DNA from: Oceanobacillus caeni
GTDB lineage: Bacteria > Bacillota > Bacilli > Bacillales > Amphibacillaceae
NCBI RefSeq assembly: GCF_019037185.1
Contig: NZ_JAHHXM010000001.1
Location: forward strand, 124,001 to 188,000
DNA length: 64,000 nucleotides
Direction: 5' to 3'
The notes beneath the pieces are model-generated. The model ran no database searches and had not been told where the DNA came from. It worked only from the letters and a program-made list of their open reading frames with translations. The position numbers and the translations under genes were made by a program. Within the stretch, counting starts at the first letter, position 1; each line of letters begins with the position of its first letter. Below are positions 1-64,000 of this stretch, piece after piece.

Positions 1-371
1 TCTTCTCCGTATCTTTTTAAAACTATAAAGCCTAGCAAGCCGATACTAGCTTTCTTTTCATAATATTCTGCTACCTCTGTAAAACAATAAATAGTTTCAC
101 CAACGAGTAGTGGTCGTTTATAATGATATGTCTGCTCACCATGAATTAACCCAACATTTGGAAGATGTAATTCTTCTATTTCACCGTAATCAAAGACTCG
201 GGGAAAAGTTGGTGGTGCAATATTTCCTTTATACCTTGACTTTTTTCCATATTCTTCATCTATAAATAATGGATGTGAATCCCCTATAGAATCCGCAAAT
301 CTTTTTACCATGCCCATTTCCACAATATTTTTTACTTTTTGGGATTTTTTTCCGATTACATTTTTATACAA
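1..371 (-). CDS. MaoC-like (FAS1-type) dehydratase N-terminal domain, partial
   Basis: This reading frame is open from a TTG start to the window edge, so only the first 123 residues or so are seen. The start is set by GGAGGG eight bases before TTG. The protein opens LYKNVIGKKSQKVKN and continues with FADSIGDSHPLFIDEEYG, APPTFPRVFDYG and HGEQTYHYKRPLLVGE, the pattern of the N-terminal hot-dog domain found in FAS1-like dehydratases of the MaoC group, which hydrate or dehydrate enoyl-CoA or hydroxyacyl-CoA. It lies 17 bp after the reductase gene and is the third gene of the operon that starts with the acyl-CoA dehydrogenase. A second hot-dog half would be expected next, outside the window. Confidence 0.75.
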   Translation of the reverse strand, partial: MYKNVIGKKSQKVKNIVEMGMVKRFADSIGDSHPLFIDEEYGKKSRYKGNIAPPTFPRVFDYGEIEELHLPNVGLIHGEQTYHYKRPLLVGETIYCFTEVAEYYEKKASIGLLGFIVLKRYGE

Positions 372-388
372 TAAAGTTCCCTCCACTA

Positions 389-1153
389 TTAATCTTTTGG
401 ACCTCCAGCTACATAGATTACTTGCCCATTGACAAAGCCAGATTTTTCATCCGCATAGAAAGCTACTGCATTCGCGATATCCGAAGGCTTTCCACTGCGA
501 CCAACAGGAATTTGCTCTACACTTAACCGTACCATCTCGTCAAAAGAAATACCGATTCTTTCTGCCGTTGCTTTCGTCATATCTGTTTCAATAAATCCCG
601 GCGCAATGGCATTAGCGGTAATTCCATATTTACCTAATTCTATCGCTAGAGTCTTTGTAAATCCTTGTATACCTGCTTTTGCAGTTGCGTAATTCGCTTG
701 CCCACGATTACCTAATGCTGAAGTGGATGAAATATTAATAATCCTTCCAAACTTATTTTTAACCATGTACTTTTGTGCTGCACGAGTGGCATGAAATGCA
801 CCCTTCAAATGAACATTCATGACCTGGTCCCAATCATTATCAGTCATTTTAAATAGTAAATTATCCCGAATAATGCCAGCATTATTCACAAGAATATCGA
901 GTGAGCCAAAACGACTAACCACTTCTTCCATTGACTCTTCTACTTCATTAGCATGAACAACATCTACTACTTTTGTATAAATTTCATATCCTTCCTCTTT
1001 GAATTCTTGTGCCATTTCCCTTAAAGCCTTTTCATTAACATCTACAACTGCTACCTTTGCCCCTTCTTCGGCAAATAATTTTGCAATACCTTTTCCTATT
1101 CCACGGCTTCCACCTGTGATATAAGCTACTTTTTCATTAAATCGGTTGGACAT
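389..1153 (-). CDS. SDR-family 3-oxoacyl-[ACP/CoA] reductase (FabG-like)
   Basis: This 254-residue protein is a classical short-chain dehydrogenase. It has the NAD(P)-binding TGGSRGIG motif near residue 14, NNAG near residue 90, the catalytic serine in NISSTSALG, and YATAK as the YxxxK pair. It most resembles FabG-type beta-ketoacyl reductases, but its position between an acyl-CoA dehydrogenase and a MaoC-like dehydratase suggests work on CoA esters in beta-oxidation rather than fatty acid synthesis. The ATG follows GGGGGA by nine bases. The gene is 21 bp downstream of the acyl-CoA dehydrogenase and clearly in the same operon. The substrate is not known. Confidence 0.9.
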   Translation of the reverse strand: MSNRFNEKVAYITGGSRGIGKGIAKLFAEEGAKVAVVDVNEKALREMAQEFKEEGYEIYTKVVDVVHANEVEESMEEVVSRFGSLDILVNNAGIIRDNLLFKMTDNDWDQVMNVHLKGAFHATRAAQKYMVKNKFGRIINISSTSALGNRGQANYATAKAGIQGFTKTLAIELGKYGITANAIAPGFIETDMTKATAERIGISFDEMVRLSVEQIPVGRSGKPSDIANAVAFYADEKSGFVNGQVIYVAGGPKD

Positions 1154-1174
1154 AATTCTTATTCCCCCTAGTTA

Positions 1175-2350
1175 TTATAAATATTGTCCTAATTTCACAT
1201 TACCTTTTAGTAAATTTCTAGAAATGATTAAACGTTGTATTTCATCCGTTCCATCATAAATTCTCCATAGTCTAGCTTCCCTGTACCAACGTTCGATTGG
1301 TAATTCTTTGGTATACCCCATTCCACCGTGGATTTGAAGGACACGATCAATGACACGATTTCCCATGTTTGCTCCATATAATTTCGCCATTGATGCTAAA
1401 TGACGATTATCTTCTCCATTATCTAAGGTAAAAGTCGCATTTAAAACAAGCCATTTTGCAGCTTCAATCTCAACTGCAGAATCAGCAATTTGCCACTGAA
1501 TTGCCTGTCTATCAGCAATTGGCTTACCAAATGTCTCCCGTTCTTTTGAGTAATCGATTGCCATTTGTAACAATCTCTCTGATGCACCTACTGCTGTTGC
1601 GCCGACAACCCATCTTGCAAAACCGATCCATTCTAAACCAAGTTGATACCCATTATCAACTTCCCCTAAAATGTTTTCTTCCGGTACTCTGACATTGTCA
1701 AATACTAATCCAGCTGGTCCCCATTCTCCCATCGTATGAATATATTCTGATTTCCATCCCATATCACGATCTACAATAAAACAAGTAACCCCTTCTCTTC
1801 CTGTGCGAGCATGTTTCTCTTTATCCGTAATAGCCATCACCATCACAAAATCTGCTTCATTCCCACCTGTAATAAATGTCTTTTCTCCATTAATAACCCA
1901 CTCGTTGCCATCTTTTACTGCTGTCGTTTTAATATTTCTCGTATCTGAACCTGCACCTGGTTCGGTCATCGCAAAGCATGACTTCTTATCCCCATTTATG
2001 GTAGGAATAAGATATTTTTTCTTTTGTTCATCATTTCCATAGTAAAGAATATTATCTGCTGTACCTCCAAACTGGAATGGCACAAAGGTCTTGGATACCT
2101 CCATAATTACAAGTGCCATCATCATTTGTCCTAAATCTGCTCCACCATATTCAGCAGGAGTATTGATTCCCCAAAATCCTGCCTCTTTCGCTTTTAATTG
2201 AAGCTCTTTTAACTTTTCATTTGATAGACTAGGTCTGCCCTCTCGTTCATTTCTTAGTACCTCGTTTTCAAGTGGAATTAACTCCCTTTCTACAAATTTC
2301 CTAATCGTTTGTTGTACCATCTTTTGTTCATCTGTTAAACGTAAATACAT
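1175..2350 (-). CDS. Acyl-CoA dehydrogenase
   Basis: This 391-residue protein has the usual length and layout of soluble FAD-dependent acyl-CoA dehydrogenases: a helical N-terminal domain, the FAD/substrate segment CFAMTEPGAGSDTRNIKT, the beta domain with NGEKTFITGG, and a C-terminal helical domain with the conserved segments RETFGKPIADRQ, QIHGGMGYTKELPIERWYR and YDGTDEIQR. It would oxidise an acyl-CoA to the trans-2-enoyl-CoA and pass electrons to ETF. It is the first gene of a minus-strand operon that continues with the reductase and the dehydratase. The ATG follows AGGAGAGG. A palindromic operator candidate lies 43 bp upstream (2393-2410), which suggests control by the TetR regulator of this island. 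Confidence 0.93.
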   Translation of the reverse strand: MYLRLTDEQKMVQQTIRKFVERELIPLENEVLRNEREGRPSLSNEKLKELQLKAKEAGFWGINTPAEYGGADLGQMMMALVIMEVSKTFVPFQFGGTADNILYYGNDEQKKKYLIPTINGDKKSCFAMTEPGAGSDTRNIKTTAVKDGNEWVINGEKTFITGGNEADFVMVMAITDKEKHARTGREGVTCFIVDRDMGWKSEYIHTMGEWGPAGLVFDNVRVPEENILGEVDNGYQLGLEWIGFARWVVGATAVGASERLLQMAIDYSKERETFGKPIADRQAIQWQIADSAVEIEAAKWLVLNATFTLDNGEDNRHLASMAKLYGANMGNRVIDRVLQIHGGMGYTKELPIERWYREARLWRIYDGTDEIQRLIISRNLLKGNVKLGQYL

Positions 2351-2392
2351 GTTATCCTCTCCTATTCTATTAGTTATAAGTTTAAAATCTGC

Positions 2393-2410
2393 ATACTAAC
2401 TAGTAAGTAT
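2393..2410. promoter_or_regulatory. Operator candidate S1 (ATACT-N8-AGTAT palindrome)
   Basis: The 18-bp sequence ATACTAACTAGTAAGTAT has perfect five-base half-sites and lies 43 bp before the acyl-CoA dehydrogenase start. Four similar palindromes occur at 11247, 14143, 29931 and 32754, each in front of a gene of the acyl-CoA island. Binding by the TetR protein at 30002-30568 is an inference. Confidence 0.7.
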
Positions 2411-2510
2411 GTTTCTATTAAAAAAAGGAAAATTATGATGTTATACCCCTCTTCATTTATTATATTTCGCTGAATCTCAAATTTTCCCTTTATTTTACTA
2501 TAAAATAATA

Positions 2511-3746
2511 TTAATCAACGGGATAAGTTCCAACTTCACCATTTTCTACGATTCCAGCATCATATTCCCATTGTAATGCACCATCTTCGGCAATCCCTTC
2601 AAGAGGAAGAACCAATTCTTCTTCAGATAGATTCTGAATCCCTTCGTTAACTGCTTTCATAATGGCTTTTCTATCTTCAACAGTACCTGCTGCCTTCATG
2701 GCTCCCACCAATACATATAAACTCTGATAATTTAATGCCGTTTCCGAAGTCGCATAAGGCTCATTATAAAGTTCTTTATATTTCTCAACAAAAGTAGTAC
2801 TTGCATCCGTATTTAAGTCTTCTATAGGAAGAGAGCCAATAGAACCAGTTAACATCTCATATCCTCCCAAGAATCCTGACATTTCTTCAAGCTTTGCTTG
2901 ATCCATAATCATAAAGCCACCTTCAAATCCCAATTCCTTTGCCTGCTTAATTACAAGCGCAGTTGGTTCAGATGGTCCGCCGACAAAAAGAACATCGGGG
3001 TCTGTAGCTAAAGCGTTTGTCATGATTGTAAAATAATCCGTTTCCTTCGCGAAGTCTATCTCTGTCTTGTAAATTATTTCTCCACCTTTTTCTTCCCAAA
3101 CTGGAACAATTGATTCAGACCAATCTTTCCCATACTGAGAATTCGTTGGAAGTAATGCCATCTTAGTCCCAAAGTTTTCGATCATATAATTACTATATGG
3201 TTCAGACCAAATATTGTATTTAGGTGGAATGCCAATCATCAATTCATTTCCTTGCTCATATTGTCTTGGCTCACTTGTATACGCCATGATTATAAAATTG
3301 TCCTGTTCATTATATACCTGTGTCGCAAACACACCCCCACTATGTGGAATCCAAACGGCCACAGGTTCATTCTCTGAAACCATTCTTTTTACGTTGACAC
3401 CTGTCTCGTTCGGTAAATATTTATCGTCAAGTGCTACAATTTCAATCTTATAGGTGGTTCCATCTACGTCAAAACCGGTTTCATTAATTTCATTTGCAGC
3501 CATTTCCAATCCATTTAAAACATTTAAGCCATATTGCGCACCTGGGCCACTTAACGGTCCGCTGTATCCTATCTCTACAACTTTTTCTCCCTCTTTCACT
3601 TTCGGTGTTTTTACTTCCACCTCACTTGCTTCCGTACTCTCGGCATCATTATCCGTTGATTGGTTATTTGAGACATCAACACATCCAACTAAAATCAAAG
3701 CAATTAAAAGTAAACCAAATAAGGAAATCTTCTTTATATTGAACAT
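2511..3746 (-). CDS. ABC importer substrate-binding lipoprotein (Liv/branched-chain amino acid type)
   Basis: This 411-residue protein starts with a lipoprotein signal peptide (hydrophobic stretch ending LILVGC, lipid cysteine at residue 22), then a Ser/Thr/Glu-rich linker, then a periplasmic-binding-protein type 1 fold (Peripla_BP_6), with GYSGPLSGPGAQYGLNVLNG at the start of the fold and LLPTNSQYGKDWSESIVPVW later. It should be anchored outside the membrane and deliver ligand to the LivHMGF permease encoded upstream. Many Liv-type systems carry aromatic or fatty acid-like ligands instead of amino acids, and the neighbouring acyl-CoA genes favour an organic acid here; that is inference. It is the second of two tandem paralogues and the only one with an export signal. 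Confidence 0.9.
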   Translation of the reverse strand: MFNIKKISLFGLLLIALILVGCVDVSNNQSTDNDAESTEASEVEVKTPKVKEGEKVVEIGYSGPLSGPGAQYGLNVLNGLEMAANEINETGFDVDGTTYKIEIVALDDKYLPNETGVNVKRMVSENEPVAVWIPHSGGVFATQVYNEQDNFIIMAYTSEPRQYEQGNELMIGIPPKYNIWSEPYSNYMIENFGTKMALLPTNSQYGKDWSESIVPVWEEKGGEIIYKTEIDFAKETDYFTIMTNALATDPDVLFVGGPSEPTALVIKQAKELGFEGGFMIMDQAKLEEMSGFLGGYEMLTGSIGSLPIEDLNTDASTTFVEKYKELYNEPYATSETALNYQSLYVLVGAMKAAGTVEDRKAIMKAVNEGIQNLSEEELVLPLEGIAEDGALQWEYDAGIVENGEVGTYPVD

Positions 3747-3819
3747 TCCATTCCCCCTACTTTAAATTCTAGTAAGCTGTCAATCTATTACTAATTATTT
3801 ATATTACGGACAAAGATTA

Positions 3820-4848
3820 TTATTCGAGTGGTACAGAAATTACTTCTCCATCTTTAACGGCACCAGCATTAAATTCCCACTGTAGGCTTCCAACATCATT
3901 GATCTCATTTAGCGGTATAACCATTTTCTCCACTGGAACATTTGGTATTCCTTCATTTACAGCATCCATAATCTCTTTCGGTTTATCAACTGTACCAGCA
4001 GCCTTCATTGATTCAACTAATACATATAGTGATTGGTAACTTAATGACGAATCCGCTGTCGCAAACTTTTCTTTATAAACCGATTTATATTTCTCTACAA
4101 ATATATTACTAGCTTCCGTATTATACTCTTCAATTGGATAGGCACCAATAGAACCATTCAACATATCATAGCCCTCTTCTAGAAATCCCGACATTTCTTC
4201 AATTTTAGCCTGGTCCATCACCATAAAAACACCTTCAAATCCTAAGTCTTTTGCCTGTTTAATTACTAGAGATGTTGGTTCAGAAGGTCCTCCAACAAAT
4301 AGAACATCTGGGTTTGTATTTAATGCATTTGTCATAACCGTAAAATAATCAGTTTCCTTGGCAAAATCAATTTCACCTTCATATACAATTTCTCCACCCA
4401 TTTCTTCCCAAACCGGTTTAATTACATTAATCCAATCCTTACCATACTGGGAATTGGTAGGAAGTAGGGCCATTTTATTCCCGAAGTTCTCCATCATGTA
4501 CTTACTGAATGTCTTGGGCCATATATTATACTGTGGGGAAACGCCAATCATCAGTTCATTTCCCTGTTCATACATCCTAGGTTCGCTTGTCTGTGCCATT
4601 ATGATTAAATCCTCTTGTTCATTAAAAACCTGTGTTGCAAATACCCCTCCACTATGAGGAATCCACACCGCTATCGGATCATTTTCTGAGATCATTCGCT
4701 GAACATTCACACCGGTTTCATTTGGTAAATACTTATCATCCAATGCAACAATTTCAATTTTATACGTTTTTCCATCCACCTCAAAACCCTCTTGATTGAT
4801 CTCTTCAGCTGCCATTTCCAGTCCATTTAATACATTAATATGCTTCAT
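3820..4848 (-). CDS. Truncated paralogue of the Liv-type substrate-binding protein, no signal peptide
   Basis: This 342-residue protein aligns almost end to end with the downstream substrate-binding protein from its residue 80 or so onward (NVLNGLEMAAEEIN, VWIPHSGGVFATQV, LFVGGPSEPT, MVMDQAKIEEMSGFL). The lipobox, linker and first beta strand of the fold are absent. The start MKHINVLNG follows a perfect AAAGGAGG six bases away and lies directly after livF, so it is probably translated, but the product should stay in the cytoplasm and lacks part of the first lobe. It looks like a tandem gene duplicate that lost its 5' end when the copy was joined to the livF end. Whether it has any function is unclear. 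Confidence 0.75.
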   Translation of the reverse strand: MKHINVLNGLEMAAEEINQEGFEVDGKTYKIEIVALDDKYLPNETGVNVQRMISENDPIAVWIPHSGGVFATQVFNEQEDLIIMAQTSEPRMYEQGNELMIGVSPQYNIWPKTFSKYMMENFGNKMALLPTNSQYGKDWINVIKPVWEEMGGEIVYEGEIDFAKETDYFTVMTNALNTNPDVLFVGGPSEPTSLVIKQAKDLGFEGVFMVMDQAKIEEMSGFLEEGYDMLNGSIGAYPIEEYNTEASNIFVEKYKSVYKEKFATADSSLSYQSLYVLVESMKAAGTVDKPKEIMDAVNEGIPNVPVEKMVIPLNEINDVGSLQWEFNAGAVKDGEVISVPLE

Positions 4849-4874
4849 TTTTACCCTCCTTTTTGGAAGTAAAT

Positions 4875-5594
4875 CTATGCACCAATATAGGCCTTACGTA
4901 TTTCTTCATTATTGAATAGTTCATTACTAGTACCCTTCACAACGATACGACCATTTTCAATGACATATCCTCTATCTGCAATTTTCAATGCAGCACTAGC
5001 ATTTTGCTCTGCTAAAAGTATGGTAGTGCCTTCTTGATTAATTTGCTGAATAATTTCAAACATCTGTTTTACTATAAGTGGTGCTAAACCTAGTGACGGT
5101 TCATCCAACAGGAGAAGTTTGGGTTTCGCCATTAAAGATCTACCAATGGCAAGCATTTGTTGTTGACCACCACTTAATGATCCAGCCGCATCGTCTTTTT
5201 TATCAGCTAAAATCGGGAATAATTCATATACGTGCTCCGTTGACTTCTTAATCTCAGTTTTATTTTTTCTATGAACATATGCACCCATTTGCAAATTCTC
5301 ATATACTGACATTTCAGGAAATAGTTTTCTACCCTCTGCGCATTGAACAATTCCTAACTTGACAAGTTTGTCAGGGGATATACCGTTTACCTTTTGATCC
5401 AAAAAGCGAATTTCTCCATTACTTGACTTATTTAGACCACTAATAGCGCGGAAAATAGTACTTTTCCCTGCACCATTAGCCCCTAATAGAACTACCAATT
5501 CACCATGACTAACATCCATATTAATTTGCTTTAGTGCAGTAAACGAACCATACTTTACTTCTAAATCAGATATTTTCAACTTCAACTGACTCAT
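4875..5594 (-). CDS. livF: Liv-type ABC transporter ATP-binding protein LivF
   Basis: This protein of about 239 residues is an ABC ATPase with Walker A GANGAGKS, signature LSGGQQQM, Walker B LLLLDEPSLGLAP and the LAEQN switch histidine region replaced by glutamine-asparagine as is usual for LivF. The start at MSQLKLK is chosen because AGGGAG lies eight bases before that ATG; a GTG three codons earlier overlaps the ribosome binding site. It overlaps the end of livG by about 29 bp, a sign of translational coupling. It would form the ATPase dimer with LivG under the LivH/LivM permease. Confidence 0.92.
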   Translation of the reverse strand: MSQLKLKISDLEVKYGSFTALKQINMDVSHGELVVLLGANGAGKSTIFRAISGLNKSSNGEIRFLDQKVNGISPDKLVKLGIVQCAEGRKLFPEMSVYENLQMGAYVHRKNKTEIKKSTEHVYELFPILADKKDDAAGSLSGGQQQMLAIGRSLMAKPKLLLLDEPSLGLAPLIVKQMFEIIQQINQEGTTILLAEQNASAALKIADRGYVIENGRIVVKGTSNELFNNEEIRKAYIGA

Positions 5595-6351
5595 CTTCGT
5601 CACTCCCTAAATATGCTTCAATAACAACAGGATTGTTTTTAATCTCATCCGGAGTTCCTTCAGCAATTCGTTTACCTTGGTTTAAGACCATTATTCGATT
5701 AGCTAAGGACATAATCATAGACATTTTGTGTTCGATTAAGCATACCGTAAGCCCGCTATCTGCCATCTTTTGTATTAATGAACTGAGCCCATCTGTTTCA
5801 TCTGGATTAACACCAGCAGCAGGTTCATCCAATAATACAAGCTCTGGATCCGTTGCAAGTGCAAGTGCAAATGCAACTCGCTTCTTCTGTTCCTGACTAA
5901 TATTCGCAATTGGTTCATTCGCTAATTCCGTCAATTCCACAAAATCTAATGCCTGATATGCCTTTTCCATGCTTTCCTTTTCTTCCCTTATCTCTCTTTT
6001 CGTCCGCAAAATTGCATCCCAGAGACCCGACTTCGTTCTTAAACGATTACCGATGATGACATTATCAAGAACGGTTGCATCCTCAAATAAATTCGTTGTT
6101 TGAAATGTTCTTGCAATCCCCAACCTGGCAATTTTATTAGGGGGCATTTTTGTAATATCATTACCATTGAATGTAATCTTTCCTGAAGTAGGAGGGTGAA
6201 AACCGCTAATCAAGTTAAAAAATGTTGATTTTCCTGCACCATTAGGTCCTATAACTGCATGAATATCCCCCTTTTCCACCTTAAGGTCAACTTGATCCAC
6301 TGCCTGTAATCCACCAAAAGTTTTAGATAAATTATCCACTATTAATACCAT
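5566..6351 (-). CDS. livG: Liv-type ABC transporter ATP-binding protein LivG
   Basis: This 261-residue ATPase has Walker A GPNGAGKS, Walker B LVLLDEPAAGVNPDET and H-loop LIEHKM, with the LivG hallmark ARTFQTTNLFEDATVLDNVI. The signature segment reads NISQEQKKR where most LivG proteins have L(A/S)YGQQRR, so the canonical Gly of the LSGGQ-type motif is replaced. The stop of livM and the start of livG overlap, and the gene runs into livF. The partner LivF has a regular signature, so one ATP site of the heterodimer may be degenerate. Assignment to LivG is firm; the effect of the motif change is inference. Confidence 0.9.
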   Translation of the reverse strand: MVLIVDNLSKTFGGLQAVDQVDLKVEKGDIHAVIGPNGAGKSTFFNLISGFHPPTSGKITFNGNDITKMPPNKIARLGIARTFQTTNLFEDATVLDNVIIGNRLRTKSGLWDAILRTKREIREEKESMEKAYQALDFVELTELANEPIANISQEQKKRVAFALALATDPELVLLDEPAAGVNPDETDGLSSLIQKMADSGLTVCLIEHKMSMIMSLANRIMVLNQGKRIAEGTPDEIKNNPVVIEAYLGSDEDESVEVENI

Positions 6352-7352
6352 TAGCCAACCTCCTTCACATCGGGATAACCTTCATTGGAACCAGGCTTTT
6401 TCCTTCTCTGTCTTATTTTTCTTTTAATACCTTCTATCGCACCAACTATGCCATTTGGATAAAAAATGACAATAATAAGCAAAATTGGTCCAAATAAGAG
6501 CATTTTGTATTCTTGCATAAATTGAAGTGATTGGGTAAGGAATACAATCAAAAGTGTACCTATAATTGGACCTGATAACGTACCTAAGCCACCGATGACA
6601 AGATAAATCAACATTTCAAACCCTAAAAATATAGCTCCTACCTCTGGTCCAATAAATCGTACAAAGGATGCATATAAGGCACCCGCAATAGCTGCAAAGA
6701 AACAGGAAATAACGAAGGCTAGAAGTTGATTTTTCTTTGTAGAAATACCTATCGTTTGGGCAAGTTCTTCACTGTTTCGAATCGCAATAAAAGTACGCCC
6801 CAGTAAGGAATGAACAATTCTTTTCGTTATAAAAATAGTTAAAATAAGAAAGAACAGAAATAAATAATATTGTGATGTTAGACTTTCAAAAGTGATCGGC
6901 CCAATCGGAGTCGGTCCAGGTATTCCAATTAGTCCCCTTACTCCTCCTGTTAATGTATCCCACTTATCAATAATCAAATAAATAATATATCCTACACACA
7001 TCGTATAAATTGCAAAGAAGTGGCCATTTGTCCTAAGGGAAATTAGACCTACCAAGAATCCAAGGATAATAGACAACACACCAGCAGCTAAAAATGCAAG
7101 CCAAAAATTCCATTCAGCCTTTACTGTCAATAATCCAAGTGTATAAGCACCTATTGCAAAGAAACCAACATGAGCTAGTGACAAGTTTCCAGTATATCCT
7201 GTAAAAATATTTATTCCGTACACACTAATACTCCAAATGCAGACTAATGCTAGAACATGTAAGATATATTCATTCGGTACGATGAATGGCATGATAAGAG
7301 CTAGAACCAACACGAATATTAAACCATTGCGTTTGGATAATAATTTTTCCAT
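6351..7352 (-). CDS. livM: Liv-type ABC transporter permease LivM
   Basis: This 333-residue membrane protein has about eight to ten hydrophobic helices and the LivM features SVYGINIFTGYTGNLSLAHVGF near residue 42 and the EAA-like loop around RNSEELAQTIGIST that contacts the ATPases. It follows livH with start and stop sharing one base (7352), so translation is coupled. The C-terminus is basic and cytoplasmic. It would form the membrane channel with LivH for the ligand bound by the lipoprotein encoded at 2511-3746. Confidence 0.92.
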   Translation of the reverse strand: MEKLLSKRNGLIFVLVLALIMPFIVPNEYILHVLALVCIWSISVYGINIFTGYTGNLSLAHVGFFAIGAYTLGLLTVKAEWNFWLAFLAAGVLSIILGFLVGLISLRTNGHFFAIYTMCVGYIIYLIIDKWDTLTGGVRGLIGIPGPTPIGPITFESLTSQYYLFLFFLILTIFITKRIVHSLLGRTFIAIRNSEELAQTIGISTKKNQLLAFVISCFFAAIAGALYASFVRFIGPEVGAIFLGFEMLIYLVIGGLGTLSGPIIGTLLIVFLTQSLQFMQEYKMLLFGPILLIIVIFYPNGIVGAIEGIKRKIRQRRKKPGSNEGYPDVKEVG

Positions 7353-8215
7353 TAATTAACCCTCCCTGGGAATAATCCTGTTGGTTTTACAGATAAAATT
7401 ATTACTAACAACACAAAAGCTATGATGTCTTTATAATCCCCAGAAATATATGTGGCACCAAAACTTTCAACAATTCCTAAAATATAGCCTGCTATAATGG
7501 CACCCGGAATACTTCCCATACCACCGATAATGATAATGACAAACGCCTTCATAATGACTAGATCCCCCATACCCGGAAATACTAGATTTATTGGAGAGGC
7601 TAATGTTGCAGCAGCTGCAGCCAATATACCAGATATTGCGAAGGTTAACATAGCTACCGTATTAGCATTAATTCCAACTAAAAATGCCCCCTCTCTGTTT
7701 TGCGCCATTGCGACAATCGCGGAACCTATCATCGTTCTAGTTAAAAATAGATGGAGAATTATCATGATAATCACTGTAGCAACAATAACAATCAAACGTT
7801 GCTGAGTCACAGTAATACCTAGTAAATTTATTGCATTTCCATATGGACTTGACATCTGTTGATAATTTGGTCCCCAAATAACTTGTGCAAAGGCTACTAG
7901 AAATAACAGAATCCCAATTGCTCCCATCATTTGATGTAATGCTTCAGCCTTTCTCAATGGATGGAAAATGATACGTTCCGATAATACGGCGAGAGAGGCA
8001 ATAGCTAACATGGATATAAACATTGCAATCCAATATGGAATTCCAAATATAGTCATTACGGTCAGGGTGACATATGCCCCTACCATGTAAAAGGCACCTT
8101 GTGCAAAATTGGGAACATGTAGGATACCAAAAACCATGGTTAAGCCAAGAGCTACCAAACTGTACACGCTACCATTAGATAAACCATTTAATAGCTGCTG
8201 AAAAAATAAATCCAT
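7352..8215 (-). CDS. livH: Liv-type ABC transporter permease LivH
   Basis: This 287-residue membrane protein has the LivH opening LLNGLSNGSVYSLVALGLTM, then VFGILHVPNFAQGAFYM, and the cytoplasmic loop AMAQNREGAFLVGINANTVA that docks the ATPases. Its length and seven to eight hydrophobic helices fit the family. It is the first gene of the livHMGF block and lies 26 bp after the broken symporter gene, so it is likely on the same transcript. The ATG follows GGAGGGGG. Confidence 0.92.
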   Translation of the reverse strand: MDLFFQQLLNGLSNGSVYSLVALGLTMVFGILHVPNFAQGAFYMVGAYVTLTVMTIFGIPYWIAMFISMLAIASLAVLSERIIFHPLRKAEALHQMMGAIGILLFLVAFAQVIWGPNYQQMSSPYGNAINLLGITVTQQRLIVIVATVIIMIILHLFLTRTMIGSAIVAMAQNREGAFLVGINANTVAMLTFAISGILAAAAATLASPINLVFPGMGDLVIMKAFVIIIIGGMGSIPGAIIAGYILGIVESFGATYISGDYKDIIAFVLLVIILSVKPTGLFPGRVN

Positions 8216-8241
8216 TTTCCCCCTCCTAAAAAAATCCCGAA

Positions 8242-9746
8242 TTATGTTACATTTTCTAAAGTCTTTTGACTTCCCCTATCATCTGCTTCGTGTAAGTGGT
8301 ACTGTTCCATTTTCTTTATGATTTCTTCCGATGGACTCTCTGTCACTAGAGACACAACCACCATCGATACAATGGATAATGGAAGACCAATTAGTATTTC
8401 AGAGTTATAAGGCATCTCAAAAAAGGAAAAGGCAATTATAAAACTACTTCCTCCAACTAAAATTCCAGCTATTGCACCTTGAACATTTGCCCGTTTCCAC
8501 CAAATTCCTAAAACCATAGGGCTAAATAACGCTGCAACCATAAAACCTACTGCACTGTATAAAGTACTACCAAATATTCTGGGGGGTTTAATGCTAAAAC
8601 CATTACTACAATACCGATTATCCAGGTTACAACCGTAGACATGAACAACGTTTTCTTTTGATTTGCCTTAGGATTTATTACTCCTTTATACAAGTCATAT
8701 GCAACTGCACTACTTATAGCGAGCAATAGGGAATCCGTTGAGGACATAACTGCTGCCATAATTCCAGCAGCAATAATTCCCATCATAATTGGACCAAACA
8801 TACTTTCCGCTATTAATAACAACCACATATCGGATGCATAATTTTGCAATACTGCTTCCCCAAATGTTCCAATAAAAGGAGCAGTTAAAAAGGTTAACCC
8901 TAACATCAATATTCCATAGATTAACATGCTGATGTTTAAAGATAATTTTGCAGACCTGGCATCTGTTGAGGTAAAGATACGCATAACTAAATGTGGTGTT
9001 ATACAAACCGCTGTTGCCCATGTAACAAATGCACCTAAATACCCTACTATCGGCACAGTAGTACCCACTGTTCCTAAAGTAGGATTCCGGGTTGCGGACT
9101 CTTTAAAGAAATCCATCCATGATGTTGGTAGATGAATAATACATGCAGTAAACAAACTTAATGTAATGAGGATCATTAGAGAACCTTGAAGTAAATTCGT
9201 CCATGTAACGGCCAACATCCCACCCATCGACACGTATAAAATAAAGACTAATGCAATAACGACTAATCCCCATTCATAGGACAAGCCTGTAACATAAGAT
9301 GTAATCAATCCACCTGCCTTCATCTGAGACATCAGATACATCCCTGACCCTAATATAATTACAATTGGTACTGCAATTTTAATGATTTTATTCCCACCAT
9401 ATCTATCATTAAGAAATTCAGGTACAGTAACCTTTCTTGAATTACGAAGAGGTCTTGCAACTAAAATACTTGCTAAAGCAAAACCTACAATAGAACCTAC
9501 TGTCATCCAGGTTAAAAAAGGAATTCCCAACTGCCATACAGAACCTGGACCAGCCATAAAAGAACCGCCACTTCCCAATGCAGCAAGGATTGCTAAAGAA
9601 TTCGCTACTGTTCCAACATTTCTCCCTGCTGCATAATAATTATCAACCCCTGAATCAGAGGTAGAGATTCTTTTTTGCGCCCAAATACCCAACAAGATAC
9701 AAAACAATATATAGAAAATGATTATCGTAACCTCTATAAATTTCAA
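8242..9746 (-). pseudogene. Sodium:solute symporter (SSF family), broken by a frameshift in a homopolymer
   Basis: Two consecutive frames together encode one SSF symporter of about 500 residues. The first part (9746 down to 8547) begins from TTG after AGGAGG and carries some eleven helices and the segment GLSYEWGLVV..MGGMLAVTWTNLLQG. It ends LNPPEYLVVLYTVQ-stop. The second part resumes in the -1 frame as FGSTLYSAVGFMVAALFSPM and runs to 8242. The break falls in a run of six G (six C on the coding strand, 8581-8586); one more base would restore a continuous protein with NPPRIFGSTLYSAVGF. It may be a true mutation, a phase-variable tract or a sequencing error. The intact protein would import an organic acid with sodium. 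Confidence 0.88.
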
Positions 9747-9764
9747 CGTTATAGCCTCCTAATT

Positions 9765-9974
9765 TTATCTGTCGGTTGAATCTATAAGCGTTAATATGAT
9801 TCCAGTTATTGGTGCAAGTAAGAAAAGCAGTGCTCCTCCCCATGCAAGTAGCGATACATTGAGAATTTTTATTTCATGTGTCCAAGGGAGGAAAAACATA
9901 ACAACATATACTACAATACCTATAAAGAAAATTCCGTCTTTCTTCGGTATTAGAAACCAACTATCTTTCCCCAT
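9765..9974 (-). CDS. Small two-helix membrane protein next to the symporter
   Basis: This 69-residue protein has two hydrophobic segments (residues 15-32 and 40-63) separated by a short loop with PWTHEIKI. The ATG follows GGAGG by six bases and the stop lies 18 bp before the symporter start, so the two are cotranscribed. Many SSF symporters are encoded together with a small membrane protein of this size (for example YhdT next to PanF), which suggests an accessory role. I cannot place it in a named family with certainty. Confidence 0.7.
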   Translation of the reverse strand: MGKDSWFLIPKKDGIFFIGIVVYVVMFFLPWTHEIKILNVSLLAWGGALLFLLAPITGIILTLIDSTDR

Positions 9975-9995
9975 ACGAAACCTCCAATTAAAAAA

Positions 9996-10433
9996 TTATT
10001 TATATAGAAAACGCTTCCACTTTTGTTTTGTAATAAGCTGTAGTAAAACTGCAAACCTAAACCGTGGATACGCTGTAATGTTCCAAGGTGATTCGGGACT
10101 CATTTCTGTAAATTTCCTTAGTATGATTGGTAGTTCCGCAGAGTTACTTTTGTTGTACCCTATAGATAAGAATGAAATTCCTTTGAAGTTGTGAGCCGTT
10201 CCTAATAAATTAGCAAAGATACGAGTAATTGGATCATTAGAAACATAGATTACATTTATGGAAAAATTTTTAGTCTTAATAATAAATTGTTCATTGTTAG
10301 GATCGTACATAATATTTGGCGGTGCTTTTTCTATTTTATAGTCCATTCCTTGTTTTCCAATAATTTGCTTAAACAATTGAAGCGCCTCTTTTTGGGATAT
10401 ATTTGCATATACTTCCCATTTCCGATTAAACAT
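9996..10433 (-). CDS. Hypothetical protein, 145 residues, in the acyl-CoA operon
   Basis: I do not recognise this protein. It is soluble in appearance, has no signal peptide or membrane helix, and is basic at its C-terminus (ITKQKWKRFLYK). It contains a mixed alpha/beta pattern with alternating hydrophobic residues (NEQFIIKTKNFSINVIYVSN). The ATG follows GGGGA. It lies 46 bp after the short-chain dehydrogenase and 21 bp before the small membrane protein, so it is probably transcribed with the symporter and the Liv transporter. No function can be assigned. Confidence 0.65.
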   Translation of the reverse strand: MFNRKWEVYANISQKEALQLFKQIIGKQGMDYKIEKAPPNIMYDPNNEQFIIKTKNFSINVIYVSNDPITRIFANLLGTAHNFKGISFLSIGYNKSNSAELPIILRKFTEMSPESPWNITAYPRFRFAVLLQLITKQKWKRFLYK

Positions 10434-10479
10434 CTATATCCATTTCCCCTTTCAACACTCCAGTAAAGAATCATCTCGT

Positions 10480-11223
10480 TTAAAGGTTTAATGTTCCGCC
10501 ATCAATAATCAGAGTTTCACCAGTAATAAAGGATGCCTCATCAGATGCAAGGAATAAAACAGCATTAGCTATTTCTTCCGGTTTCCCAATTCGTTTTAAT
10601 GCATTCGCAGTCGATAATATCGGCCACTTATCTGTTTTCTTCCAATCCTCAACCATATTTGTATCTGTTATCCCTGGAGCTATTGCATTTACACGTATAT
10701 TCTTTCTTCCAAATTCTGTAGCAGCCGTTCTGGTTAATGCCATCACACCACTTTTGGATGCAGAATAAGCAGATACAAGTTTTTGCCCCTTAATACCTGC
10801 GATACTCGCTGTATTAACTATGGAACTTCCTGCTTCCATTTTCGGAATAACGTACTTCATTCCGAGAAAGACACCCGTAATATTTATATCCATTACCTTT
10901 TCCCATTCTTCTATGGAAACATCTGGTAGTTTCTTTTCTTCACTATTGACCCCAGCATTGTTGAAGAAAATATCGATTCTTCCAAACACACCGATTGCTC
11001 GATCTACCATATTCTTAACTTCCCCAGCTTTCGTCATATCACAACGAATGTGCTCTGCTTCTCCACCGTTTTCCTCAATGATTGCTGCCGTCTTCCTAGC
11101 CGCTTCTTCCCTGACATCAGCTACAACTACTTTTGCTCCCTCTTTTGCAAATCGAACAGCTGTAGTTCTCCCAATATCCCCTCCACCACCAGTAATAATT
11201 GCTACCTTATTCTTTAAACGCAT
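10480..11223 (-). CDS. SDR-family oxidoreductase
   Basis: This protein of about 247 residues is a classical SDR: TGGGGDIGR cofactor motif, NNAGVN, catalytic serine in NTASIAGIKG and YSASK. It ends with SFITGETLIIDGGTLNL, typical of the glucose-1-dehydrogenase/FabG branch, so the substrate is a hydroxyacyl or alcohol but cannot be named. The start MRLKNKV is preferred because AAGG lies nine bases upstream; a second ATG three codons earlier is too close. The operator candidate S2 (11247-11264) sits 24 bp upstream, so this gene probably starts its own transcription unit that reads on to the symporter and Liv genes. Confidence 0.88.
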   Translation of the reverse strand: MRLKNKVAIITGGGGDIGRTTAVRFAKEGAKVVVADVREEAARKTAAIIEENGGEAEHIRCDMTKAGEVKNMVDRAIGVFGRIDIFFNNAGVNSEEKKLPDVSIEEWEKVMDINITGVFLGMKYVIPKMEAGSSIVNTASIAGIKGQKLVSAYSASKSGVMALTRTAATEFGRKNIRVNAIAPGITDTNMVEDWKKTDKWPILSTANALKRIGKPEEIANAVLFLASDEASFITGETLIIDGGTLNL

Positions 11224-11246
11224 GTCATCCATCCTTTCTGATCAAT

Positions 11247-11264
11247 GAACTAACCAGTTAGTAT
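11247..11264. promoter_or_regulatory. Operator candidate S2 (variant ATACT-N8-AGTAT palindrome)
   Basis: On the minus strand this reads ATACTAACTGGTTAGTTC: one perfect half-site, one altered half-site, and a central AACTGGTT that is itself palindromic. It fills the short gap between the ligase stop (11268) and the SDR start (11223). It belongs with sites S1, S3, S4 and S5; TetR binding is inferred. Confidence 0.6.
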
Positions 11265-11267
11265 TTT

Positions 11268-12917
11268 CTATTTGTTTTTTAATCTCTTTAATTCTTGCTC
11301 CCTAAGTTCTCGTTTTAAAAGTTTTCCTACACTTGACTTTGGAAGATAGTCACGAAATTCTATCAATCTTGGAACTTTGTAAGCTGCTAAATTTTTACGA
11401 CAAAATGTAATAACTTCTTCTTCTTTTATTGACTTATTTTCTTTTAATGTAATATAAGCTTTTACAGTTTCTCCTCTATATTCATCCGGAATACCAATTA
11501 CAATTGCCTCTTTAACCTGTGGAATTTGATAAATTACTTCCTCAATTTCTCTTGGATAGATATTATAACCGCCAGCAATGATCATATCCTTTTTGCGATC
11601 GACAATGTAAAAGTACCCATCTTCATCCATATAGCCTATGTCACCAGTGTGCAACCAACCATTCTTTAATGCTACCTCTGTTTCCTCCGGATTATTCCAA
11701 TACCCTTTCATCAATTGGGGACCCCTGACTATAATCTCTCCATTCGTTTTAAATGGGGCTTCTTCTAATCCATTATCTGTTTCCACCACTACCTTAGCTT
11801 CGGTTAATGGCAAAGGAACACCTACACTACCTATTTTCATTTTGGAATGCGGATTACTTATGGCACCAGAAGTCATTTCTGATAATCCATATCCATCAGA
11901 AAGATATGAATTCTTTCCCATTAATTTTTCAAATTTGGTATAGGTTTCCAACGGCAACGGTGAACTTCCGCAAAAAAACACTTTAATATGTTCTAACCCG
12001 TACGTTTCAACGTTAGGAAAATGAAGCATAGAGATAAACATAGTAGGTACACCAAAAAAGAACATTGGTTTTTCCTTCTTAATTACATGTAATACGGTCT
12101 CTGTCTCAAAACGTGGTAAGATGATTTGTTTATATCCAAATAGATAACCTGTCATTGTAACACTTGCTAGACCGAAGATATGGAATAATGGTAAAAAACT
12201 TATGACCACACGATTTGCAGTTTCATCGTTTTTAAATTCTTTTAATAGAAACTCATTAACTAGCTCAGTTTGATTAACAAAATTTTGATGGGTTAACATA
12301 ACGCCTTTTGATCTCCCTGTTGTTCCACCTGTATATTGGAGCAAGGCAATATCTTCTTTAGGATTTATTTTTATATGTGGAGCTTGAGAATGATATGTAT
12401 TTATAAAATCATCAAAGAACATATCATTCTCATGCAGTTTAATATTTCTTTTTTCGGTAAACTGAACAACGATTATTTTTTTTAGAGAGGTCTGAGGCTG
12501 GACTCTTTTCACTCGTTCATAAACCGAGTCATGGCAAATCATAAATTCAGCTTCTGTATCATTCAATTGGTACTCGAGTTCCCTTTCTACATACATCGGA
12601 TTTGTTTGAACAACTATTCCACCTAACCGAACAACACCAAAAACAGAAAATACATACTGTGCACAGTTTGGTAACATAATCGACAATCGGTCACCCTTCT
12701 CCAATCCTTGCTCGAAAAGGCTACTTGCTAACTTTTCGGATATTTCCTGAGCCTCTTTGTAGGTCCAGGATTCATTTTCAAATTGAAGGGAAATTTCATT
12801 TCTAAATCTTTTAACTGCACTATTTAATAATTCCGTTAAAGTTCTTTCCTTAATTTTCATATTAGGATCTACATTTTCAGGATAGAACTCTAACCATCTT
12901 TTTTCTTTTGAATTCAC
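11268..12917 (-). CDS. Long-chain-type acyl-CoA ligase (AMP-forming)
   Basis: This protein of about 549 residues is an ANL-superfamily ligase. It has the phosphate-binding loop YTGGTTGRSKGVMLTH, the adenine motif SDGYGLSEMTSG, the hinge region YMDEDGYFYIVDRKKDMIIAGG and the catalytic lysine in PKSSVGKLLKREL. It activates a carboxylic acid to its CoA ester via an acyl-adenylate. The GTG at 12917 is chosen because GGGAG lies eight bases before it; the longer frame starting at 12971 lacks a site. It follows the quinone-oxidoreductase-like gene by 62 bp. It is about as similar to the ligase at 24387-25988 as to generic FadD proteins; chain-length preference is unknown. Confidence 0.9.
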   Translation of the reverse strand: MNSKEKRWLEFYPENVDPNMKIKERTLTELLNSAVKRFRNEISLQFENESWTYKEAQEISEKLASSLFEQGLEKGDRLSIMLPNCAQYVFSVFGVVRLGGIVVQTNPMYVERELEYQLNDTEAEFMICHDSVYERVKRVQPQTSLKKIIVVQFTEKRNIKLHENDMFFDDFINTYHSQAPHIKINPKEDIALLQYTGGTTGRSKGVMLTHQNFVNQTELVNEFLLKEFKNDETANRVVISFLPLFHIFGLASVTMTGYLFGYKQIILPRFETETVLHVIKKEKPMFFFGVPTMFISMLHFPNVETYGLEHIKVFFCGSSPLPLETYTKFEKLMGKNSYLSDGYGLSEMTSGAISNPHSKMKIGSVGVPLPLTEAKVVVETDNGLEEAPFKTNGEIIVRGPQLMKGYWNNPEETEVALKNGWLHTGDIGYMDEDGYFYIVDRKKDMIIAGGYNIYPREIEEVIYQIPQVKEAIVIGIPDEYRGETVKAYITLKENKSIKEEEVITFCRKNLAAYKVPRLIEFRDYLPKSSVGKLLKRELREQELKRLKNK

Positions 12918-12979
12918 GACCTCATCTCCCTCGTATATATACTTTCTAAGGGAACAGCTTACGTAACTCACCTTAAAAC

Positions 12980-13960
12980 TTAAGGAATGGCGATTAGTTT
13001 TCCATAAGTCTTACGGTCCGCAAGTACTTCTAAAGCATCTGGAACATTTTCAAAAGGAAATTCTTTATAAATTAATGGGCGGACAGCTCCTTCATTGTAT
13101 AGGTTCACTATATTATCATGAATTTTCCTAGTCTCTTCTGGATATTTTCTAGCGAATAATCCCCAGTGAACACCAACGATAGAGTAATTTTTAACTAATG
13201 CATGGTTGACTGGGGCATCTGGGATTCGTCCACCAGCGAAACCAATGACTAAAATACGCCCATCAAAGGCAATACATTTACGCGAACGATCAAATACGTC
13301 TCCTCCGACAGGGTCATAAATAACATCTGCACCTCGACCATTTGTTTCTTTCTTAACAGTAGAAACAAAGTCTTCGGAAGTATAGTCAATAACAACGTCT
13401 GCTCCCAAATCCTTACAGACTTTTACTTTCTCTCGACCACCCGCAGTTGCAATAACTTTTGCTCCTATTGCCTTACCTAACTGAATAGCGGCAGAGCCAA
13501 CTCCTCCAGCTCCCGCATGGATGAGAAGGACTTCTCCCTTTTGTAGTTTAGCCCGATAAAATAAAGCATAGTAAGACGTTTGGTACGTGATAAACATTCC
13601 AGCTGCTTCACTTGCCGACATCGAATCAGGAATAACATAAACAGAATCCTCTGAAACACTAACAAACTTAGATAATCCTCCATTTGGAAGGGGCGGTGTA
13701 GCAATTACACGCTGTCCTACTTTAAGTCCTGAATTACCTCCTACCTCACAAATAATTCCTGATATTTCTGCCCCTGGTGTAAATGGAAGGGGCGGTTTTT
13801 CCTGATATTTCCCTTGACAAAGTAAAATATCAAAAAAGTTTAATGATGACGCTTCAACTTCTATTAATACTTCTCCTACCTTTACCTCTGGTCGTTCCGT
13901 TTCTAACAATTCCAATACATCTCTAGGTTCACCTAATCTAGTCACTTTCCAGCTACGCAT
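12980..13960 (-). CDS. NADPH:quinone oxidoreductase-like MDR protein
   Basis: This protein of about 326 residues is a zinc-free medium-chain dehydrogenase/reductase: GroES-like N-terminal half with PLPFTPGAEISGII, then a Rossmann half with HAGAGGVGSAAIQLGKAIGA and VIYDPVGGDVFDRS. It resembles human-type quinone oxidoreductase/NADPH-dependent 2-enoyl reductases; reduction of an enoyl-CoA or quinone is plausible. The start MRSWKVT is supported by AGGAGG seven bases upstream. It is the first gene after operator S3 (14143-14160), with repeat copy A lying in what should be its leader. Confidence 0.88.
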   Translation of the reverse strand: MRSWKVTRLGEPRDVLELLETERPEVKVGEVLIEVEASSLNFFDILLCQGKYQEKPPLPFTPGAEISGIICEVGGNSGLKVGQRVIATPPLPNGGLSKFVSVSEDSVYVIPDSMSASEAAGMFITYQTSYYALFYRAKLQKGEVLLIHAGAGGVGSAAIQLGKAIGAKVIATAGGREKVKVCKDLGADVVIDYTSEDFVSTVKKETNGRGADVIYDPVGGDVFDRSRKCIAFDGRILVIGFAGGRIPDAPVNHALVKNYSIVGVHWGLFARKYPEETRKIHDNIVNLYNEGAVRPLIYKEFPFENVPDALEVLADRKTYGKLIAIP

Positions 13961-13995
13961 TTCTGTTCCTCCTAACATTTTAATTCTTAAATAAT

Positions 13996-14145
13996 ATAAA
14001 GAAGACTTCCATCAGTAGGGGTTTTCCTTCATCCCCCACTGATGCACTTATCGGACCTTTACAGGCAGTTGATCTACCACCAAGCTTCTTTGTTTCCCCA
14101 GAAGCTTGAGGTGGGTCTTATTTCCCGTTTAGGTGGGGTAAAATA
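13996..14145 (-). repeat. Dispersed structured repeat, copy A
   Basis: This roughly 150-bp sequence recurs at 39507, 47109, 56488 and 59802 (near full length) and 53124 (deleted). On the plus strand it begins AAAGAAGACTTCCATCAGT and ends near AGGTGGGGTAAAA. It can fold: a first arm CATCAGT/ACTGATG with G/C runs, and a second arm with CCACC/GGTGG and AAGCTTCT/AGAAGCTT. In this copy the outermost arm of the second stem (GGCAGT with ACTGCC elsewhere) is lost. It is oriented so that the minus-strand transcript from operator S3 would carry it in the leader. Confidence 0.85.
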
Positions 14146-14160
14146 CTAAACGTACAGTAT
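14143..14160. promoter_or_regulatory. Operator candidate S3 (ATACT-N8-AGTAT palindrome)
   Basis: ATACTAAACGTACAGTAT has perfect half-sites. It touches the right end of repeat copy A and precedes the oxidoreductase-ligase genes (13960 down to 11268). It shares the five-base arms and eight-base spacing with S1, S4 and S5. Confidence 0.7.
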
Positions 14161-14221
14161 GTTTCTAGGTTCATTATATAACTTGTTTTCGTAATATTCA
14201 ATATATTTTTACAGTATTTCT

Positions 14222-15760
14222 TTAAAAACCTGTTGGCCAATTTGCTAACTTCCTCTCACTAAGAGACCCATTTTTAGCACATGCATATTCTAACGTCTGA
14301 ATTAAAAACTTTCTTGTGTCTCTTGGATCAATAACATCATCAATTAAATATTTACCAGCAGCTTTATATGGTGAACTGTCAAATCCCCAGTTTTTCAGTA
14401 ACTCTAAGCGTTCTTCCTTTTTGTTCTCGGTATTTTGTAATTGACGACCATATACTACATTAATGCCAACCTCTGGTCCCGTAAAATTAATTTCGGCTGT
14501 CGGCCAGGCTACAACAAAATCGGCTCCCATCGTCGGACCGCACATATTGCCATATGCTGCACCAATACTTTTTCGAATAATAATAGAAATCTTTGGTACA
14601 GTAGACTGTGCTAGTGCTTGATTCCACATCATAATTTTTGTAGGCATTTTAAGTTTTTCCGCGTCACTAGATACTCGAAAACCAGGAATATCATGTAAAA
14701 AAATTAACGGAATATTATATGAATCACATAGACAAATAAAATCTGTTGCTTTTTCACATTCATTGGGACCAGCTGCGCCTGCAAACTGCATAGGTTGATT
14801 TGCTACAATACCGACAACTTTACCATTCATTCTCGCTAAGACAGTAATTAATGCTTTTCCAAATGTTGGCTTCATTTCAAAGTAATCTTCATTATCTACA
14901 ATCAACTTAATCACTTTTTTCATGTCATAGGCACGTTTACGATTTGTTGTAACGATATCGACTACTTTGTCTAAACTTCGATACGGTTCATCATTTGTCT
15001 CTTTGCATCTTGGTTCTTTACCAGCATGTTGTGGCATATAGTCTAGGAATTTTTTTATACTTTCAATTGAATCCTCTTCATTTTCCGAAAACTGATCCAC
15101 TTGTCCCGTATACTTCGCATGAACATCCCATCCACCAAGTTCTTCGTTTGTTACTTTTTCTCCTGTTGCCACCTCTAACATCCTTGGTCCAGCAACAGCC
15201 ATTGTCGTTCCCTTTGCCTGTGTTACAAAATCAGAGGATACCGCTAGCCATGTTGGACCACCAAAACTATCTCCCAAGATGGATGTTACCATAGGAACTT
15301 CTCGCTGATGTCGTAACATTACTTGTGGAAATAGCATTTGACTAATACCGTCAGAACCCATTCCATCGGGCATGCGGAGTCCTCCACCTTCCATTAAATT
15401 TATTAAAGGGAATCCTCGTTTTAAAGCGTATTCATGCAGTGCCTTCGTCTTTCGGAAATATACAATTCCTTCTGTTCCAGCAAATACGGTTTTATCTGCA
15501 GCTTGCACAACTACCGGGCGGCCATTAACCTTTGCGAGACCAGTTACAATACCATCACCAGCACTTTTATGTTCCATGCCCTCTTGATCAGAATGTGCTA
15601 GTAAACCTAACTCTAAAAAAGAGCCTGGGTCCACCAATTTATTAATTCGTTCCCTTGCTGTAAAAAAGCCAAGCTTATGCTGTTGTTTTATTTTCTCTTT
15701 TCCACCTCCTAACTTTGCAATTTCTTTTCTATTTAATAACTCTTTAATTTCTTTTTCCAT
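14222..15760 (-). CDS. Acyl-CoA carboxylase carboxyltransferase (beta) subunit
   Basis: This protein of about 512 residues has the full length of propionyl-/methylcrotonyl-type carboxyltransferases with both crotonase-like halves: RERINKLVDPGSFLELG at the start, SDGISQMLFPQ and LGDSFGGPTWLAV in the first half, and FLHDIPGFRV, KSIGAAYGNMCGP and WPTAEINFTGPEVGINVVYG in the second. It transfers carboxyl from biotin to an acyl-CoA. The start MEKEIKEL follows AAAGGAG by seven bases. It lies at the 3' end of the ligase/permease cluster. A biotinyl carrier protein is encoded at 20888, but no biotin carboxylase gene is in the window. Confidence 0.9.
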   Translation of the reverse strand: MEKEIKELLNRKEIAKLGGGKEKIKQQHKLGFFTARERINKLVDPGSFLELGLLAHSDQEGMEHKSAGDGIVTGLAKVNGRPVVVQAADKTVFAGTEGIVYFRKTKALHEYALKRGFPLINLMEGGGLRMPDGMGSDGISQMLFPQVMLRHQREVPMVTSILGDSFGGPTWLAVSSDFVTQAKGTTMAVAGPRMLEVATGEKVTNEELGGWDVHAKYTGQVDQFSENEEDSIESIKKFLDYMPQHAGKEPRCKETNDEPYRSLDKVVDIVTTNRKRAYDMKKVIKLIVDNEDYFEMKPTFGKALITVLARMNGKVVGIVANQPMQFAGAAGPNECEKATDFICLCDSYNIPLIFLHDIPGFRVSSDAEKLKMPTKIMMWNQALAQSTVPKISIIIRKSIGAAYGNMCGPTMGADFVVAWPTAEINFTGPEVGINVVYGRQLQNTENKKEERLELLKNWGFDSSPYKAAGKYLIDDVIDPRDTRKFLIQTLEYACAKNGSLSERKLANWPTGF

Positions 15761-15815
15761 ATATGATCTCCTTTTAGAAATTCTAGTAAGATTCAATGCA
15801 TCTTGGAAGGCACCT

Positions 15816-17801
15816 TCACGAATTATTACTCCTTAATTTATCTGATTGAGCAAATCTGACAAAATAATTAATTGAATCTGGATTACTCATGGCATCAACA
15901 CTTGCAGCTTTTTCCACAGAAATACCTAATAAAATTTTACGAACCGGAATCTCCATTTTCTTACCAGTTAATGTTCTTGGTACTTCTTTAATAGCAAATA
16001 TATCATCTGGTATGTGGCGTGGAGACACTTCTTCTTTTATTTTCATATTTATTTTTTTCTTCAACTTGTCTGTTAAATCAACTTCTCCGGATAATACCAC
16101 AAATAATGGCATATAAGCTTGATGGAGATATCCACTTAAGTCCACAACAAGACTGTCGAGCACTTCAGGTACAGATTCGACTGCATTATAAATCTCACTT
16201 GAACCACTTCTTACTCCCATTCGATTAATCGTTGCATCCGACCTTCCATAAATGACAGCACTACCACGTTCCGTTATTTTTAATAGGTCTCCATGTCTCC
16301 ATACTCCAGGAAAATAATCGAAATAGCTTTCCTTATATCTTTTATCATCTGGATCATTCCAAAAGTAAAGCGGCATGGAAGGGAATGGCTTTGTAATGAC
16401 CATTTCACCTATTTCACCTGTGACCGGCTTTCCGTTGTCATCATAGGAATAAACAGAAACCCCCAAGCATCTAGAAGGAATTTCACCAGCATGAATTGGT
16501 GATAGGGAGTTTCCAGCCACTATTCCTGCAGCTATATCTGTACCACCGCTAATAGGGGCTATCCTCACCCTCTTTTTTACATAATCATATACCCACTTAA
16601 ATCCCTCTGGTGATAAAGGAGCTCCTGTATATGCAAAGGTATTCAGATTAGACAAGTCGTATGTTTCACCCGGTTTTATACCTACTTTCATACAATTTAG
16701 GATATGGCTGGGGCTAGTTCCAAAGATTGTCATTTTTGTTTTTTCAGCTAATCTAAAGAGAACGCCGTGATCTGGATACGAAGGACTTCCATCATATAAA
16801 ACAACCGATGCGCCTGTAACCATAGCTCCTACCACACTATTCCACATCACCCAGCCGGTAGTTGTATACCAAAAGAATCGATCATTCGAAGTTATGTTTG
16901 ATTGCAGATTTACGGATAAAAGAGAAAGTAATATTCCCCCATGCCCTTGAACAATTGGCTTTGGTAAACCAGTTGTACCGGACGAGTATAAAATCCATAG
17001 TGGGTGATCAAAGGGTACTCTCTCAAACGTTAGCTTGGCGGGAAGTCCGATTATTTCCTTCCAAAAAGTTCTTTGTTCTATACCACTCATATCAGGATCT
17101 TGATTTAAGTATGGTACTACGACTACTTTTTCAACACTAGGCAAATTTTCAACTAATTTTGAAACAGTTTCAATTCTGTTAAAAGGTTTTCCATTATACC
17201 TGTATCCATCAACAGTAAATAATACTTTTGGTTCAATTTGTTTGAAACGACCAAGAGTACTTCCAACACCAAATTCCGGAGCACAGCTGGACCAAATGGC
17301 TCCAATGCTTACAGTAGCAAGGAACGCTATAATGGTTTCAGGTATATTCGGCATATATGCAACAACACGGTCACCTTTTTTAACACCAATGGATTTTAAA
17401 TAAGCTGCAATCGAAGCAGTCTTATCCAATAATTCAGTCCAACTTAATTCTGATAAAGGTTGATTCTCAGATGTGTAGAAAATGGCTGTTTTATCCTTTT
17501 TGACATTTCGTAATATATGCTCTGCATAGTTAAGAGTTGATCCAGAAAACCAATCGGCCCCTGGCATTATCTCTTTCTTTAAAACGGATTCATAAGGAGT
17601 ATATGATTTCACTTGATAGTAATCCCAAATTGTCTCCCAGAACTCCTCCATATTATCAACAGACCATTTCCATAAATCTTCATATGTTTTCAGAGTAATA
17701 TTTTTATTCATCCTCAACCATTTCTTATAATCCGTAATAGCTGCCCCTTCTATTTCCTTATTACTAGGACTCCAGAGTAATTCTCCTTCTTTAACAGTCA
17801 T
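15816..17801 (-). CDS. Acetoacetate-CoA ligase (acetoacetyl-CoA synthetase)
   Basis: This 661-residue ANL enzyme has the extended N-terminus of acetyl/acetoacetyl-CoA synthetases (ITDYKKWL, YTPYESVL, GADWFSGSTLNYAEHIL), the phosphate loop YSSGTTGLPKPIVQGHGG, ISGGTDIAAGIVAGN, the hinge GRSDATINRMGVRSGSSEIY and the catalytic lysine in PRTLTGKKMEIPVRK. It converts acetoacetate, ATP and CoA to acetoacetyl-CoA. It lies 43 bp downstream of a permease of the GntP type, and together they would let the cell use acetoacetate or 3-hydroxybutyrate, or recover acetoacetate released by leucine-type degradation. Confidence 0.93.
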   Translation of the reverse strand: MTVKEGELLWSPSNKEIEGAAITDYKKWLRMNKNITLKTYEDLWKWSVDNMEEFWETIWDYYQVKSYTPYESVLKKEIMPGADWFSGSTLNYAEHILRNVKKDKTAIFYTSENQPLSELSWTELLDKTASIAAYLKSIGVKKGDRVVAYMPNIPETIIAFLATVSIGAIWSSCAPEFGVGSTLGRFKQIEPKVLFTVDGYRYNGKPFNRIETVSKLVENLPSVEKVVVVPYLNQDPDMSGIEQRTFWKEIIGLPAKLTFERVPFDHPLWILYSSGTTGLPKPIVQGHGGILLSLLSVNLQSNITSNDRFFWYTTTGWVMWNSVVGAMVTGASVVLYDGSPSYPDHGVLFRLAEKTKMTIFGTSPSHILNCMKVGIKPGETYDLSNLNTFAYTGAPLSPEGFKWVYDYVKKRVRIAPISGGTDIAAGIVAGNSLSPIHAGEIPSRCLGVSVYSYDDNGKPVTGEIGEMVITKPFPSMPLYFWNDPDDKRYKESYFDYFPGVWRHGDLLKITERGSAVIYGRSDATINRMGVRSGSSEIYNAVESVPEVLDSLVVDLSGYLHQAYMPLFVVLSGEVDLTDKLKKKINMKIKEEVSPRHIPDDIFAIKEVPRTLTGKKMEIPVRKILLGISVEKAASVDAMSNPDSINYFVRFAQSDKLRSNNS

Positions 17802-17844
17802 ATTGCCTTCTCCCCTTTAAAAAGTTATTAATTTTCGGAATAAA

Positions 17845-19143
17845 TTACCCATAGATGATGAATGCCGTTATTATTGCAAATATTAAGGCAATTAATGGTG
17901 CAATACAACATATCCAGAATACAGGTTTGTAACCTTCCTTGTGTGTCAATCCAGCGACTGTTAATCCAGTAACAACTGCACCATTATGAGGTAGGGAATC
18001 TAAGCCTCCTGAACTAATGGTAGCAATTCTGTGCAAGGCTTCTGGATCAACAAGAGTTGCATAGTGTCCACCTAGCGTATCCATGGCTATTCCTAGTCCA
18101 CCTGAAGCTGATCCTGTAATACCAACAATGATATTTATTGCAATTGCAAATGAGATTAGTGGGTGACCAGGAATATTAAAAATAGCATCTTGTAACATTT
18201 GGAAACCTACTGTAGCTGAAACAACACTTCCAAAACCCACTACCGCACTAGTATTTAAAATTGGTGAAGCAACATTCATAGCACCAGTATTAAATGTTTT
18301 CATTGGCCGATCAATATATTTATAGAGTAGAATTCCAGCAGCAATCACTGCGATAGCCAATGATATTTCTATACTTAATTTAATGATATTTAGAAAGAGT
18401 AATAAGATAACCGATGGAATAATACTTAAAATAAAAGATGGATATTTTTGCTTGTTGTCAAATTTAAAAGTGTCATCCCCTTTTGTATCTTCATAACCCA
18501 AGTTCTTCATCTGATACCTCTTATCTTCTCGGCTTAACCACCAAAGGCCAAATGGTATAATAGTCAATGTTGCTACTATTCCGACAATTGGTGCTGCAGT
18601 TGCAGTAGTACCTAAATAATTAATAGGAATTAAATTTTGAATTTGCGGTGTTCCGGGAAGCATCGTCATCGTGAACGTACCAGAACCTAAGAATGCCGAA
18701 CCAATAAATATTGGCCACGGAATATTTAGCTCTTTAAAAATGGGTCTTGCAATTGGCATGACTGCAAATATAACAACGAATAAACTAACCCCACCATAGG
18801 TTAATGCTCCGGTGATAGTCATAATTGCTATGATAACAGATAATCTACTTTTCTTACCTGTAACTTTTAGGATTCCTCTAGCTATACTAGTTGCAGCTCC
18901 ACTATCTTCCATCACCTTACCAAAAAGGGCACCAAATAAGAATATTAAAAAGTAATTACCTACAAAACCAATAAACCCTTCTATATAATGGTTTGTCAAA
19001 GCCGCATCAATCGTAATCCCACTCGTTATTGCGACCAGTGCTGATACGGCTAGCGATATAATCAATAAATTAAATCCTTTTAATGCAAGAAATATTAGTA
19101 GTGATAATGCAACAATCGTCCCTACAACACTAGCAATTTCCAT
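17845..19143 (-). CDS. GntP-family permease (probable hydroxyacid/3-hydroxybutyrate transporter)
   Basis: This 432-residue membrane protein has around twelve hydrophobic helices and the GntP-family sequences YGGVSLFVVIFAVMPIARP, LGSGTFTMTMLPGTPQIQN and GGLDSLPHNGAVVTGLTVAGL. The family contains gluconate and D-beta-hydroxybutyrate permeases; the direct neighbour acetoacetyl-CoA synthetase favours a ketone body or hydroxybutyrate as substrate, which is inference. It lies between that gene (43 bp) and an acyl-CoA ligase (29 bp) in one operon. Confidence 0.85.
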   Translation of the reverse strand: MEIASVVGTIVALSLLIFLALKGFNLLIISLAVSALVAITSGITIDAALTNHYIEGFIGFVGNYFLIFLFGALFGKVMEDSGAATSIARGILKVTGKKSRLSVIIAIMTITGALTYGGVSLFVVIFAVMPIARPIFKELNIPWPIFIGSAFLGSGTFTMTMLPGTPQIQNLIPINYLGTTATAAPIVGIVATLTIIPFGLWWLSREDKRYQMKNLGYEDTKGDDTFKFDNKQKYPSFILSIIPSVILLLFLNIIKLSIEISLAIAVIAAGILLYKYIDRPMKTFNTGAMNVASPILNTSAVVGFGSVVSATVGFQMLQDAIFNIPGHPLISFAIAINIIVGITGSASGGLGIAMDTLGGHYATLVDPEALHRIATISSGGLDSLPHNGAVVTGLTVAGLTHKEGYKPVFWICCIAPLIALIFAIITAFIIYG

Positions 19144-19172
19144 AATTATCCTCCCAATTTAATTACATAGGT

Positions 19173-20831
19173 TTACCCTTCCTTTTTCAAAAGTCTCCTT
19201 AATACTTTACCTGAGCTTGTGGCAGGTAAACTATCAATAAATTCTATAGCTCTTGGATACTTGTAAGCAGCCATTTTTTCTTTCGCCCATTCTATCATTT
19301 CATTCTCGCTTATTTTTCCTTTATAAGATGGTTTTAGCACGATAAATGCTTTAACGCTTTCGCCACGTTTTGGATCGGGAACACCAATACAAGCCACCTG
19401 AGAAATAGCTTCATGATCACTCATTAAAGCTTCAACATCTTCTGGAAATACACTGAAACCAGAGGATTTAATCATTTCTTTTACACGACCTAGAAAATAT
19501 AAATAACCATCTTCATCAATACATCCAATGTCACCAGTGTATACCCAGCCATCACGTAATGTTTCTGCTGTTTCTTCAGGCCTATTTAAATATCCTTTAA
19601 ATACACCTGGATTTTTTACCGCAATTTCTCCTTGTTTCCCTGGTGGAAGATCTTCTCCTGTTGCAAAATCAATAATTCGAAATTCTGTTTCGTATGTAGC
19701 GATTCCACATGATCCAAATTTGATCTTTTCGATAGGCATAAAGGTATCGCATGTATGCGTTTCACTTAATCCATACGATGCTTCAAGTAAAACACAACCT
19801 TTTGTTAACTTCTTCCAGGCGTTTGCTAATTTTTCGTCTACCTTCATACCAAAACTAGTTGCAAAATTTAATTCTAAGGACGAAAGATCTCTGTTTTCGA
19901 TACCCGGGTGATTTAAAATAGCAGCATTCATTGTAGCAACCGAATAAAATTTATTAATCTTGTATTTCTCTATTGCTTGAATAGTAGCTTCCGTATCAAA
20001 ACGAGTAAAGAGGACACAGAATAAGGCTTGGTATACAGGAATATTAACACCCATTACCATACCCGCAATATGGCATAGCGGAGCATTGGCTAGGGTTCTA
20101 TCCCCTTCCCCCAATCTATAGCTATGAACAGTAGCTGCAGTTTTAAATAAAGCATTTCCATAGGTTAACATGGCAGCTTTTGGACGACCTGTCGTTCCTG
20201 AGGTAAATACCAATAACCCAACATCATTCCATATGTCAATTTCCTCGGTCTTCGATAATGGATCGGTGGATTGAATTATGTTTTTCATGTCATAGGTATT
20301 ATTTATAATCCTTTTTTCGATTGTTAATTCTTCAGGTAGCGGAAGTGTTAATTGCTCTGGAAGTAAATCTATATAATTAGTAGTTACTATAAATTCAAGG
20401 GATAGAGTTTCACTTTTTATGGATTCGATATGTTGATAAAGTTCTTGGGAAGAGATAATTGCTTTAATTTCAGCTTCAGATATAAAATAAATTAATTCAG
20501 ACGGCTTATACATTGGGTTCAGCGGAACAACAATAGCACCTAGCATTTGAATAGCATAGTGTCCAATTAAATATTGTGGACAGTTTTGCATATAAAGCGC
20601 AATCCGATCCCCTTTGCCGATACCTTTACTCTGTAAAAAGCTTGCAAATTTTTGAGTATAATCACTTAACTGCTTCCAAGTGATTGTATTTCCATAATAC
20701 AAATATCCGGGTTGATTTGGAAAATCTACCGCGTTTTGCATTAAATATTCATGGAGGGGTTTTTCACCTAAACGATAATTTAATGTTTTTGGAAGTTCTT
20801 TTGGCCAACTTTTTATTAATACGTCCTTCAC
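19173..20831 (-). CDS. Acyl-CoA ligase (AMP-forming)
   Basis: This 552-residue ANL enzyme has the phosphate loop FTSGTTGRPKAAMLTY, ASYGLSETHTCDTF, YTGDIGCIDEDGYLYFLGRVKEMIKSSG and the catalytic lysine in PATSSGKVLRRLLKK. Its closest relative in the window is the ligase at 26047-27693, with which it shares the N-terminal WPKELPKTL / WPLRLPKNL opening. The start is a GTG after AGGAGG. It is followed 46 bp later by the biotinyl carrier protein... reading in the transcript direction its own downstream neighbour is the GntP permease. The acid it activates is unknown. Confidence 0.9.
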   Translation of the reverse strand: MKDVLIKSWPKELPKTLNYRLGEKPLHEYLMQNAVDFPNQPGYLYYGNTITWKQLSDYTQKFASFLQSKGIGKGDRIALYMQNCPQYLIGHYAIQMLGAIVVPLNPMYKPSELIYFISEAEIKAIISSQELYQHIESIKSETLSLEFIVTTNYIDLLPEQLTLPLPEELTIEKRIINNTYDMKNIIQSTDPLSKTEEIDIWNDVGLLVFTSGTTGRPKAAMLTYGNALFKTAATVHSYRLGEGDRTLANAPLCHIAGMVMGVNIPVYQALFCVLFTRFDTEATIQAIEKYKINKFYSVATMNAAILNHPGIENRDLSSLELNFATSFGMKVDEKLANAWKKLTKGCVLLEASYGLSETHTCDTFMPIEKIKFGSCGIATYETEFRIIDFATGEDLPPGKQGEIAVKNPGVFKGYLNRPEETAETLRDGWVYTGDIGCIDEDGYLYFLGRVKEMIKSSGFSVFPEDVEALMSDHEAISQVACIGVPDPKRGESVKAFIVLKPSYKGKISENEMIEWAKEKMAAYKYPRAIEFIDSLPATSSGKVLRRLLKKEG

Positions 20832-20887
20832 TTTTCCTCCTCCTTTTTATTTCTAATATTCAAAGTTTCCTATTTAATCTCAACAGC

Positions 20888-21109
20888 TTAAACAACTACC
20901 ATTAAGACATCCCCTTCGTTAACAAAATCACCTTCTTTTACTTTAACCTCTTTTACTTTCCCGCTTTTTTCTGATTCAATTGGTATTTCCATTTTCATAG
21001 ACTCTAAAATGACGACATCCTGATTTTCTATTATTTCTTCCCCGTGACTTACCAACACTTGCCAAACAACTCCTGCCAAATTCGCTTTAATTTCCATTAA
21101 TTTCACCAT
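20888..21109 (-). CDS. Biotinyl (acyl-CoA carboxylase carrier) protein, single domain
   Basis: This 73-residue protein is a lone biotinyl/lipoyl domain. The target lysine is residue 39 in ESMKMEIP, the classic biotinylation motif, and the flanking GVVWQVLVSHGEEI and GKVKEVKVKEGDFVNEGDVL give the two halves of the barrel. A start at the second ATG (MEIKANLAG) is also possible. It overlaps the end of the broken ligase gene. It should serve the carboxyltransferase at 14222-15760, or served the one now disrupted at 22585-23338; the biotin carboxylase must come from elsewhere in the genome. Confidence 0.85.
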   Translation of the reverse strand: MVKLMEIKANLAGVVWQVLVSHGEEIIENQDVVILESMKMEIPIESEKSGKVKEVKVKEGDFVNEGDVLMVVV

Positions 21110-22584
21110 CCTATAATTTTTGAATTGATTTGGTTTTGAAATAATTCTTTTAATTTATATTTTTCAACTTTATTAGTCGGTGTTCTGGGTAATTCGGAAA
21201 TCATATAAATATATTTAGGCCACATAAATTTCGGCATGGTTTTCTGTATCCATTTTCTCAATTCGTCTTTGTGTAATTTTTCAGAATTAGGAACTACATA
21301 AATAACAATATCATCTTCATTGCCTTGAGTTGCCGGTACTGGAAAGGCTGCACAAACATTTACTTCTTTATGCTGATTTATCATATCCTCAACCTGATAG
21401 GAAGATATGTTCTCGCCTTTATGTCTAATTACATCCTTCATTCGGTCCACGAAATAATAATTTTCCTGTTCATCTTTATAGCCTGCATCTCCCGTATGGA
21501 ACCACAAATTCTTAAATACTTCGACCGTGGCATTAGGAATGTTAAAATATTCATTGAATTGGAGAAAAGGATAACATGGCCTTAGAACGAGTTGACCTGT
21601 TTCATTAGGACCACATTCTTCATCATATTCATTAACTATTGTAGCCTCATAAAACGGAGTGACTTTTCCCATATATCCTTTCGGTAAATCTTGATTACCC
21701 TTTCGCAAAGGAATTCCTAATTCATTCGCAATCCTTTTTGTTTCTTCCTTCGTGTAACCTTTGTACAAGTTGGTTGGCGTCCCCTGACCTTCTTCTAATT
21801 CGTCTATGATTCCGACAAATCCTACCCCCGCTTCCGTTTGTCCATAGCCAGCTGAAACAAAATGAATGCCAAATCTTTCGGCTACTTGATGATGATACTT
21901 GGGAAGTGGTTGCATATGGACACGTGTTAATGTGTTGATATGATCGTTTTCACTAGGCTCCTTATTCATAAGCCAAGGAATCATGACATCTAATAAGATA
22001 GCGTTGGATGCCTTGCTTACCTTTATCCTTTTCCAGAAATCATTTGGGCTAAATTTATCCCAAAGTGCAACGGTGCACCCGATAAAAGCACCTCTAGCAA
22101 CCAAGGCAAATGCCCCGCCAACGTGATACATTGGTAAATCATTATAAATTATATCCTCTTGCTTATTAAGTACACGAAACATATACGTGTACCCGTGTAT
22201 CCAACGAAAAGATTGTACGACACCCTTTGCCTTCCCCGTTGTCCCGGAAGTATAAATTATGTTTGCGCTATCATAATATTTAATCTCAATATTTGGATTG
22301 TTTATATCTCCGGAAATCATTTCATCAAAAGTAGTAGTCGGAAACTTATCATGTATTTGGATATCTTTTAATCCTAGAAGATAGTCGTGACTTGCTTTCT
22401 TTGGCTCATAGAGAACAACAGGGATAGGGTTCAACTCGGATTGTACCTCATTTAATAACGAAATCATCTGTCTTTCTGTTATGAGAATACTTGGCTGCGT
22501 ATCATTTAATTGGTGGGTTAATAATCTGCCTTTATAATTAAAATTGATTGGACAAAATACGGCTCCGACCTTCCATATTCCAAA
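21103..22584 (-). pseudogene. Acyl-CoA ligase (CaiC-like) lacking its N-terminus
   Basis: The frame encodes an ANL ligase with phosphate loop YTSGTTGKAKGVV, GYGQTEAGVGFVG, HTGDAGYKDEQENYYFVDRMKDVIRHKGENIS and a C-terminal lysine in PRTPTNKVEKYK. It is open from 22584 without a start codon and its first residues, FGIWKVGAVFCPINFNYKG, already belong to the middle of the ligase N-domain, so about 60-100 residues are missing. The first usable ATG is at 22467 inside the fold and has no good ribosome binding site. The frame is continuous with the carboxyltransferase fragment upstream, separated only by one TAG. This is a deletion junction. The lysine C-terminal motif is atypical (NKVEK in place of GKxxK). 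Confidence 0.85.
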
Positions 22585-23338
22585 CTAGGATAAAAACTTT
22601 CTAATATGTTCAAAAGCTTCCTTTTCCGTTTTAACTATGTTATCTATTGCTCCACTTGAGCGGTGAACCTGTGAACCACCAAGTTCTTCCTTAGTCAATT
22701 TTTGTCCAACGCCATAATTAACTATTTGTGGCCCAGCAACAAACAATTGGGATATTTCTTCTACCATTACTGAGAAATGCGATGCGGTAACTCGTGCAGC
22801 CCCTAATCCGGCAACAGAACCTAAGCACGCTGCAACTACGGGAACCCTCCCCATATTTTTCACTACGTAATCCCAAGCGGGGTTAACCGGTACATAGGTA
22901 TGCCCCTCTGTTTCTAGAAAGGTCACACTACCTCCGCCACCAGTTCCATCTACCAGCCTTACCATTGGCAATTGTAAATCGTGCGCCATTTGTTCAGAAT
23001 AAATCTGTTTTTCCATAATTGCACCATCAGCGGCACCGCCCCGGACCGTAAAATCATCCGCACCAACAACAACTTTTCTTCCGCCAATCCTCCCTGTTCC
23101 AATTAAGAAGTTTGCAGGTGTAAACTCTTTTAATTCATTTCCCATTTCCCTCATATATTGCTTTTCCAGCAATTGCCCCTTTTTCATGGAAGGTGTTTTT
23201 ATCCAGTAGATGATGGATTCTTTCTCGTACGGTTAATTTCCCTCTAGATCTATGTTTCTCTACGTTCTCCTTCCCCCCCATTTCCTTGGCTAGTTCTTCC
23301 CTTTTTCTTAATTCATCAATTTCTGGTTGCCAACTCAT
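22585..23338 (-). pseudogene. Acyl-CoA carboxylase carboxyltransferase, frameshifted and cut off
   Basis: The gene begins MSWQPEIDELRKREELAKEM after AAGGAG (eight-base spacing) and runs to AGKAIYEGNGK-stop. The next part, GNELKEFTPANFLIGTGRIGG, is in another frame; removing one G from a GGG run at 23141-23143 (or the one at 23148-23150) restores YEGNGNELKEFTPANF. The second part keeps GGAADGAIMEKQIY, GTGGGGSVTFLE and GLGAARVTASHFSVMV but ends at KFLS-TAG, roughly half the usual 510 residues. The C-terminal half is gone and a ligase fragment follows in the same frame. It therefore carries two independent lesions and cannot make a working enzyme. Confidence 0.88.
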
Positions 23339-23480
23339 TTCTTGATCTCCTTCCTCAAACAATTAAGAATATTACTTATAAACATTACTACTCCCACCGA
23401 CAACACTTATGGAATTTATAATCAGGATTGTCGATTGTTATAACAGCAATTCCACCATTCTTTCTAAGATACTAAATTAC

Positions 23481-24365
23481 TTATTTTACTACTGATTCCT
23501 CCGAGTAGTCGTACCATCCTTTACCTGTTTTTCTGCCAAGGTGTCCTTGTTTTACTTTTTCTTCAATCGACTTTGCTGGTTTATCTCTCGGATCCCTTGT
23601 TTCCTCATAGAGCTGTAAATTTGCATAATAGCCTACATCTATTCCAGAAAGATCCGCTAGTTCAAACGGTCCAAGAGGGTGACTCAAAGCCTTTTTAGCT
23701 ATCAAATCAATATCCTTAAAGTCGGCATAGCCATTTTCATATAAGTACATAGCTTCTTTTGAAAGAGCAAATAACAAACGATTCGCTATAAATCCATAAA
23801 TCTCCTTTTCTAGTAATACCCCCGTTTTGCCAATGCTCTCACAAAAATCCATTGCTAACTGTGCCGTTTCATTGGATGTTTGATCGCTTTTAACTACTTC
23901 AACGCAATCCATCACTAATGGAGGAAAGAAGAAATGCATATTAATTACTTTGTCAGGCCTACTTGTCACATCAGCAATTTTCGAATTAACAATCGTGGAG
24001 CTATTCGTTGCTAATACTGTGTGCTTAGGTACTAGTTTATCTAACTTGGAAAACACCTCCCTTTTTACATCTAACTTTTCAACTACTGCCTCTATTACAA
24101 GATCGGCTTCAGCAACCGCTGTTTCCAAATCCGTTGTTAATTGAAGATTTGAGAAAGCTTCATTTTTTTCGTTCTCGGTTAATTTTCCTTTCTTAACCCA
24201 ATCGTTCATCCGCTTCTCCAATGTTAATCTTGCCTTATCCAATGCCTTTTCGTTAATATCTTGTAAATAAGTCTCATAACCCCCAAGGGCACAAAGCATG
24301 GAAATTTGATGCCCCATGGATCCAGCTCCTAATACAGCTACCTTTTGAACTTGATTCACTATCAT
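23481..24365 (-). CDS. 3-hydroxyacyl-CoA (3-hydroxybutyryl-CoA) dehydrogenase
   Basis: This 294-residue protein has the NAD-binding motif VLGAGSMGHQISMLCALGG, ATNSSTIVNSKIADV with the conserved serine, HFFFPPLVMDCVEVV with the catalytic histidine region, and the C-terminal domain IANRLLFALSKEAMYLYENG with SHPLGPFELADLSG. It oxidises 3-hydroxyacyl-CoA to 3-oxoacyl-CoA in beta-oxidation or butyrate-type pathways. HFFFPP replaces the usual HFFNPAP. The ATG follows GGAGG closely; a GTG two codons later has better spacing. It lies 21 bp downstream of a ligase gene, in the same operon. Confidence 0.9.
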   Translation of the reverse strand: MIVNQVQKVAVLGAGSMGHQISMLCALGGYETYLQDINEKALDKARLTLEKRMNDWVKKGKLTENEKNEAFSNLQLTTDLETAVAEADLVIEAVVEKLDVKREVFSKLDKLVPKHTVLATNSSTIVNSKIADVTSRPDKVINMHFFFPPLVMDCVEVVKSDQTSNETAQLAMDFCESIGKTGVLLEKEIYGFIANRLLFALSKEAMYLYENGYADFKDIDLIAKKALSHPLGPFELADLSGIDVGYYANLQLYEETRDPRDKPAKSIEEKVKQGHLGRKTGKGWYDYSEESVVK

Positions 24366-24386
24366 TTCCTCCTTCTAGATTGTTAA

Positions 24387-25988
24387 TTATTGTGACGATT
24401 CTTCTTTTAATTTTCTTCTTAGAATTTTTCCAACACCTGTTTTTGGAAGTTCTTTTCTAAATTCAATAATGCGAGGTACTTTGTATGCAGAAAGATTAGC
24501 CCGACAATAGGAGATCAATTCCTCCTTCGTACAATTACTGCCATCTTTTAAAACAATAACTGCTTTCACGGTTTCCCCACGATATGGATCCGGAACACCT
24601 ACAACAACTGCTTCTTGAATAGATTGATGTTCATATAATACTTCCTCCACATCGCGTGGATAAACATTATATCCACTAGCTATAATTAAATCTTTTTTGC
24701 GATCGACGATATAAAGATAGCCATCTTCATCCATATAAGCTATGTCTCCCGTATAAAGCCAACCATCTCGTAATGTTAGGTCTGTTTCATCAGGCATATT
24801 CCAGTATCCTTTCATCACTTGGGGACCTTTAATAATAATCTCTCCCACTTCACCAGCAGGAAGTTCCTTATTCCCAGTCGCTAAATCTACAATTTTATAA
24901 TCTGTACTTGGAACACCAATTCCGACACTACCTGGTTTCCTAGTAGCAAATAACGGATTACAGTGTGTTGTTGGGGATGCCTCTGAAAGACCATACCCTT
25001 CCACTATTTTTGCCCCTGTTCTTTCTTCAAAAGATCGTAAAATCTCAACTGGCATAGGAGCACTACCGCTATTACAAATTTCCATACTATTTAAACCATA
25101 TTCATTTACCTTAGGATGATTAATCAGAGCAATGTACATAGTAGGAACACCTGGAAATGATGTAGGCTGAATATTTTTAATCGTCTCAAGTACTTCTTCC
25201 AAATCGAATCTAGGTAATAGAATGTTTATGGCCCCTATATATATCGTTAAGTTCATACATGAGGTCATCCCATATACATGGAATAATGGAATAACGCTTA
25301 AATATCGTTCCTTCCCTATATTGATAGTATCCTTAAAAAACTCATAGGATTGCATAATATTTGCTAGAAGATTTCGGTGCGTCAACATGACTCCTTTTGA
25401 CCGCCCTGTTGTACCACCAGTGTATTGCAATACTGCTACATCTTCTCGAGGATTAATATCCACTTCTACGGGCCGCTTATTTGCACTCTTTAAGAAAGAC
25501 TGAAATCCTGTGGCCATATCATCTGTTGCATCCCGGCCTTCGATGTTCACTTTAATAACGTGTTTAACAAAAGTATTATCCATAACTTGATTTAGCACCG
25601 GTAGTAACGGTTCATAGATGACTATGGTTTCTGCTCCCGAATCATTTAATATATATTCTAATTCTTTACCAACAAGCATTGGGTTTAACTGTGTTACAAT
25701 ACCACCAGCTTGTAAAATACCGTAATAACTAATTACATACTGTGGACAGTTCGGTAGCATAATAGCTGCTCTATCACCTTTTTTGATACCTTTATCTTGT
25801 AAAGCTGCAGTAAATGCATCTACAAGATTATTAAGTTCCTTATAAGTCGTCTCCTTCCCATAAAAGTGGATTGCTGTGTTGTTTTGGAATTTGGAAACAG
25901 ATTGCTTTAACATATCAGATAAGGACATATCAGGAATTGTTATTTCCTTAGAGATATGTTCTGGATAATGTTCTAACCATCTTTTCAT
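24387..25988 (-). CDS. Long-chain-type acyl-CoA ligase (AMP-forming)
   Basis: This 533-residue ANL ligase shows YTGGTTGRSKGVMLTH, VEGYGLSEASPTTHCNP, YTGDIAYMDEDGYLYIVDRKKDLIIASGYNVYP and the catalytic lysine in PKTGVGKILRRKL. It shares its opening (KRWLEHYPEHI) and most motifs with the ligase at 11268-12917 (KRWLEFYPENV), so the two are paralogues. The ATG follows GAGGGGGA. It stands at the head of the 3-hydroxyacyl-CoA dehydrogenase gene and 58 bp after another ligase. Confidence 0.92.
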   Translation of the reverse strand: MKRWLEHYPEHISKEITIPDMSLSDMLKQSVSKFQNNTAIHFYGKETTYKELNNLVDAFTAALQDKGIKKGDRAAIMLPNCPQYVISYYGILQAGGIVTQLNPMLVGKELEYILNDSGAETIVIYEPLLPVLNQVMDNTFVKHVIKVNIEGRDATDDMATGFQSFLKSANKRPVEVDINPREDVAVLQYTGGTTGRSKGVMLTHRNLLANIMQSYEFFKDTINIGKERYLSVIPLFHVYGMTSCMNLTIYIGAINILLPRFDLEEVLETIKNIQPTSFPGVPTMYIALINHPKVNEYGLNSMEICNSGSAPMPVEILRSFEERTGAKIVEGYGLSEASPTTHCNPLFATRKPGSVGIGVPSTDYKIVDLATGNKELPAGEVGEIIIKGPQVMKGYWNMPDETDLTLRDGWLYTGDIAYMDEDGYLYIVDRKKDLIIASGYNVYPRDVEEVLYEHQSIQEAVVVGVPDPYRGETVKAVIVLKDGSNCTKEELISYCRANLSAYKVPRIIEFRKELPKTGVGKILRRKLKEESSQ

Positions 25989-26046
25989 TACGAATCCCCC
26001 TCAAGATTTAGTTTGAGACATCGTAACACCACGCTTCTTCTACCTC

Positions 26047-27693
26047 TTATTCACTCTCTTGGAGTACCCTCCATAAGATTTTTCCACTACTAGTTGTTGG
26101 GAAACTATCTCTGAACTCTATTATTCTTGGATACTTATAAGCAGCCATTTGGCCTTTTGACCATTCCATAATGTCCTGTTCCTTGACTTTACCTTTATAA
26201 TGATCATTTAAAATGATAAATGCCTTAACGGTTTCCCCACGTTTTTTATCTGGTGCACGTACTACACACGCCTGTTGTACTGCTGGATGTTTGTATAAAA
26301 TAGACTCAACTTCTGTAGGCCACACTTTAAAACCTGAGGCATTAATCATTCGCTTTAGACGATCAACAATAAAGAAATATCCTTCTTCATCCATACGAAC
26401 AATGTCACCTGTTCTGAAGAATCGTTTGCCATCGATTTCTATATGTGCTTTTTCATTCTCTTCATCACGTTGATAGTATCCTATAAAAACTTGAGGACCA
26501 TTTACAATTAGTTCTCCTTCTTGATTAACCCCAAGTTCTTTACCAGTAGTAGTATCTATAATTCTTGCATCTACATCGAATGAAGGTATTCCTAGACACT
26601 GCAATTTCGGTCGATCAGGTGGATTAAAATGGGTATGAGATATCGTCTCTGTTAAACCATACCCTTCGATAAATCGGAGTCCTGTTCTTTCATATAAATC
26701 CTCTCCTACCGCCTCTGGGAGAGGTGCTCCACCTCCTCCAATTACTTCTAATGATGATATGTTGTAGTTTTTTAAATTTTGGTTAGATAAAAAGTCGATT
26801 AACATCGTACTAATATTGATCCAATGGGTACATTTAAATTTCTCTATTGTTTTTGCAGCGTACTCACGATCCCATCTCGTCATAATCACAAGTGTACTTC
26901 CTGCATAAATTGGGGACAGTGTGCTGTGTATTAATCCCGTTACGTGGAAAAGTGGTAAGGTTGTTAATGTAATCGTATCCGCCGTTAAGTTCATCCAATG
27001 ATAGGCCCCTACCGTATTTGCCTGAACCGTGCTATTTGTATGAACACACCCTTTCGGTAGTCCAGTTGTTCCTGAAGTATAAGGAATTATGGCAATATCT
27101 CCACTCTCTCCTTTATATGTAGAAGCCTGAAGTTCTTTATTTAATGCTTCCCTCCAAGGGATAGCTTCTATTTCACCATCGGCTGACTTAGCAACCCTTT
27201 GAATGAATGCGTCATCTTCTTTACTGTAATCGGAATAAGTAGCCACTATTATATTTCTTAATAAATTCTCTTTCTTTAAAGGAAGAGCTTTTTCATATAG
27301 TTCTTGACCCACAATTGCATGATTAATCCCACAGTCCTTCACATAGAATTCTAGGTCCTTTGTCAAACTCATTGGATTAATAGGAACGACAACCGCTCGT
27401 AACCGTAAAATAGCAAAGAAACTAATAATAAATTGAGGGGAGTTCTGCATGAACAGTAGAATATTATCTTTTTCTTTAATCCCCCATTCTTTTTCCATAT
27501 ATCCCGCTAGACTTTCCACTTCTTTAAAAAGCTCCTTGTAGGAATAAGAGGCTCCATAATAGTGAAAGGCTACTTTATCCGGATACTTTCTAGTAGACAT
27601 TTCAAGATTTTCATATAGCGTTGTTTGGGGAACAGTTAAGTTCTTAGGTAACCTCAATGGCCAATGTTTATAATGATTGGTATTTCTCATCAT
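26047..27693 (-). CDS. Acyl-CoA ligase (AMP-forming)
   Basis: This 548-residue ANL enzyme has YTSGTTGLPKGCVHTN, IEGYGLTETISHTHFNPP, RTGDIVRMDEEGYFFIVDRLKRMINASGFKVWP and the catalytic lysine in PTTSSGKILWRVLQE. It pairs with the ligase at 19173-20831 in sequence. The upstream GGAGG is about twelve bases before the first of two adjacent ATG codons, slightly far. It is 35 bp downstream of the oxidoreductase gene at 27729 and belongs to the long catabolic operon. Confidence 0.9.
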   Translation of the reverse strand: MMRNTNHYKHWPLRLPKNLTVPQTTLYENLEMSTRKYPDKVAFHYYGASYSYKELFKEVESLAGYMEKEWGIKEKDNILLFMQNSPQFIISFFAILRLRAVVVPINPMSLTKDLEFYVKDCGINHAIVGQELYEKALPLKKENLLRNIIVATYSDYSKEDDAFIQRVAKSADGEIEAIPWREALNKELQASTYKGESGDIAIIPYTSGTTGLPKGCVHTNSTVQANTVGAYHWMNLTADTITLTTLPLFHVTGLIHSTLSPIYAGSTLVIMTRWDREYAAKTIEKFKCTHWINISTMLIDFLSNQNLKNYNISSLEVIGGGGAPLPEAVGEDLYERTGLRFIEGYGLTETISHTHFNPPDRPKLQCLGIPSFDVDARIIDTTTGKELGVNQEGELIVNGPQVFIGYYQRDEENEKAHIEIDGKRFFRTGDIVRMDEEGYFFIVDRLKRMINASGFKVWPTEVESILYKHPAVQQACVVRAPDKKRGETVKAFIILNDHYKGKVKEQDIMEWSKGQMAAYKYPRIIEFRDSFPTTSSGKILWRVLQESE

Positions 27694-27728
27694 CTTACTT
27701 TTTTATCCTCCTTCTTGAGCTCAGAAAT

Positions 27729-28703
27729 CTATGGTATTAATATAATCTTTCCTTTTGTTTTCCTAGATTGTAGAATTTGATGAACATGTGCTACTTCTTC
27801 TAATGGATAAGTGCCACCAATCGTTGTTTTTATTTTCCCTTGCTCTACGAAACTAATTAATTCCTTCAAACTAAAAAGGTATAGATCTGGCTCTTTCATA
27901 ATCTGTGAAAGAAAAAAACCAATAATGGATTGATTTCTTTTCATTAGTTTAGATGGGTAAAATTTAGGCATATTTCCACTCGCGACTCCATAAATAACAA
28001 GTCTTCCAAAAGGTGCTAGACAATTTACCGTCTTATGAAAGACATCTCCACCAACCATTTCTAGTGCAACATCGACACCTTTGCCCCCAGTAATTTCTCT
28101 TACCTTATTCTCCCAACCCTCTTCCATGTAGTTAACTAAATCATCCGCTCCCATTTCCTTCGCTAATTCCAATTTCTCAGGCGTACTAGCTGTAGCAATG
28201 ATTCTTCCTGCACCGAAGATTTTTGCAAGTTGAACCGCTAACACTCCGACACCACCTGCTGCTGCATGAATAAGGACGGTCTCCCCCTCTTTAAGCCTTC
28301 CCATTGTCTTCAATATATGGTAAGCGCTTAAACCTTGTACCGGTATAGCTACAGCATGTTCAAAGGCTACTCCATCTGGAATAGGGATAAGCTGATTCGC
28401 CTTCACTATCGCATAATCTGCATAGCCACCAGATTCGATTAATGCCATCACCCTGTCACCTTTTTTTACCCCTTTTACCTTTTCTCCCATGCCAACAATT
28501 TCACCAGCAATCTCCAAACCTGGAATAAACGGCAATGGTGTTGGTACTACATATGCACCTTCACGTCTAGCTGTATCAGCATAATTTACTCCAATTGCCT
28601 TTATTTTTATTAGCACCTCTGTTTCTCCGATATTGGGCAAATCTAATTCAATTAATTTCAAGACTTCAGGACCACCGTATTCCTTAAATTGGACCACTTT
28701 CAT
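27729..28703 (-). CDS. Zinc-free alcohol dehydrogenase/quinone oxidoreductase-like protein
   Basis: This 324-residue medium-chain reductase has FIPGLEIAGEIVGMGEKV in the GroES-like half and HAAAGGVGVLAVQLAKIFGA in the nucleotide-binding half, followed by YMEEGWENKV and ALEMVGGDVFHKTVNCLAPFG. No catalytic or structural zinc ligands are visible, as in NADPH:quinone or crotonyl-type reductases. It is the first gene after the hairpin at 28795-28827 and begins the ligase series. It is a distant paralogue of the protein at 12980-13960. Confidence 0.88.
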   Translation of the reverse strand: MKVVQFKEYGGPEVLKLIELDLPNIGETEVLIKIKAIGVNYADTARREGAYVVPTPLPFIPGLEIAGEIVGMGEKVKGVKKGDRVMALIESGGYADYAIVKANQLIPIPDGVAFEHAVAIPVQGLSAYHILKTMGRLKEGETVLIHAAAGGVGVLAVQLAKIFGAGRIIATASTPEKLELAKEMGADDLVNYMEEGWENKVREITGGKGVDVALEMVGGDVFHKTVNCLAPFGRLVIYGVASGNMPKFYPSKLMKRNQSIIGFFLSQIMKEPDLYLFSLKELISFVEQGKIKTTIGGTYPLEEVAHVHQILQSRKTKGKIILIP

Positions 28704-28794
28704 ATCTTATTCTCTCCTCCACTTGCTCATGTTTCATTTCTTTAGTTAGGTACTTTGGATAAACTTATTTAGTCTTCATCCTCTTATAGAGGTT

Positions 28795-28827
28795 GTTCAA
28801 AAAGTCCGGTGATCCTTCTTTTTGAAC
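28795..28827. terminator. Perfect 10-bp inverted repeat GTTCAAAAAG/CTTTTTGAAC
   Basis: Ten-base arms enclose a 13-base loop directly after the stop of the phosphotransferase gene (28834). There is no separate T tract, but the 3' arm on the minus strand is T-rich. It can act as a weak terminator or processing site between the phosphotransferase and the next gene. Similar GTTCAAAAAGTCCGG sequences are common in Bacillaceae intergenic DNA. Confidence 0.5.
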
Positions 28828-28833
28828 ACGCAC

Positions 28834-29901
28834 TTATATACCTCTACTATAGTTCAATGCATAATGAATTAAACTTTCAACTAACCGATTCAAGTTAGCA
28901 AATCGCTGATCCTGAGTTTGGCCTTTCTTAAACCGGTAATAGATTTGTTGACCAATTACCGCAAGCTTAAAATATGCAAAAGTTAGATAGAAATGGATAT
29001 TGGATAAATCCCTACCACTTTTCTTCGCATATTCTTGCATAAATTCCTCTCTAGTATAAAATCCATTTCTAGTCGTAACTGGCTCTTTATTGAATCCACT
29101 TTTTAATTCTTCTGGATCACCAGCCTCTATCCAGTAGCCTAAAGCTGCTCCTAAATCAGCAAGTGGGTCCCCTACCGTTGTCATCTCCCAATCAAAAAGG
29201 CCAACCATTTCACTACAGTCTTCAGAAAACATGGCATTATTTAACTTATAATCGTAATGAATGATGGCTGAGTCCTCTCGAGTTGAAACATTTTTTTCTA
29301 GCCATTTTGTTAACTTCTCAACCCCTGAGATGTCATCTGTCTTTGAAAGATCATAACGCTTTATCCATCCTGCTACTTGTCGTTCCATAAATCCCTCTGG
29401 CTTAGATATGTTCAAAAGGTCTGTTTTCGTATAATCAACTTGATGTAGTTCAACGAGTTTATCAACCATGATTTGTGATAGCTTACGACCTATTTCAGGA
29501 GTGTAAGAGATAGATTCAGGAAACTCTGTATCTATTACTATTCCTTTTCTTCGTTCCATAACAAAAAGACTACTACCAATAATTGACTTATCATCCGAAT
29601 AAATATACGGTTTTGGTGCAGTAGAATATAATGGGTGAAGGTTACTTAAAATTTGATACTCCCTTTTCATATCATGAGCCTTTGGAGCAACAGGCCCATG
29701 GGGAGGGCGGCGTAATACCGCCTCCCATGTCCCTATCTTTAATAAATAGGTTAAATTAGAATGTCCTGCTCCAAATTGCTCAATTTCCAGATTACCACTT
29801 GGAATGTTAGGGAGATTCTCTTTAATAAATTTAGATACAATTGCTTCATTTAACTCTTCACCTTGTCTTACATTGATTGTGTCATTATAAGAAGACTTCA
29901 T
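28834..29901 (-). CDS. Phosphotransferase (APH/ChoK fold) of the acyl-CoA dehydrogenase-associated type
   Basis: This protein of about 355 residues has the aminoglycoside-phosphotransferase fold: EQFGAGHSNLTYLLKIG as nucleotide loop, VLRRPP with the ATP lysine/arginine region, the catalytic loop IIHYDYKLNNAMF and the metal motif LFDWEMTTVGDPLADLG. Such kinases occur next to, or fused to, acyl-CoA dehydrogenases (ACAD10/11 in animals), where they phosphorylate 4-hydroxyacyl-CoA before dehydration; the same role is inferred here. The start MKSSYND follows GGGAGGG by seven bases. Operator candidate S4 lies 30 bp upstream. Confidence 0.88.
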   Translation of the reverse strand: MKSSYNDTINVRQGEELNEAIVSKFIKENLPNIPSGNLEIEQFGAGHSNLTYLLKIGTWEAVLRRPPHGPVAPKAHDMKREYQILSNLHPLYSTAPKPYIYSDDKSIIGSSLFVMERRKGIVIDTEFPESISYTPEIGRKLSQIMVDKLVELHQVDYTKTDLLNISKPEGFMERQVAGWIKRYDLSKTDDISGVEKLTKWLEKNVSTREDSAIIHYDYKLNNAMFSEDCSEMVGLFDWEMTTVGDPLADLGAALGYWIEAGDPEELKSGFNKEPVTTRNGFYTREEFMQEYAKKSGRDLSNIHFYLTFAYFKLAVIGQQIYYRFKKGQTQDQRFANLNRLVESLIHYALNYSRGI

Positions 29902-29930
29902 ACCATTTCCCTCCCGTGGCAAACACTTAG

Positions 29931-29948
29931 ATACTATCCGACCAGTAT
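29931..29948. promoter_or_regulatory. Operator candidate S4 (ATACT-N8-AGTAT palindrome)
   Basis: ATACTATCCGACCAGTAT has perfect half-sites and stands 30 bp before the phosphotransferase start. It is in the gap next to the TetR gene, which makes the TetR protein the natural candidate to bind it. Confidence 0.72.
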
Positions 29949-29974
29949 ATTATGACTATTCAAAAAATATTCCG

Positions 29975-30002
29975 GATTATTATCTATATATAGATAATAA
30001 TC
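29975..30002. repeat. 28-bp perfect palindrome at the end of the TetR gene
   Basis: The two 14-base arms GATTATTATCTATA and TATAGATAATAATC join without a loop, and the outer base touches the TetR stop codon. On the minus strand CCGGAATATTTTTTG follows, so it could work as a terminator with an AT-rich stem, or as an operator. It differs from the ATACT-N8-AGTAT sites. Confidence 0.7.
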
Positions 30003-30568
30003 TAGTTTTCTATGCCCTTTAAAATAACATTTGCATAAATTTTTGCTAATTCACTAGGTGACACATCTCCCTCTGGGTTATACCAGTTATAACTCCAGTT
30101 CACAATACCTAATACCCCATACGCTATCATGTCTGGACGATCAGCTTTTCTGAATTCACCTTGTTCTATTCCAGCTTTAATTACCGCTTCTACGTTTAAA
30201 TAAAACTGTTTTCTAATTTCCTTTATTTTCTCTATATTCCCTTCACTTAAATGCCTCAACTCTCTAAAGAAAACCCTAGCACTTGGTCCTTTTTCTGTCA
30301 CATCCATGATTAATAAAGTAATAATTTCTGTAATTTTTTCTCTTTGGGATAAATGAGAGTTATCAACGATTTGTTTCTGTCTTTCCAAAAGATTTGTAAT
30401 ATAATCATAGTGAATATCCATTAACAATTGTTCTTTACTTGAATAATAGTAGTAGAAAGTCCCTTTTGTAACACCGATTGCATCTACAATATCTTGAATA
30501 GACGTTGCACTAAAACCTTTCTTTTCAAATAGTTTGATACTTACTTCTGTAATTTTCCCCTTCATCAC
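30002..30568 (-). CDS. TetR/AcrR-family transcriptional regulator (FadR-like)
   Basis: This 188-residue protein has the TetR N-terminal helix-turn-helix with FSATSIQDIVDAIGVTKGTFYYYYSSKEQLL (residues 19-48), followed by an all-helical ligand domain. Similar proteins of Bacillaceae repress fatty acid degradation genes and release DNA when acyl-CoA binds. Start codons GTG and the following ATG are both possible after GAGGA. It lies between the two halves of the acyl-CoA island, 101 bp upstream of the phosphotransferase gene, and five 18-bp palindromes of one type precede the genes around it. No such palindrome lies upstream of its own gene, so autoregulation is not indicated. Confidence 0.9.
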   Translation of the reverse strand: MMKGKITEVSIKLFEKKGFSATSIQDIVDAIGVTKGTFYYYYSSKEQLLMDIHYDYITNLLERQKQIVDNSHLSQREKITEIITLLIMDVTEKGPSARVFFRELRHLSEGNIEKIKEIRKQFYLNVEAVIKAGIEQGEFRKADRPDMIAYGVLGIVNWSYNWYNPEGDVSPSELAKIYANVILKGIEN

Positions 30569-30604
30569 AATCGTTCCTCACTGCATAAGATTTTTGTACA
30601 TTAA

Positions 30605-30683
30605 TGTCTAGCGACAGCGCCCAGCGACTAGTGAGACTTCCTTCACCTTCGTACTTCGCTAAATGGGCGCTTGCGCTTTTCTT
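30605..30683. repeat. Intergenic GC-rich inverted repeat of Bacillaceae type
   Basis: AGCGCCCA (30616-30623) pairs with TGGGCGCT (30664-30671), with a further GCG/CGC inside. The sequence GTCTAGCGACAGCGCCCAGC resembles short GC-rich intergenic repeats widespread in Bacillus genomes; a fragment with CCGGCTCCAGCGCC lies at 53227-53242. It sits between the SDR gene and the TetR gene and may stop transcription, though no clear T tract is present. Confidence 0.5.
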
Positions 30684-30716
30684 ATTATAATGTACCACAA
30701 CGTCTATAGAAGTTCA

Positions 30717-31496
30717 CTAAGCATAGGCGCTAGAACCACCGTCAACTCTTAGAATATCCCCTGTTACAAAATCTGATGCTGTTGATGCCAGAAAAAGGGC
30801 TGCACCTTTCATATCTTCATCACTACCGAATCTATTTAATGGTGTTCCAGCTAGAATTTTATCTCCACCCTTTTCTAATAAACCCTTTGACATTTTCGTA
30901 GGAAAGAAACCTGGAGCAATAGCATTTACATTAATGTTGTGAGGTCCCCATTTAACGGCTAAATCCTTTGTAAAAGTCATTACAGCACCTTTACTAGTAT
31001 TATATCCAATGGTATCCATCACGTTTGGATCAGTCCCGCCAAACCCCGCAACCGAAGCAATATTAATGATTTTTCCTTTCCCTTTTTTCATCATAACTTT
31101 CCCGACTTCTAAACTCATTAAATACGTTCCAGTTATATTAACATTGATCACTTTTTCCCAAGCTTCAAAAGGCATTTCGGTTATTGGTGCACCCCAGGTT
31201 GCCCCACTATTATTCACTAAAATATCTACTGTTCCGAAATATTTCACTGTCTCGTGAACTACTTTTTTTACATCCTCCAGTTTGGAAACATCGCAACTGT
31301 AGGCTAATGCCTCCGTTCCAAATTTTCTTTTTAGTTCTTCAGCTTTTTCTTTGCAAGCATCTACTTTTCTAGAACATAAAACAAGGTTTGCTCCCGCATC
31401 CGCATAGGCTTCAGCAATTTGAGCCCCTAGTCCACGTCCCCCTCCTGTAATAATCGCAGTTTTTCCTTTTAAATTAAATAAATCCATAACACCCAT
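30717..31496 (-). CDS. SDR-family oxidoreductase
   Basis: This protein of about 259 residues is a classical SDR with TGGGRGLGAQ, NNSGATWG, catalytic serine in NIASVAGFGG and YNTSK, ending DFVTGDILRVDGGSSAYA. It resembles gluconate-5-dehydrogenase-like and 3-oxoacyl reductase proteins. The start MGVMDLF is fixed by GGGAGGG six bases upstream. It lies 20 bp after an acyl-CoA dehydrogenase and forms a two-gene operon with it, so its substrate is probably a 3-hydroxyacyl-CoA. Confidence 0.9.
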   Translation of the reverse strand: MGVMDLFNLKGKTAIITGGGRGLGAQIAEAYADAGANLVLCSRKVDACKEKAEELKRKFGTEALAYSCDVSKLEDVKKVVHETVKYFGTVDILVNNSGATWGAPITEMPFEAWEKVINVNITGTYLMSLEVGKVMMKKGKGKIINIASVAGFGGTDPNVMDTIGYNTSKGAVMTFTKDLAVKWGPHNINVNAIAPGFFPTKMSKGLLEKGGDKILAGTPLNRFGSDEDMKGAALFLASTASDFVTGDILRVDGGSSAYA

Positions 31497-31516
31497 TTTA
31501 TTCCCTCCCACTATCA

Positions 31517-32725
31517 TTACTGGTAGTTTTTCATTTCTAATCTCGCAATTTGGCGACGGTGAACCTCATCCGGTCCATCCGCAATCCGAAGTGTTCTTGC
31601 ATTAGCCCAATGATACGCTAATGTAAAGTCGTCACTCACGCCTGCAGCACCAAATACTTGGATAGCACGATCAAGAACCTTTAATGCCATATTTGGGGCA
31701 ACTACCTTAGTCATGGCAATTTCTTTTTTCGCCACTTTATTCCCAACGGTATCCATCATATATGCCGCTTTAAGTGTCAATAAACGTGCTTGTTCTATTT
31801 CAATACGAGAATCTGCAATCCACTCCTGGATGACTTCATGTTCAGACAATTTTTTACCAAAAGCCTCCCGAATCTGTATACGCTTACAAATATCTTCAAG
31901 AGCTCTCTCCGCAAGTCCTATTAAACGCATGCAATGATGAATTCTCCCAGGTCCCAACCTTCCCTGTGCAATAGCAAATCCTTTTCCTTCATCCCACAGC
32001 ATATTTTCTGCAGGTACTCTAACATTATCATATTCTATTTCAGCATGACCATGCGGCGCATCATCATAACCGAATACTGGTAGCATTCGTTTTACTTTTA
32101 CTCCAGGGGTGTCTAATGGAACAAGAATCATAGACTGTTGTTCATGCCTTGGGGCTGATGTATCTGTTTTTCCCATTACGATAGCAATCTTACATCTTGG
32201 ATCTCCTGCACCAGAGGACCACCATTTTGTCCCATTTATAACATATTCATCACCATCTCTTACAATGCTTGTAGAAATATTCGTTGCATCACTCGACGCT
32301 ACATCCGGCTCCGTCATAGAGAAACATGATCTTATTTCACCCGCTAACAAGGGCTCAAGCCATTCCTTCTTTTGCTTTTCTGAACCATAGCGCGCTAAGA
32401 CTTCCATATTTCCTGTGTCTGGCGCACTACAGTTAAAAGCTTCAGGGCCAATCACCGATCTTCCCATTATTTCACATACGGGAGCATATTCTAGATTTGT
32501 TAACCCCGCCCCATATTCGCTTTCAGGTAAAAATAAGTTCCATAACCCCGCTTTTTTTGCCTTTTTCTTTAATTCCTCCATAATTGGAGGTATATCAGAC
32601 CATCTAGTTTTTTGTTGATTTAATTGGTCTTGATAAACCTTCTCATTTGGATAAACATGCTCTTCCATAAACGTATTAACCTTTTTCTTTAAATCTAAAA
32701 CCTTCTCAGAATATGAAAAATCCAT
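31517..32725 (-). CDS. Acyl-CoA dehydrogenase (ACAD10/11-like)
   Basis: This 402-residue enzyme has [19 protein letters not shown], the beta domain [38 protein letters not shown] and the C-terminal [24 protein letters not shown] with [15 protein letters not shown]. The AGAGDPR and HHCMR segments are typical of the ACAD10/11-like branch that acts together with the phosphotransferase found at 28834-29901. The ATG follows GGGGAG. Operator candidate S5 lies 29 bp upstream. It is the first gene of a two-gene operon with the SDR. Confidence 0.92.
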
Positions 32726-32753
32726 TTTATCTCCCCTAACTCTATAATTTCAC

Positions 32754-32771
32754 ATACCTACCGTATAGTAT
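32754..32771. promoter_or_regulatory. Operator candidate S5 (ATACC-N8-AGTAT palindrome)
   Basis: ATACCTACCGTATAGTAT keeps four of five bases in the left arm and all in the right arm, and its flanks extend the symmetry (AC before, GT after). It lies 29 bp before the acyl-CoA dehydrogenase start. Confidence 0.68.
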
Positions 32772-32837
32772 GTTCCTAATATTTATAATATTATAGTAAA
32801 ATTTAAAAATTGTAAACCCCTCTCTTCATATCGACAG

Positions 32838-33064
32838 TTATTTATCATCTACATATTTATTTATCCTAACTTTTGTCTGTACATATGCTTGCACCAACAC
32901 ATAAATCACAACCGCATATTTCCAATTAAAACGAATTCCATTTTTCAACGAACTTAACCCGTTCTCACTACTCAATACAATAACCGGCATAATTAACGGG
33001 GACAATAATATCGAAATAGTACTCCCAGATGTGATAGCTAATACGACCAATTCTTTCGCATATG
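32838..33064 (-). pseudogene. C-terminal remnant of a membrane protein cut by the TnpB element
   Basis: The last 75 residues or so of a membrane protein remain, with two hydrophobic helices (LVVLAITSGSTISILLSPLIM and WKYAVVIYVLVQAYVQT). The frame enters from the end of the TnpB element, where the coding sense is accidental. I see no matching N-terminal part on the other side of the element (34450-34790), so the insertion was accompanied by loss of the rest. The sequence suggests an ion-coupled transporter, but I cannot name the family. Confidence 0.55.
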
Positions 33065-33300
33065 GTGACACCCTCTCGGCATTAAAATACCGAGCTTCCA
33101 AAGTGGAAACCTCTTAAAAGAGGCGGAAGCAGTTCACTAGGATGGGAGCTTGTCTCCCGACAATCCATTGTTGTTCCATTTCTGGCCCACCTTCTAACAT
33201 GACTGCCATACCCCATGCCACTTGGGGCTCCTAGGTTGGATTGTACCACCTAGGCACTTGAACTATAATACGAACCTATCTCACGACTGTTCCGTACTAC
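33065..33300 (-). ncRNA. Probable TnpB guide RNA (reRNA/omegaRNA) region and right end
   Basis: The 230 bases downstream of tnpB contain several inverted repeats on the minus strand: CCTAGGT/ACCTAGG, CCCCAAGTGGCATGGGG, GGGAG/CTCCC, CCTCTTTTAAGAGG and CGGTATTTTAATGCCG, the last just before AGGGTGTCAC. A structured, untranslated 3' region ending at the element's right end is the known layout of the omegaRNA used by TnpB nucleases. If the end is at 33065, the guide would start CATATGCGAAAGAATTGG. The exact end is inferred from the hairpin and from where sensible protein sequence of the neighbour begins. Confidence 0.65.
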
Positions 33301-34415
33301 CCCGCCAAGCTTGTGCTACGTGCAATATTATTTGAAGCATTCAAATCAGCATGACAAGTATAGCCACATTTTACGCAACGGAATTTATCTCCGTAGCGGT
33401 TATTCTTTTCTGCATGACCGCAACATCCGCAAAATTGGCTTGTTTGATAAGGGTTAATATCTACAACTGGAATATTGTGTTTCGCAGCTTTTTCTTTGAT
33501 GAACTGTTTTAATTGATAGAAAGACCACGAGTGAATGGTTTTATCTGCTCTCTTCATGCTACGACATGTTTTTCGAATGTCGTCTAATGCTTCCATTTTT
33601 ATGATTGGATTATCAAATTGTAGAGCGAAATCTACTATATCTTTAGCTAATTTTCGGTTATAATCTTTCATCCATTCTCTTTCTTTTTTACCTATACGTT
33701 TGATGACGCGCAGCGCCTTTGCTTTACCTAACGAACGTCGTAGGGAACAAAAATGACGTCGCATATAACCGACTTCCTTACCAGAAAAAAATTGTCTTTT
33801 ACCACTAAAGGGTTCAGAAACGACCGCAATATGTCCCAACCCTAGATCCACACCAATAGATGTAGACTTTTGTCGTTTCATGTTTTCAAAGATGCGTTTA
33901 TGTTTCTTTTCAAAGTCTAGTTCTGAACTTATTTGTATTGGAATTGCCACATACCAATGTTTTCCTTTACGCAACAATTCCATGGTTCCACGAAACCCTT
34001 TCTTCTTTTGCGTCAGAAATGGAAAAAACGTTTGTACATCTTTTGTTTCTACTACCGGTAGTGCCTTTTTCCCCATATTAGAGGTAAATGCAATGTACCA
34101 TCTTCCATTTTTCTCTATGGAATTCCAGTTTTGATTATTTATTTTCACACCAAGTGACTTTTTGAAAATAGGAATCGTTGTTGCTCGCCCTTTCCTATAA
34201 TCAGAAACAGCCTTTTTTGCGCGACGAATAGCCTCGTTTTTTATAGAGGATTTGAGGTTGAATGGTACGTCTTTTGAAGAAATTTTTTCTCCATTTTGAA
34301 TGCGTTCCACACAATCATTTACGCAATTAGAAAACTCCTTTTGCTCATAAATGAATTGTTTATGCTTTTTCTTTGTTGGCTTTTTGAGTTTAACTAATAT
34401 AGTTTTCGTAGCCAT
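33297..34415 (-). CDS. tnpB: RNA-guided endonuclease TnpB
   Basis: This protein of about 372 residues has all TnpB landmarks: RuvC-I aspartate 190 in STSIGVDLGLGHIAVVS, RuvC-II glutamate 275 in IIKMEALDDIRK, a zinc ribbon with C329-x2-C332 and C347-x2-C350 (FCGCCGHAEKN, RCVKCGYTC), and RuvC-III aspartate 357 in CHADLNASNNIA. The N-terminus TKTILVKLKKPTKKKHKQF is the usual start of the wedge domain. All catalytic residues are present, so the nuclease may be active. The start is set by GGGAGGTG five bases before ATG; the longer frame from 34448 has no site. Confidence 0.93.
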   Translation of the reverse strand: MATKTILVKLKKPTKKKHKQFIYEQKEFSNCVNDCVERIQNGEKISSKDVPFNLKSSIKNEAIRRAKKAVSDYRKGRATTIPIFKKSLGVKINNQNWNSIEKNGRWYIAFTSNMGKKALPVVETKDVQTFFPFLTQKKKGFRGTMELLRKGKHWYVAIPIQISSELDFEKKHKRIFENMKRQKSTSIGVDLGLGHIAVVSEPFSGKRQFFSGKEVGYMRRHFCSLRRSLGKAKALRVIKRIGKKEREWMKDYNRKLAKDIVDFALQFDNPIIKMEALDDIRKTCRSMKRADKTIHSWSFYQLKQFIKEKAAKHNIPVVDINPYQTSQFCGCCGHAEKNNRYGDKFRCVKCGYTCHADLNASNNIARSTSLAG

Positions 34416-34491
34416 TTTTTCACCTCCCATATGGGGATATTTTACCAAACATATGTTCTATCATCAACCTAAAAGGCCTTAGATATTAAAG

Positions 34492-34614
34492 TTATTCAAA
34501 AATAAAAGACTTGGCATTCATCCCCTCATTAAAATAAGGGGCGTTCTGCCAAGCTCGTAAAATGGTAAACAACACAATAGTAATTCTTATTCCTAAGCTA
34601 AAAAATAACTGCAT
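34492..34614 (-). CDS. Possible 40-residue membrane peptide
   Basis: A frame beginning ATG after GGGAG (eight bases) reads MQLFFSLGIRITIVLFTILR, one hydrophobic helix, followed by a polar tail encoded by the hairpin at 34510-34553. The ribosome binding site is good and the helix plausible, but the 3' half overlapping a stem-loop argues for chance. It stands in the gap between ycsI and tnpB. Confidence 0.3.
   Translation of the reverse strand: MQLFFSLGIRITIVLFTILRAWQNAPYFNEGMNAKSFIFE
34510..34553. repeat. Stem-loop of the TTGGCATTC hairpin family
   Basis: CTTGGCA pairs with TGCCAAG and CCCCT with AAGGGG inside. The start AAAGACTTGGCATTC is close to AAAACTTGGCATTC at 63878 and AAAACTTGGTATTC at 41816, so these intergenic hairpins look related. 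Confidence 0.6.
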
Positions 34615-34707
34615 GTTTACGTCTCCCAACAGCTATGTACTCTTATATCCCTTTTCATTACTATAGCACAGCAGCTGTTGGATTATTGTCGAACTTTAGC
34701 AAAGAAA

Positions 34708-34744
34708 AAAAGCATTCACCACAGAATAGGTGAATGCCTTTTTG
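34708..34744. terminator. Bidirectional Rho-independent terminator
   Basis: GCATTCACC and GGTGAATGC form a nine-base stem with an eight-base loop, with AAAAAAA on the left and TTTTT on the right. It ends the 5-oxoprolinase operon 50 bp after ycsI. Confidence 0.85.
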
Positions 34745-34793
34745 GAAGGTATCAATTAAAAAAGTATTCCATTCTTGCTTCGACTTCAGGAAC

Positions 34794-35573
34794 TTAAATC
34801 ACCGCATGCTCTTCCTCTTTCATGTCCGTAATAAACATATACCCCGGAGCATGGGTGATCACTAATTCTGGTCTACTTGCCATGACTACTGCTTGAGGGG
34901 TAACGCCACACCCCCAGAATACTGGAATTTCTCCTTCATGTATGGTTACGGGATCACCAAAATCAGGATCATTAATATCTTCAATTCCAATCATGGAAGG
35001 ATCGCCAATATGAATCGGGGCCCCATGAACAGATGGAAATCTAGACGTAATTTTCGTAGCACGAATTGCATCATTAGGTTTCATTGGACGCATACTTACT
35101 ACCATTGGCCCTTGGAAAACTCCGGCAGGTTCACAAAGAATATTTGTCTTATACATCGATACATTTTTACCTTCCTCAATGTATCGAATTGGAATTCCAT
35201 TATCTATTAAAGGCTTTTCAAATGTGAAACTACAACCGATTAAGAAGGAAACAAAATCATCTTGCCAATAAGGGGTGATGTCTGTAACTTCTTCGACCAA
35301 TTCCCCATGTTTATAAATACGATACTTTGATATATCTGTCCGCAAATCACCAGTTGGTGCCGTCTTTTTCGGTACAGGGGAACCGACATCTGTTACTTCG
35401 ATTAATGGACATGATTTAGGATTACGCATACTAAACAATAAAAAATCATACGCATATTTCTTTGGCAAAATCACTAGGTTTACTTGTGTATACCCTGGTG
35501 CTAACCCAGTTGTCGGCTTTTGCCATTCCCCAGTTCTGATTTGTTGACGTATCTCTTCTGTAGTTTTACTCAC
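34794..35573 (-). CDS. ycsI: YcsI/DUF1445-family putative hydro-lyase
   Basis: This 259-residue protein matches the DUF1445 family (YcsI of B. subtilis): RTGEWQKPTTGLAPGYTQVNL at the start, DISKYRIYKHGEL, FLIGCSFTFEKPL, CEPAGVFQGPMVVSMRP, FPSVHGAPIHIGDP and FWGCGVTPQAVV. The family includes D-glutamate cyclases that make 5-oxo-D-proline, and it is regularly clustered with 5-oxoprolinase genes as here, so a role in feeding oxoproline to PxpABC is likely. The GTG start follows AAGGAGG by nine bases. It is the last gene of the operon and is followed by a terminator. Confidence 0.9.
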   Translation of the reverse strand: MSKTTEEIRQQIRTGEWQKPTTGLAPGYTQVNLVILPKKYAYDFLLFSMRNPKSCPLIEVTDVGSPVPKKTAPTGDLRTDISKYRIYKHGELVEEVTDITPYWQDDFVSFLIGCSFTFEKPLIDNGIPIRYIEEGKNVSMYKTNILCEPAGVFQGPMVVSMRPMKPNDAIRATKITSRFPSVHGAPIHIGDPSMIGIEDINDPDFGDPVTIHEGEIPVFWGCGVTPQAVVMASRPELVITHAPGYMFITDMKEEEHAVI

Positions 35574-35609
35574 GATGCATAACCTCCTTTAATTTCATCA
35601 AATTCATTA

Positions 35610-36563
35610 TTAAAAAACCCCTGCTCCAACTGCCAATTGATGTAATATTTTTTCCTGTTTAATACGTAAAGTTTGTGCTTCATGTACACTTATTGCCTCA
35701 AATTGCAATTTTCTACCTGGTAAATTCTGAGCAACCCTTGCAATATCAACTGAAATGACAGTGGCAATCCTTGTATAACCACCTGTTGTTTGACGGTCTG
35801 CCAAAAGTATAATGGGTTGACCATTTGCTGGAACTTGTACCGTACCGGGAAAAATACTGTCTGAGATAATATCCGCTCCTGTTACATGTTGAAGTTTTGG
35901 ACCATTTAAACGCATACCCATTCTATCCGTCTGTTTTGTAATTTCATATGTCCCAGTCAAAAGTGTTTCGATACTTTCTTGTAAAAAGGCATCCCGATCA
36001 GGTCCTAATATTACTCTTATTTTTTGATCCGATTGATAATTAGGAATTAGATTATCGGGCAATCTTCTCACTCTGTTCTTCCCTGTTACTTTTCCAGAAG
36101 GTAACAAATCATCTTTTTGTAAAAATCTACCCTCGATTCCTCCGATCCCAGCTTTTACATAGGTAGAGCGACTTCCCATGACAACCGGTACGTCTATCCC
36201 ACCTGCAACAGCAATGTATGTATAGACACCCTTCTTGGGCTGACCAAACGAAAGCGATTGTCCTTTATGAACGAAAATGGAAGTCCACATTGGGATATCT
36301 TTCCCATCCAGTTGAGGAGATAAATCGGCACCACAAATAGCGATGACAGTATCTTTCAAAAATTGTAATTTAGGTCCCATGATTACCGCCTCGATTCCAG
36401 CAGCGTTTCGTTCATTCCCAACAAGTAAATTCCCTACTTGGAGGGCATAAGGATCCATTGCACCAGATACTACCATTCCATATTGTTGATATCCTGTTCT
36501 TCCAAGGTCCTGAACTGACGTAGTTAGTCCAGATTTTTCTACCTTTATAACTGCATTTTCCAA
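35610..36563 (-). CDS. pxpC: 5-oxoprolinase subunit C
   Basis: This 317-residue protein is of the AHS2/KipA type: SVQDLGRTGYQQYGMVVSGAMD near the start, GNLLVGNERNAAGIEAVIMGP, the segment SYTYVKAGIGGIEGR-like RSTYVKAGIGG, and GTVQVPANGQPIILLADRQTTGGYTRI toward the end. With PxpB and PxpA it forms the ATP-dependent enzyme that opens 5-oxoproline to glutamate. It starts from TTG one base after the pxpA stop, with GGG eight bases upstream, so it is translationally coupled. Confidence 0.92.
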   Translation of the reverse strand: MENAVIKVEKSGLTTSVQDLGRTGYQQYGMVVSGAMDPYALQVGNLLVGNERNAAGIEAVIMGPKLQFLKDTVIAICGADLSPQLDGKDIPMWTSIFVHKGQSLSFGQPKKGVYTYIAVAGGIDVPVVMGSRSTYVKAGIGGIEGRFLQKDDLLPSGKVTGKNRVRRLPDNLIPNYQSDQKIRVILGPDRDAFLQESIETLLTGTYEITKQTDRMGMRLNGPKLQHVTGADIISDSIFPGTVQVPANGQPIILLADRQTTGGYTRIATVISVDIARVAQNLPGRKLQFEAISVHEAQTLRIKQEKILHQLAVGAGVF

Positions 36564-36564
36564 G

Positions 36565-37338
36565 TTACATCCCTACTCTTTTTAAAATAATTCCATTGTT
36601 CGTTAATTCTGTATTTAATTTCTTCACAAATTCTAATGATTTTTCACTATCCCCGTGTATACAAATGGTATCTGCTTGAATCCGTATATCTGAACCGTCG
36701 ACCGCTTCTACTCTTCCTTCTTTAACCATACGTATAACCCGTCCGACAGCTTCATCTGGGTCAGTTACCATGGCATTTGCATGACTCCTAGATGTCAAGC
36801 TTCCATCTGGTTGGTATGTACGATCAGCAAAAACTTCTTCCGCTACTTGCAAGCCAACTTTCTTCCCCATATGTATTAATTCACTACCTGCTAACCCATA
36901 TAAAATGAGTTCTGGATCTACATCATGAACAGCTTGAGCTATCGTTTCTGCCATCTCCTGATCTCTACTTGCCATATTATATAATGCCCCATGAGGTTTT
37001 ACATGATTTAGCTTTGAGTTGTTTATTCTTGCAAAAGCTTGAACCGCTCCAATTTGATAAACGATTAAATTATAAAGCTCGTCCGCATCTAGCTTTATTT
37101 CTCTTCTACCAAATCCATGCAAATCCATAAAGCCTGGATGTGCTCCCACTCCAACGTCATTTTCGACTGCTTTTTGTAGGCTCTTTTGAATCACATTATG
37201 ATCTCCTGCATGATAACCACAAGCAATATTTGCTGACGTAATGTATTTCATGACCTCATCATCACGACCAATTTTAAATGGACCGTAACTTTCTCCTAAG
37301 TCACAATTTAAATCAACGTAATTCCCCAAAACGTTCAC
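36565..37338 (-). CDS. pxpA: 5-oxoprolinase subunit A (LamB/YcsF family)
   Basis: This protein of about 257 residues has VDLNCDLGESYG, SANIACGYHAGDH, GAHPGFMDLHGFGRR, HVKPHGALYN and FADRTYQPDGSLTSRSH, all hallmarks of the LamB/YcsF family. The GTG at 37338 overlaps the stop of pxpB; a TTG at 37329 has better spacing to AAGGGGA and gives MGNYVDLNCDL, so the true start may be nine bases later. It works with PxpB and PxpC. Confidence 0.92.
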   Translation of the reverse strand: MNVLGNYVDLNCDLGESYGPFKIGRDDEVMKYITSANIACGYHAGDHNVIQKSLQKAVENDVGVGAHPGFMDLHGFGRREIKLDADELYNLIVYQIGAVQAFARINNSKLNHVKPHGALYNMASRDQEMAETIAQAVHDVDPELILYGLAGSELIHMGKKVGLQVAEEVFADRTYQPDGSLTSRSHANAMVTDPDEAVGRVIRMVKEGRVEAVDGSDIRIQADTICIHGDSEKSLEFVKKLNTELTNNGIILKRVGM

Positions 37339-38060
37339 TCCCCTTCATAAAATGCTATTTCTACTTCATAGCTATTTTCTTCAACTTGTTTTTCTATCTC
37401 CTTATATTCGGATTCTGATACCTGAACGAAACGAATATAGTTCCCAGCTTTTAATAAAATAGGTTTATTTCTCATGGGATCATATAGTTTCACTGGTGTT
37501 TTACCAATGATTTGCCATCCACCCGGGGTTTCCATAGGATACACACCTGTTTGCGAACCAGCAATTCCAACGGAACCTGCTGGTATTTTTAATCGTGGTT
37601 CTTTCAGTCTAGGTGTAGCAATTTTTTCAGACATCCCACCTAAATAAGGAAAACCAGGTGTGAAACCCATCATATAGATTAAATAATCCGAGCTTGTATG
37701 AATGCGAATAACCTCATCTATACTTAATTGGTTGTGATTCGCAACCCGTTCTAAGTCAGGTCCTGTCTCACCACCGTAATAAACAGGTAATTTAATAACA
37801 TTTGCTGGTGGCAATGTTATTTTTTCTAACTTTTCTCGCATGCCTTCTATTTGTTGCTTTATTTCTTCAAATGTAATTATATATGGCTCATAATATATGG
37901 AAACCGCCGTATAAGTAGGAATCCATTCGATAACGCCTCGTATCTTTTCTCTTTCTATAAACCACGAAAGGCTGCGGATTTTAGCATTTGTTTCTTTTGA
38001 GATAGAATTTCCTAATTGCACTCTTATCCCACAATCTCCTAACGGTTCAATTTGAAACAT
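37335..38060 (-). CDS. pxpB: 5-oxoprolinase subunit B (KipI family)
   Basis: This protein of about 241 residues is of the AHS1/KipI type: IEPLGDCGIRVQLGNSIS at the start, SDYLIYMMGFTPGFPYLGGM, RLKIPAGSVGIAGSQTGVYPMETPGGWQIIG and YDPMRNKPILLKAGNYIRF. The start MFQIEPL is chosen over an earlier in-frame ATG because GGTGGGG lies before it and because the family begins there; the earlier frame runs into the transporter gene. It is the second gene of the operon. Confidence 0.92.
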   Translation of the reverse strand: MFQIEPLGDCGIRVQLGNSISKETNAKIRSLSWFIEREKIRGVIEWIPTYTAVSIYYEPYIITFEEIKQQIEGMREKLEKITLPPANVIKLPVYYGGETGPDLERVANHNQLSIDEVIRIHTSSDYLIYMMGFTPGFPYLGGMSEKIATPRLKEPRLKIPAGSVGIAGSQTGVYPMETPGGWQIIGKTPVKLYDPMRNKPILLKAGNYIRFVQVSESEYKEIEKQVEENSYEVEIAFYEGE

Positions 38061-38092
38061 CTTATCCCCACCATTACTAGTTTTTCTTTCCA

Positions 38093-39322
38093 TTAAAATA
38101 GTTGCGGTATCATTTGAATCAATGTTCTCACACCTAAATACGCCGTTAATATAACGACAATCGCACCAAACACCGTTAACCATAAAGGATGTTTATAATC
38201 ACCAACTATTTTCTTATTATGTGCTGCAAAAAGCATTGGTCCTAATGTTAAAGGTAAAATCAGTCCATTTACTGCTCCAGCTAAAACGAGCAATGTTGCC
38301 GCCTCGCCGATAAATACAAAAACAATGGTAGAAAACAAAATAAATCCAATAATCCAATACTGATAATACTGTTCAATCTTCGGATGAAACGTTCGTAAAA
38401 AAGATACCGAAGTATACGCAGCACCGATAACGGAAGAAATTCCGGCAATCCATAACACTAGACCAAATATTCGATACCCAATGTCGCCTGCTGCATATTG
38501 GAATACAGTTGCTGCTGGATTGGATGGATCCAGATGAACACCGGCATAAACAACACCTAATACTGCTAAAAATAATAAAATACGAACAAGGGAGGCAACT
38601 ATAATTCCCGTTATAGAAGTTTTTGTAACCTCTGGTATACTCTCTTTCCCTTTAATTCCTGCATCTAATAAGCGATGCCCGCCAGAAAAGGTAATATAAC
38701 CACCGACCGTTCCACCTACAATTGTAATAATCGCATAAAAATCTAATTCCAAAGGAACAAACGTTCGATACACCGCATCGCCAACGGGTGGTTGACTGAC
38801 AAACATCACATAAGCAATTAAAACAAGAAGTACAGCACCTAGAATATTCACGATTCGATCCATTGCTGCTCCCGCCTCTTTAGACAGGAAAATAAAAATA
38901 CAAATAGCGGCTGAAATGATTGCACCAACTTTCGGATTAATTCCGAGTAAAGCATTAAGCCCAAGTCCGGTACCACCAATATTTCCAATATTAAAGGCAA
39001 GCCCACCAATCACAATAAAGAGGGCAACAACTATTCCTAATCCGGGAATCACTGCACTGGCAATCTCCTGGCCTCTTTTACCAGATACTGCAATAATTCT
39101 CCATACATTCAACTGTGCTCCAATATCTAAAATAATGGATACAAGGATAACAAATCCAAAACTAGCTAAAAGTGTTTCGGTGAAAACTGCTGTTTGGGTT
39201 AAAAAGCCAGGTCCAACAGCTGAAGTTGCCATAAGAAAAGCAGCACCAATCAAAGCACGGCTTCTATTTTTTTTCTCCTTTTCTGACAGCAATGGTGTTC
39301 CACTATTCTTCTTATCCGACAT
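38093..39322 (-). CDS. NRAMP-family transporter (YcsG-like)
   Basis: This 409-residue membrane protein has eleven or so helices and the NRAMP-type openings MATSAVGPGFLTQTAVFTE and DIGAQLNVWRII. The divalent-metal motif DPGN of true Mn/Fe transporters is replaced by GPGF, as in YcsG of the B. subtilis kip/pxp cluster, so the substrate is probably not a metal; an oxoproline or amino acid is possible but unproven. It is the first gene of the 5-oxoprolinase operon, with AGGAGG before ATG. A hairpin (39415-39454) and repeat copy B lie upstream. Confidence 0.85.
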   Translation of the reverse strand: MSDKKNSGTPLLSEKEKKNRSRALIGAAFLMATSAVGPGFLTQTAVFTETLLASFGFVILVSIILDIGAQLNVWRIIAVSGKRGQEIASAVIPGLGIVVALFIVIGGLAFNIGNIGGTGLGLNALLGINPKVGAIISAAICIFIFLSKEAGAAMDRIVNILGAVLLVLIAYVMFVSQPPVGDAVYRTFVPLELDFYAIITIVGGTVGGYITFSGGHRLLDAGIKGKESIPEVTKTSITGIIVASLVRILLFLAVLGVVYAGVHLDPSNPAATVFQYAAGDIGYRIFGLVLWIAGISSVIGAAYTSVSFLRTFHPKIEQYYQYWIIGFILFSTIVFVFIGEAATLLVLAGAVNGLILPLTLGPMLFAAHNKKIVGDYKHPLWLTVFGAIVVILTAYLGVRTLIQMIPQLF

Positions 39323-39414
39323 GTAATTCTTTCCTCCTAGGTGTTTCTTCGTAATATTTAGGATTTCCCTTCTTTTTCGTACTATTCTTTAGGTTGTTTA
39401 TGATGAAATTATAA

Positions 39415-39454
39415 AACTAAGGCATAGCCACCCTTTATGGCCAATGCCTTAGTT
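39415..39454. repeat. Stem-loop upstream of the oxoprolinase operon
   Basis: AACTAAGGCAT and ATGCCTTAGTT form an 11-base stem with AGCCA/TGGCC inside. The 3' flank GTTGCACTTA is shared with the hairpin at 63880-63917. It lies between repeat copy B and the start of the NRAMP-like gene, so it would be in the leader of that transcript if transcription begins upstream of it. Confidence 0.6.
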
Positions 39455-39506
39455 GCACTTATACTAGATTACAATGTTTATCCATTCTTATCTACCGAAA
39501 AAAGCT

Positions 39507-39665
39507 TTAAAGAAGGATTCCATCAGTAGGGATTTTCCTCCATCCCCCACTGATGGTTAGTCGCACTTATCGTGCCTTTACAAACAGTTGATCTCCCGCT
39601 TATTTTTTTGTTTCCCCAGAAGCTTAAGGTGGGAATCTTACTGCCCGTTAAGGTGGGATAAATAC
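39507..39665 (-). repeat. Dispersed structured repeat, copy B
   Basis: Near full-length copy, beginning TTTAAAGAAGGATTCCATCAG and ending AAGGTGGGATAAA on the plus strand. The first stem CATCAGT/ACTGATG is intact. The second stem is weakened by changes (AACAGTTGATCTCCCGCTT, AAGGTGGGAATC). It lies about 185 bp upstream of the start of the NRAMP-like gene. Confidence 0.85.
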
Positions 39666-39795
39666 AGTTAGAATGTTTACAGTATACGTAAAATTATAAG
39701 GGATTTTTAATTTTTTTGTCTAGTATAAACACCAAGGCTACTGCAAAATCCCCAAATTACGATAAATTAGATGAAGGAGTTTTTGATTTATATTT

Positions 39796-39838
39796 AAAAA
39801 AGAAGCACTAAAGCATTTCCAGCCCCAGTGCCTCTTTA
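39796..39838 (-). terminator. Rho-independent terminator of the xpaC-telA operon
   Basis: On the minus strand GAGGCACT pairs with AGTGCTTC and TTTTTTA follows. It begins a few bases after the telA stop. Confidence 0.75.
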
Positions 39839-39842
39839 CCTT

Positions 39843-41000
39843 CTATTTTAGTTCCAATAACTTTTGTTTTAATTCATTCTCCATATTTTGTAGTTCTATT
39901 TCGGCTTGTTTACGTTTTTGGCGTCCTTCTGATTGAATTTGCAAGGTTTCTTCTATCGTTGAAACAAGATCTTCTTGAGTTTTCTTCATTGTTTCAATAT
40001 CAATCAATCCCCGTTCATTTTCCCTTGCAGATTCAATCGTGTTTGTTTTTAACATTTCCGCATTTTTCGCGAGTAGATCGTTCGTAGTCTGCGTCACTTG
40101 TTTCTGTGCTTCCACTGCATTACGTTGTCGTAATAATGTTAGGGCAATTGCGATTTGATTTTTCCATAATGGAATAGCAGTCAGAACGGATGATTGAATT
40201 TTTTCTACTAATGCCTGATTCGTGTTTTGAATGAGACGAATTTGTGGAGCGCTTTGCATTGTAATTTGTCTGCTTAATTTCAAATCATGAATACGTTTAT
40301 CGAGTCTGTCCATAAATTGAATGGTATCATTTACTTCTTGTACATCCATTTGATTTTGACTACGTTCTGCTTTTCGTTTTAATTCTGGTATTACTGTCAT
40401 TTCAAGTTCCTGGATTTTCACTTCTCCAGCCGCTATATAAATATTAAGCGCATCATAGAAATCTCGATTTTTATCAAACAATTGTTGTAAAAGTTGATTA
40501 TCCTTCATAAGCGCATTTTTACTTCGATCTAGTCTCACACTAATCCGATCAATTTGTGCTCCTGTTTTTTGGTATTTTGACAGGATTTCATTCACCGTAC
40601 TGGAGATTTTACCAAACATTCTTGATAAGAAACCACTTTTTTCTGTCTTTAATTCATCTGGATTAACGGATTCTAATTTCTTCATTAAATCATTTAAAAT
40701 ACCACCAATCTCCTGTACATCATTATTATCCACCTGTTCTAACATCGAATGGGAAAAATCATGTAGTTTTGCTTGAGCATTCGTTCCATACGTAATAACA
40801 GAGTCAGGCGATTTATGATCAATTTGTTTCGCAATTTCATAAGCCTTTTGCTTGTCCGATTCCTGTAATCCGTCAATCATCTTCTTCGGCACATTTTCGT
40901 TCGATTTTATCTCCGTTATATCCTTTGGTGATTCATCCTGAGTTCCAAATGGATTGGCAAGTAAATCCTCTATTTCATCCGAGCGTTTTGATTCGTTCAT
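39843..41000 (-). CDS. Toxic anion resistance protein (TelA/KlaA family)
   Basis: This 385-residue, largely helical soluble protein matches the TelA family (YaaN/YceH in Bacillus): FLSRMFGKISSTVNEILSKYQKTGAQIDRIS, QELEMTVIPELKRKA, MQSAPQIRLIQNTNQALVEKIQSSVLTAIPLWKNQIAIAL. It ends in a coiled-coil rich in Gln, Glu and Lys. The name comes from tellurite resistance in plasmid homologues; its real job in Bacillus is envelope stress related. The ATG follows the xpaC stop without a gap and GGGGGA precedes it, so the two are coupled. Confidence 0.9.
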   Translation of the reverse strand: MNESKRSDEIEDLLANPFGTQDESPKDITEIKSNENVPKKMIDGLQESDKQKAYEIAKQIDHKSPDSVITYGTNAQAKLHDFSHSMLEQVDNNDVQEIGGILNDLMKKLESVNPDELKTEKSGFLSRMFGKISSTVNEILSKYQKTGAQIDRISVRLDRSKNALMKDNQLLQQLFDKNRDFYDALNIYIAAGEVKIQELEMTVIPELKRKAERSQNQMDVQEVNDTIQFMDRLDKRIHDLKLSRQITMQSAPQIRLIQNTNQALVEKIQSSVLTAIPLWKNQIAIALTLLRQRNAVEAQKQVTQTTNDLLAKNAEMLKTNTIESARENERGLIDIETMKKTQEDLVSTIEETLQIQSEGRQKRKQAEIELQNMENELKQKLLELK

Positions 41001-41651
41001 TTAATAAATCCCCCTGTTCGTTTTCTTCATGCGATTAATGGAATTCTTAGCTACATCCAATTCAAAATGTAAGGTATCTACATCGTCATTTAGCATAATA
41101 TATAAATCTTTCTTCACGGATTCATTTAAACTGTTTAATGTCGAGTCTGTCTCATGTAAGGATACTATCATTTCCTTCGATTTAGCTGGTTGTGAGGAGA
41201 GGAAGGAATATTTTTCTGCAAGCTCTACTAATGAATCCAAACGTTCATAAAAGAATCCTTCTGCTTTATAAAACCGCTTCGGCTCTTTTTTGGTGTTGGA
41301 ATATATTTTTCGAACGGTACGAATCATTTCAATGTTTCGTTTCGCATGTTGAATACTACGAACATTTACTAAAGCGCGTTGCAAGCGTGAAATTTTTTCT
41401 TTCGCTTCTTTTAAGTTTTTTTCAATGTATTTATATTCCTTATGTGTTAGTCCATTTTTCTTTACAAAACGTCTATTAGAAACTCCTCCTACAGTTAGAA
41501 ACGTTAACCCTCCACTAATTAAAGCATATACACTGGAAAGAAGAAATGTTTGCTCTAAAGCTAAAAAACTTAGAAGCCATATCGCAATCATCATAGTGAA
41601 TGATGAAATCGACTGTATCATAAATAGAACAAATGTCCTCAAATGGTTCAT
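41001..41651 (-). CDS. xpaC: XpaC family protein (5-bromo-4-chloroindolyl phosphate hydrolysis)
   Basis: This 216-residue protein has two N-terminal membrane helices (residues 7-29 and 33-57) and a long helical cytoplasmic part with LTHKEYKYIEKNLKEAKEKISRLQRAL and KSINRMKKTNRGIY-like ending. Gene pairs xpaC-telA (yaaN) are conserved in Bacillus. The name derives from an old hydrolase phenotype; no phosphatase motif is visible, and a membrane-linked partner role for TelA is more likely. Confidence 0.85.
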   Translation of the reverse strand: MNHLRTFVLFMIQSISSFTMMIAIWLLSFLALEQTFLLSSVYALISGGLTFLTVGGVSNRRFVKKNGLTHKEYKYIEKNLKEAKEKISRLQRALVNVRSIQHAKRNIEMIRTVRKIYSNTKKEPKRFYKAEGFFYERLDSLVELAEKYSFLSSQPAKSKEMIVSLHETDSTLNSLNESVKKDLYIMLNDDVDTLHFELDVAKNSINRMKKTNRGIY

Positions 41652-41780
41652 CTCCTATTTTCAAACTTGATTATCTTTTATTTACCCTTCTAATACGTAT
41701 TCATACCCCAAAAGGTTTCATATATCTTCATTTTAATAAATTTGTCCAAACAAGCCAAACTAGAGAACGGGTTCAGATAA

Positions 41781-41809
41781 TTGTCAAAATAATTCGCATA
41801 TGGTAGAGT
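41781..41809 (+). promoter_or_regulatory. SigA-type promoter for coaW
   Basis: TTGTCA and TAGAGT are separated by 17 bases and lie about 110 bp before the coaW start. The sequence just after it (41811-41870) resembles the hairpin region at 63873-63930. Confidence 0.5.
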
Positions 41810-41921
41810 ATTAGAAAACTTGGTATTCACTACTATGCTGTGGGGAAACCTTAATTGCACCTATGCAAGAAAAAGCTTAATACTTTCTAAAATTAAATTT
41901 AATATGGAAAGGAATATTCCG

Positions 41922-42722
41922 ATGACAAATAAAATTGGGATTGATGCCGGAGGTTCATTACTTAAAATAGCGTATGAAGAAAAAGGGAAATTCCATGTAA
42001 AAACATACGGAAATGATGAATCAAAGAATCTAATCCAGTGGCTAACAATGCTTAACCCCGACGCAACACTCTACATAACTGGTGGAAAAAGCACCTCCAT
42101 TAAAGAACAAGTGATGCAAAAATGTGTGTACATAGAAGAATTTGACGCAGTAACAAAAGGCGCACGTTTTCTTGTAAAGCGTGAAAATCCAAGCTTTCAA
42201 GATGACTTTATTCTTGTAAGCCTAGGGACGGGAACATCTATCTTTCACGTAAAAGAAGAAGAATCTTATCGGCTTCTAGGCAGTGGGATTGGTGGTGGAA
42301 CATTGATGGGACTCGGCTCGCTCCTTACTGGAAGAGGAAATTATCAACATCTTATAAATCTTGCTGAGAAAGGCTCTAGTCAAAAAAGTGATTTATTGGT
42401 GCGGGATATTTATGCACCAAATGAGCCACCAATTCCGGGAGAACTTACCGCAGCTAACTTTGGCAAAGCCCACTTCAATATGCAAGCAAAGGTGGAAGAT
42501 CATGTAGCAGCACTTATTCGACTAATCGGAGAAACGGTTATTTCTTTGGCTAGTCAAGCAGCCAAAATTACAGGGGTTGAAAAGATAGTATTTGTAGGAA
42601 GTACGTTAAACGGAAATAAACCTTTAAAAGAAGTTTTAAGTGGATTTCAAGGTATGATGCAATATGAACCAATTTTTCTAGAAAAAGGCTCATATGCTGG
42701 AGCAATCGGCACCCTCATTTAA
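41922..42722 (+). CDS. coaW: Type II pantothenate kinase
   Basis: This protein of about 266 residues is a staphylococcal-type PanK: IGIDAGGSLLKIAYEEKG as the first phosphate loop, LTMLNPDATLYITGGKS, DAVTKGARFLVKRE with the catalytic glutamate, SLGTGTSIFHVKEEESYRLLGSGIGGGTLMGLG, and IVFVGSTLNGNKPL. It phosphorylates pantothenate, the first step of CoA synthesis. The ATG at 41922 has AAGGA eight bases before it; earlier in-frame ATGs have none. It is one of the few plus-strand genes and is convergent with the AbiGi-like gene. Confidence 0.92.
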   Translation: MTNKIGIDAGGSLLKIAYEEKGKFHVKTYGNDESKNLIQWLTMLNPDATLYITGGKSTSIKEQVMQKCVYIEEFDAVTKGARFLVKRENPSFQDDFILVSLGTGTSIFHVKEEESYRLLGSGIGGGTLMGLGSLLTGRGNYQHLINLAEKGSSQKSDLLVRDIYAPNEPPIPGELTAANFGKAHFNMQAKVEDHVAALIRLIGETVISLASQAAKITGVEKIVFVGSTLNGNKPLKEVLSGFQGMMQYEPIFLEKGSYAGAIGTLI

Positions 42723-42737
42723 TAGGATGCCGATTTT
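42704..42737 (+). terminator. Terminator shared by coaW and the convergent gene
   Basis: AATCGGCA and TGCCGATT form an eight-base stem around the coaW stop codon, followed by TTTCATT. It overlaps the end of the convergent gene as well and can serve both. Confidence 0.6.
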
Positions 42738-43432
42738 CATTCTGTAAAGGATATTTGCCCGTAATAATTGGGAAGCATTTCTCTTAACTTTTTCCCATAT
42801 CGCTCTGGTATCAGTATTCTTGTAATGTCATGTATATGGAACTTCACATCGCCGACAATCCGCCATTCTCTTTCTAAATAATAATTATCTTCATCTGCAT
42901 CTGTTTTAGAAGCATCAAAAGGTTTGAAGTAAGCGAAAATATGTTTAATGAGAAAGGAATCTAGTCGTTCAAGGTTTTCCAGATGTTCCGGTGAAAATCC
43001 TTGTTCTTTAAACATCTTCTTTAATTCATTCATCCATGTAAAATAACCTTTTACATTTTCCTTAAAATATGCTTCCCTAGCACATTTATTCGAATCTCCA
43101 ATTATTCCATTTGTAGCAAGATAATAAACTGGATTGGCTCCTTTTTCCACAAGAAAATCCTTTTTAAAAGCTAAACCAAAATTACTATACTTTTCCATAT
43201 GGAGAGATAAATCATTTATCGGAATATCTGCAAAACAAGTAATTCCTGGTATGACAATATTCTCCAACCCATGAGCATTTGGGTTAATTTTTATGTTTCC
43301 ACCAATGTCTTTATGTAAAAGCCAACCGCTCCGAATGATATCAATAAGCAAGTCAAATCGCTCATGCTCCGGTTTATGTCGACCAACAAAATGTGTCAAT
43401 TCCTTGGAAACATATCTCTGGATAAGTTCCAT
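42737..43432 (-). CDS. AbiGi-like protein (abortive-infection antitoxin family), orphan
   Basis: This protein of about 231 residues opens with a helix-rich ELTHFVGRHKPEHERFDLLIDIIRSGWL, followed by VIPGITCFADIPINDLSLHMEKYSNFGLAFKK and ends in DNYYLEREWRIVGDVKF and ILIPERYGKKLREMLP. This arrangement fits the AbiGi family, the antitoxin-like partner of AbiGii in lactococcal phage defence, also found alone in many Bacillaceae. No AbiGii-like nucleotidyltransferase is adjacent. The start MELIQRY is preferred because AAGGGG is too close to the first ATG. Recognition is from memory of family motifs and moderately sure. Confidence 0.65.
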   Translation of the reverse strand: MELIQRYVSKELTHFVGRHKPEHERFDLLIDIIRSGWLLHKDIGGNIKINPNAHGLENIVIPGITCFADIPINDLSLHMEKYSNFGLAFKKDFLVEKGANPVYYLATNGIIGDSNKCAREAYFKENVKGYFTWMNELKKMFKEQGFSPEHLENLERLDSFLIKHIFAYFKPFDASKTDADEDNYYLEREWRIVGDVKFHIHDITRILIPERYGKKLREMLPNYYGQISFTE

Positions 43433-43632
43433 ATACATTCCCCTTTTTAGTACTTAGTCTAGCCAAAATAACAATCTTTTTTCATACATTATCAAACAAG
43501 TTACTCATCCAATAAAAGAGAAACGAACATATTAACAAAAAAGCCCTTTCTTTCTCTTGATCTTTCTCCACTTCCTTAGGCTTATATTGTAATTCGACAA
43601 AAATTCTCTTACTTCATAAATTACTCTAGCTA

Positions 43633-43672
43633 TTAAAAAGTCGTTGCACCTTAAACAAGGAACAACGACTTT
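43633..43672 (-). terminator. Rho-independent terminator
   Basis: AAAGTCGTTG and CAACGACTTT form a ten-base stem; on the minus strand TTTTTA follows. It ends the ABC ATPase gene. Confidence 0.85.
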
Positions 43673-43694
43673 AGTATTACCATATTATCTATAG

Positions 43695-44474
43695 CTACCG
43701 CAAAGACATCCAAGCTCGGTTACGTTTCCATTCCACTTCAACAGAGGTAGAGAAGAACTGCGATAGGTTTTCTTTTGTGAAAATTTCTTCTGTACAGCCT
43801 TGAGCGTAAACCGAACCTTCTCGTAATAATAATGTTTTAGAAAAAACAGGTAAAATTTCTTCCACATGATGGGTAACGAATATAATCGTAGGAGCTTTTT
43901 CTTGTCGAGCTAACTGATCCACTGTTAGAAGTAAATCTTCTCTAGAAAGAAAATCTAGACCATTTGTTGGCTCATCTAATATAAGCAGTTTAGGTGATCC
44001 CATTAGTCCTCTAGCAATCAACACTTTTTGTTTCTCACCTTGGGAACAAGTTTGGTAGGTTCTCCCGACCAGTTTACTACAACCAAGCTTCTCCATAATT
44101 TCTAGAGCCCTATTTCTATCCATTTCAGTATAGGAATCGTATAAACCAATGGAAGAAAACTTACCACTTAAGACAATTTCTTCTACAAGCGAAGATCCTT
44201 TAATCCGTTCCCCAAGAGATGAACTAACCCATCCGATTGATTTTCGTAACTCCCGTAAATCTGTCCGCCCAAACGTTTGTCCTAAAACAGAAATGTTGCC
44301 CGTCGTTGGCCATATGTAACCATTAATCATATTAAGTAATGTTGTTTTTCCAGAACCATTAAGGCCTAATATCGCCCAATGTTCTCGCCTTTCTACTTTC
44401 CAATTTATATTAGAAAGGATTGATTTCCCTTGTCTTTTCCATGAAACATCCTGGATATCTACTACTGTTTCCAC
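43695..44474 (-). CDS. Stand-alone ABC ATPase (YlmA/ModF-like)
   Basis: This 259-residue ATPase has Walker A GLNGSGKT, an unusual signature CSQGEKQKV, Walker B LLILDEPTNGLDF and H-loop VTHHVEEI. It lacks membrane partners nearby, like YlmA of B. subtilis. The segment YIWPTTGNISVLGQTFGRTDLRELRKSIGWVSSSLGERI is typical of this branch. The GTG start follows GGGGGA by five bases. Its target is unknown; a transporter partner encoded elsewhere or a regulatory role are both possible. Confidence 0.85.
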   Translation of the reverse strand: METVVDIQDVSWKRQGKSILSNINWKVERREHWAILGLNGSGKTTLLNMINGYIWPTTGNISVLGQTFGRTDLRELRKSIGWVSSSLGERIKGSSLVEEIVLSGKFSSIGLYDSYTEMDRNRALEIMEKLGCSKLVGRTYQTCSQGEKQKVLIARGLMGSPKLLILDEPTNGLDFLSREDLLLTVDQLARQEKAPTIIFVTHHVEEILPVFSKTLLLREGSVYAQGCTEEIFTKENLSQFFSTSVEVEWKRNRAWMSLR

Positions 44475-44747
44475 ACGAATCCCCCTATTTTAAAAAACTA
44501 TATATTCTCTAACCATTCGACACCTTTTTTTATTTTCCTGCCTTAAACCATAAGAAGGTATGTTTATGATTGTGTTTGAATCCTGTTTGGGCACTCATCA
44601 ATTTTATCCTTCTGCATTTTCGTTCCGATTCCTTTTTATTTTTACCTTAACAAAAGGATAAGCACCCAAACCTTCCGTTGAGATCATACATACAGTAATA
44701 ATAAAAGTTCTATATTAATTATGATAAAAAAGAAGGGAGTGTTTTCT

Positions 44748-45197
44748 GTGAAAAAAGGGAATTTTCCTGATGGATTTGATCTGGATATGGCACCGGTTCG
44801 TAATTTCGTGCGAAGGTTAGATTCTGTGTTTAATGAATCGTTTAAACATCTTCAAAAGAATTTTAATCTAAATTCTTTTCCCATTGATGTAAAAGAAACT
44901 AATAGTGAAATCATTGTGCATGCAGAATTACCAGGATATAGCCGTGATCAAGTTAAATTGGAAATAACCGGAAACCAATTAAGAATTATAGTGGAAGATA
45001 GAAGAAGTTTTTCTGAAAAAGATGAACAAAATTCTTCTTATCGTCACGAAGAATCCTTCCAACATAAGGAGCGGGTGATTGCAGTTCCTTTTGAAATTCC
45101 TGAAAAGGAAACGAAAGCATCTTTTAAAAATGGACTTTTAAAAGTGATCATTCCGAAGAAAAACTCGAAACGAAAATTCATTAATATTGATGAATAA
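44748..45197 (+). CDS. Small heat-shock protein, Hsp20/alpha-crystallin family
   Basis: This protein of about 149 residues has the alpha-crystallin domain from FPIDVKETNSEIIVHAELPGYSRDQVKLEI to VPFEIPEKETKASFKNGLLKVIIPK, with the conserved A-x-x-x-N-G-L motif as ASFKNGLLKV. It is an ATP-independent chaperone that holds unfolded protein. The GTG at 44748 has GGGAG eight bases before it; the ATG nine codons earlier has no site. No CIRCE element is visible upstream. Confidence 0.9.
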   Translation: MKKGNFPDGFDLDMAPVRNFVRRLDSVFNESFKHLQKNFNLNSFPIDVKETNSEIIVHAELPGYSRDQVKLEITGNQLRIIVEDRRSFSEKDEQNSSYRHEESFQHKERVIAVPFEIPEKETKASFKNGLLKVIIPKKNSKRKFINIDE

Positions 45198-45209
45198 TGA
45201 ATTCACATG

Positions 45210-45252
45210 AATAAAGGTAGTGACTTCTTATTAATAAAGTCACTACCTTTAT
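45210..45252. terminator. Bidirectional terminator between hsp20 and pgcA
   Basis: AATAAAGGTAGTGACTT and AAGTCACTACCTTTATT form a perfect 17-base stem between two convergent genes. Confidence 0.88.
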
Positions 45253-45261
45253 TCGTTTATT

Positions 45262-47001
45262 TTAATTATTTATTTCTTCAACTTTTGCCATCACAGCATT
45301 TCGAAGTTCTTCTAGTTTATTTTCACTAGCTTCTAATGTGTTATCCTTCACCCCAAAGTAGAATTTAATTTTCGGTTCGGTTCCTGATGGACGTAGGCAG
45401 AACCATGATCCGTCTTCTAGCTTATATTTTAGCACATTCGATTTTGGAAGATGTATCGTTTCCTCTTTGTCGTCATTCACTAATTGACGCCTGCTAGATT
45501 GATAATCCTCAATTTCTACTACAGATTTACCAGCCATTACCTTTGGAGGGGCACTGCGAAAAGCTGTTAAAATAGAGTTGATTTGTTCTACTCCATCTTT
45601 TCCTTTCAATGTTAATGACTCCAACCCTTCACAATAATAGCCATATTGTTCGAATACTTCTAAAAGACCTTCGTATAACGTCATGCCTTTTGTCTTATAA
45701 TAAGCAGCAACTTCTGCAATAAGCATACAAGCTTGTACCGCATCTTTATCACGTGCAAAAGGTTTTACAAGATAACCATAGCTTTCTTCATAACCAAACA
45801 AAAAGCTTCTTTCTCCTGTTTGTTCAAATTCTCTAATTTTCTCACCGATAAATTTAAACCCAGTTAATGTATCAATTGTATCTAGTCCATGTGCTGCTGC
45901 AATATCTCGTCCAATTTCAGATGTTACGATGGTTTTAAGAACTGTCGCATTAGATTCTAATGTACCTTGTTTTTTCTGTTCCGTAATTAAATAGTGTAAT
46001 AATAATGCTCCAACTTGATTACCAGTTAGTACTTGATATTCCCCTTTTTCATTACGTACTGCAACACCAACACGATCGGTATCTGGATCTGTCCCAAGTA
46101 ATATGTCCGCATGAATCTTTTCGCCATATTGGATTGCTAATTCAAACGCTGCGTGCTCCTCAGGGTTAGGAGATTTAACAGTTGAAAAACTAGCATCCGG
46201 AAGTTCCTGCTCTTCTACCACTTGAACATATTTAAATCCGATTGCTTCTAATCCTTTACGTACTGGTTTGTTTCCTGTTCCATGTAGCGGGGTGTACACA
46301 ATTTTGAAATCATCTGCCACTTGTTGAATAACTTCCGCGTTAAGGTTTACAGTTTTTAGCTGTTCTAGATAGGCACGATCAACTATTTCACCAATCATAT
46401 TAATAAGACCAGCTGCTTTAAGTTGCTCCTCATCCCCTACTTCAACCGCCAACTCATTTTCTACAGCGTTTACTTTCGCAATAATTTCTTCCGCTACTTC
46501 AGGTATTACTTGAGCACCGTCTTCCCCGTACACTTTATATCCATTGTATTCGGGAGGATTGTGGCTTGCAGTAATAACTATCCCACTAAAGGCATGTAAA
46601 TATCTTATAGCAAAAGATAATTCAGGTGTGGATCTTAACGATTCAAAAACATATGTATGTATTCCATGTTTCCCTAATGTTTTTGCGGCCTCCATTGCAA
46701 ATTCAGGTGATTTAAAACGACAGTCGTATGCGATGGCAACTCCACGTTTTTTGGCTTCTTCGCCATGGCTTTCTATATACTTGGCTAACCCTTCTGTCGC
46801 TTTTCTAATTGAATATATGTTCATACGGTTCGTTCCAGGGCCAAGCTCTCCCCGAATTCCACCAGTTCCAAATTCTAATGTTTTATAAAAATGTTCTTCC
46901 AACTGTTTTGGATCATTTGCAATACTTTCTAATTGTTGTTTTAATTCCGGATCCAATCCAGAAAAATGTTTCCACTTCTCGTAATTCGCTTCCCAACTCA
47001 A
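45262..47001 (-). CDS. pgcA: Alpha-phosphoglucomutase/phosphomannomutase
   Basis: This 579-residue protein has the four domains of the family: the active serine 146 in [15 protein letters not shown], the metal loop [15 protein letters not shown], the sugar loop [11 protein letters not shown] and the phosphate-binding loop [14 protein letters not shown]. It interconverts glucose-1-phosphate and glucose-6-phosphate for cell wall glycolipid and polysaccharide synthesis. The start is TTG after GGAGG (eight bases), giving [10 protein letters not shown]. Repeat copy C lies about 110 bp upstream of this start. Confidence 0.94.
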
Positions 47002-47067
47002 GTCTAATTCCTCCGTTCAAACTAATAGATTACTTATCTTTTTAGTAGATAGGACTGCAAAAGTACA

Positions 47068-47108
47068 ACTTAGGCATCCGCCCAGCCTAAAGCAGATGGC
47101 AAGTTTTT
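47068..47108 (+). repeat. Imperfect hairpin of the GGCATTC family with T tract
   Basis: ACTTAGGCATC and GATGGCAAGT form an imperfect stem followed by TTTTTTT on the plus strand. Its layout matches the hairpins at 63880 and 34510. It separates pgcA from repeat copy C. Confidence 0.45.
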
Positions 47109-47269
47109 TTAAGAGGACTTCCATCAATGGGGGTTTTCTTTCATCCCCACTGATGGTTAGTCGTACTAATCGGACCTATACGGGCAATTGATTTCCCTCC
47201 TACCACTTTCTTTGCTACCCCAGAAGCTTGAGGTGAGAGTCTTACTGCCCGTTTAGGTGGGATAAAATG
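47109..47269 (-). repeat. Dispersed structured repeat, copy C
   Basis: Near full-length copy with TTAAGAGGACTTCCATCAATG at its left and AGGTGGGATAAAATG at its right. The outer second stem is complete here (CGGGCA with TGCCCG) and the inner arm is altered (CCTCCTACC, GAGGTGAGAG). It stands about 110 bp before the pgcA start. Confidence 0.85.
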
Positions 47270-47693
47270 TGATTAACAGTCTATTTCATTATACTTGCCG
47301 AACGTCGTTAAATCAAAGATGTCTTGTCTTCTTATTACGCTATAAGTCGACACAAAAGTTAATTAACCTGAAATAATTCGACAGAAGCGTAAAAATCCGA
47401 TTTATTTCCGGGGAAATGTTCCACCGAATATAAGTAAAACAGGTTATTCGACATGTAAAGAATGATTCACTAACAAAATTAGAGTATAGAGTCTTTTTCA
47501 TAAAGAAATTAGAAATCGAGCATCCACTAGCATGTCGTGACAGTGTCTTATTTGCACTAATTCAGGTAGAATGCTTTCTATTTACTTTAGTGACAGCTAA
47601 CTTCATGATGATTATCAAAATTTTGTCGTTTTGCTTTAGTGTTTTTGCAAAGAGCCATTACATACATAAATCTTTTGTGAAATAGATAAGCCT
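47270..47693. other. Intergenic region without recognised gene
   Basis: This 424-bp gap between repeat copy C and the oppF-like stop is AT-rich. I found no frame with a credible start, no clear terminator and no named RNA. It may contain the pgcA promoter at its left end. A minus-strand terminator would be expected just below 47694, but none is convincing. Confidence 0.5.
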
Positions 47694-48539
47694 CTATATT
47701 TCTAAAAGACTAGGTAAATTTCCATCCAATAGTTTTAACTCTTCCGATTCATCTAGTGATAAAATCGAGGAGAACAATGCTTTAGTGTATGGATGTTTTA
47801 GACTTCTTCCTAACTCTTCCGTCTCTCCAATCTCTACAATTTCTCCTAAATACATAACAGCAATTCTATCACAAAAATATTGGACAACGTTTAAATCATG
47901 AGAAATGAATAAATATGTCAGTCTATATTTTCTTTGTAATCGTTTTAGGAGATTTAAAATCTGTGCTTGAACGGAAACATCCAGTGCCGATACACCCTCA
48001 TCTATTACCATAAATTCCGGTTCTAAAATAATGGCTGATGCGATAGCAACGCGTTGTCTCTGCCCACCACTTAATTCATGAGGATAGCGATCCATAAAGG
48101 TATGATCCAGTCCTACTTCTTCAAGAACCTCCATTACTCTTTGTCTACGAAACGCCTTATTTCCAATTCTGTGAATATTTAATGGCTCTTCCATTATCCA
48201 GCCAATTGTCTTTTTGGGATTAAGCGATGCATACGGATTTTGGAAAACAATTTGTACTTGTTTTCTCCATGCTTTTAATTCCTTTTTTGTATACGTGGAT
48301 ACATTCTTTCCCCTATATTTTACGGTTCCAGAAGTTTGATTAATCAATTGAAGAATAACCTGACCAAGCGTTGATTTACCTGATCCACTTTCGCCAACCA
48401 GACCAAATGATTCCCCTTCATATAAAGAAAAACTTACACCGTTAACAGCTTTAACATATTTATTTTTATCTGAGAAACTTTTTCGTGCTTGTTTATAATA
48501 TTTATATACATTTTCTACCTCAATGATTGGTATAGTCAT
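47694..48539 (-). CDS. Peptide/nickel-type ABC transporter ATP-binding protein (OppF/DppF-like)
   Basis: This protein of about 281 residues has Walker A VGESGSGKSTLG, signature LSGGQRQRVAIASAI, Walker B FMVIDEGVSALDVSVQAQ and H-loop FISHDL. The Walker B glutamate follows as usual (DEGVSALD). The start [15 protein letters not shown] is taken because its ATG overlaps the upstream stop as ATGA. It closes the five-gene transporter operon. The OppF-type C-terminal extension is short. Confidence 0.92.
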   Translation of the reverse strand: MTIPIIEVENVYKYYKQARKSFSDKNKYVKAVNGVSFSLYEGESFGLVGESGSGKSTLGQVILQLINQTSGTVKYRGKNVSTYTKKELKAWRKQVQIVFQNPYASLNPKKTIGWIMEEPLNIHRIGNKAFRRQRVMEVLEEVGLDHTFMDRYPHELSGGQRQRVAIASAIILEPEFMVIDEGVSALDVSVQAQILNLLKRLQRKYRLTYLFISHDLNVVQYFCDRIAVMYLGEIVEIGETEELGRSLKHPYTKALFSSILSLDESEELKLLDGNLPSLLEI

Positions 48540-49525
48540 GATGTAAGCCCAGCTCCTTTTGTATAGAGATGGCATTTTACTGTATGTGTTCCTTCTATTT
48601 CTTTTGTCATTGGCATTTCTATATGACATGCATCAAAGCAATGAGAGCAACGATCAGCAAAAGGACATACACCTATTTTTCTATCTTGTAAAGAAGGAAC
48701 TTTTCCCGGTATGGTAAATAACTCCATACCACGTTTTCGATGATCTGGTATGGATTGAATTAATGATTTTGTATAAGGATGTTTCGGATTTTTTAATATT
48801 TCCGATACAGCACCTTCTTCTACAATATGTCCAGCATACATGACAAGTACACGGTCACAAATGTTCCGAATGACCCCCCAGTCATGAGATATAAATATCA
48901 TCGATGATTTCTGCTCATTTTTTATTTTTTTAAATAAAGCTAATATCTGGGCTTGTATCGTCACATCTAGTGCGGTTGTCGGTTCATCAGCAATGATAAG
49001 ATCAGGATCTGCGATAAGAGCAATTGCTATAGCAACTCGTTGTTGCATCCCACCAGACAATTGATGGGGATATGATTTGTACAACTCTTCCGCTCGAGGT
49101 AGACCAACTTTTTTCATCATTTCAATCGTCCGTTTTTTTATTTCATCCTTTGAATAGGATGTGTGTACTTTTAATACTTCTCCTATTTGTTTTCCTACTG
49201 TAATTAAAGGGTTTAAAGCAGACATTGGCTCTTGGAATATCATAGAAATATCCTTTCCACGAATTTCTCGCCAATCTTTGTCTCTTAATTCCCTTAAACT
49301 CACTTGTTTATATTCCATCTTTTCATATTCTACTATTGCATTTTTAGGCAAGATTCCTAAGATTGCTTGAGTTGTTAAGCTTTTTCCACAGCCGGATTCT
49401 CCAACAATTCCAACAACCTCATTTGGATAAACAGAGAATGTTATATTTTCTAATGCCTTGTAATTTCCATTAACTAATTCGAAGGAAACGTTCATGTTCT
49501 CCACGGTTAGTATTGGTGTACGCAA
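48536..49525 (-). CDS. Peptide/nickel-type ABC transporter ATP-binding protein (OppD/DppD-like)
   Basis: This 329-residue ATPase has Walker [14 protein letters not shown], signature [15 protein letters not shown], Walker [19 protein letters not shown] and H-loop FISHDWG. The C-terminal OppD domain carries the four-cysteine motif [14 protein letters not shown], typical of peptide and nickel importers of this class. It overlaps the next gene by four bases. Direct pairing is with the protein at 47694-48539. Confidence 0.92.
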
Positions 49526-49556
49526 TGTTTTGTCCTCCTCGTATCATTGAATGGGG

Positions 49557-50375
49557 CTATGCTTTTCTATCTTGTTTATCCCGTAAACCATCTGCAAGTA
49601 AGTTAAATCCTAAAACTAAAAACGTAATCGCTAATCCTGTTAAAATAACGTACCATGGAGCGGATGCTATATAGGCTTGTGCTTCTTTTAACATTCGTCC
49701 CCAACTAGGATCTGGTGGTTGTACGCCCAACCCAAGATAACTTAACCCTGATTCAGATAAAACCGCTCCCGAGAAACTTAATGCAACAGCAACTAAAATA
49801 GGAGAGACTGCATTTGGTAAAATATGTTGGAAAATGATTCGGAATGAACCGGCTCCTTTGGCAATGCTGGCTTTAACAAAGTCATATTCTTTATATTGAA
49901 TAAAACTACTTCGCGTAATTCTAGCAAAAGATGGGATGCTCATAATCCCTAAAGCGATAATGGTATTCGTCATTCCTGTATTAAATACTGCAATGAGCAT
50001 AATAGCAAGAAGAATACCAGGAAAAGCAAGCATCGCATCTATAAATCTACTAATCACTTCATCAAACCAACCACCAAAATATCCTGCAATGGCTCCAAAT
50101 AAAAAGCCAAATATGAACCCAATTGTAACAGATGAAATTCCAATGATAAATGCGGTCTGAGATCCCTCCATTATTCGGGATAAAATATCTCTACCAAAGT
50201 TATCTGTACCAAATAGATGTTCCATTGAAGGGGCAGCTAAACGATTAGCGGAATCCATGGCGTTCGGATCATATGGGGTATAAAAAATACTAATAATCAT
50301 TACTAAAAGTAAAAATACAATTAATCCGACGCCAATATAAAATGGAATACTCTTTGCCTTCTTCAAGTTCATCAC
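49557..50375 (-). CDS. Peptide/nickel-type ABC transporter permease (OppC/DppC-like)
   Basis: This 272-residue permease starts with one helix, then the OppC landmark MEHLFGTDNFGRDILSRIMEGSQTAF, and has the EAA loop SFARITRSSFIQYKEYDFVKASIAKGAG and LSESGLSYLGLGVQPPDPSWGRML. It has six helices. It overlaps the upstream permease gene by four bases. Confidence 0.93.
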   Translation of the reverse strand: MMNLKKAKSIPFYIGVGLIVFLLLVMIISIFYTPYDPNAMDSANRLAAPSMEHLFGTDNFGRDILSRIMEGSQTAFIIGISSVTIGFIFGFLFGAIAGYFGGWFDEVISRFIDAMLAFPGILLAIMLIAVFNTGMTNTIIALGIMSIPSFARITRSSFIQYKEYDFVKASIAKGAGSFRIIFQHILPNAVSPILVAVALSFSGAVLSESGLSYLGLGVQPPDPSWGRMLKEAQAYIASAPWYVILTGLAITFLVLGFNLLADGLRDKQDRKA

Positions 50376-51316
50376 CCCTTAAGCCGAATTCTCGGATCAA
50401 TAACCTTGTATAACATATCCACGATGAAATTAATGAGAAGAACGATGATTGCAATGTATAATACCATCGACTGAACTAATGGAAAATCCCTAGACGTAAT
50501 GGATTGAATGAGTAAATTTCCAAGTCCCGGTAAGGAAAATACATTTTCAATGATAATACTACCACCAAGCGTATCAGCTATAAGCAATCCCATAATGGTT
50601 AATACCGGTATTAACGAGTTTCTTAAAATATGACCGTATAAAATAGAACGTTCCTTTAGTCCTTTCACCCTAGCAGTGCGAACGTAATCCATTTTGGACT
50701 GATCTAATATCGTATTTCGTAAGTAGCGAATGACGATAGCAATATTTCCAATCGCTATCGCAAATGATGGTAAGAAAAATGAACGTAAAGCACCAAGAAA
50801 GTCTTCCGACCATGGTACATACCCATAGGTTGGAAATAATTGTAATGTCACACCAAAAATTAAAATAAGAATAAAGCCAAACCAAAAAGAAGGAATGGAG
50901 ATTCCAAGTTGGGTCAATACATTTAAAAAGATTGAAATCCACTTTCCATCTGATCGAGCAATAAAAATTCCTAAAGGTACCCCAATTACAACCGTAAAAA
51001 ATAAAGATAGAATGGCGAGTGAAGCAGTAACGGGAATTCTATCTATTACGATATCACTTACTGGTAGTTGATATCGTAAAGATTCTCCAAGGTCCCCTTG
51101 CAAAACGCCCGCTACCCAGTCCATATATCTCTCAACTGGGGAACGATCTAAACCGAGTTGTTTCTCTAATTGTGCTACTTGATGCGGATCAGCGTCGATT
51201 CCCAATATAATTTGCGCAGGGTTACCAGGTAAAAGTTGAAAAACGAAAAAGATCATAATAGAAACAATGATTATCGTAGTAATAAAGCTTGATAGTTTAT
51301 ATAGAAAATATCTCAT
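50372..51316 (-). CDS. Peptide/nickel-type ABC transporter permease (OppB/DppB-like)
   Basis: This 314-residue permease has LPGNPAQIILGIDADPHQVAQLEKQLGLD between the first two helices, the EAA loop TILDQSKMDYVRTARVKGLKERSI and GGSIIIENVFSLPGLGNLLIQSI, as in NikB/DppB. It is the second gene of the operon, 66 bp after the binding protein. Confidence 0.93.
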   Translation of the reverse strand: MRYFLYKLSSFITTIIIVSIMIFFVFQLLPGNPAQIILGIDADPHQVAQLEKQLGLDRSPVERYMDWVAGVLQGDLGESLRYQLPVSDIVIDRIPVTASLAILSLFFTVVIGVPLGIFIARSDGKWISIFLNVLTQLGISIPSFWFGFILILIFGVTLQLFPTYGYVPWSEDFLGALRSFFLPSFAIAIGNIAIVIRYLRNTILDQSKMDYVRTARVKGLKERSILYGHILRNSLIPVLTIMGLLIADTLGGSIIIENVFSLPGLGNLLIQSITSRDFPLVQSMVLYIAIIVLLINFIVDMLYKVIDPRIRLKG

Positions 51317-51382
51317 CGTTTCGGTCTCCTTACTAAAATGCGAACAGTATGTGGATCCTCTAATACTGTTCGCTTAATAGAA

Positions 51383-52927
51383 CTATTGGTTCGTAATTTT
51401 CAAATCTTCTAAATTAAACTTCTGAATAGGGTACATTTTTAACCCTTCTAAATCGCTTCGCATTGCAATCGTACGATCAGGGTCCATAATATATACACTT
51501 GCCGCATCTTCTGTTAATAGGCGTTGGGCTTCTTTATAATACCCTGCCATCTCTTCCATGTCTGTCGCAGCAATAGCCTTTTTAATTAATTCATCATAAT
51601 TTTTATTATCGTAATTAACAAAGTTAGAACGGTAATCACTTACATATCTTACAAGTATCTCATACGGATCTAATTTTCCTGTAAATGAAACAACTGTTGC
51701 TTCATATTGTGCATTTTGATAAACCGTTTCTAACCAGGAACTAAATTCGATCGGTTTAATATTTACTTCAATACCAATTTGACTCAATTGTTCCACAATC
51801 ACTTGTGCTGTATCAACGTGAAATGAATAATCAGATGGTACCGTTAATTCTAAAGGGAAGCCATCCGGAACCCCGGCTTCTTGTAATAATGATTTTGCTT
51901 CCTCGATATTTGGAGCATACACATCTTCTAATCCCGCTTCATAGTAAAAATCCATCGCTGGGCTGAAATTTGACCCTAGTTTCGTACCCTTTCCATCTGC
52001 CACTGTTTCAATAATTATATCTTTATTAATTGCTAGGTTGATAGCTTGACGGACACGGACATCATTTAATGGTTCCACATCATGATTTAATGCCATTAAT
52101 TGAACCATATTTTGTGGACCAGATACCGTATTTACAGAATCACCTAGTTGAAGCAATCCTTGAGGGGTGATTCCAGGAATGATGTCAATTTCACCTGACT
52201 TCATGGCTAGAACGGCAGCCTCTGGATCTGGCATCACAATAAATTGAACTTCACTTATTTCAGGTATATTTTGTTGATCATAGTATTCTTCGTTCCTTAC
52301 CAATGTCAATTTCTGTCCAACTTGATATTCCTTAAACTTAAATGGACCTGCACCTATAGGGTTCGTGCTTTGTTCTTCATAATCTGCAGGTAAAATAGGA
52401 CGAATATTCGCAGCTAAAAATGCAGAGTTTTTTTCTTTTAACGTAATTACCACTTCATAGTCAGACGGAGCTTCTATTTTTTCTATCATTTCAAATTGGG
52501 ACGAAAGAGGTTCTTCTCCATTTAATCCACTTAATCTTTCATAAGAATAGATAACGTCCTCAGCTGTTAAGTCAGAACCATTATGGAATGTTACTCCTTC
52601 TTTTAATGTAAACGTATAGGTTAAGCCATCATCTGATATCTCATAAGACTCAGCTATGGCTGGAATTAGTTTGCCAGTTTCATCTGTATCTAGCAATCCG
52701 TCAAATACGTTGTCCATCATAGACTGCGTGTCTGTTGCAGCCGATATGTAAGGGTCTAAATTATCTACTTCTGTACTCATGGCAATTTTGATTACTTCAT
52801 CCTGATTCAATGTTTCCGATTTATTACCTTTTGCAGTTCCATTGGATTCTTCCGTATTAGAGCCTGAGCATGCTACTAATAAAAGAATTGCAATGGTTAT
52901 GTAAGCTAATTTACTAACTAGTTTCAT
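51383..52927 (-). CDS. Peptide/nickel-type ABC transporter substrate-binding lipoprotein
   Basis: This 514-residue protein has a lipoprotein signal ending ILLLVAC with the lipid cysteine at residue 20, followed by a Ser/Asn-rich linker and a family 5 binding fold: YTFTLKEGVTFHNGSDLTAEDVIYSYERL, NPIGAGPFKFKEYQVGQKL, DVRVRQAINLAINKD. It is the first gene of its operon. Family 5 proteins bind peptides, nickel chelates or others; the adjacent genes for a nickel cofactor make nickel a reasonable guess, but no nickel-specific residue is evident. Confidence 0.9.
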   Translation of the reverse strand: MKLVSKLAYITIAILLLVACSGSNTEESNGTAKGNKSETLNQDEVIKIAMSTEVDNLDPYISAATDTQSMMDNVFDGLLDTDETGKLIPAIAESYEISDDGLTYTFTLKEGVTFHNGSDLTAEDVIYSYERLSGLNGEEPLSSQFEMIEKIEAPSDYEVVITLKEKNSAFLAANIRPILPADYEEQSTNPIGAGPFKFKEYQVGQKLTLVRNEEYYDQQNIPEISEVQFIVMPDPEAAVLAMKSGEIDIIPGITPQGLLQLGDSVNTVSGPQNMVQLMALNHDVEPLNDVRVRQAINLAINKDIIIETVADGKGTKLGSNFSPAMDFYYEAGLEDVYAPNIEEAKSLLQEAGVPDGFPLELTVPSDYSFHVDTAQVIVEQLSQIGIEVNIKPIEFSSWLETVYQNAQYEATVVSFTGKLDPYEILVRYVSDYRSNFVNYDNKNYDELIKKAIAATDMEEMAGYYKEAQRLLTEDAASVYIMDPDRTIAMRSDLEGLKMYPIQKFNLEDLKITNQ

Positions 52928-53123
52928 TTTAAACTATCCCCCAAAAGTAATATCATATAAAAAAACTTTCCCCTTGTTTTTATGAACTTTTTAGCTCTAC
53001 ATCTCACCCTTCTCTTATTTGAAAATAACAAGATAGTCATGGTTATTATTTCGCCAAAGAATGGCAAAAATCCTTTTTTATCAGAAATATTTTCGCACTT
53101 ATTGGTAAACTTTATAATGATTA

Positions 53124-53163
53124 TATAAAGAAGACTTCCGTTAGTGGGGGTTTTACTGCCCAT
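53124..53163 (-). repeat. Dispersed structured repeat, deleted copy F
   Basis: The left end ATATAAAGAAGACTTCCGTTA with GTGGGGGTTT is joined directly to TACTGCCC of the right part, so about 110 bp of the middle is absent. It lies about 200 bp before the binding-protein start and beside the larC2 terminator. Confidence 0.75.
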
Positions 53164-53165
53164 AA

Positions 53166-53208
53166 AGAAAAAAGCTAGAGAAAATTGCGTATCGCAATCT
53201 CTAGCTTT
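53166..53208 (-). terminator. Rho-independent terminator of the lar operon
   Basis: AAAGCTAGAG and CTCTAGCTTT form a stem with an inner ATTGCG/CGCAAT arm; on the minus strand TTTTTT follows. Confidence 0.88.
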
Positions 53209-53248
53209 ATTCAGAAAAGGCCACGTCCGGCTCCAGCGCCTTTGTTCT

Positions 53249-53719
53249 TTATAGAAGTTTCCATATTTCTTCATACACCTTTTTTAACGGTATGTAATGT
53301 GTCTTAGCTATCGTTTTACATTCTTCATATTCCGGGGAACTTTGAAATACTTTGCCGTTTGATATTCCTTGTTTTACAGTGACTGGGCCCCATTTGGTAT
53401 CCACTTTTATAAATCTCCTTTGCATGCGGTGAACAGTTATAGGATAATAACGTATTCCTAACGTTGTCGTTTCTTGCAGCAAAATTTCCTTCATTTTTTC
53501 TAATTTATCCATAGAGCAAAGAAGTTGAAGTAATGCACCTGGACGGTTTTTTTTCATATAGATGGGCGTATAAAAAACATCGTTAGCACCCGCTGTAAAT
53601 AATAACTCCATCACGTAACCAAGCAATTCCCCTGAAGTGTCATCAAGGTTTACTTCCATTTTCACCATATTGTTATCGATATGCTCTTCGTTTGGAGGGT
53701 GTTTTATTTCCACTTTCAC
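53249..53719 (-). CDS. larC2: Nickel-pincer cofactor protein LarC, C-terminal part (LarC2)
   Basis: This 156-residue protein matches the C-terminal domain of LarC: MVKMEVNLDDTSGELLGYVMELLFTAGANDVFYTPIYMKKNRP, LLQETTTLGIRYYPI, and PEYEECKTIAKTHYIPLKKVYEE. LarC inserts nickel into the pyridinium dithiocarboxylate cofactor of lactate racemase. In most bacteria the domain is part of one gene with the N-terminal half, and in Lactobacillus the two are joined by a frameshift; here larB separates them. It starts from GTG and lies 11 bp after larB. Confidence 0.9.
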   Translation of the reverse strand: MKVEIKHPPNEEHIDNNMVKMEVNLDDTSGELLGYVMELLFTAGANDVFYTPIYMKKNRPGALLQLLCSMDKLEKMKEILLQETTTLGIRYYPITVHRMQRRFIKVDTKWGPVTVKQGISNGKVFQSSPEYEECKTIAKTHYIPLKKVYEEIWKLL

Positions 53720-53730
53720 TCATTCCCTTC

Positions 53731-54474
53731 CTAACTTTTCCGTGCTAACCGATCTATTAATACTGCGTTATACGCACCACCGAAACCATTATCAATGTTC
53801 ACCACACTAATTCCACTGGCACAGGAGTTCAGCATCGTTAATAGTGCAGAAAGACCTTGAAAATTAGCACCGTAGCCAACACTTGTAGGAACAGCAATAA
53901 CAGGATGTGATACGAGTCCACCGACAACACTTGGTAATGCCCCTTCCATTCCCGCAATGACAACCGACACTGTGGCTTGTTGAATTTCTTTCGCTTGATC
54001 TAATAAACGATGAATACCAGCTACACCAACATCGTAAAATCTCCGAACATTACATCCCATTATTTCCGCTGTCACAGCAGCTTCTTCCGCTACTTTTAAA
54101 TCAGAAGTTCCCGCACAAAGTATCGCTATATACCCATCATTATTTCCATCCGTATTTTTAGTGGATTTCCAATATAAAATCTGCGCTAATTTTTCATACG
54201 TTAACTCTGGATGAACTTCCAAGATCTGATTAGCCTTCTCTTCTGAAATCCTCGTAATAAGAACATCATTTTCCTTTGCTTTTATAGATTCTAAAATGGA
54301 AATCATTTGTTCTACTGTTTTTCCTTCCCCATAAATAACTTCGGGGAAACCTTGACGCTTCTTACGATGATGATCCACTTTTGCAAAGCCCAAATCCTCA
54401 TATGTAGCAAGTTGTTTCTTTGCTTCTTCAATACTTAATGATCCATTTTGAACTTTAAGTAAAATATCTTCCAT
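53731..54474 (-). CDS. larB: Pyridinium-3,5-biscarboxylic acid mononucleotide synthase LarB
   Basis: This 247-residue protein belongs to the LarB family, with a PurE-like C-terminal domain: AILCAGTSDLKVAEEAAVTAEIMG, RRFYDVGVAGIHRLL, VVIAGMEGALPSVVGGLVSHPVIAVPTSVGYGA and NIDNGFGGAYNAV. The N-terminus has GFAKVDHHRKKRQGFPEVIYGEGKT. It carboxylates and hydrolyses nicotinic acid adenine dinucleotide as the first step of the cofactor. It sits between the two larC parts. Confidence 0.94.
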   Translation of the reverse strand: MEDILLKVQNGSLSIEEAKKQLATYEDLGFAKVDHHRKKRQGFPEVIYGEGKTVEQMISILESIKAKENDVLITRISEEKANQILEVHPELTYEKLAQILYWKSTKNTDGNNDGYIAILCAGTSDLKVAEEAAVTAEIMGCNVRRFYDVGVAGIHRLLDQAKEIQQATVSVVIAGMEGALPSVVGGLVSHPVIAVPTSVGYGANFQGLSALLTMLNSCASGISVVNIDNGFGGAYNAVLIDRLARKS

Positions 54475-54507
54475 ATTTCCTTCTTCCCTCCCCGAAAGTA
54501 TATTCTT

Positions 54508-55419
54508 TCATTCTTCACCTATTACAACGCGTAATACGTTCGGATGTTGAGGGAAAGTTTTCGTTCCCGCTCCATAGCCAACTTTTTTCACCTTCATCGA
54601 AGGAAAAGTACAAAATTCCTTAGCCAACACTGCGGCAATAGCAGCACCTGTTGGAGTAGTTAGCTCTCCCCTGACTTCACTATTTGCGATAGGAACATCA
54701 CGTAAAATTTCTAAAGTTGCTGGTGCGGGTACCGGATAAATTCCATGGTCGATATGAATTTTCCCAGAACCAGTTGGGATTGGGGAAGCCTTGATTTCTT
54801 CAACTTCAAGTTGTTCCAATAATATGGCAGTACCTACAATATCAATGATAGAATCCACTGCACCTACTTCATGAAAATGAACAGTCTCTAGTGGCATTCC
54901 ATGAATTTTCCCTTCCGCTTCACCAATTTTTTTAAAAATTTCTAAGGACATATGTTTAACCTTTTCCGACAAATTCGACTCTGAAATCATACGTACAATA
55001 TCACGGTAAGCTCGATGATGGTGATGATGGTCTCCATGACTATGGTTGTGAGAATGTGCATGGTCATGTACATGATGGTCGTGATGGTGTTCATGGTCTT
55101 TACTGTGATCATCGTGCTCATGATGGTTATTGGTGTGATGATTATGACCCTCACCATGCTCATGAGAATGGTCGTGATTATGCGTATGTTCGTGTGAGTG
55201 GTCATGATGATGTTCTTCATTTTTTAACACGACATCAAATTTAGTTCCTGTAATTCCGTTTTTCACTACCTTGTCCATTTTCAATTCATACTCATCCGCA
55301 AAGTTCAATTTCTTAAGTTCTGACTCCAGGTGAGAAAAATCTCCTCCAGCATCAAGTAGTGCACCTATTGTCATATCTCCGCTCATACCTGAAAAACAAT
55401 CAAAATATAATATTTTCAT
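54508..55419 (-). CDS. larC1: Nickel-pincer cofactor protein LarC, N-terminal part (LarC1) with His-rich insert
   Basis: This 303-residue protein starts KILYFDCFSGMSGDMTIGALLDAG and continues HFHEVGAVDSIIDIVGTA, SPIPTGSGKIHIDHGIYPVPAPATLEIL and GELTTPTGAAIAAVLA, the N-terminal part of LarC. Residues 70-135 are an insert of more than thirty histidines with Asp, Glu, Asn and Ser, which should bind nickel. It ends at NVLRVVIGEE, where full-length LarC proteins go on into the C-terminal domain found here as a separate gene at 53249. It is 33 bp upstream of larB. Confidence 0.93.
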   Translation of the reverse strand: MKILYFDCFSGMSGDMTIGALLDAGGDFSHLESELKKLNFADEYELKMDKVVKNGITGTKFDVVLKNEEHHHDHSHEHTHNHDHSHEHGEGHNHHTNNHHEHDDHSKDHEHHHDHHVHDHAHSHNHSHGDHHHHHRAYRDIVRMISESNLSEKVKHMSLEIFKKIGEAEGKIHGMPLETVHFHEVGAVDSIIDIVGTAILLEQLEVEEIKASPIPTGSGKIHIDHGIYPVPAPATLEILRDVPIANSEVRGELTTPTGAAIAAVLAKEFCTFPSMKVKKVGYGAGTKTFPQHPNVLRVVIGEE

Positions 55420-55529
55420 TCTAAAGCCCCTCGTATTTATAAATTTCCTTTTTTAAAAGCATATCCATCTTTACCTTCTTACTAACCGTTTAGATAGGGT
55501 AAATCATTAAAAACTTTTCCAATCCATCT

Positions 55530-55571
55530 AAAAAAGCAGTTTTTAATCTTATATCGAGATTAAAAACTGCT
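55530..55571 (-). terminator. Rho-independent terminator after larE
   Basis: AGCAGTTTTTAATCT and AGATTAAAAACTGCT form a perfect 15-base stem; the minus strand goes on with TTTTTT. It separates larE from larC1, so the latter probably has its own promoter in 55420-55529. Confidence 0.88.
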
Positions 55572-55597
55572 ACCATAGATCCCTAAATCAACACGAT

Positions 55598-56428
55598 TTA
55601 AGCATTAGCTGCAAGTTGCTCGTTAGCAGCTTCAGACAATACTTCATTCATACTACCAGTACGATACCCTCTTAGGTCACAAGAAACATAATCAAATCCT
55701 AATGATACTAGTTTATGTTGAATTTGCTCACGCTTCTCAAGTAAGGAAATGATTTTATCTGCTGCCACTTCAATACGTGCAACATTGTCATGATAGCGAA
55801 CACGAACTTCATCAAAACCGATGCCTTTCAGATAAAGCTCTGCTTCATTTACTTGATTAACGATTTTTTTATTTAATGTTGTTCCATAAGGGAATCTTGA
55901 TGCAAGACTACAAGATGCTAATTTATTCCAAACTGGTAGATTTAATTCTTTTGCTAGTTCACGTACGTCCGTTTTATACATATTTACTTCTTGGAGTACA
56001 CTACGAATGCCCTCTTCTGTTCTTGCTTTTAACCCAGGACGGAAATCTTCTTCATCATCCATAATCATTCCATCTAATACATATGGAAAATTCATTTCTT
56101 TCGCAAGTTCATTTAGATGAGTGTACAACAATTTTTTACTGTAGTACCAGCTATCTGGATTATTTACAACGATTCGTGAATCCTCTAATTCTTTTATTTC
56201 TGTCTTATGAACACGGACACCCATGTCTTCCGCAAATTCAACAGCAGCATCAAACTCAGAATCACGGAATAGCTCGGAATTCACAACAACAGCTAATACA
56301 TTGTCATTTCCAAGTTCTTGTTGAGCTCGCTTTAAAACAACTGCACTATCAACACCACCAGAAAACGCAACCATTACACGGCCCATGTTCTTTAATATTT
56401 CACCTAAACGACGGTTCTTTTCTAACAT
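55598..56428 (-). CDS. larE: ATP-dependent sacrificial sulfur transferase LarE
   Basis: This protein of about 276 residues has the PP-loop AFSGGVDSAVVLKRA (residues 21-35), VLDGMIMDDEEDFRPGLKA and SCSLASRFPYGT, whose cysteine 173 or so is the expected sulfur donor. It activates the biscarboxylate with ATP and gives up its own cysteine sulfur to make the thiocarboxylate. The start MLEKNRRL has GGAG eight bases upstream; an earlier GTG is possible. Repeat copy D lies about 60 bp upstream of this start. Confidence 0.93.
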   Translation of the reverse strand: MLEKNRRLGEILKNMGRVMVAFSGGVDSAVVLKRAQQELGNDNVLAVVVNSELFRDSEFDAAVEFAEDMGVRVHKTEIKELEDSRIVVNNPDSWYYSKKLLYTHLNELAKEMNFPYVLDGMIMDDEEDFRPGLKARTEEGIRSVLQEVNMYKTDVRELAKELNLPVWNKLASCSLASRFPYGTTLNKKIVNQVNEAELYLKGIGFDEVRVRYHDNVARIEVAADKIISLLEKREQIQHKLVSLGFDYVSCDLRGYRTGSMNEVLSEAANEQLAANA

Positions 56429-56487
56429 CTTAGTCACTCCATTCAGCACATTTTCCCTCTTAGGAAGTTTAATCTTAGTAAGTTTTT

Positions 56488-56643
56488 ATCTAGATGACTT
56501 CCATCAATGGGAGTTTTCCTCCATCCCCACTGATGCCTAGTCGCACTTATCGGACCTTTACAGGCTGTTGATCTCCCAACTACCTTCTTTGTTTCCCGAG
56601 AAGATTAAGGTGAGATTCTACTGCCCGTTTAGGTGGGATAAAA
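56488..56643 (-). repeat. Dispersed structured repeat, copy D
   Basis: Near full-length copy: TCTAGATGACTTCCATCAATGG at the left and TTTAGGTGGGATAAAATAA at the right. GATTAAGG replaces GCTTGAGG of the other copies. It is upstream of larE in the same orientation as the others. Confidence 0.85.
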
Positions 56644-56821
56644 TAACACTTTATTTATTTTCCAAATCTTAAAATCTTATAACTTTAAAATACTTTCTTT
56701 TTGTTTAGTTGTCAAACCAAATGCCGGGCGCTTTCCGAATTTGGTTTTAACAAGTTATTAACATATTCATATATATTCTTATCCCTTCCTTATGTATTAC
56801 CAAATTAATTTAAAATAACAA

Positions 56822-56853
56822 CGACCACCAAATCTGCATTAATTTGATGGTCG
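56822..56853 (-). terminator. Hairpin after the UPF0182 gene
   Basis: CGACCACCAAAT and ATTTGATGGTCG form a 12-base stem with one mismatch; TTGTTATTTT follows on the minus strand. Confidence 0.65.
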
Positions 56854-56863
56854 AAAAGTTATA

Positions 56864-59641
56864 TTATTTCAATCTTTGATCTAGCTCACTCATTATTTCT
56901 CCGGCTTTTTGCCAGTCTCCTTCAGATAGTGCTTTTTGGTATTGATTGAAAAGATCAGACACTTCACCTAGTACTTCATCCGCATTTAGAATTGGATCCG
57001 TATTTGGCTGGTCTTGTTGATCTTCCTCTGTATTGCCCTCATCTGTTACCTCACCGTCAGCATCTGGAACTTCTTCTGGTTTAATTCCCTTTTCTACACG
57101 ATCCACAATCTTCTGCAACGCTTCATCAAACGTAGCTTCCATTGCAATATGATCACCATATGCAACAACGACTTGTTTCACTTCAGGAAGAGAAGTCTCG
57201 TTAGAAGATTCAATGTAGATAGGTTCGACATAAAGAACCGTATCTTCTATCGGTAACGCGAATAAGTTTCCGCGAATGACTGAAGATCCACCTTGTGACC
57301 ATAAGTTTAATTCCTGAGAAATGACACTATCTTGGTTTATCCGGTTTTCAATTTGCTGTGGTCCATAAACGTTTTCTTGTTTAGGGAACCTATAAACAAA
57401 TTTTTCACCGTAGTGTTCCCCATCATTCCGAACCCCCATCCAAGCAATCATATTTTGCCTGTTTCTTGGAGCATATGGCACCATAAGGATGAACTCTTCT
57501 TCATCATATTCAGGAAGTTTCATAGTTGTATAATAAGGTTCCATTTCGACATCTTCATTATAGTATTTTTCGGTTGGAAACTGCCAATAATCTTCTCTAT
57601 TATAGAAAAGTTCAAGATTTGTCATATGATAGGTTCCATACATCGCGGATTCAATCTTAAATAGTTGCTCCGGATAACGGAAATGACTGCGTACATCATC
57701 AGGAATTTCCGTAGTGAACAAGTTCGGGAACATATTCTGGTATGTCCGTACGAGCGGTTCATCAGGATTAGTAATATAAAAGTTTGTTTCTCCTGTATAA
57801 GCATCGACTACAACTTTAACAGGGTTTTTAATATAATTGTTTCTTCCGTCAAAGTTTTCCGCATATGGGTATCCTTCCCCAATTAGATACGCATCTATCA
57901 TCCATGCAAGACTTCCATCATCACGTACGAAAACATAAGGATCATCATCATACTCAAAGAATGGAGCAATACGCTCTACACGTTCCATAATGTTACGTGT
58001 TTGCAGTAATTTACTATCTTTATTGATTTGTCCAGACACAAGAATACGAATGGATCCTTCATCAATGGCAAATAATAAACGATTTAGACCCGTTAATGGA
58101 ATTCCCGCTTCTTCTTCATAGCGGGTGGATACATTCTCTTCACCAGCTGGATAGTCAAATTCATTTACCTCTGTATCGACAATGACACTCCGATAATCTT
58201 CTTCCCCAAAATAAATTTGCGGTTTTTCAATATCGATCGCACCTTGTGGTGGTAAGTTTCTAACTAAATATTCTGGTTGACCTTGAGAAGTTACTTTATT
58301 CACTTGACTCATTGCAATCCCATATCCATGTGTATAACGTAGGTTTTGGTTAACCCATGTTTGTGCCTGCTCCGGCAAATCTTCTGTATTCAATTCCCTA
58401 GCGCCGATAAATACTTGCTGATACTTCCCATCAATCTTATAACGATCAATATCGATATCATTAAATTGATAATACGTACGGAATGTTTGTAATTGATTAT
58501 AAACATCCAAAAGTGGTCTAGCATCGTTAATACGTACATTATCTATTGTTAGTTGATTTCGCTTAATTAAATCTTCGCTTAATGAATCAACATTACCAGG
58601 GTGTTCCTTTTCTTCCATTCCTTCTAAGCCATATGCCGCCCTAGTGTAATTCAAATTATGTTCTAAGTACGGAGCCTCTCTATTAAACTCGTTTGGAGAA
58701 ACGATAAATTGTTGAACGACAAATGATGCTCCTTGCCCCAAAATAATAATTCCAAAATAGATAGCTATTGGCATAATAAGCTTATGGATTCTTCCTTTAC
58801 GTAAACTAAGAATAATCCAAACAGCAGCAATAATTGAAAATGCCGCAAGAACGTAAGATACTGGAATATTAACCATACGGTCTGTAAAACTTAGCCCGTG
58901 CACGACACTATGTTGAAATATATTAACACGATTAGTCAATAGCGTACTAAACGGTTCTAAAACGTGAGTTACTGCCAACAACACCCCAACAATTAATACC
59001 GTTAGAGATAAATGTGACTGGGCAGATTTATTCATACGATAAATATGAAAGACTGAATAAGCGGCAACCTCTACTATTAAAACAAATATACTTAAACTTA
59101 ATAGTAGATTCACTACAAATTTCAAGAATGGTAAGACATACATATAAAATGAAATATCCCGATTAAAAAATGGATCTGTTTCACCAAATGGTACATAGTT
59201 CATGATTTTGAGCGCTGGTTCCCAACCAAGCCCCTGCACCGTTGTACTTCCAATTAAGCCAACAAATAAAGTTCCTGCTAAAATAATTAAGTTTAATGTT
59301 TTCCCTCTTTGTAAAAATGGTGGAAGCTGGTGAATAGAAAATTGCGAAAGATAAGTTCGTTTTATCCAAAATAGGGTAATATACGTAATAATTGCAAATA
59401 ATACAAACCCTATAGCTCCAAGCATAACCTTAATACTTAATATGGTGGTAAACACAGAAGAAAAGTCTAGCGAATCCATCCATATGTATTCGGTAACCCA
59501 GCTTAAACCAAGTCCAACGATAATGAATAGCACAACTAAAAATCCGATAAAAATACCAGAGCGACCACCTAGTTTTTTCATCTTTTTTAACTGCTCTACA
59601 TTTGAACCATTTGGACCATCTGTTCTTCCCCTAAAAGCCAT
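56864..59641 (-). CDS. UPF0182-family large membrane protein
   Basis: This 925-residue protein has seven hydrophobic helices in the first 300 residues and a long extracytoplasmic part, the UPF0182 plan. Family sequences include EYIWMDSLDFSSVFTTIL, DPFFNRDISFYMYVLPFL, RYTHGYGIAMSQVNKVTSQGQPEYLVRNLPP, PQIYFGEEDYRSVIVDTEVNEFDYP and MWMQYP-like regions. The tail is acidic (EEVPDADGEVTDEGNTEEDQQ) and ends in a short helix. No function is established. AGGAGG lies before the ATG. Repeat copy E lies about 160 bp upstream. Confidence 0.93.
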   Translation of the reverse strand: MAFRGRTDGPNGSNVEQLKKMKKLGGRSGIFIGFLVVLFIIVGLGLSWVTEYIWMDSLDFSSVFTTILSIKVMLGAIGFVLFAIITYITLFWIKRTYLSQFSIHQLPPFLQRGKTLNLIILAGTLFVGLIGSTTVQGLGWEPALKIMNYVPFGETDPFFNRDISFYMYVLPFLKFVVNLLLSLSIFVLIVEVAAYSVFHIYRMNKSAQSHLSLTVLIVGVLLAVTHVLEPFSTLLTNRVNIFQHSVVHGLSFTDRMVNIPVSYVLAAFSIIAAVWIILSLRKGRIHKLIMPIAIYFGIIILGQGASFVVQQFIVSPNEFNREAPYLEHNLNYTRAAYGLEGMEEKEHPGNVDSLSEDLIKRNQLTIDNVRINDARPLLDVYNQLQTFRTYYQFNDIDIDRYKIDGKYQQVFIGARELNTEDLPEQAQTWVNQNLRYTHGYGIAMSQVNKVTSQGQPEYLVRNLPPQGAIDIEKPQIYFGEEDYRSVIVDTEVNEFDYPAGEENVSTRYEEEAGIPLTGLNRLLFAIDEGSIRILVSGQINKDSKLLQTRNIMERVERIAPFFEYDDDPYVFVRDDGSLAWMIDAYLIGEGYPYAENFDGRNNYIKNPVKVVVDAYTGETNFYITNPDEPLVRTYQNMFPNLFTTEIPDDVRSHFRYPEQLFKIESAMYGTYHMTNLELFYNREDYWQFPTEKYYNEDVEMEPYYTTMKLPEYDEEEFILMVPYAPRNRQNMIAWMGVRNDGEHYGEKFVYRFPKQENVYGPQQIENRINQDSVISQELNLWSQGGSSVIRGNLFALPIEDTVLYVEPIYIESSNETSLPEVKQVVVAYGDHIAMEATFDEALQKIVDRVEKGIKPEEVPDADGEVTDEGNTEEDQQDQPNTDPILNADEVLGEVSDLFNQYQKALSEGDWQKAGEIMSELDQRLK

Positions 59642-59801
59642 CTCATACCTCCTATTTGCTGCACTTATACAGACGGGAAAGATTTTTATACTTTCCTACC
59701 TGCAAAAAAATGATAACTACTTATATCGTAACAGATATACCGTATATTGTCGCTTAATTTTTGGAAGATTTTCGAAGTTGTTTTTCGACAGAAAGGAGGT
59801 A

Positions 59802-59935
59802 TAAAGAAGACTTCCATTAGCGGGGGCTCTCCTTCATCCCCACTGATGGTTAGGTGCGCTTATCGGATCTTTACGAGCAGTTGATCTCCCACCTAACTTC
59901 TTTGTTTCCCCAGAAGCTTGAGGTGGGACAAAACT
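59802..59935 (-). repeat. Dispersed structured repeat, copy E (right end missing)
   Basis: The copy begins ATAAAGAAGACTTCCATTAG and stops at GAAGCTTGAGGTGGGACAAA, so the last 28 bp or so of the others are not present, and with them the outer second stem. Its inner stem CCCACCTAACTTCT/AGAAGCTTGAGGTGGG is the best preserved of all. Confidence 0.82.
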
Positions 59936-59968
59936 AAACTTTCTTCCTGCATAAATGGTAATTTGGTG

Positions 59969-60331
59969 TTAACTCATTTCCCTTTTATTTATGACATGTT
60001 CTTCAACTAACTTATCTTTTATAAATACAATTTCATGAACGTAGCTTCTTATGGTGGATTCTAAGTACTTGATTCGTATCCAATCTTTTTCACATTGTTC
60101 GATTCCATAAAAATAAATGAGGTCCATTTTTTCATTACTATTTACCATAAATTTAATCATTTCCTGTAAAGCCGGGCGTTTTAAATTACTTGCGGGATAG
60201 CCAATGTCTGAGAATTTCTTTATGATTTGGATATTAAACTTTTTACTATGTTCATTCATCGTCCACTCTTGCCTTGTAAATTGTTCATTAGGTTCTAGCG
60301 GTCTTATCATATATAGAATAGCTTTTTTCAA
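59969..60331 (-). CDS. Degenerate serine-recombinase-like catalytic domain protein
   Basis: This 120-residue protein has the outline of a resolvase N-terminal domain: AILYMIRPLEPNEQFTRQEW at the start, KKFSDIGYPASNLKRPALQEMIKFM in the middle and MDLIYFYGIEQCEKDWIR toward the end. In active enzymes the first motif reads Y-A-R-V-S-T, with the nucleophilic serine; here the place is occupied by P-L. The DNA-binding domain is absent. A recombinase activity is therefore unlikely, and the gene may be a domesticated derivative. The TTG start follows AAGGA. It is alone between repeat copy E and corA. Confidence 0.65.
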   Translation of the reverse strand: MKKAILYMIRPLEPNEQFTRQEWTMNEHSKKFNIQIIKKFSDIGYPASNLKRPALQEMIKFMVNSNEKMDLIYFYGIEQCEKDWIRIKYLESTIRSYVHEIVFIKDKLVEEHVINKREMS

Positions 60332-60503
60332 CGTTATCCCATTCCTTTTCTCTGACTCTAGTAATATCAGGTTTTAATCTCTAGTATGGGCAGGAAAAAA
60401 GCTTTTCAGACCATTGGCAGATTAATTGGTAAGGAATAGCCAATAGGCTTTAAGGGTATAGTTAAAAGATATAGAAGAATACATATTAGAGGGGAATTTT
60501 ACT

Positions 60504-61451
60504 GTGATTCAGATTTTAGCTGTAACTTCTGAAAACAAGAGAGTTTTAGAAAGGGACTTAGATAATTTCGAAACCCATAAATATAAATGGTGGTGGATTG
60601 ACTTTAATAAGCCCACTGAAGAGGAAATTGATAAATTAAAATCCGTGCTCTACTTCCATCCACTTGCTATAGAAGACTGCATCCAAGGACAACAACGATC
60701 CAAAATGGACTATTATGATGATTTTTCATTAGTCATCACCCATACAGTTGGTGAATTGAAATATAATCAACATGAAATTGGTTTCTTTCTTGGGGAGCAT
60801 TTTATTGTCACGTTCCACCTAACCGATTTGGCCGAAGTTAATTTAGTTTGGAATAACTTGATTAAACAAGAAAAGATGGATCATTGGGATGAATTCCGTG
60901 TCTTTTATGAAATTTTTGATAAAGTGGTAGATAACTTTTTTCCAATCATTTACCACTTAGAAGAAGAAATTAATGTCGTGGAAGAAAATCCTCATCATTT
61001 GGGCATGGATATTTTATTGGATCAATTATTCGATTTAAGACATGAACTACTCAAATTACGGCATACAATCAATCCGATTCGTGATCTGCTGTACCGTATC
61101 TTAAATTCACATCATCTCGTAGGTATTCAGGGTCGCAGAGAATACTTCATGGATATCTATGACCATTTACTCAAGCTTTCTGAAATGGTTGATTCGAATC
61201 GCGACGTTACGAACGATATTCGAGATAATTTCATTTCCATTAACTCCTATCAACAAAACCAAGTGATTCAAATTTTAACGGTTATCACTTCGATTTTTGC
61301 ACCATTAACCTTTATCGCAGGAATTTACGGAATGAACTTTACATATATGCCTGAACTTAAATGGCATTACGGGTATTTTATCGTTATTGGATTAATGATA
61401 GTTTTGACCATTATGATGATATTATGGTTTAGAAAAAAAGGGTGGTTTTAG
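60504..61451 (+). CDS. corA: CorA-family magnesium transporter
   Basis: This 315-residue protein has a cytoplasmic N-terminal domain (residues 1-250) with LYFHPLAIEDCIQGQQRSKMDYYDDFSLVITH and two C-terminal helices around the signature IYGMNFTYMPEL, then a short basic tail. GMN is the ion-selectivity motif of CorA. The start is GTG after GAGGGGA (eight bases). It is a lone plus-strand gene followed by the hairpin repeat array at 61473. Confidence 0.93.
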   Translation: MIQILAVTSENKRVLERDLDNFETHKYKWWWIDFNKPTEEEIDKLKSVLYFHPLAIEDCIQGQQRSKMDYYDDFSLVITHTVGELKYNQHEIGFFLGEHFIVTFHLTDLAEVNLVWNNLIKQEKMDHWDEFRVFYEIFDKVVDNFFPIIYHLEEEINVVEENPHHLGMDILLDQLFDLRHELLKLRHTINPIRDLLYRILNSHHLVGIQGRREYFMDIYDHLLKLSEMVDSNRDVTNDIRDNFISINSYQQNQVIQILTVITSIFAPLTFIAGIYGMNFTYMPELKWHYGYFIVIGLMIVLTIMMILWFRKKGWF

Positions 61452-61472
61452 AAGGTAAGCTATATAGAGTAT

Positions 61473-61712
61473 AGGAACTTATAATGGAAATGAGTTCCCA
61501 AACTTGGCTAAAATCTAGAAAATGGGTACTCATTAAGGTTATCAGTGCCCAAACAAGATTAAAAATTTGGAGTAGGGTCACTCATTGAAGTTATGAGTGA
61601 CCTTACTCAATTAAAAATCTAGGGAATGGGCGCTCATCGTCGTAATGAGTTCCCAAACTCAATTGAAAATCCAAAGAACTGGCTCTCATAGACGTAATGA
61701 GTGCCTGAACAT
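61473..61712. repeat. Tandem array of five 50-53 bp hairpin repeats
   Basis: Each unit contains an inverted repeat of the form GGGCACTCAT-N6-ATGAGTGCCC followed by AAACTCAATTAAAAATCTAG. Hairpin starts are near 61474, 61524, 61575, 61628 and 61680. Paired changes keep some stems (GGGTCACTCAT with ATGAGTGACC in the third; GGAACTT with ATGAGTTCC in the first). It begins 22 bp after the corA stop and has no coding capacity. Confidence 0.85.
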
Positions 61713-61773
61713 AATAAACATAGATAGAATTATTTTCCCGCCTGTTTTTCCATGAAATATATAGCACTAGATA

Positions 61774-61905
61774 TTAAAAACGTTTTTGTTTCTTTCTGGA
61801 AGAATCAGCTTTTTTCCTTCCAGTTTCCCTATTTGTTGTTCCTTGCCCTTCTACATCTGGTGAACCTAAACCATGTGTTAGTGGATTAACTTTTCTTTTG
61901 GACAT
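61774..61905 (-). CDS. Small basic protein of 43 residues
   Basis: A 43-residue frame follows GGAGGTGAT, a near-perfect ribosome binding site, six bases before ATG. It starts MSKRKVNPLTHGLGSP, continues VEGQGTTNRETGRKK and ends with SSRKKQKRF. The composition (basic, Gly/Thr-rich, no hydrophobic core) and the size recall small YuzL-type or spore-associated proteins of Bacillaceae. Function is unknown. Confidence 0.75.
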   Translation of the reverse strand: MSKRKVNPLTHGLGSPDVEGQGTTNRETGRKKADSSRKKQKRF

Positions 61906-62040
61906 TGTAATCACCTCCAATGTTAGTGTTCCTTAAAATAATGTGGTTATGTTACTTTAGAAAAATTGACATTCGCTATAAATCTTGGCAAAAGTCTCAA
62001 TTCCCTTATGCAAAGAGTTTTCTTTTCTATCATCTAAACG

Positions 62041-62072
62041 GAAAAGACGATCCATTTTGTTAGATCGCCTTG
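62041..62072 (-). terminator. Terminator after the DUF2187 gene
   Basis: GACGATC and GATCGCC arms form a stem; TTTTC follows on the minus strand. Confidence 0.6.
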
Positions 62073-62109
62073 TTTAATGCTATGGAAATGATAAGTGCCA
62101 TTTTACCAG

Positions 62110-62451
62110 TCACTCTTCATTAGATTTTTCTATTACCCGATACTTATGATGCGCTACTACTGTATTAGAATAGCCATGATTTATTTCCTCTAGTACTTTA
62201 AAGCTCGTTGATGATAAATCAACAATGATACTATTTTCCGCGTTTGAGGGTAATGCAATCCCTTCCAAAATAATATTATTTCGTAAAAATTGAACAACAT
62301 CCCCCGGCTTTGCCTTTTCTTTATCCCCTTGAAATGCTTCTACCTTTCTCCTTTTCACTTTCTCCACAATAGTCACCCTTTTTCCCATTGTATTTTTCCC
62401 CAAAATCATCCCTTTACAATATTGCCCATTAGCTGTTGTTTTTTTATTCAT
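62110..62451 (-). CDS. DUF2187 (YkvS-like) protein
   Basis: The C-terminal 65 residues (KAKPGDVVQFLRNNIILEGIA to VVAHHKYRVIEK) match the DUF2187 fold, a small beta-barrel known from YkvS. The N-terminal half is basic (GKRVTIVEKVKRRKVEAFQGDKEK). Most family members are about 60 residues, so this one has an added basic N-terminus of about 50. The function is not known. No conserved neighbour is apparent. Confidence 0.75.
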   Translation of the reverse strand: MNKKTTANGQYCKGMILGKNTMGKRVTIVEKVKRRKVEAFQGDKEKAKPGDVVQFLRNNIILEGIALPSNAENSIIVDLSSTSFKVLEEINHGYSNTVVAHHKYRVIEKSNEE

Positions 62452-62527
62452 CTGCGTATTTTAATCGCTTTTAAGTTTCATCCCAAGTATACTATCATCC
62501 TATGTAAAAAACAGAACTTATATTCTT

Positions 62528-63436
62528 TTATTTCCATACGTATGGTGTTTGTTGGTATACATAGTAATTTAACCAGTTAGAGAAAAGCAGATGACTATGT
62601 GACCGCCAAGTATGTAGTGGACGTTTATTTACATCATCATTAGGAAAATAATTAACAGGTATATCTATATCTTTCCCACGTTCTAGGTCACGGTGATATT
62701 CATCTGAAAGTGTCATTGCGTCGTACTCCAAATGTCCAGTTATCATAATGTTTTTTGCATCTCTAGATATGATAATAAACGGCGCATCTTCCTCTGATTT
62801 CGAAAGTAAAAATAAATCTGGATGTGATTCAATTGCTTCTTTTGAATTACCGGTATGCCGAGAATGTGGAGCTTGGAATACTTCATCAAATCCTCTCACT
62901 AATTTTACTGTTGGATCTGCTATGGTATGTTCGAATACCCCGAAACATTTCCTAGGTAAATCATATTTCTCAATTCCGTAATGATAGTACAATGCGGCTT
63001 GTGCTCCCCAACAAATGTTTAATGTCGATGTAACATTTTCCTTTGCCCAATCCATAATTTGAGTAAGTTCATTCCAATAATTTACTTTCTCAAATTCCAA
63101 ATGCTCAATGGGTGCACCAGTAATAATTAATCCGTCATATCGATTATTCTTTACTTTTTCAAAAGTTGTATAGAAGGAATCTAAATGATAACTACTCACA
63201 TGAGTAGAGCGATGGGTCGCTGTCCTTAAAAAAGTAATATTTACTTGTAATGGCGTATTACCCAATAGTCGAAGTAACTGTAATTCTGTTTTTTCTTTTT
63301 CAGGCATTAAGTTTAAAATTAATATATTAAGTGGACGGATATCTTGTGTAAGCGCCCTATCCTCATCCATTACAAATATTTTTTCCTTATTTAATAGTTC
63401 ACGGGCTGGCAATTGTTTTGGTATATTAATCGGCAA
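62528..63436 (-). CDS. metA: Homoserine O-acetyltransferase, MetA family
   Basis: This protein of about 302 residues is Met[28 protein letters not shown] at the start, the nucleophile cysteine 142 in [18 protein letters not shown], and HSRHTG and GHLEYD in the second half. Residue 111 is glutamate (GAPIEHLEF); established work links glutamate here with acetyl-CoA use and glycine with succinyl-CoA, so the product should be O-acetylhomoserine for methionine synthesis. The start is TTG after GGGAG (nine bases), which gives the normal family length; upstream in-frame codons have no site. No S-box riboswitch is recognisable in the leader. Confidence 0.93.
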
Positions 63437-63526
63437 CGAACATTTCTCCCTTCCCCAAATTATCTGAATGTTATATTCCATTATAAATTTAAAGTAGCCC
63501 CATGTCACCCTTCGATTCCTATACAT

Positions 63527-63879
63527 TTTTGTCGAAAAATATCTTTTACAGTCTAAATAACAGAAGAGAAGTAAAAATTCACTTCCCTTGGTTTAACTCC
63601 CATTCCCTATTATAATCGGGATTGATGAAACAATAAGAAGGTCTTGTAAATTTCCCGCTAAAATTATGAAAGCCATTCAAACATATGTAGAAAAACAAAC
63701 TTCTTTCGAAAAGCCAATAGAATTGGGAAGGACAATTGGAATTAGAAAAAAGTGAAAACTAGGTGATAAAAATCCTTCCATATTTTACTGAAAGATTTTT
63801 TATAAAATTTATGTATATTTATATATAGGATTGTGATATACTATTATTAACTTATTGATGTTCGTGTGCAATATTAGAA
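63527..63879. other. Leader/promoter region of metA, no gene found
   Basis: This stretch holds no convincing reading frame. On the minus strand TATAAT (63610-63615 region) could be the -10 of metA. I searched by eye for an S-box or T-box pattern and saw neither. Confidence 0.4.
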
Positions 63880-63917
63880 AACTTGGCATTCGCCAAGCCT
63901 TAGGTGAATGCCTAGTT
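63880..63917. terminator. Hairpin of the TTGGCATTC family, probable terminator
   Basis: GGCATTCGCC pairs with GGTGAATGCC (one G-T pair), with AACT/AGTT outside. On the minus strand AAGTTTTCT follows, and the gene ending at 63940 lies just before it. Same flank GTTGCACTTA as the hairpin at 39415. Confidence 0.65.
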
Positions 63918-63939
63918 GCACTTAAGCAGAAAGAAGGTC

Positions 63940-64000
63940 TCATGCTTTCCTTTCTGCCAAGTACTTAAATACTTCTTCAAAGTAATTATGGTCTTGGTTA
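63940..64000 (-). CDS. C-terminal end of an unknown gene
   Basis: The last 20 codons of a minus-strand frame read NQDHNYFEEVFKYLAERKA and stop at TGA, directly before the hairpin at 63880-63917. The composition and the terminator behind it make a real gene likely. Too little is visible to name it. Confidence 0.5.
   Translation of the reverse strand, partial: NQDHNYFEEVFKYLAERKA

Follow-up and report, generated by a model that had tools for sequence, protein, structure and literature searches.

The repeat bcr1 of the Bacillus cereus group, originally described in 2004, is known by its size of ~150 bp, its flanking TTTAT motif and its intergenic habit. The mobility of the bcr repeats has been put no more definitely than as possibly "site-specific recombination-like" (PMC6542083), and the palindrome-associated transposable elements (PATEs) of Haloquadratum are relatives of IS605 (PMC3119063). 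The insertion sequences IS608 and ISDra2 use the lagging-strand template (PMC6006769). Here we describe short repeats found in a 64,000-nucleotide stretch of Oceanobacillus caeni DNA, referred to throughout as the window, and argue that they are very probably a non-autonomous, transposase-less mobile element of the IS200/IS605 type that resembles the PATEs.

An earlier sequence-only reading of the window had reported a family of repeats with common ends, one orientation and two arms, and its copies were borne out with small shifts in their ends (Table 1). The window copies end near the junctions ATAAA/GAAGACTTCC and GGTGGG/ATAAA, all of them share one orientation, and the two arms are present as described, although the nested arm reaches further than had been thought: its terminal GATAAA pairs with an internal TTATC, so that the element consists of two adjacent hairpins, as read on the well-kept copy C55:11482. 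The distance to gene starts, previously put at 60-200 bp, measured ~17 to 197 bp instead. It is true that every copy lies upstream of a gene, as had been stressed, but this carries no information, because nearly all genes are on one strand (the minus strand bears 53 of the 56 called ORFs) and 6580 of the 7316 intergenic bases (90%) lie upstream of some gene, so that six of six upstream is expected by chance in the window (P ~0.53). A called ORF of 116 aa (52924-53274), which may be spurious, overlaps with the internally deleted copy.

Table 1. Copies of the repeat in the window, with their context and the aligned site in the sister genome G320.
Feature	Position	Strand	Context and remarks	Aligned site in G320
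Long-form copy, 147 nt	13996..14142	+	~17 bp from start of minus-strand gene 12980-13978; minus strand reads TTTAT first and is the one proposed to transpose	copy absent
Long-form copy, 156 nt	39507..39662	+		copy absent; gap holds other repeat sequence
Long-form copy, 159 nt	47108..47266	+		copy absent
Internally deleted copy	~53125..53166	+	retains its two ends but has lost most of both hairpins; ends read by eye	copy absent
Long-form copy, 155 nt	56488..56642	+		copy absent; gap holds other sequence
Short-form copy	59801..59932	+	without terminal GGTGGG...TTTA module; ends read by eye	copy absent

The repeat family is real, recurs far above chance and is larger than the window. Thirty-one long copies collected from the window's own genome served to build a covariance model (R1), which gave at least 150 matches in that genome at E <= 0.01, with all 150 candidates scored and decayed and partial copies included. 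Within the genus, R1 matches were present in 24 of 28 genomes (E <= 1e-5), with counts per genome ranging from 0 to at least 107. At the level of the order, 88 of 299 genomes carried them, as did 50 of the 116 genera (E <= 0.001), and at the level of the class they occurred in 34 of 299 genomes (E <= 0.0001), a set whose genomes are partly common to the order-level one. Carriers among the matches listed include Niallia, Cytobacillus, Neobacillus, Metabacillus, Peribacillus, Terrilactibacillus, Rummeliibacillus, Gottfriedia, Priestia, Ectobacillus, and Heyndrickxia. The phage records searched and the plasmids of the B. cereus group gave no match to the element, and the plasmid records searched gave few.

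Read on its TTTAT-first strand, the element runs from TTTAT through a left double hairpin of ~96 nt and a right hairpin of ~50 nt to a second TTTAT, making a unit of ~155 nt. In the double hairpin a covarying outer stem surrounds an inner stem, and a conserved unpaired TAAGAC lies just 5' of the latter. Exact ATAAA was counted by eye at the left end of 21 of the 31 long own-genome copies and at the right end of 21. A short form that lacks the last GGTGGG...TTTA module was clear in 7 of the first 40 copies and unclear in 2 more on our reading, and its sequence is consistent with a deletion between two AGGTGGG repeats. The second TTTAT may be part of the element or a target duplication, the sequence being compatible with either. 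Its presence at both ends resembles the 5-bp target duplication that a classical MITE, moved as double-stranded DNA by a DDE transposase, would leave; we regard such an origin as very unlikely, since terminal inverted repeats are absent (CCCGC... vs ...GTTTCAC), the five end bases are one motif and not free, and the flip in orientation at dnaA described below is not predicted by double-strand insertion. A fixed short motif at the insertion point without terminal inverted repeats is a feature of IS200/IS605-type elements, as are hairpins near both ends, which are kept here across active lineages.

Covariation of the fold between lineages was assessed in an alignment (A3) of 52 copies, one top-scoring copy per locus taken from structure-model hits, a choice biased towards paired copies but not towards covariation itself. 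Two-sided changes were detected in 22 of 37 pairs, and the 111 two-sided cells compare with 22.6 in shuffles (0 of 500 reached the observed value) and at most 17 in slid controls; unaided RNAalifold recovered 21 of 33 pairs between lineages. The covariation is therefore above background between lineages, but among the 31 own-genome copies it did not exceed that of shuffles, with 88.5% of cells paired vs 88.6% shuffled and 7 two-sided cells vs 8.8. RNAalifold returned a weak, different fold of 10 pairs for these copies, and divergence was alike in stems (9.6%) and loops (10.9%, p=0.15). Covariation between lineages together with the like decay of stems and loops in the own genome suggests that the fold is apparently kept in source copies and decays once a copy is resident, and it seems to be kept for mobility and not for an in-place role of each copy. 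G-U mismatches were about as common as A-C mismatches (32 vs 39 in A3; 89 vs 108 in A1), so no RNA strand is preferred, a balance more in keeping with folded DNA than with an RNA made from a single strand.

These patterns weigh on the second explanation that had been offered for the repeats, a mobile leader RNA acting on expression, and on any other RNA regulator of the adjacent genes. The best-kept copy, C55:11482, folds strongly (z -9.1 as RNA and -8.3 as DNA), the copies are mostly intergenic, and the bcr repeats of B. cereus are reported to be partly transcribed, within UTRs (PMC3446304), all of which would suit such an RNA. We nevertheless consider a regulatory RNA highly improbable, because the own-genome copies do not covary above shuffles, their stems decay like their loops, and G-U is about level with A-C across lineages. 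In addition, 7 of the 39 copies with two flanking genes in the genomes G244 and G171 lie between convergent genes, where there is no gene start for a leader, the orientation of copies tracks the fork and not the gene (see below), and the position upstream of genes is the one expected by chance. An Rfam search of the window gave 0 matches at the gathering score, which counts against a leader RNA, against membership of a known Rfam RNA family and against the orphan guide-like RNA that had been attached to the IS200/IS605-like alternative; the guide-like RNA is likewise disfavoured by the lack of a G-U over A-C preference on either strand. When two copies were compared with Rfam at E <= 1, the matches were far below gathering and mostly to microRNA and snoRNA models. 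One Lactobacillus sRNA model matched the flanking bases of a copy at this threshold, also far below gathering.

In G244, assembled as one contig, and G171, assembled as two, the orientation of the copies follows the replication fork, independent of gene strand. We compared orientation with the position of dnaA, placing the terminus half a genome away, for 33 of the 36 listed copies in G244, 24 of 54 in G171, 19 of 20 in G067, and 53 of 81 in G080. The fork rule was followed by 31 of the 33 copies in G244 and 23 of the 24 in G171, and the flip in orientation fell between 2,659,826 and 2,745,144 in the former (dnaA at 2,702,486) and between 3,689,138 and 3,871,965 in the latter (dnaA at 3,750,635). 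The bias expected of single-strand transposition thus flips at dnaA in two of four genomes and is weaker in the other two, with 14 of 19 listed copies fitting in G067 and 37 of 53 in G080, or 50 of 74 when 21 first-omitted rows are added back. Orientation in G080 is mixed, with blocks of reversal that, at a guess, come from rearrangement. A test against neighbouring genes used the best-scoring 20 copies of each genome (40 of the 57 in G244 and G171), with the terminus set after the flips had been seen: 39 of the 40 flanked copies run with the fork, among them all 4 that have lagging-strand genes on both sides and all 13 that have a lagging-strand gene on one side and a leading-strand gene on the other. 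Within the window's own genome, 88 of 100 copies share the majority strand of their contig, counting contigs with at least two copies among the best 118 of the 150 matches. Since copies run with the fork, the TTTAT-first strand is the lagging-strand template, and this bias, clear in G244 and G171 and weaker in G067 and G080, is the one known from IS200/IS605-type elements. Most likely, the element jumps as single-stranded DNA during replication, so that its copies tend to point with the fork.

Mobility was traced by comparing 17 sites on contig C11 of the window's own genome with the sister genome G320, which is 88-89% identical in the main blocks. Twelve of these sites could be aligned: 8 were clearly empty, 2 lacked the element in a gap with other sequence, and 2 were unclear; another 4 had no collinear match and 1 had no sequence. 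At C11:6096 the gap in the sister may hold a diverged copy. Empty sites in a sister strain had been anticipated to be precise, and they are indeed present, but their junctions are not base-exact because the flanks have diverged. The sister carries 40 R1 matches of its own at E <= 1e-5. Head-to-tail tandem copies were detected in G067 and G244, where they overlap by 4-5 bases. Together with the fixed 5-base motif and the folded single strands, such tandems could also arise if a tyrosine recombinase carried out site-specific recombination on a folded, attC-like single strand, much as has been loosely suggested for the bcr repeats of B. cereus; we think this very unlikely, as the left half of the element resembles the left end of a tnpA-bearing insertion sequence.

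This insertion sequence (IS), of the tnpA-tnpB kind, was found in the own genome, G171, and G074, and its left end (TTAAC, outer stem, GAAGT, CTCCC...GGGAG, ATGAA, second side of the outer stem) has the same architecture as the left half of the element. A model of that half (R2) was built from an alignment (A4) from which the odd copies L086 and L089, and then L094, had been dropped. It matched IS left ends at 21.5, 21.0, 19.5, 17.4 (three times) and 14.6 bits (E 0.012 to 0.5) in 7 of the 20 tnpA loci examined. Of these seven left ends, six belong to a single IS subfamily, and the seven include that of a more distant IS in G184 (L254). Controls reached 12.2 bits at best in 70 kb of control DNA, and a 14.8-bit match lay away from the left end in the tnpA-locus search. 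The strongest R2 match, at 36.3 bits in L252, looks like a decayed element copy that lies close to a tnpA. On these sequence scores the resemblance appears moderate, and because the target of the IS is TTAAC instead of TTTAT and its right end does not look like the right hairpin of the element, we treat it as a relative in architecture rather than a proven partner.

A matching autonomous element or cognate TnpA did not emerge from the half-element search, the tnpA loci or tblastn with the own TnpA. R1 matched none of seven loci around the own tnpA/tnpB hits (L009-L011, L013-L015, L046) at E <= 0.001. The genome's own TnpA, run by tblastn over L049 onward, L009-L015 and L046, matched only loci that had been chosen for a tnpA, in a search that could miss distant TnpAs. 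The TnpB in the window (33297-34448) was rejected as a partner, its locus (L013) having no R1 match and its flanks looking unlike the element by eye. Unpaired half-elements, followed as possible parts of an autonomous version, appeared to be length variants of a modular kind, copies in tandem, or halves that belong to separate copies. Across 299 genomes, Y1 genes were present in 69 of the 88 with the element vs 153 of the 211 others (p=0.31), and in 27 of the 30 with 9 or 10 of 10 scored matches (p=0.046); no PF01797 match was obtained in G055, G150, and G215, all three of them rich in copies. The association of Y1 genes with the element is absent or weak.

The IS200/IS605-like reading with its single-strand bias, proposed earlier from the window, is backed by the flip at dnaA, the independence from gene strand, the covariation between lineages, the empty sites and the moderate resemblance of the left end. 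We suggest that both ends of the element fold as single-stranded DNA on the lagging-strand template, where a Y1 HUH transposase (TnpA) supplied in trans would bind the hairpins. The enzyme would then cut at predicted positions 3' of TTTAT at both ends and release a putative single-stranded circle, which would insert 3' of a new TTTAT in the lagging-strand template. GTAAG could act as the guide, as it may pair with TTTAT if wobbles are included. Such a mechanism would produce the orientation bias and the single shared TTTAT in tandem arrays, as well as hairpins that covary between active lineages and decay in resident copies. We infer the step from pattern to mechanism, with TnpA in trans and a single-stranded circle.

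The repeats thus appear to be a widespread transposase-less IS200/IS605-type element of Bacilli and apparently a new variant; in the titles and opening lines of abstracts that our literature search covered, a scope outside which most subscription papers fall, no such family was described beyond the B. cereus group or as IS200/IS605-type. If the assignment is right, single-strand transposases have carried gene-less short hairpin elements as hitch-hikers into dozens of genera, and the direction of replication can be read from the way the copies point. More tentatively, and at slightly less than even odds, this element and the TTTAT-flanked bcr repeats may form one transposase-less single-strand superfamily in Bacilli that borrows resident TnpA of the IS200/IS605 or RAYT type and inserts at forks. 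Were this true, orientation alone would place the origin within the ~85 or ~183 kb that hold dnaA in the two near-finished genomes. The proposal offers a concrete, testable mechanism for the abundant TTTAT-flanked repeats of Bacilli.

Among known systems, the REP and REPIN sequences associated with RAYT transposases are similarly high-copy, intergenic hairpins for which Y1-type mobilisation is proposed, but they are 20-65 nt long against ~155 nt and carry a GTAG tag at the hairpin foot that the element lacks (PMC3733652, PMC6006769). Membership was rejected on these grounds: a short (21-65 nt) hairpin with a 5' GTAG (GT[AG]G) guide is replaced here by a ~155-nt unit with other conserved motifs. 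Hairpin ends, a short fixed target and lagging-strand orientation are shared with IS608 and ISDra2 (PMC6006769, PMC7290912), and the left-end architecture resembles that of tnpA-tnpB insertion sequences present in some of the genomes that carry the element. Unlike IS200/IS605 insertion sequences, the element has neither tnpA nor tnpB and bears TTTAT at both ends, and its left end is larger than the 20-25 nt hairpins given for IS608 and ISDra2 (PMC6006769, PMC7290912). The repeat bcr1 is likewise ~150 bp, intergenic and structured, present in dozens of copies per genome, with a TTTAT motif and mobile-element features (PMC6542083, PMC2267715, PMC3446304), a likeness at the level of description; the ~150 bp size and flanking TTTAT known from that description are both found in our element. 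Whereas reports confine bcr1 to the B. cereus group, the element occurs in many other genera. PATEs are the nearest described kind: they too are short, lack a transposase and terminal inverted repeats, show strain-specific insertions and have near-terminal palindromes resembling those of IS605-type transposons (PMC3119063). The element differs from PATEs in being bacterial and spread over many genera of Bacilli, in having TTTAT at both ends and in its larger, double left-end hairpin.

A second hairpin-rich repeat family, about 130 bp long, is also carried by the genome of O. caeni, with 43 matches among those listed and copies in both orientations on several contigs. It has in common with the ~155-nt element a TTAGT(T/C)GCACTTAT stretch, and its fragment near 59660 in the window is also present in sister genomes. 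Close to the internally deleted copy of the element lies GGCGCTGGAGCCGGACGT, which we take to be a recurrent intergenic motif of Bacillales.

The element itself varies in length at several loci: its two halves lie ~250 nt apart, or the spacing between them is near 145, 200 or 254 nt, a pattern that would fit the addition of ~55-nt modules. A match to the right-hairpin half was observed in an unexpected host, Klebsiella grimontii, and may reflect chance, transfer or contamination.

Coordinates of the additional features
Feature	Location	Strand	Remark
Second repeat, copy	own contig C11:5925-6055 (= fetched locus L026:2830-2960)
Second repeat, fragments	window near 39420-39475 and 59660-59710
GGCGCTGGAGCCGGACGT	window 53223-53240	-
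Element length variants	L090, L176, L190; several JAGKQJ loci, e.g. L104, L136, L177
Right-hairpin-half match	plasmid CP079755.1, 221561-221624		64 bases, isolated
TnpB-like gene	window 33297-34448	-	full-length; PF07282

No tnpA match was found on the contig carrying the TnpB-like gene, and the ends of this gene are unlike the element in appearance. In another genome (G080), the covariance model built from 31 long O. caeni copies recovered a shorter class of matches, ~116 nt and of mixed orientation, which possibly represent a different, related element.
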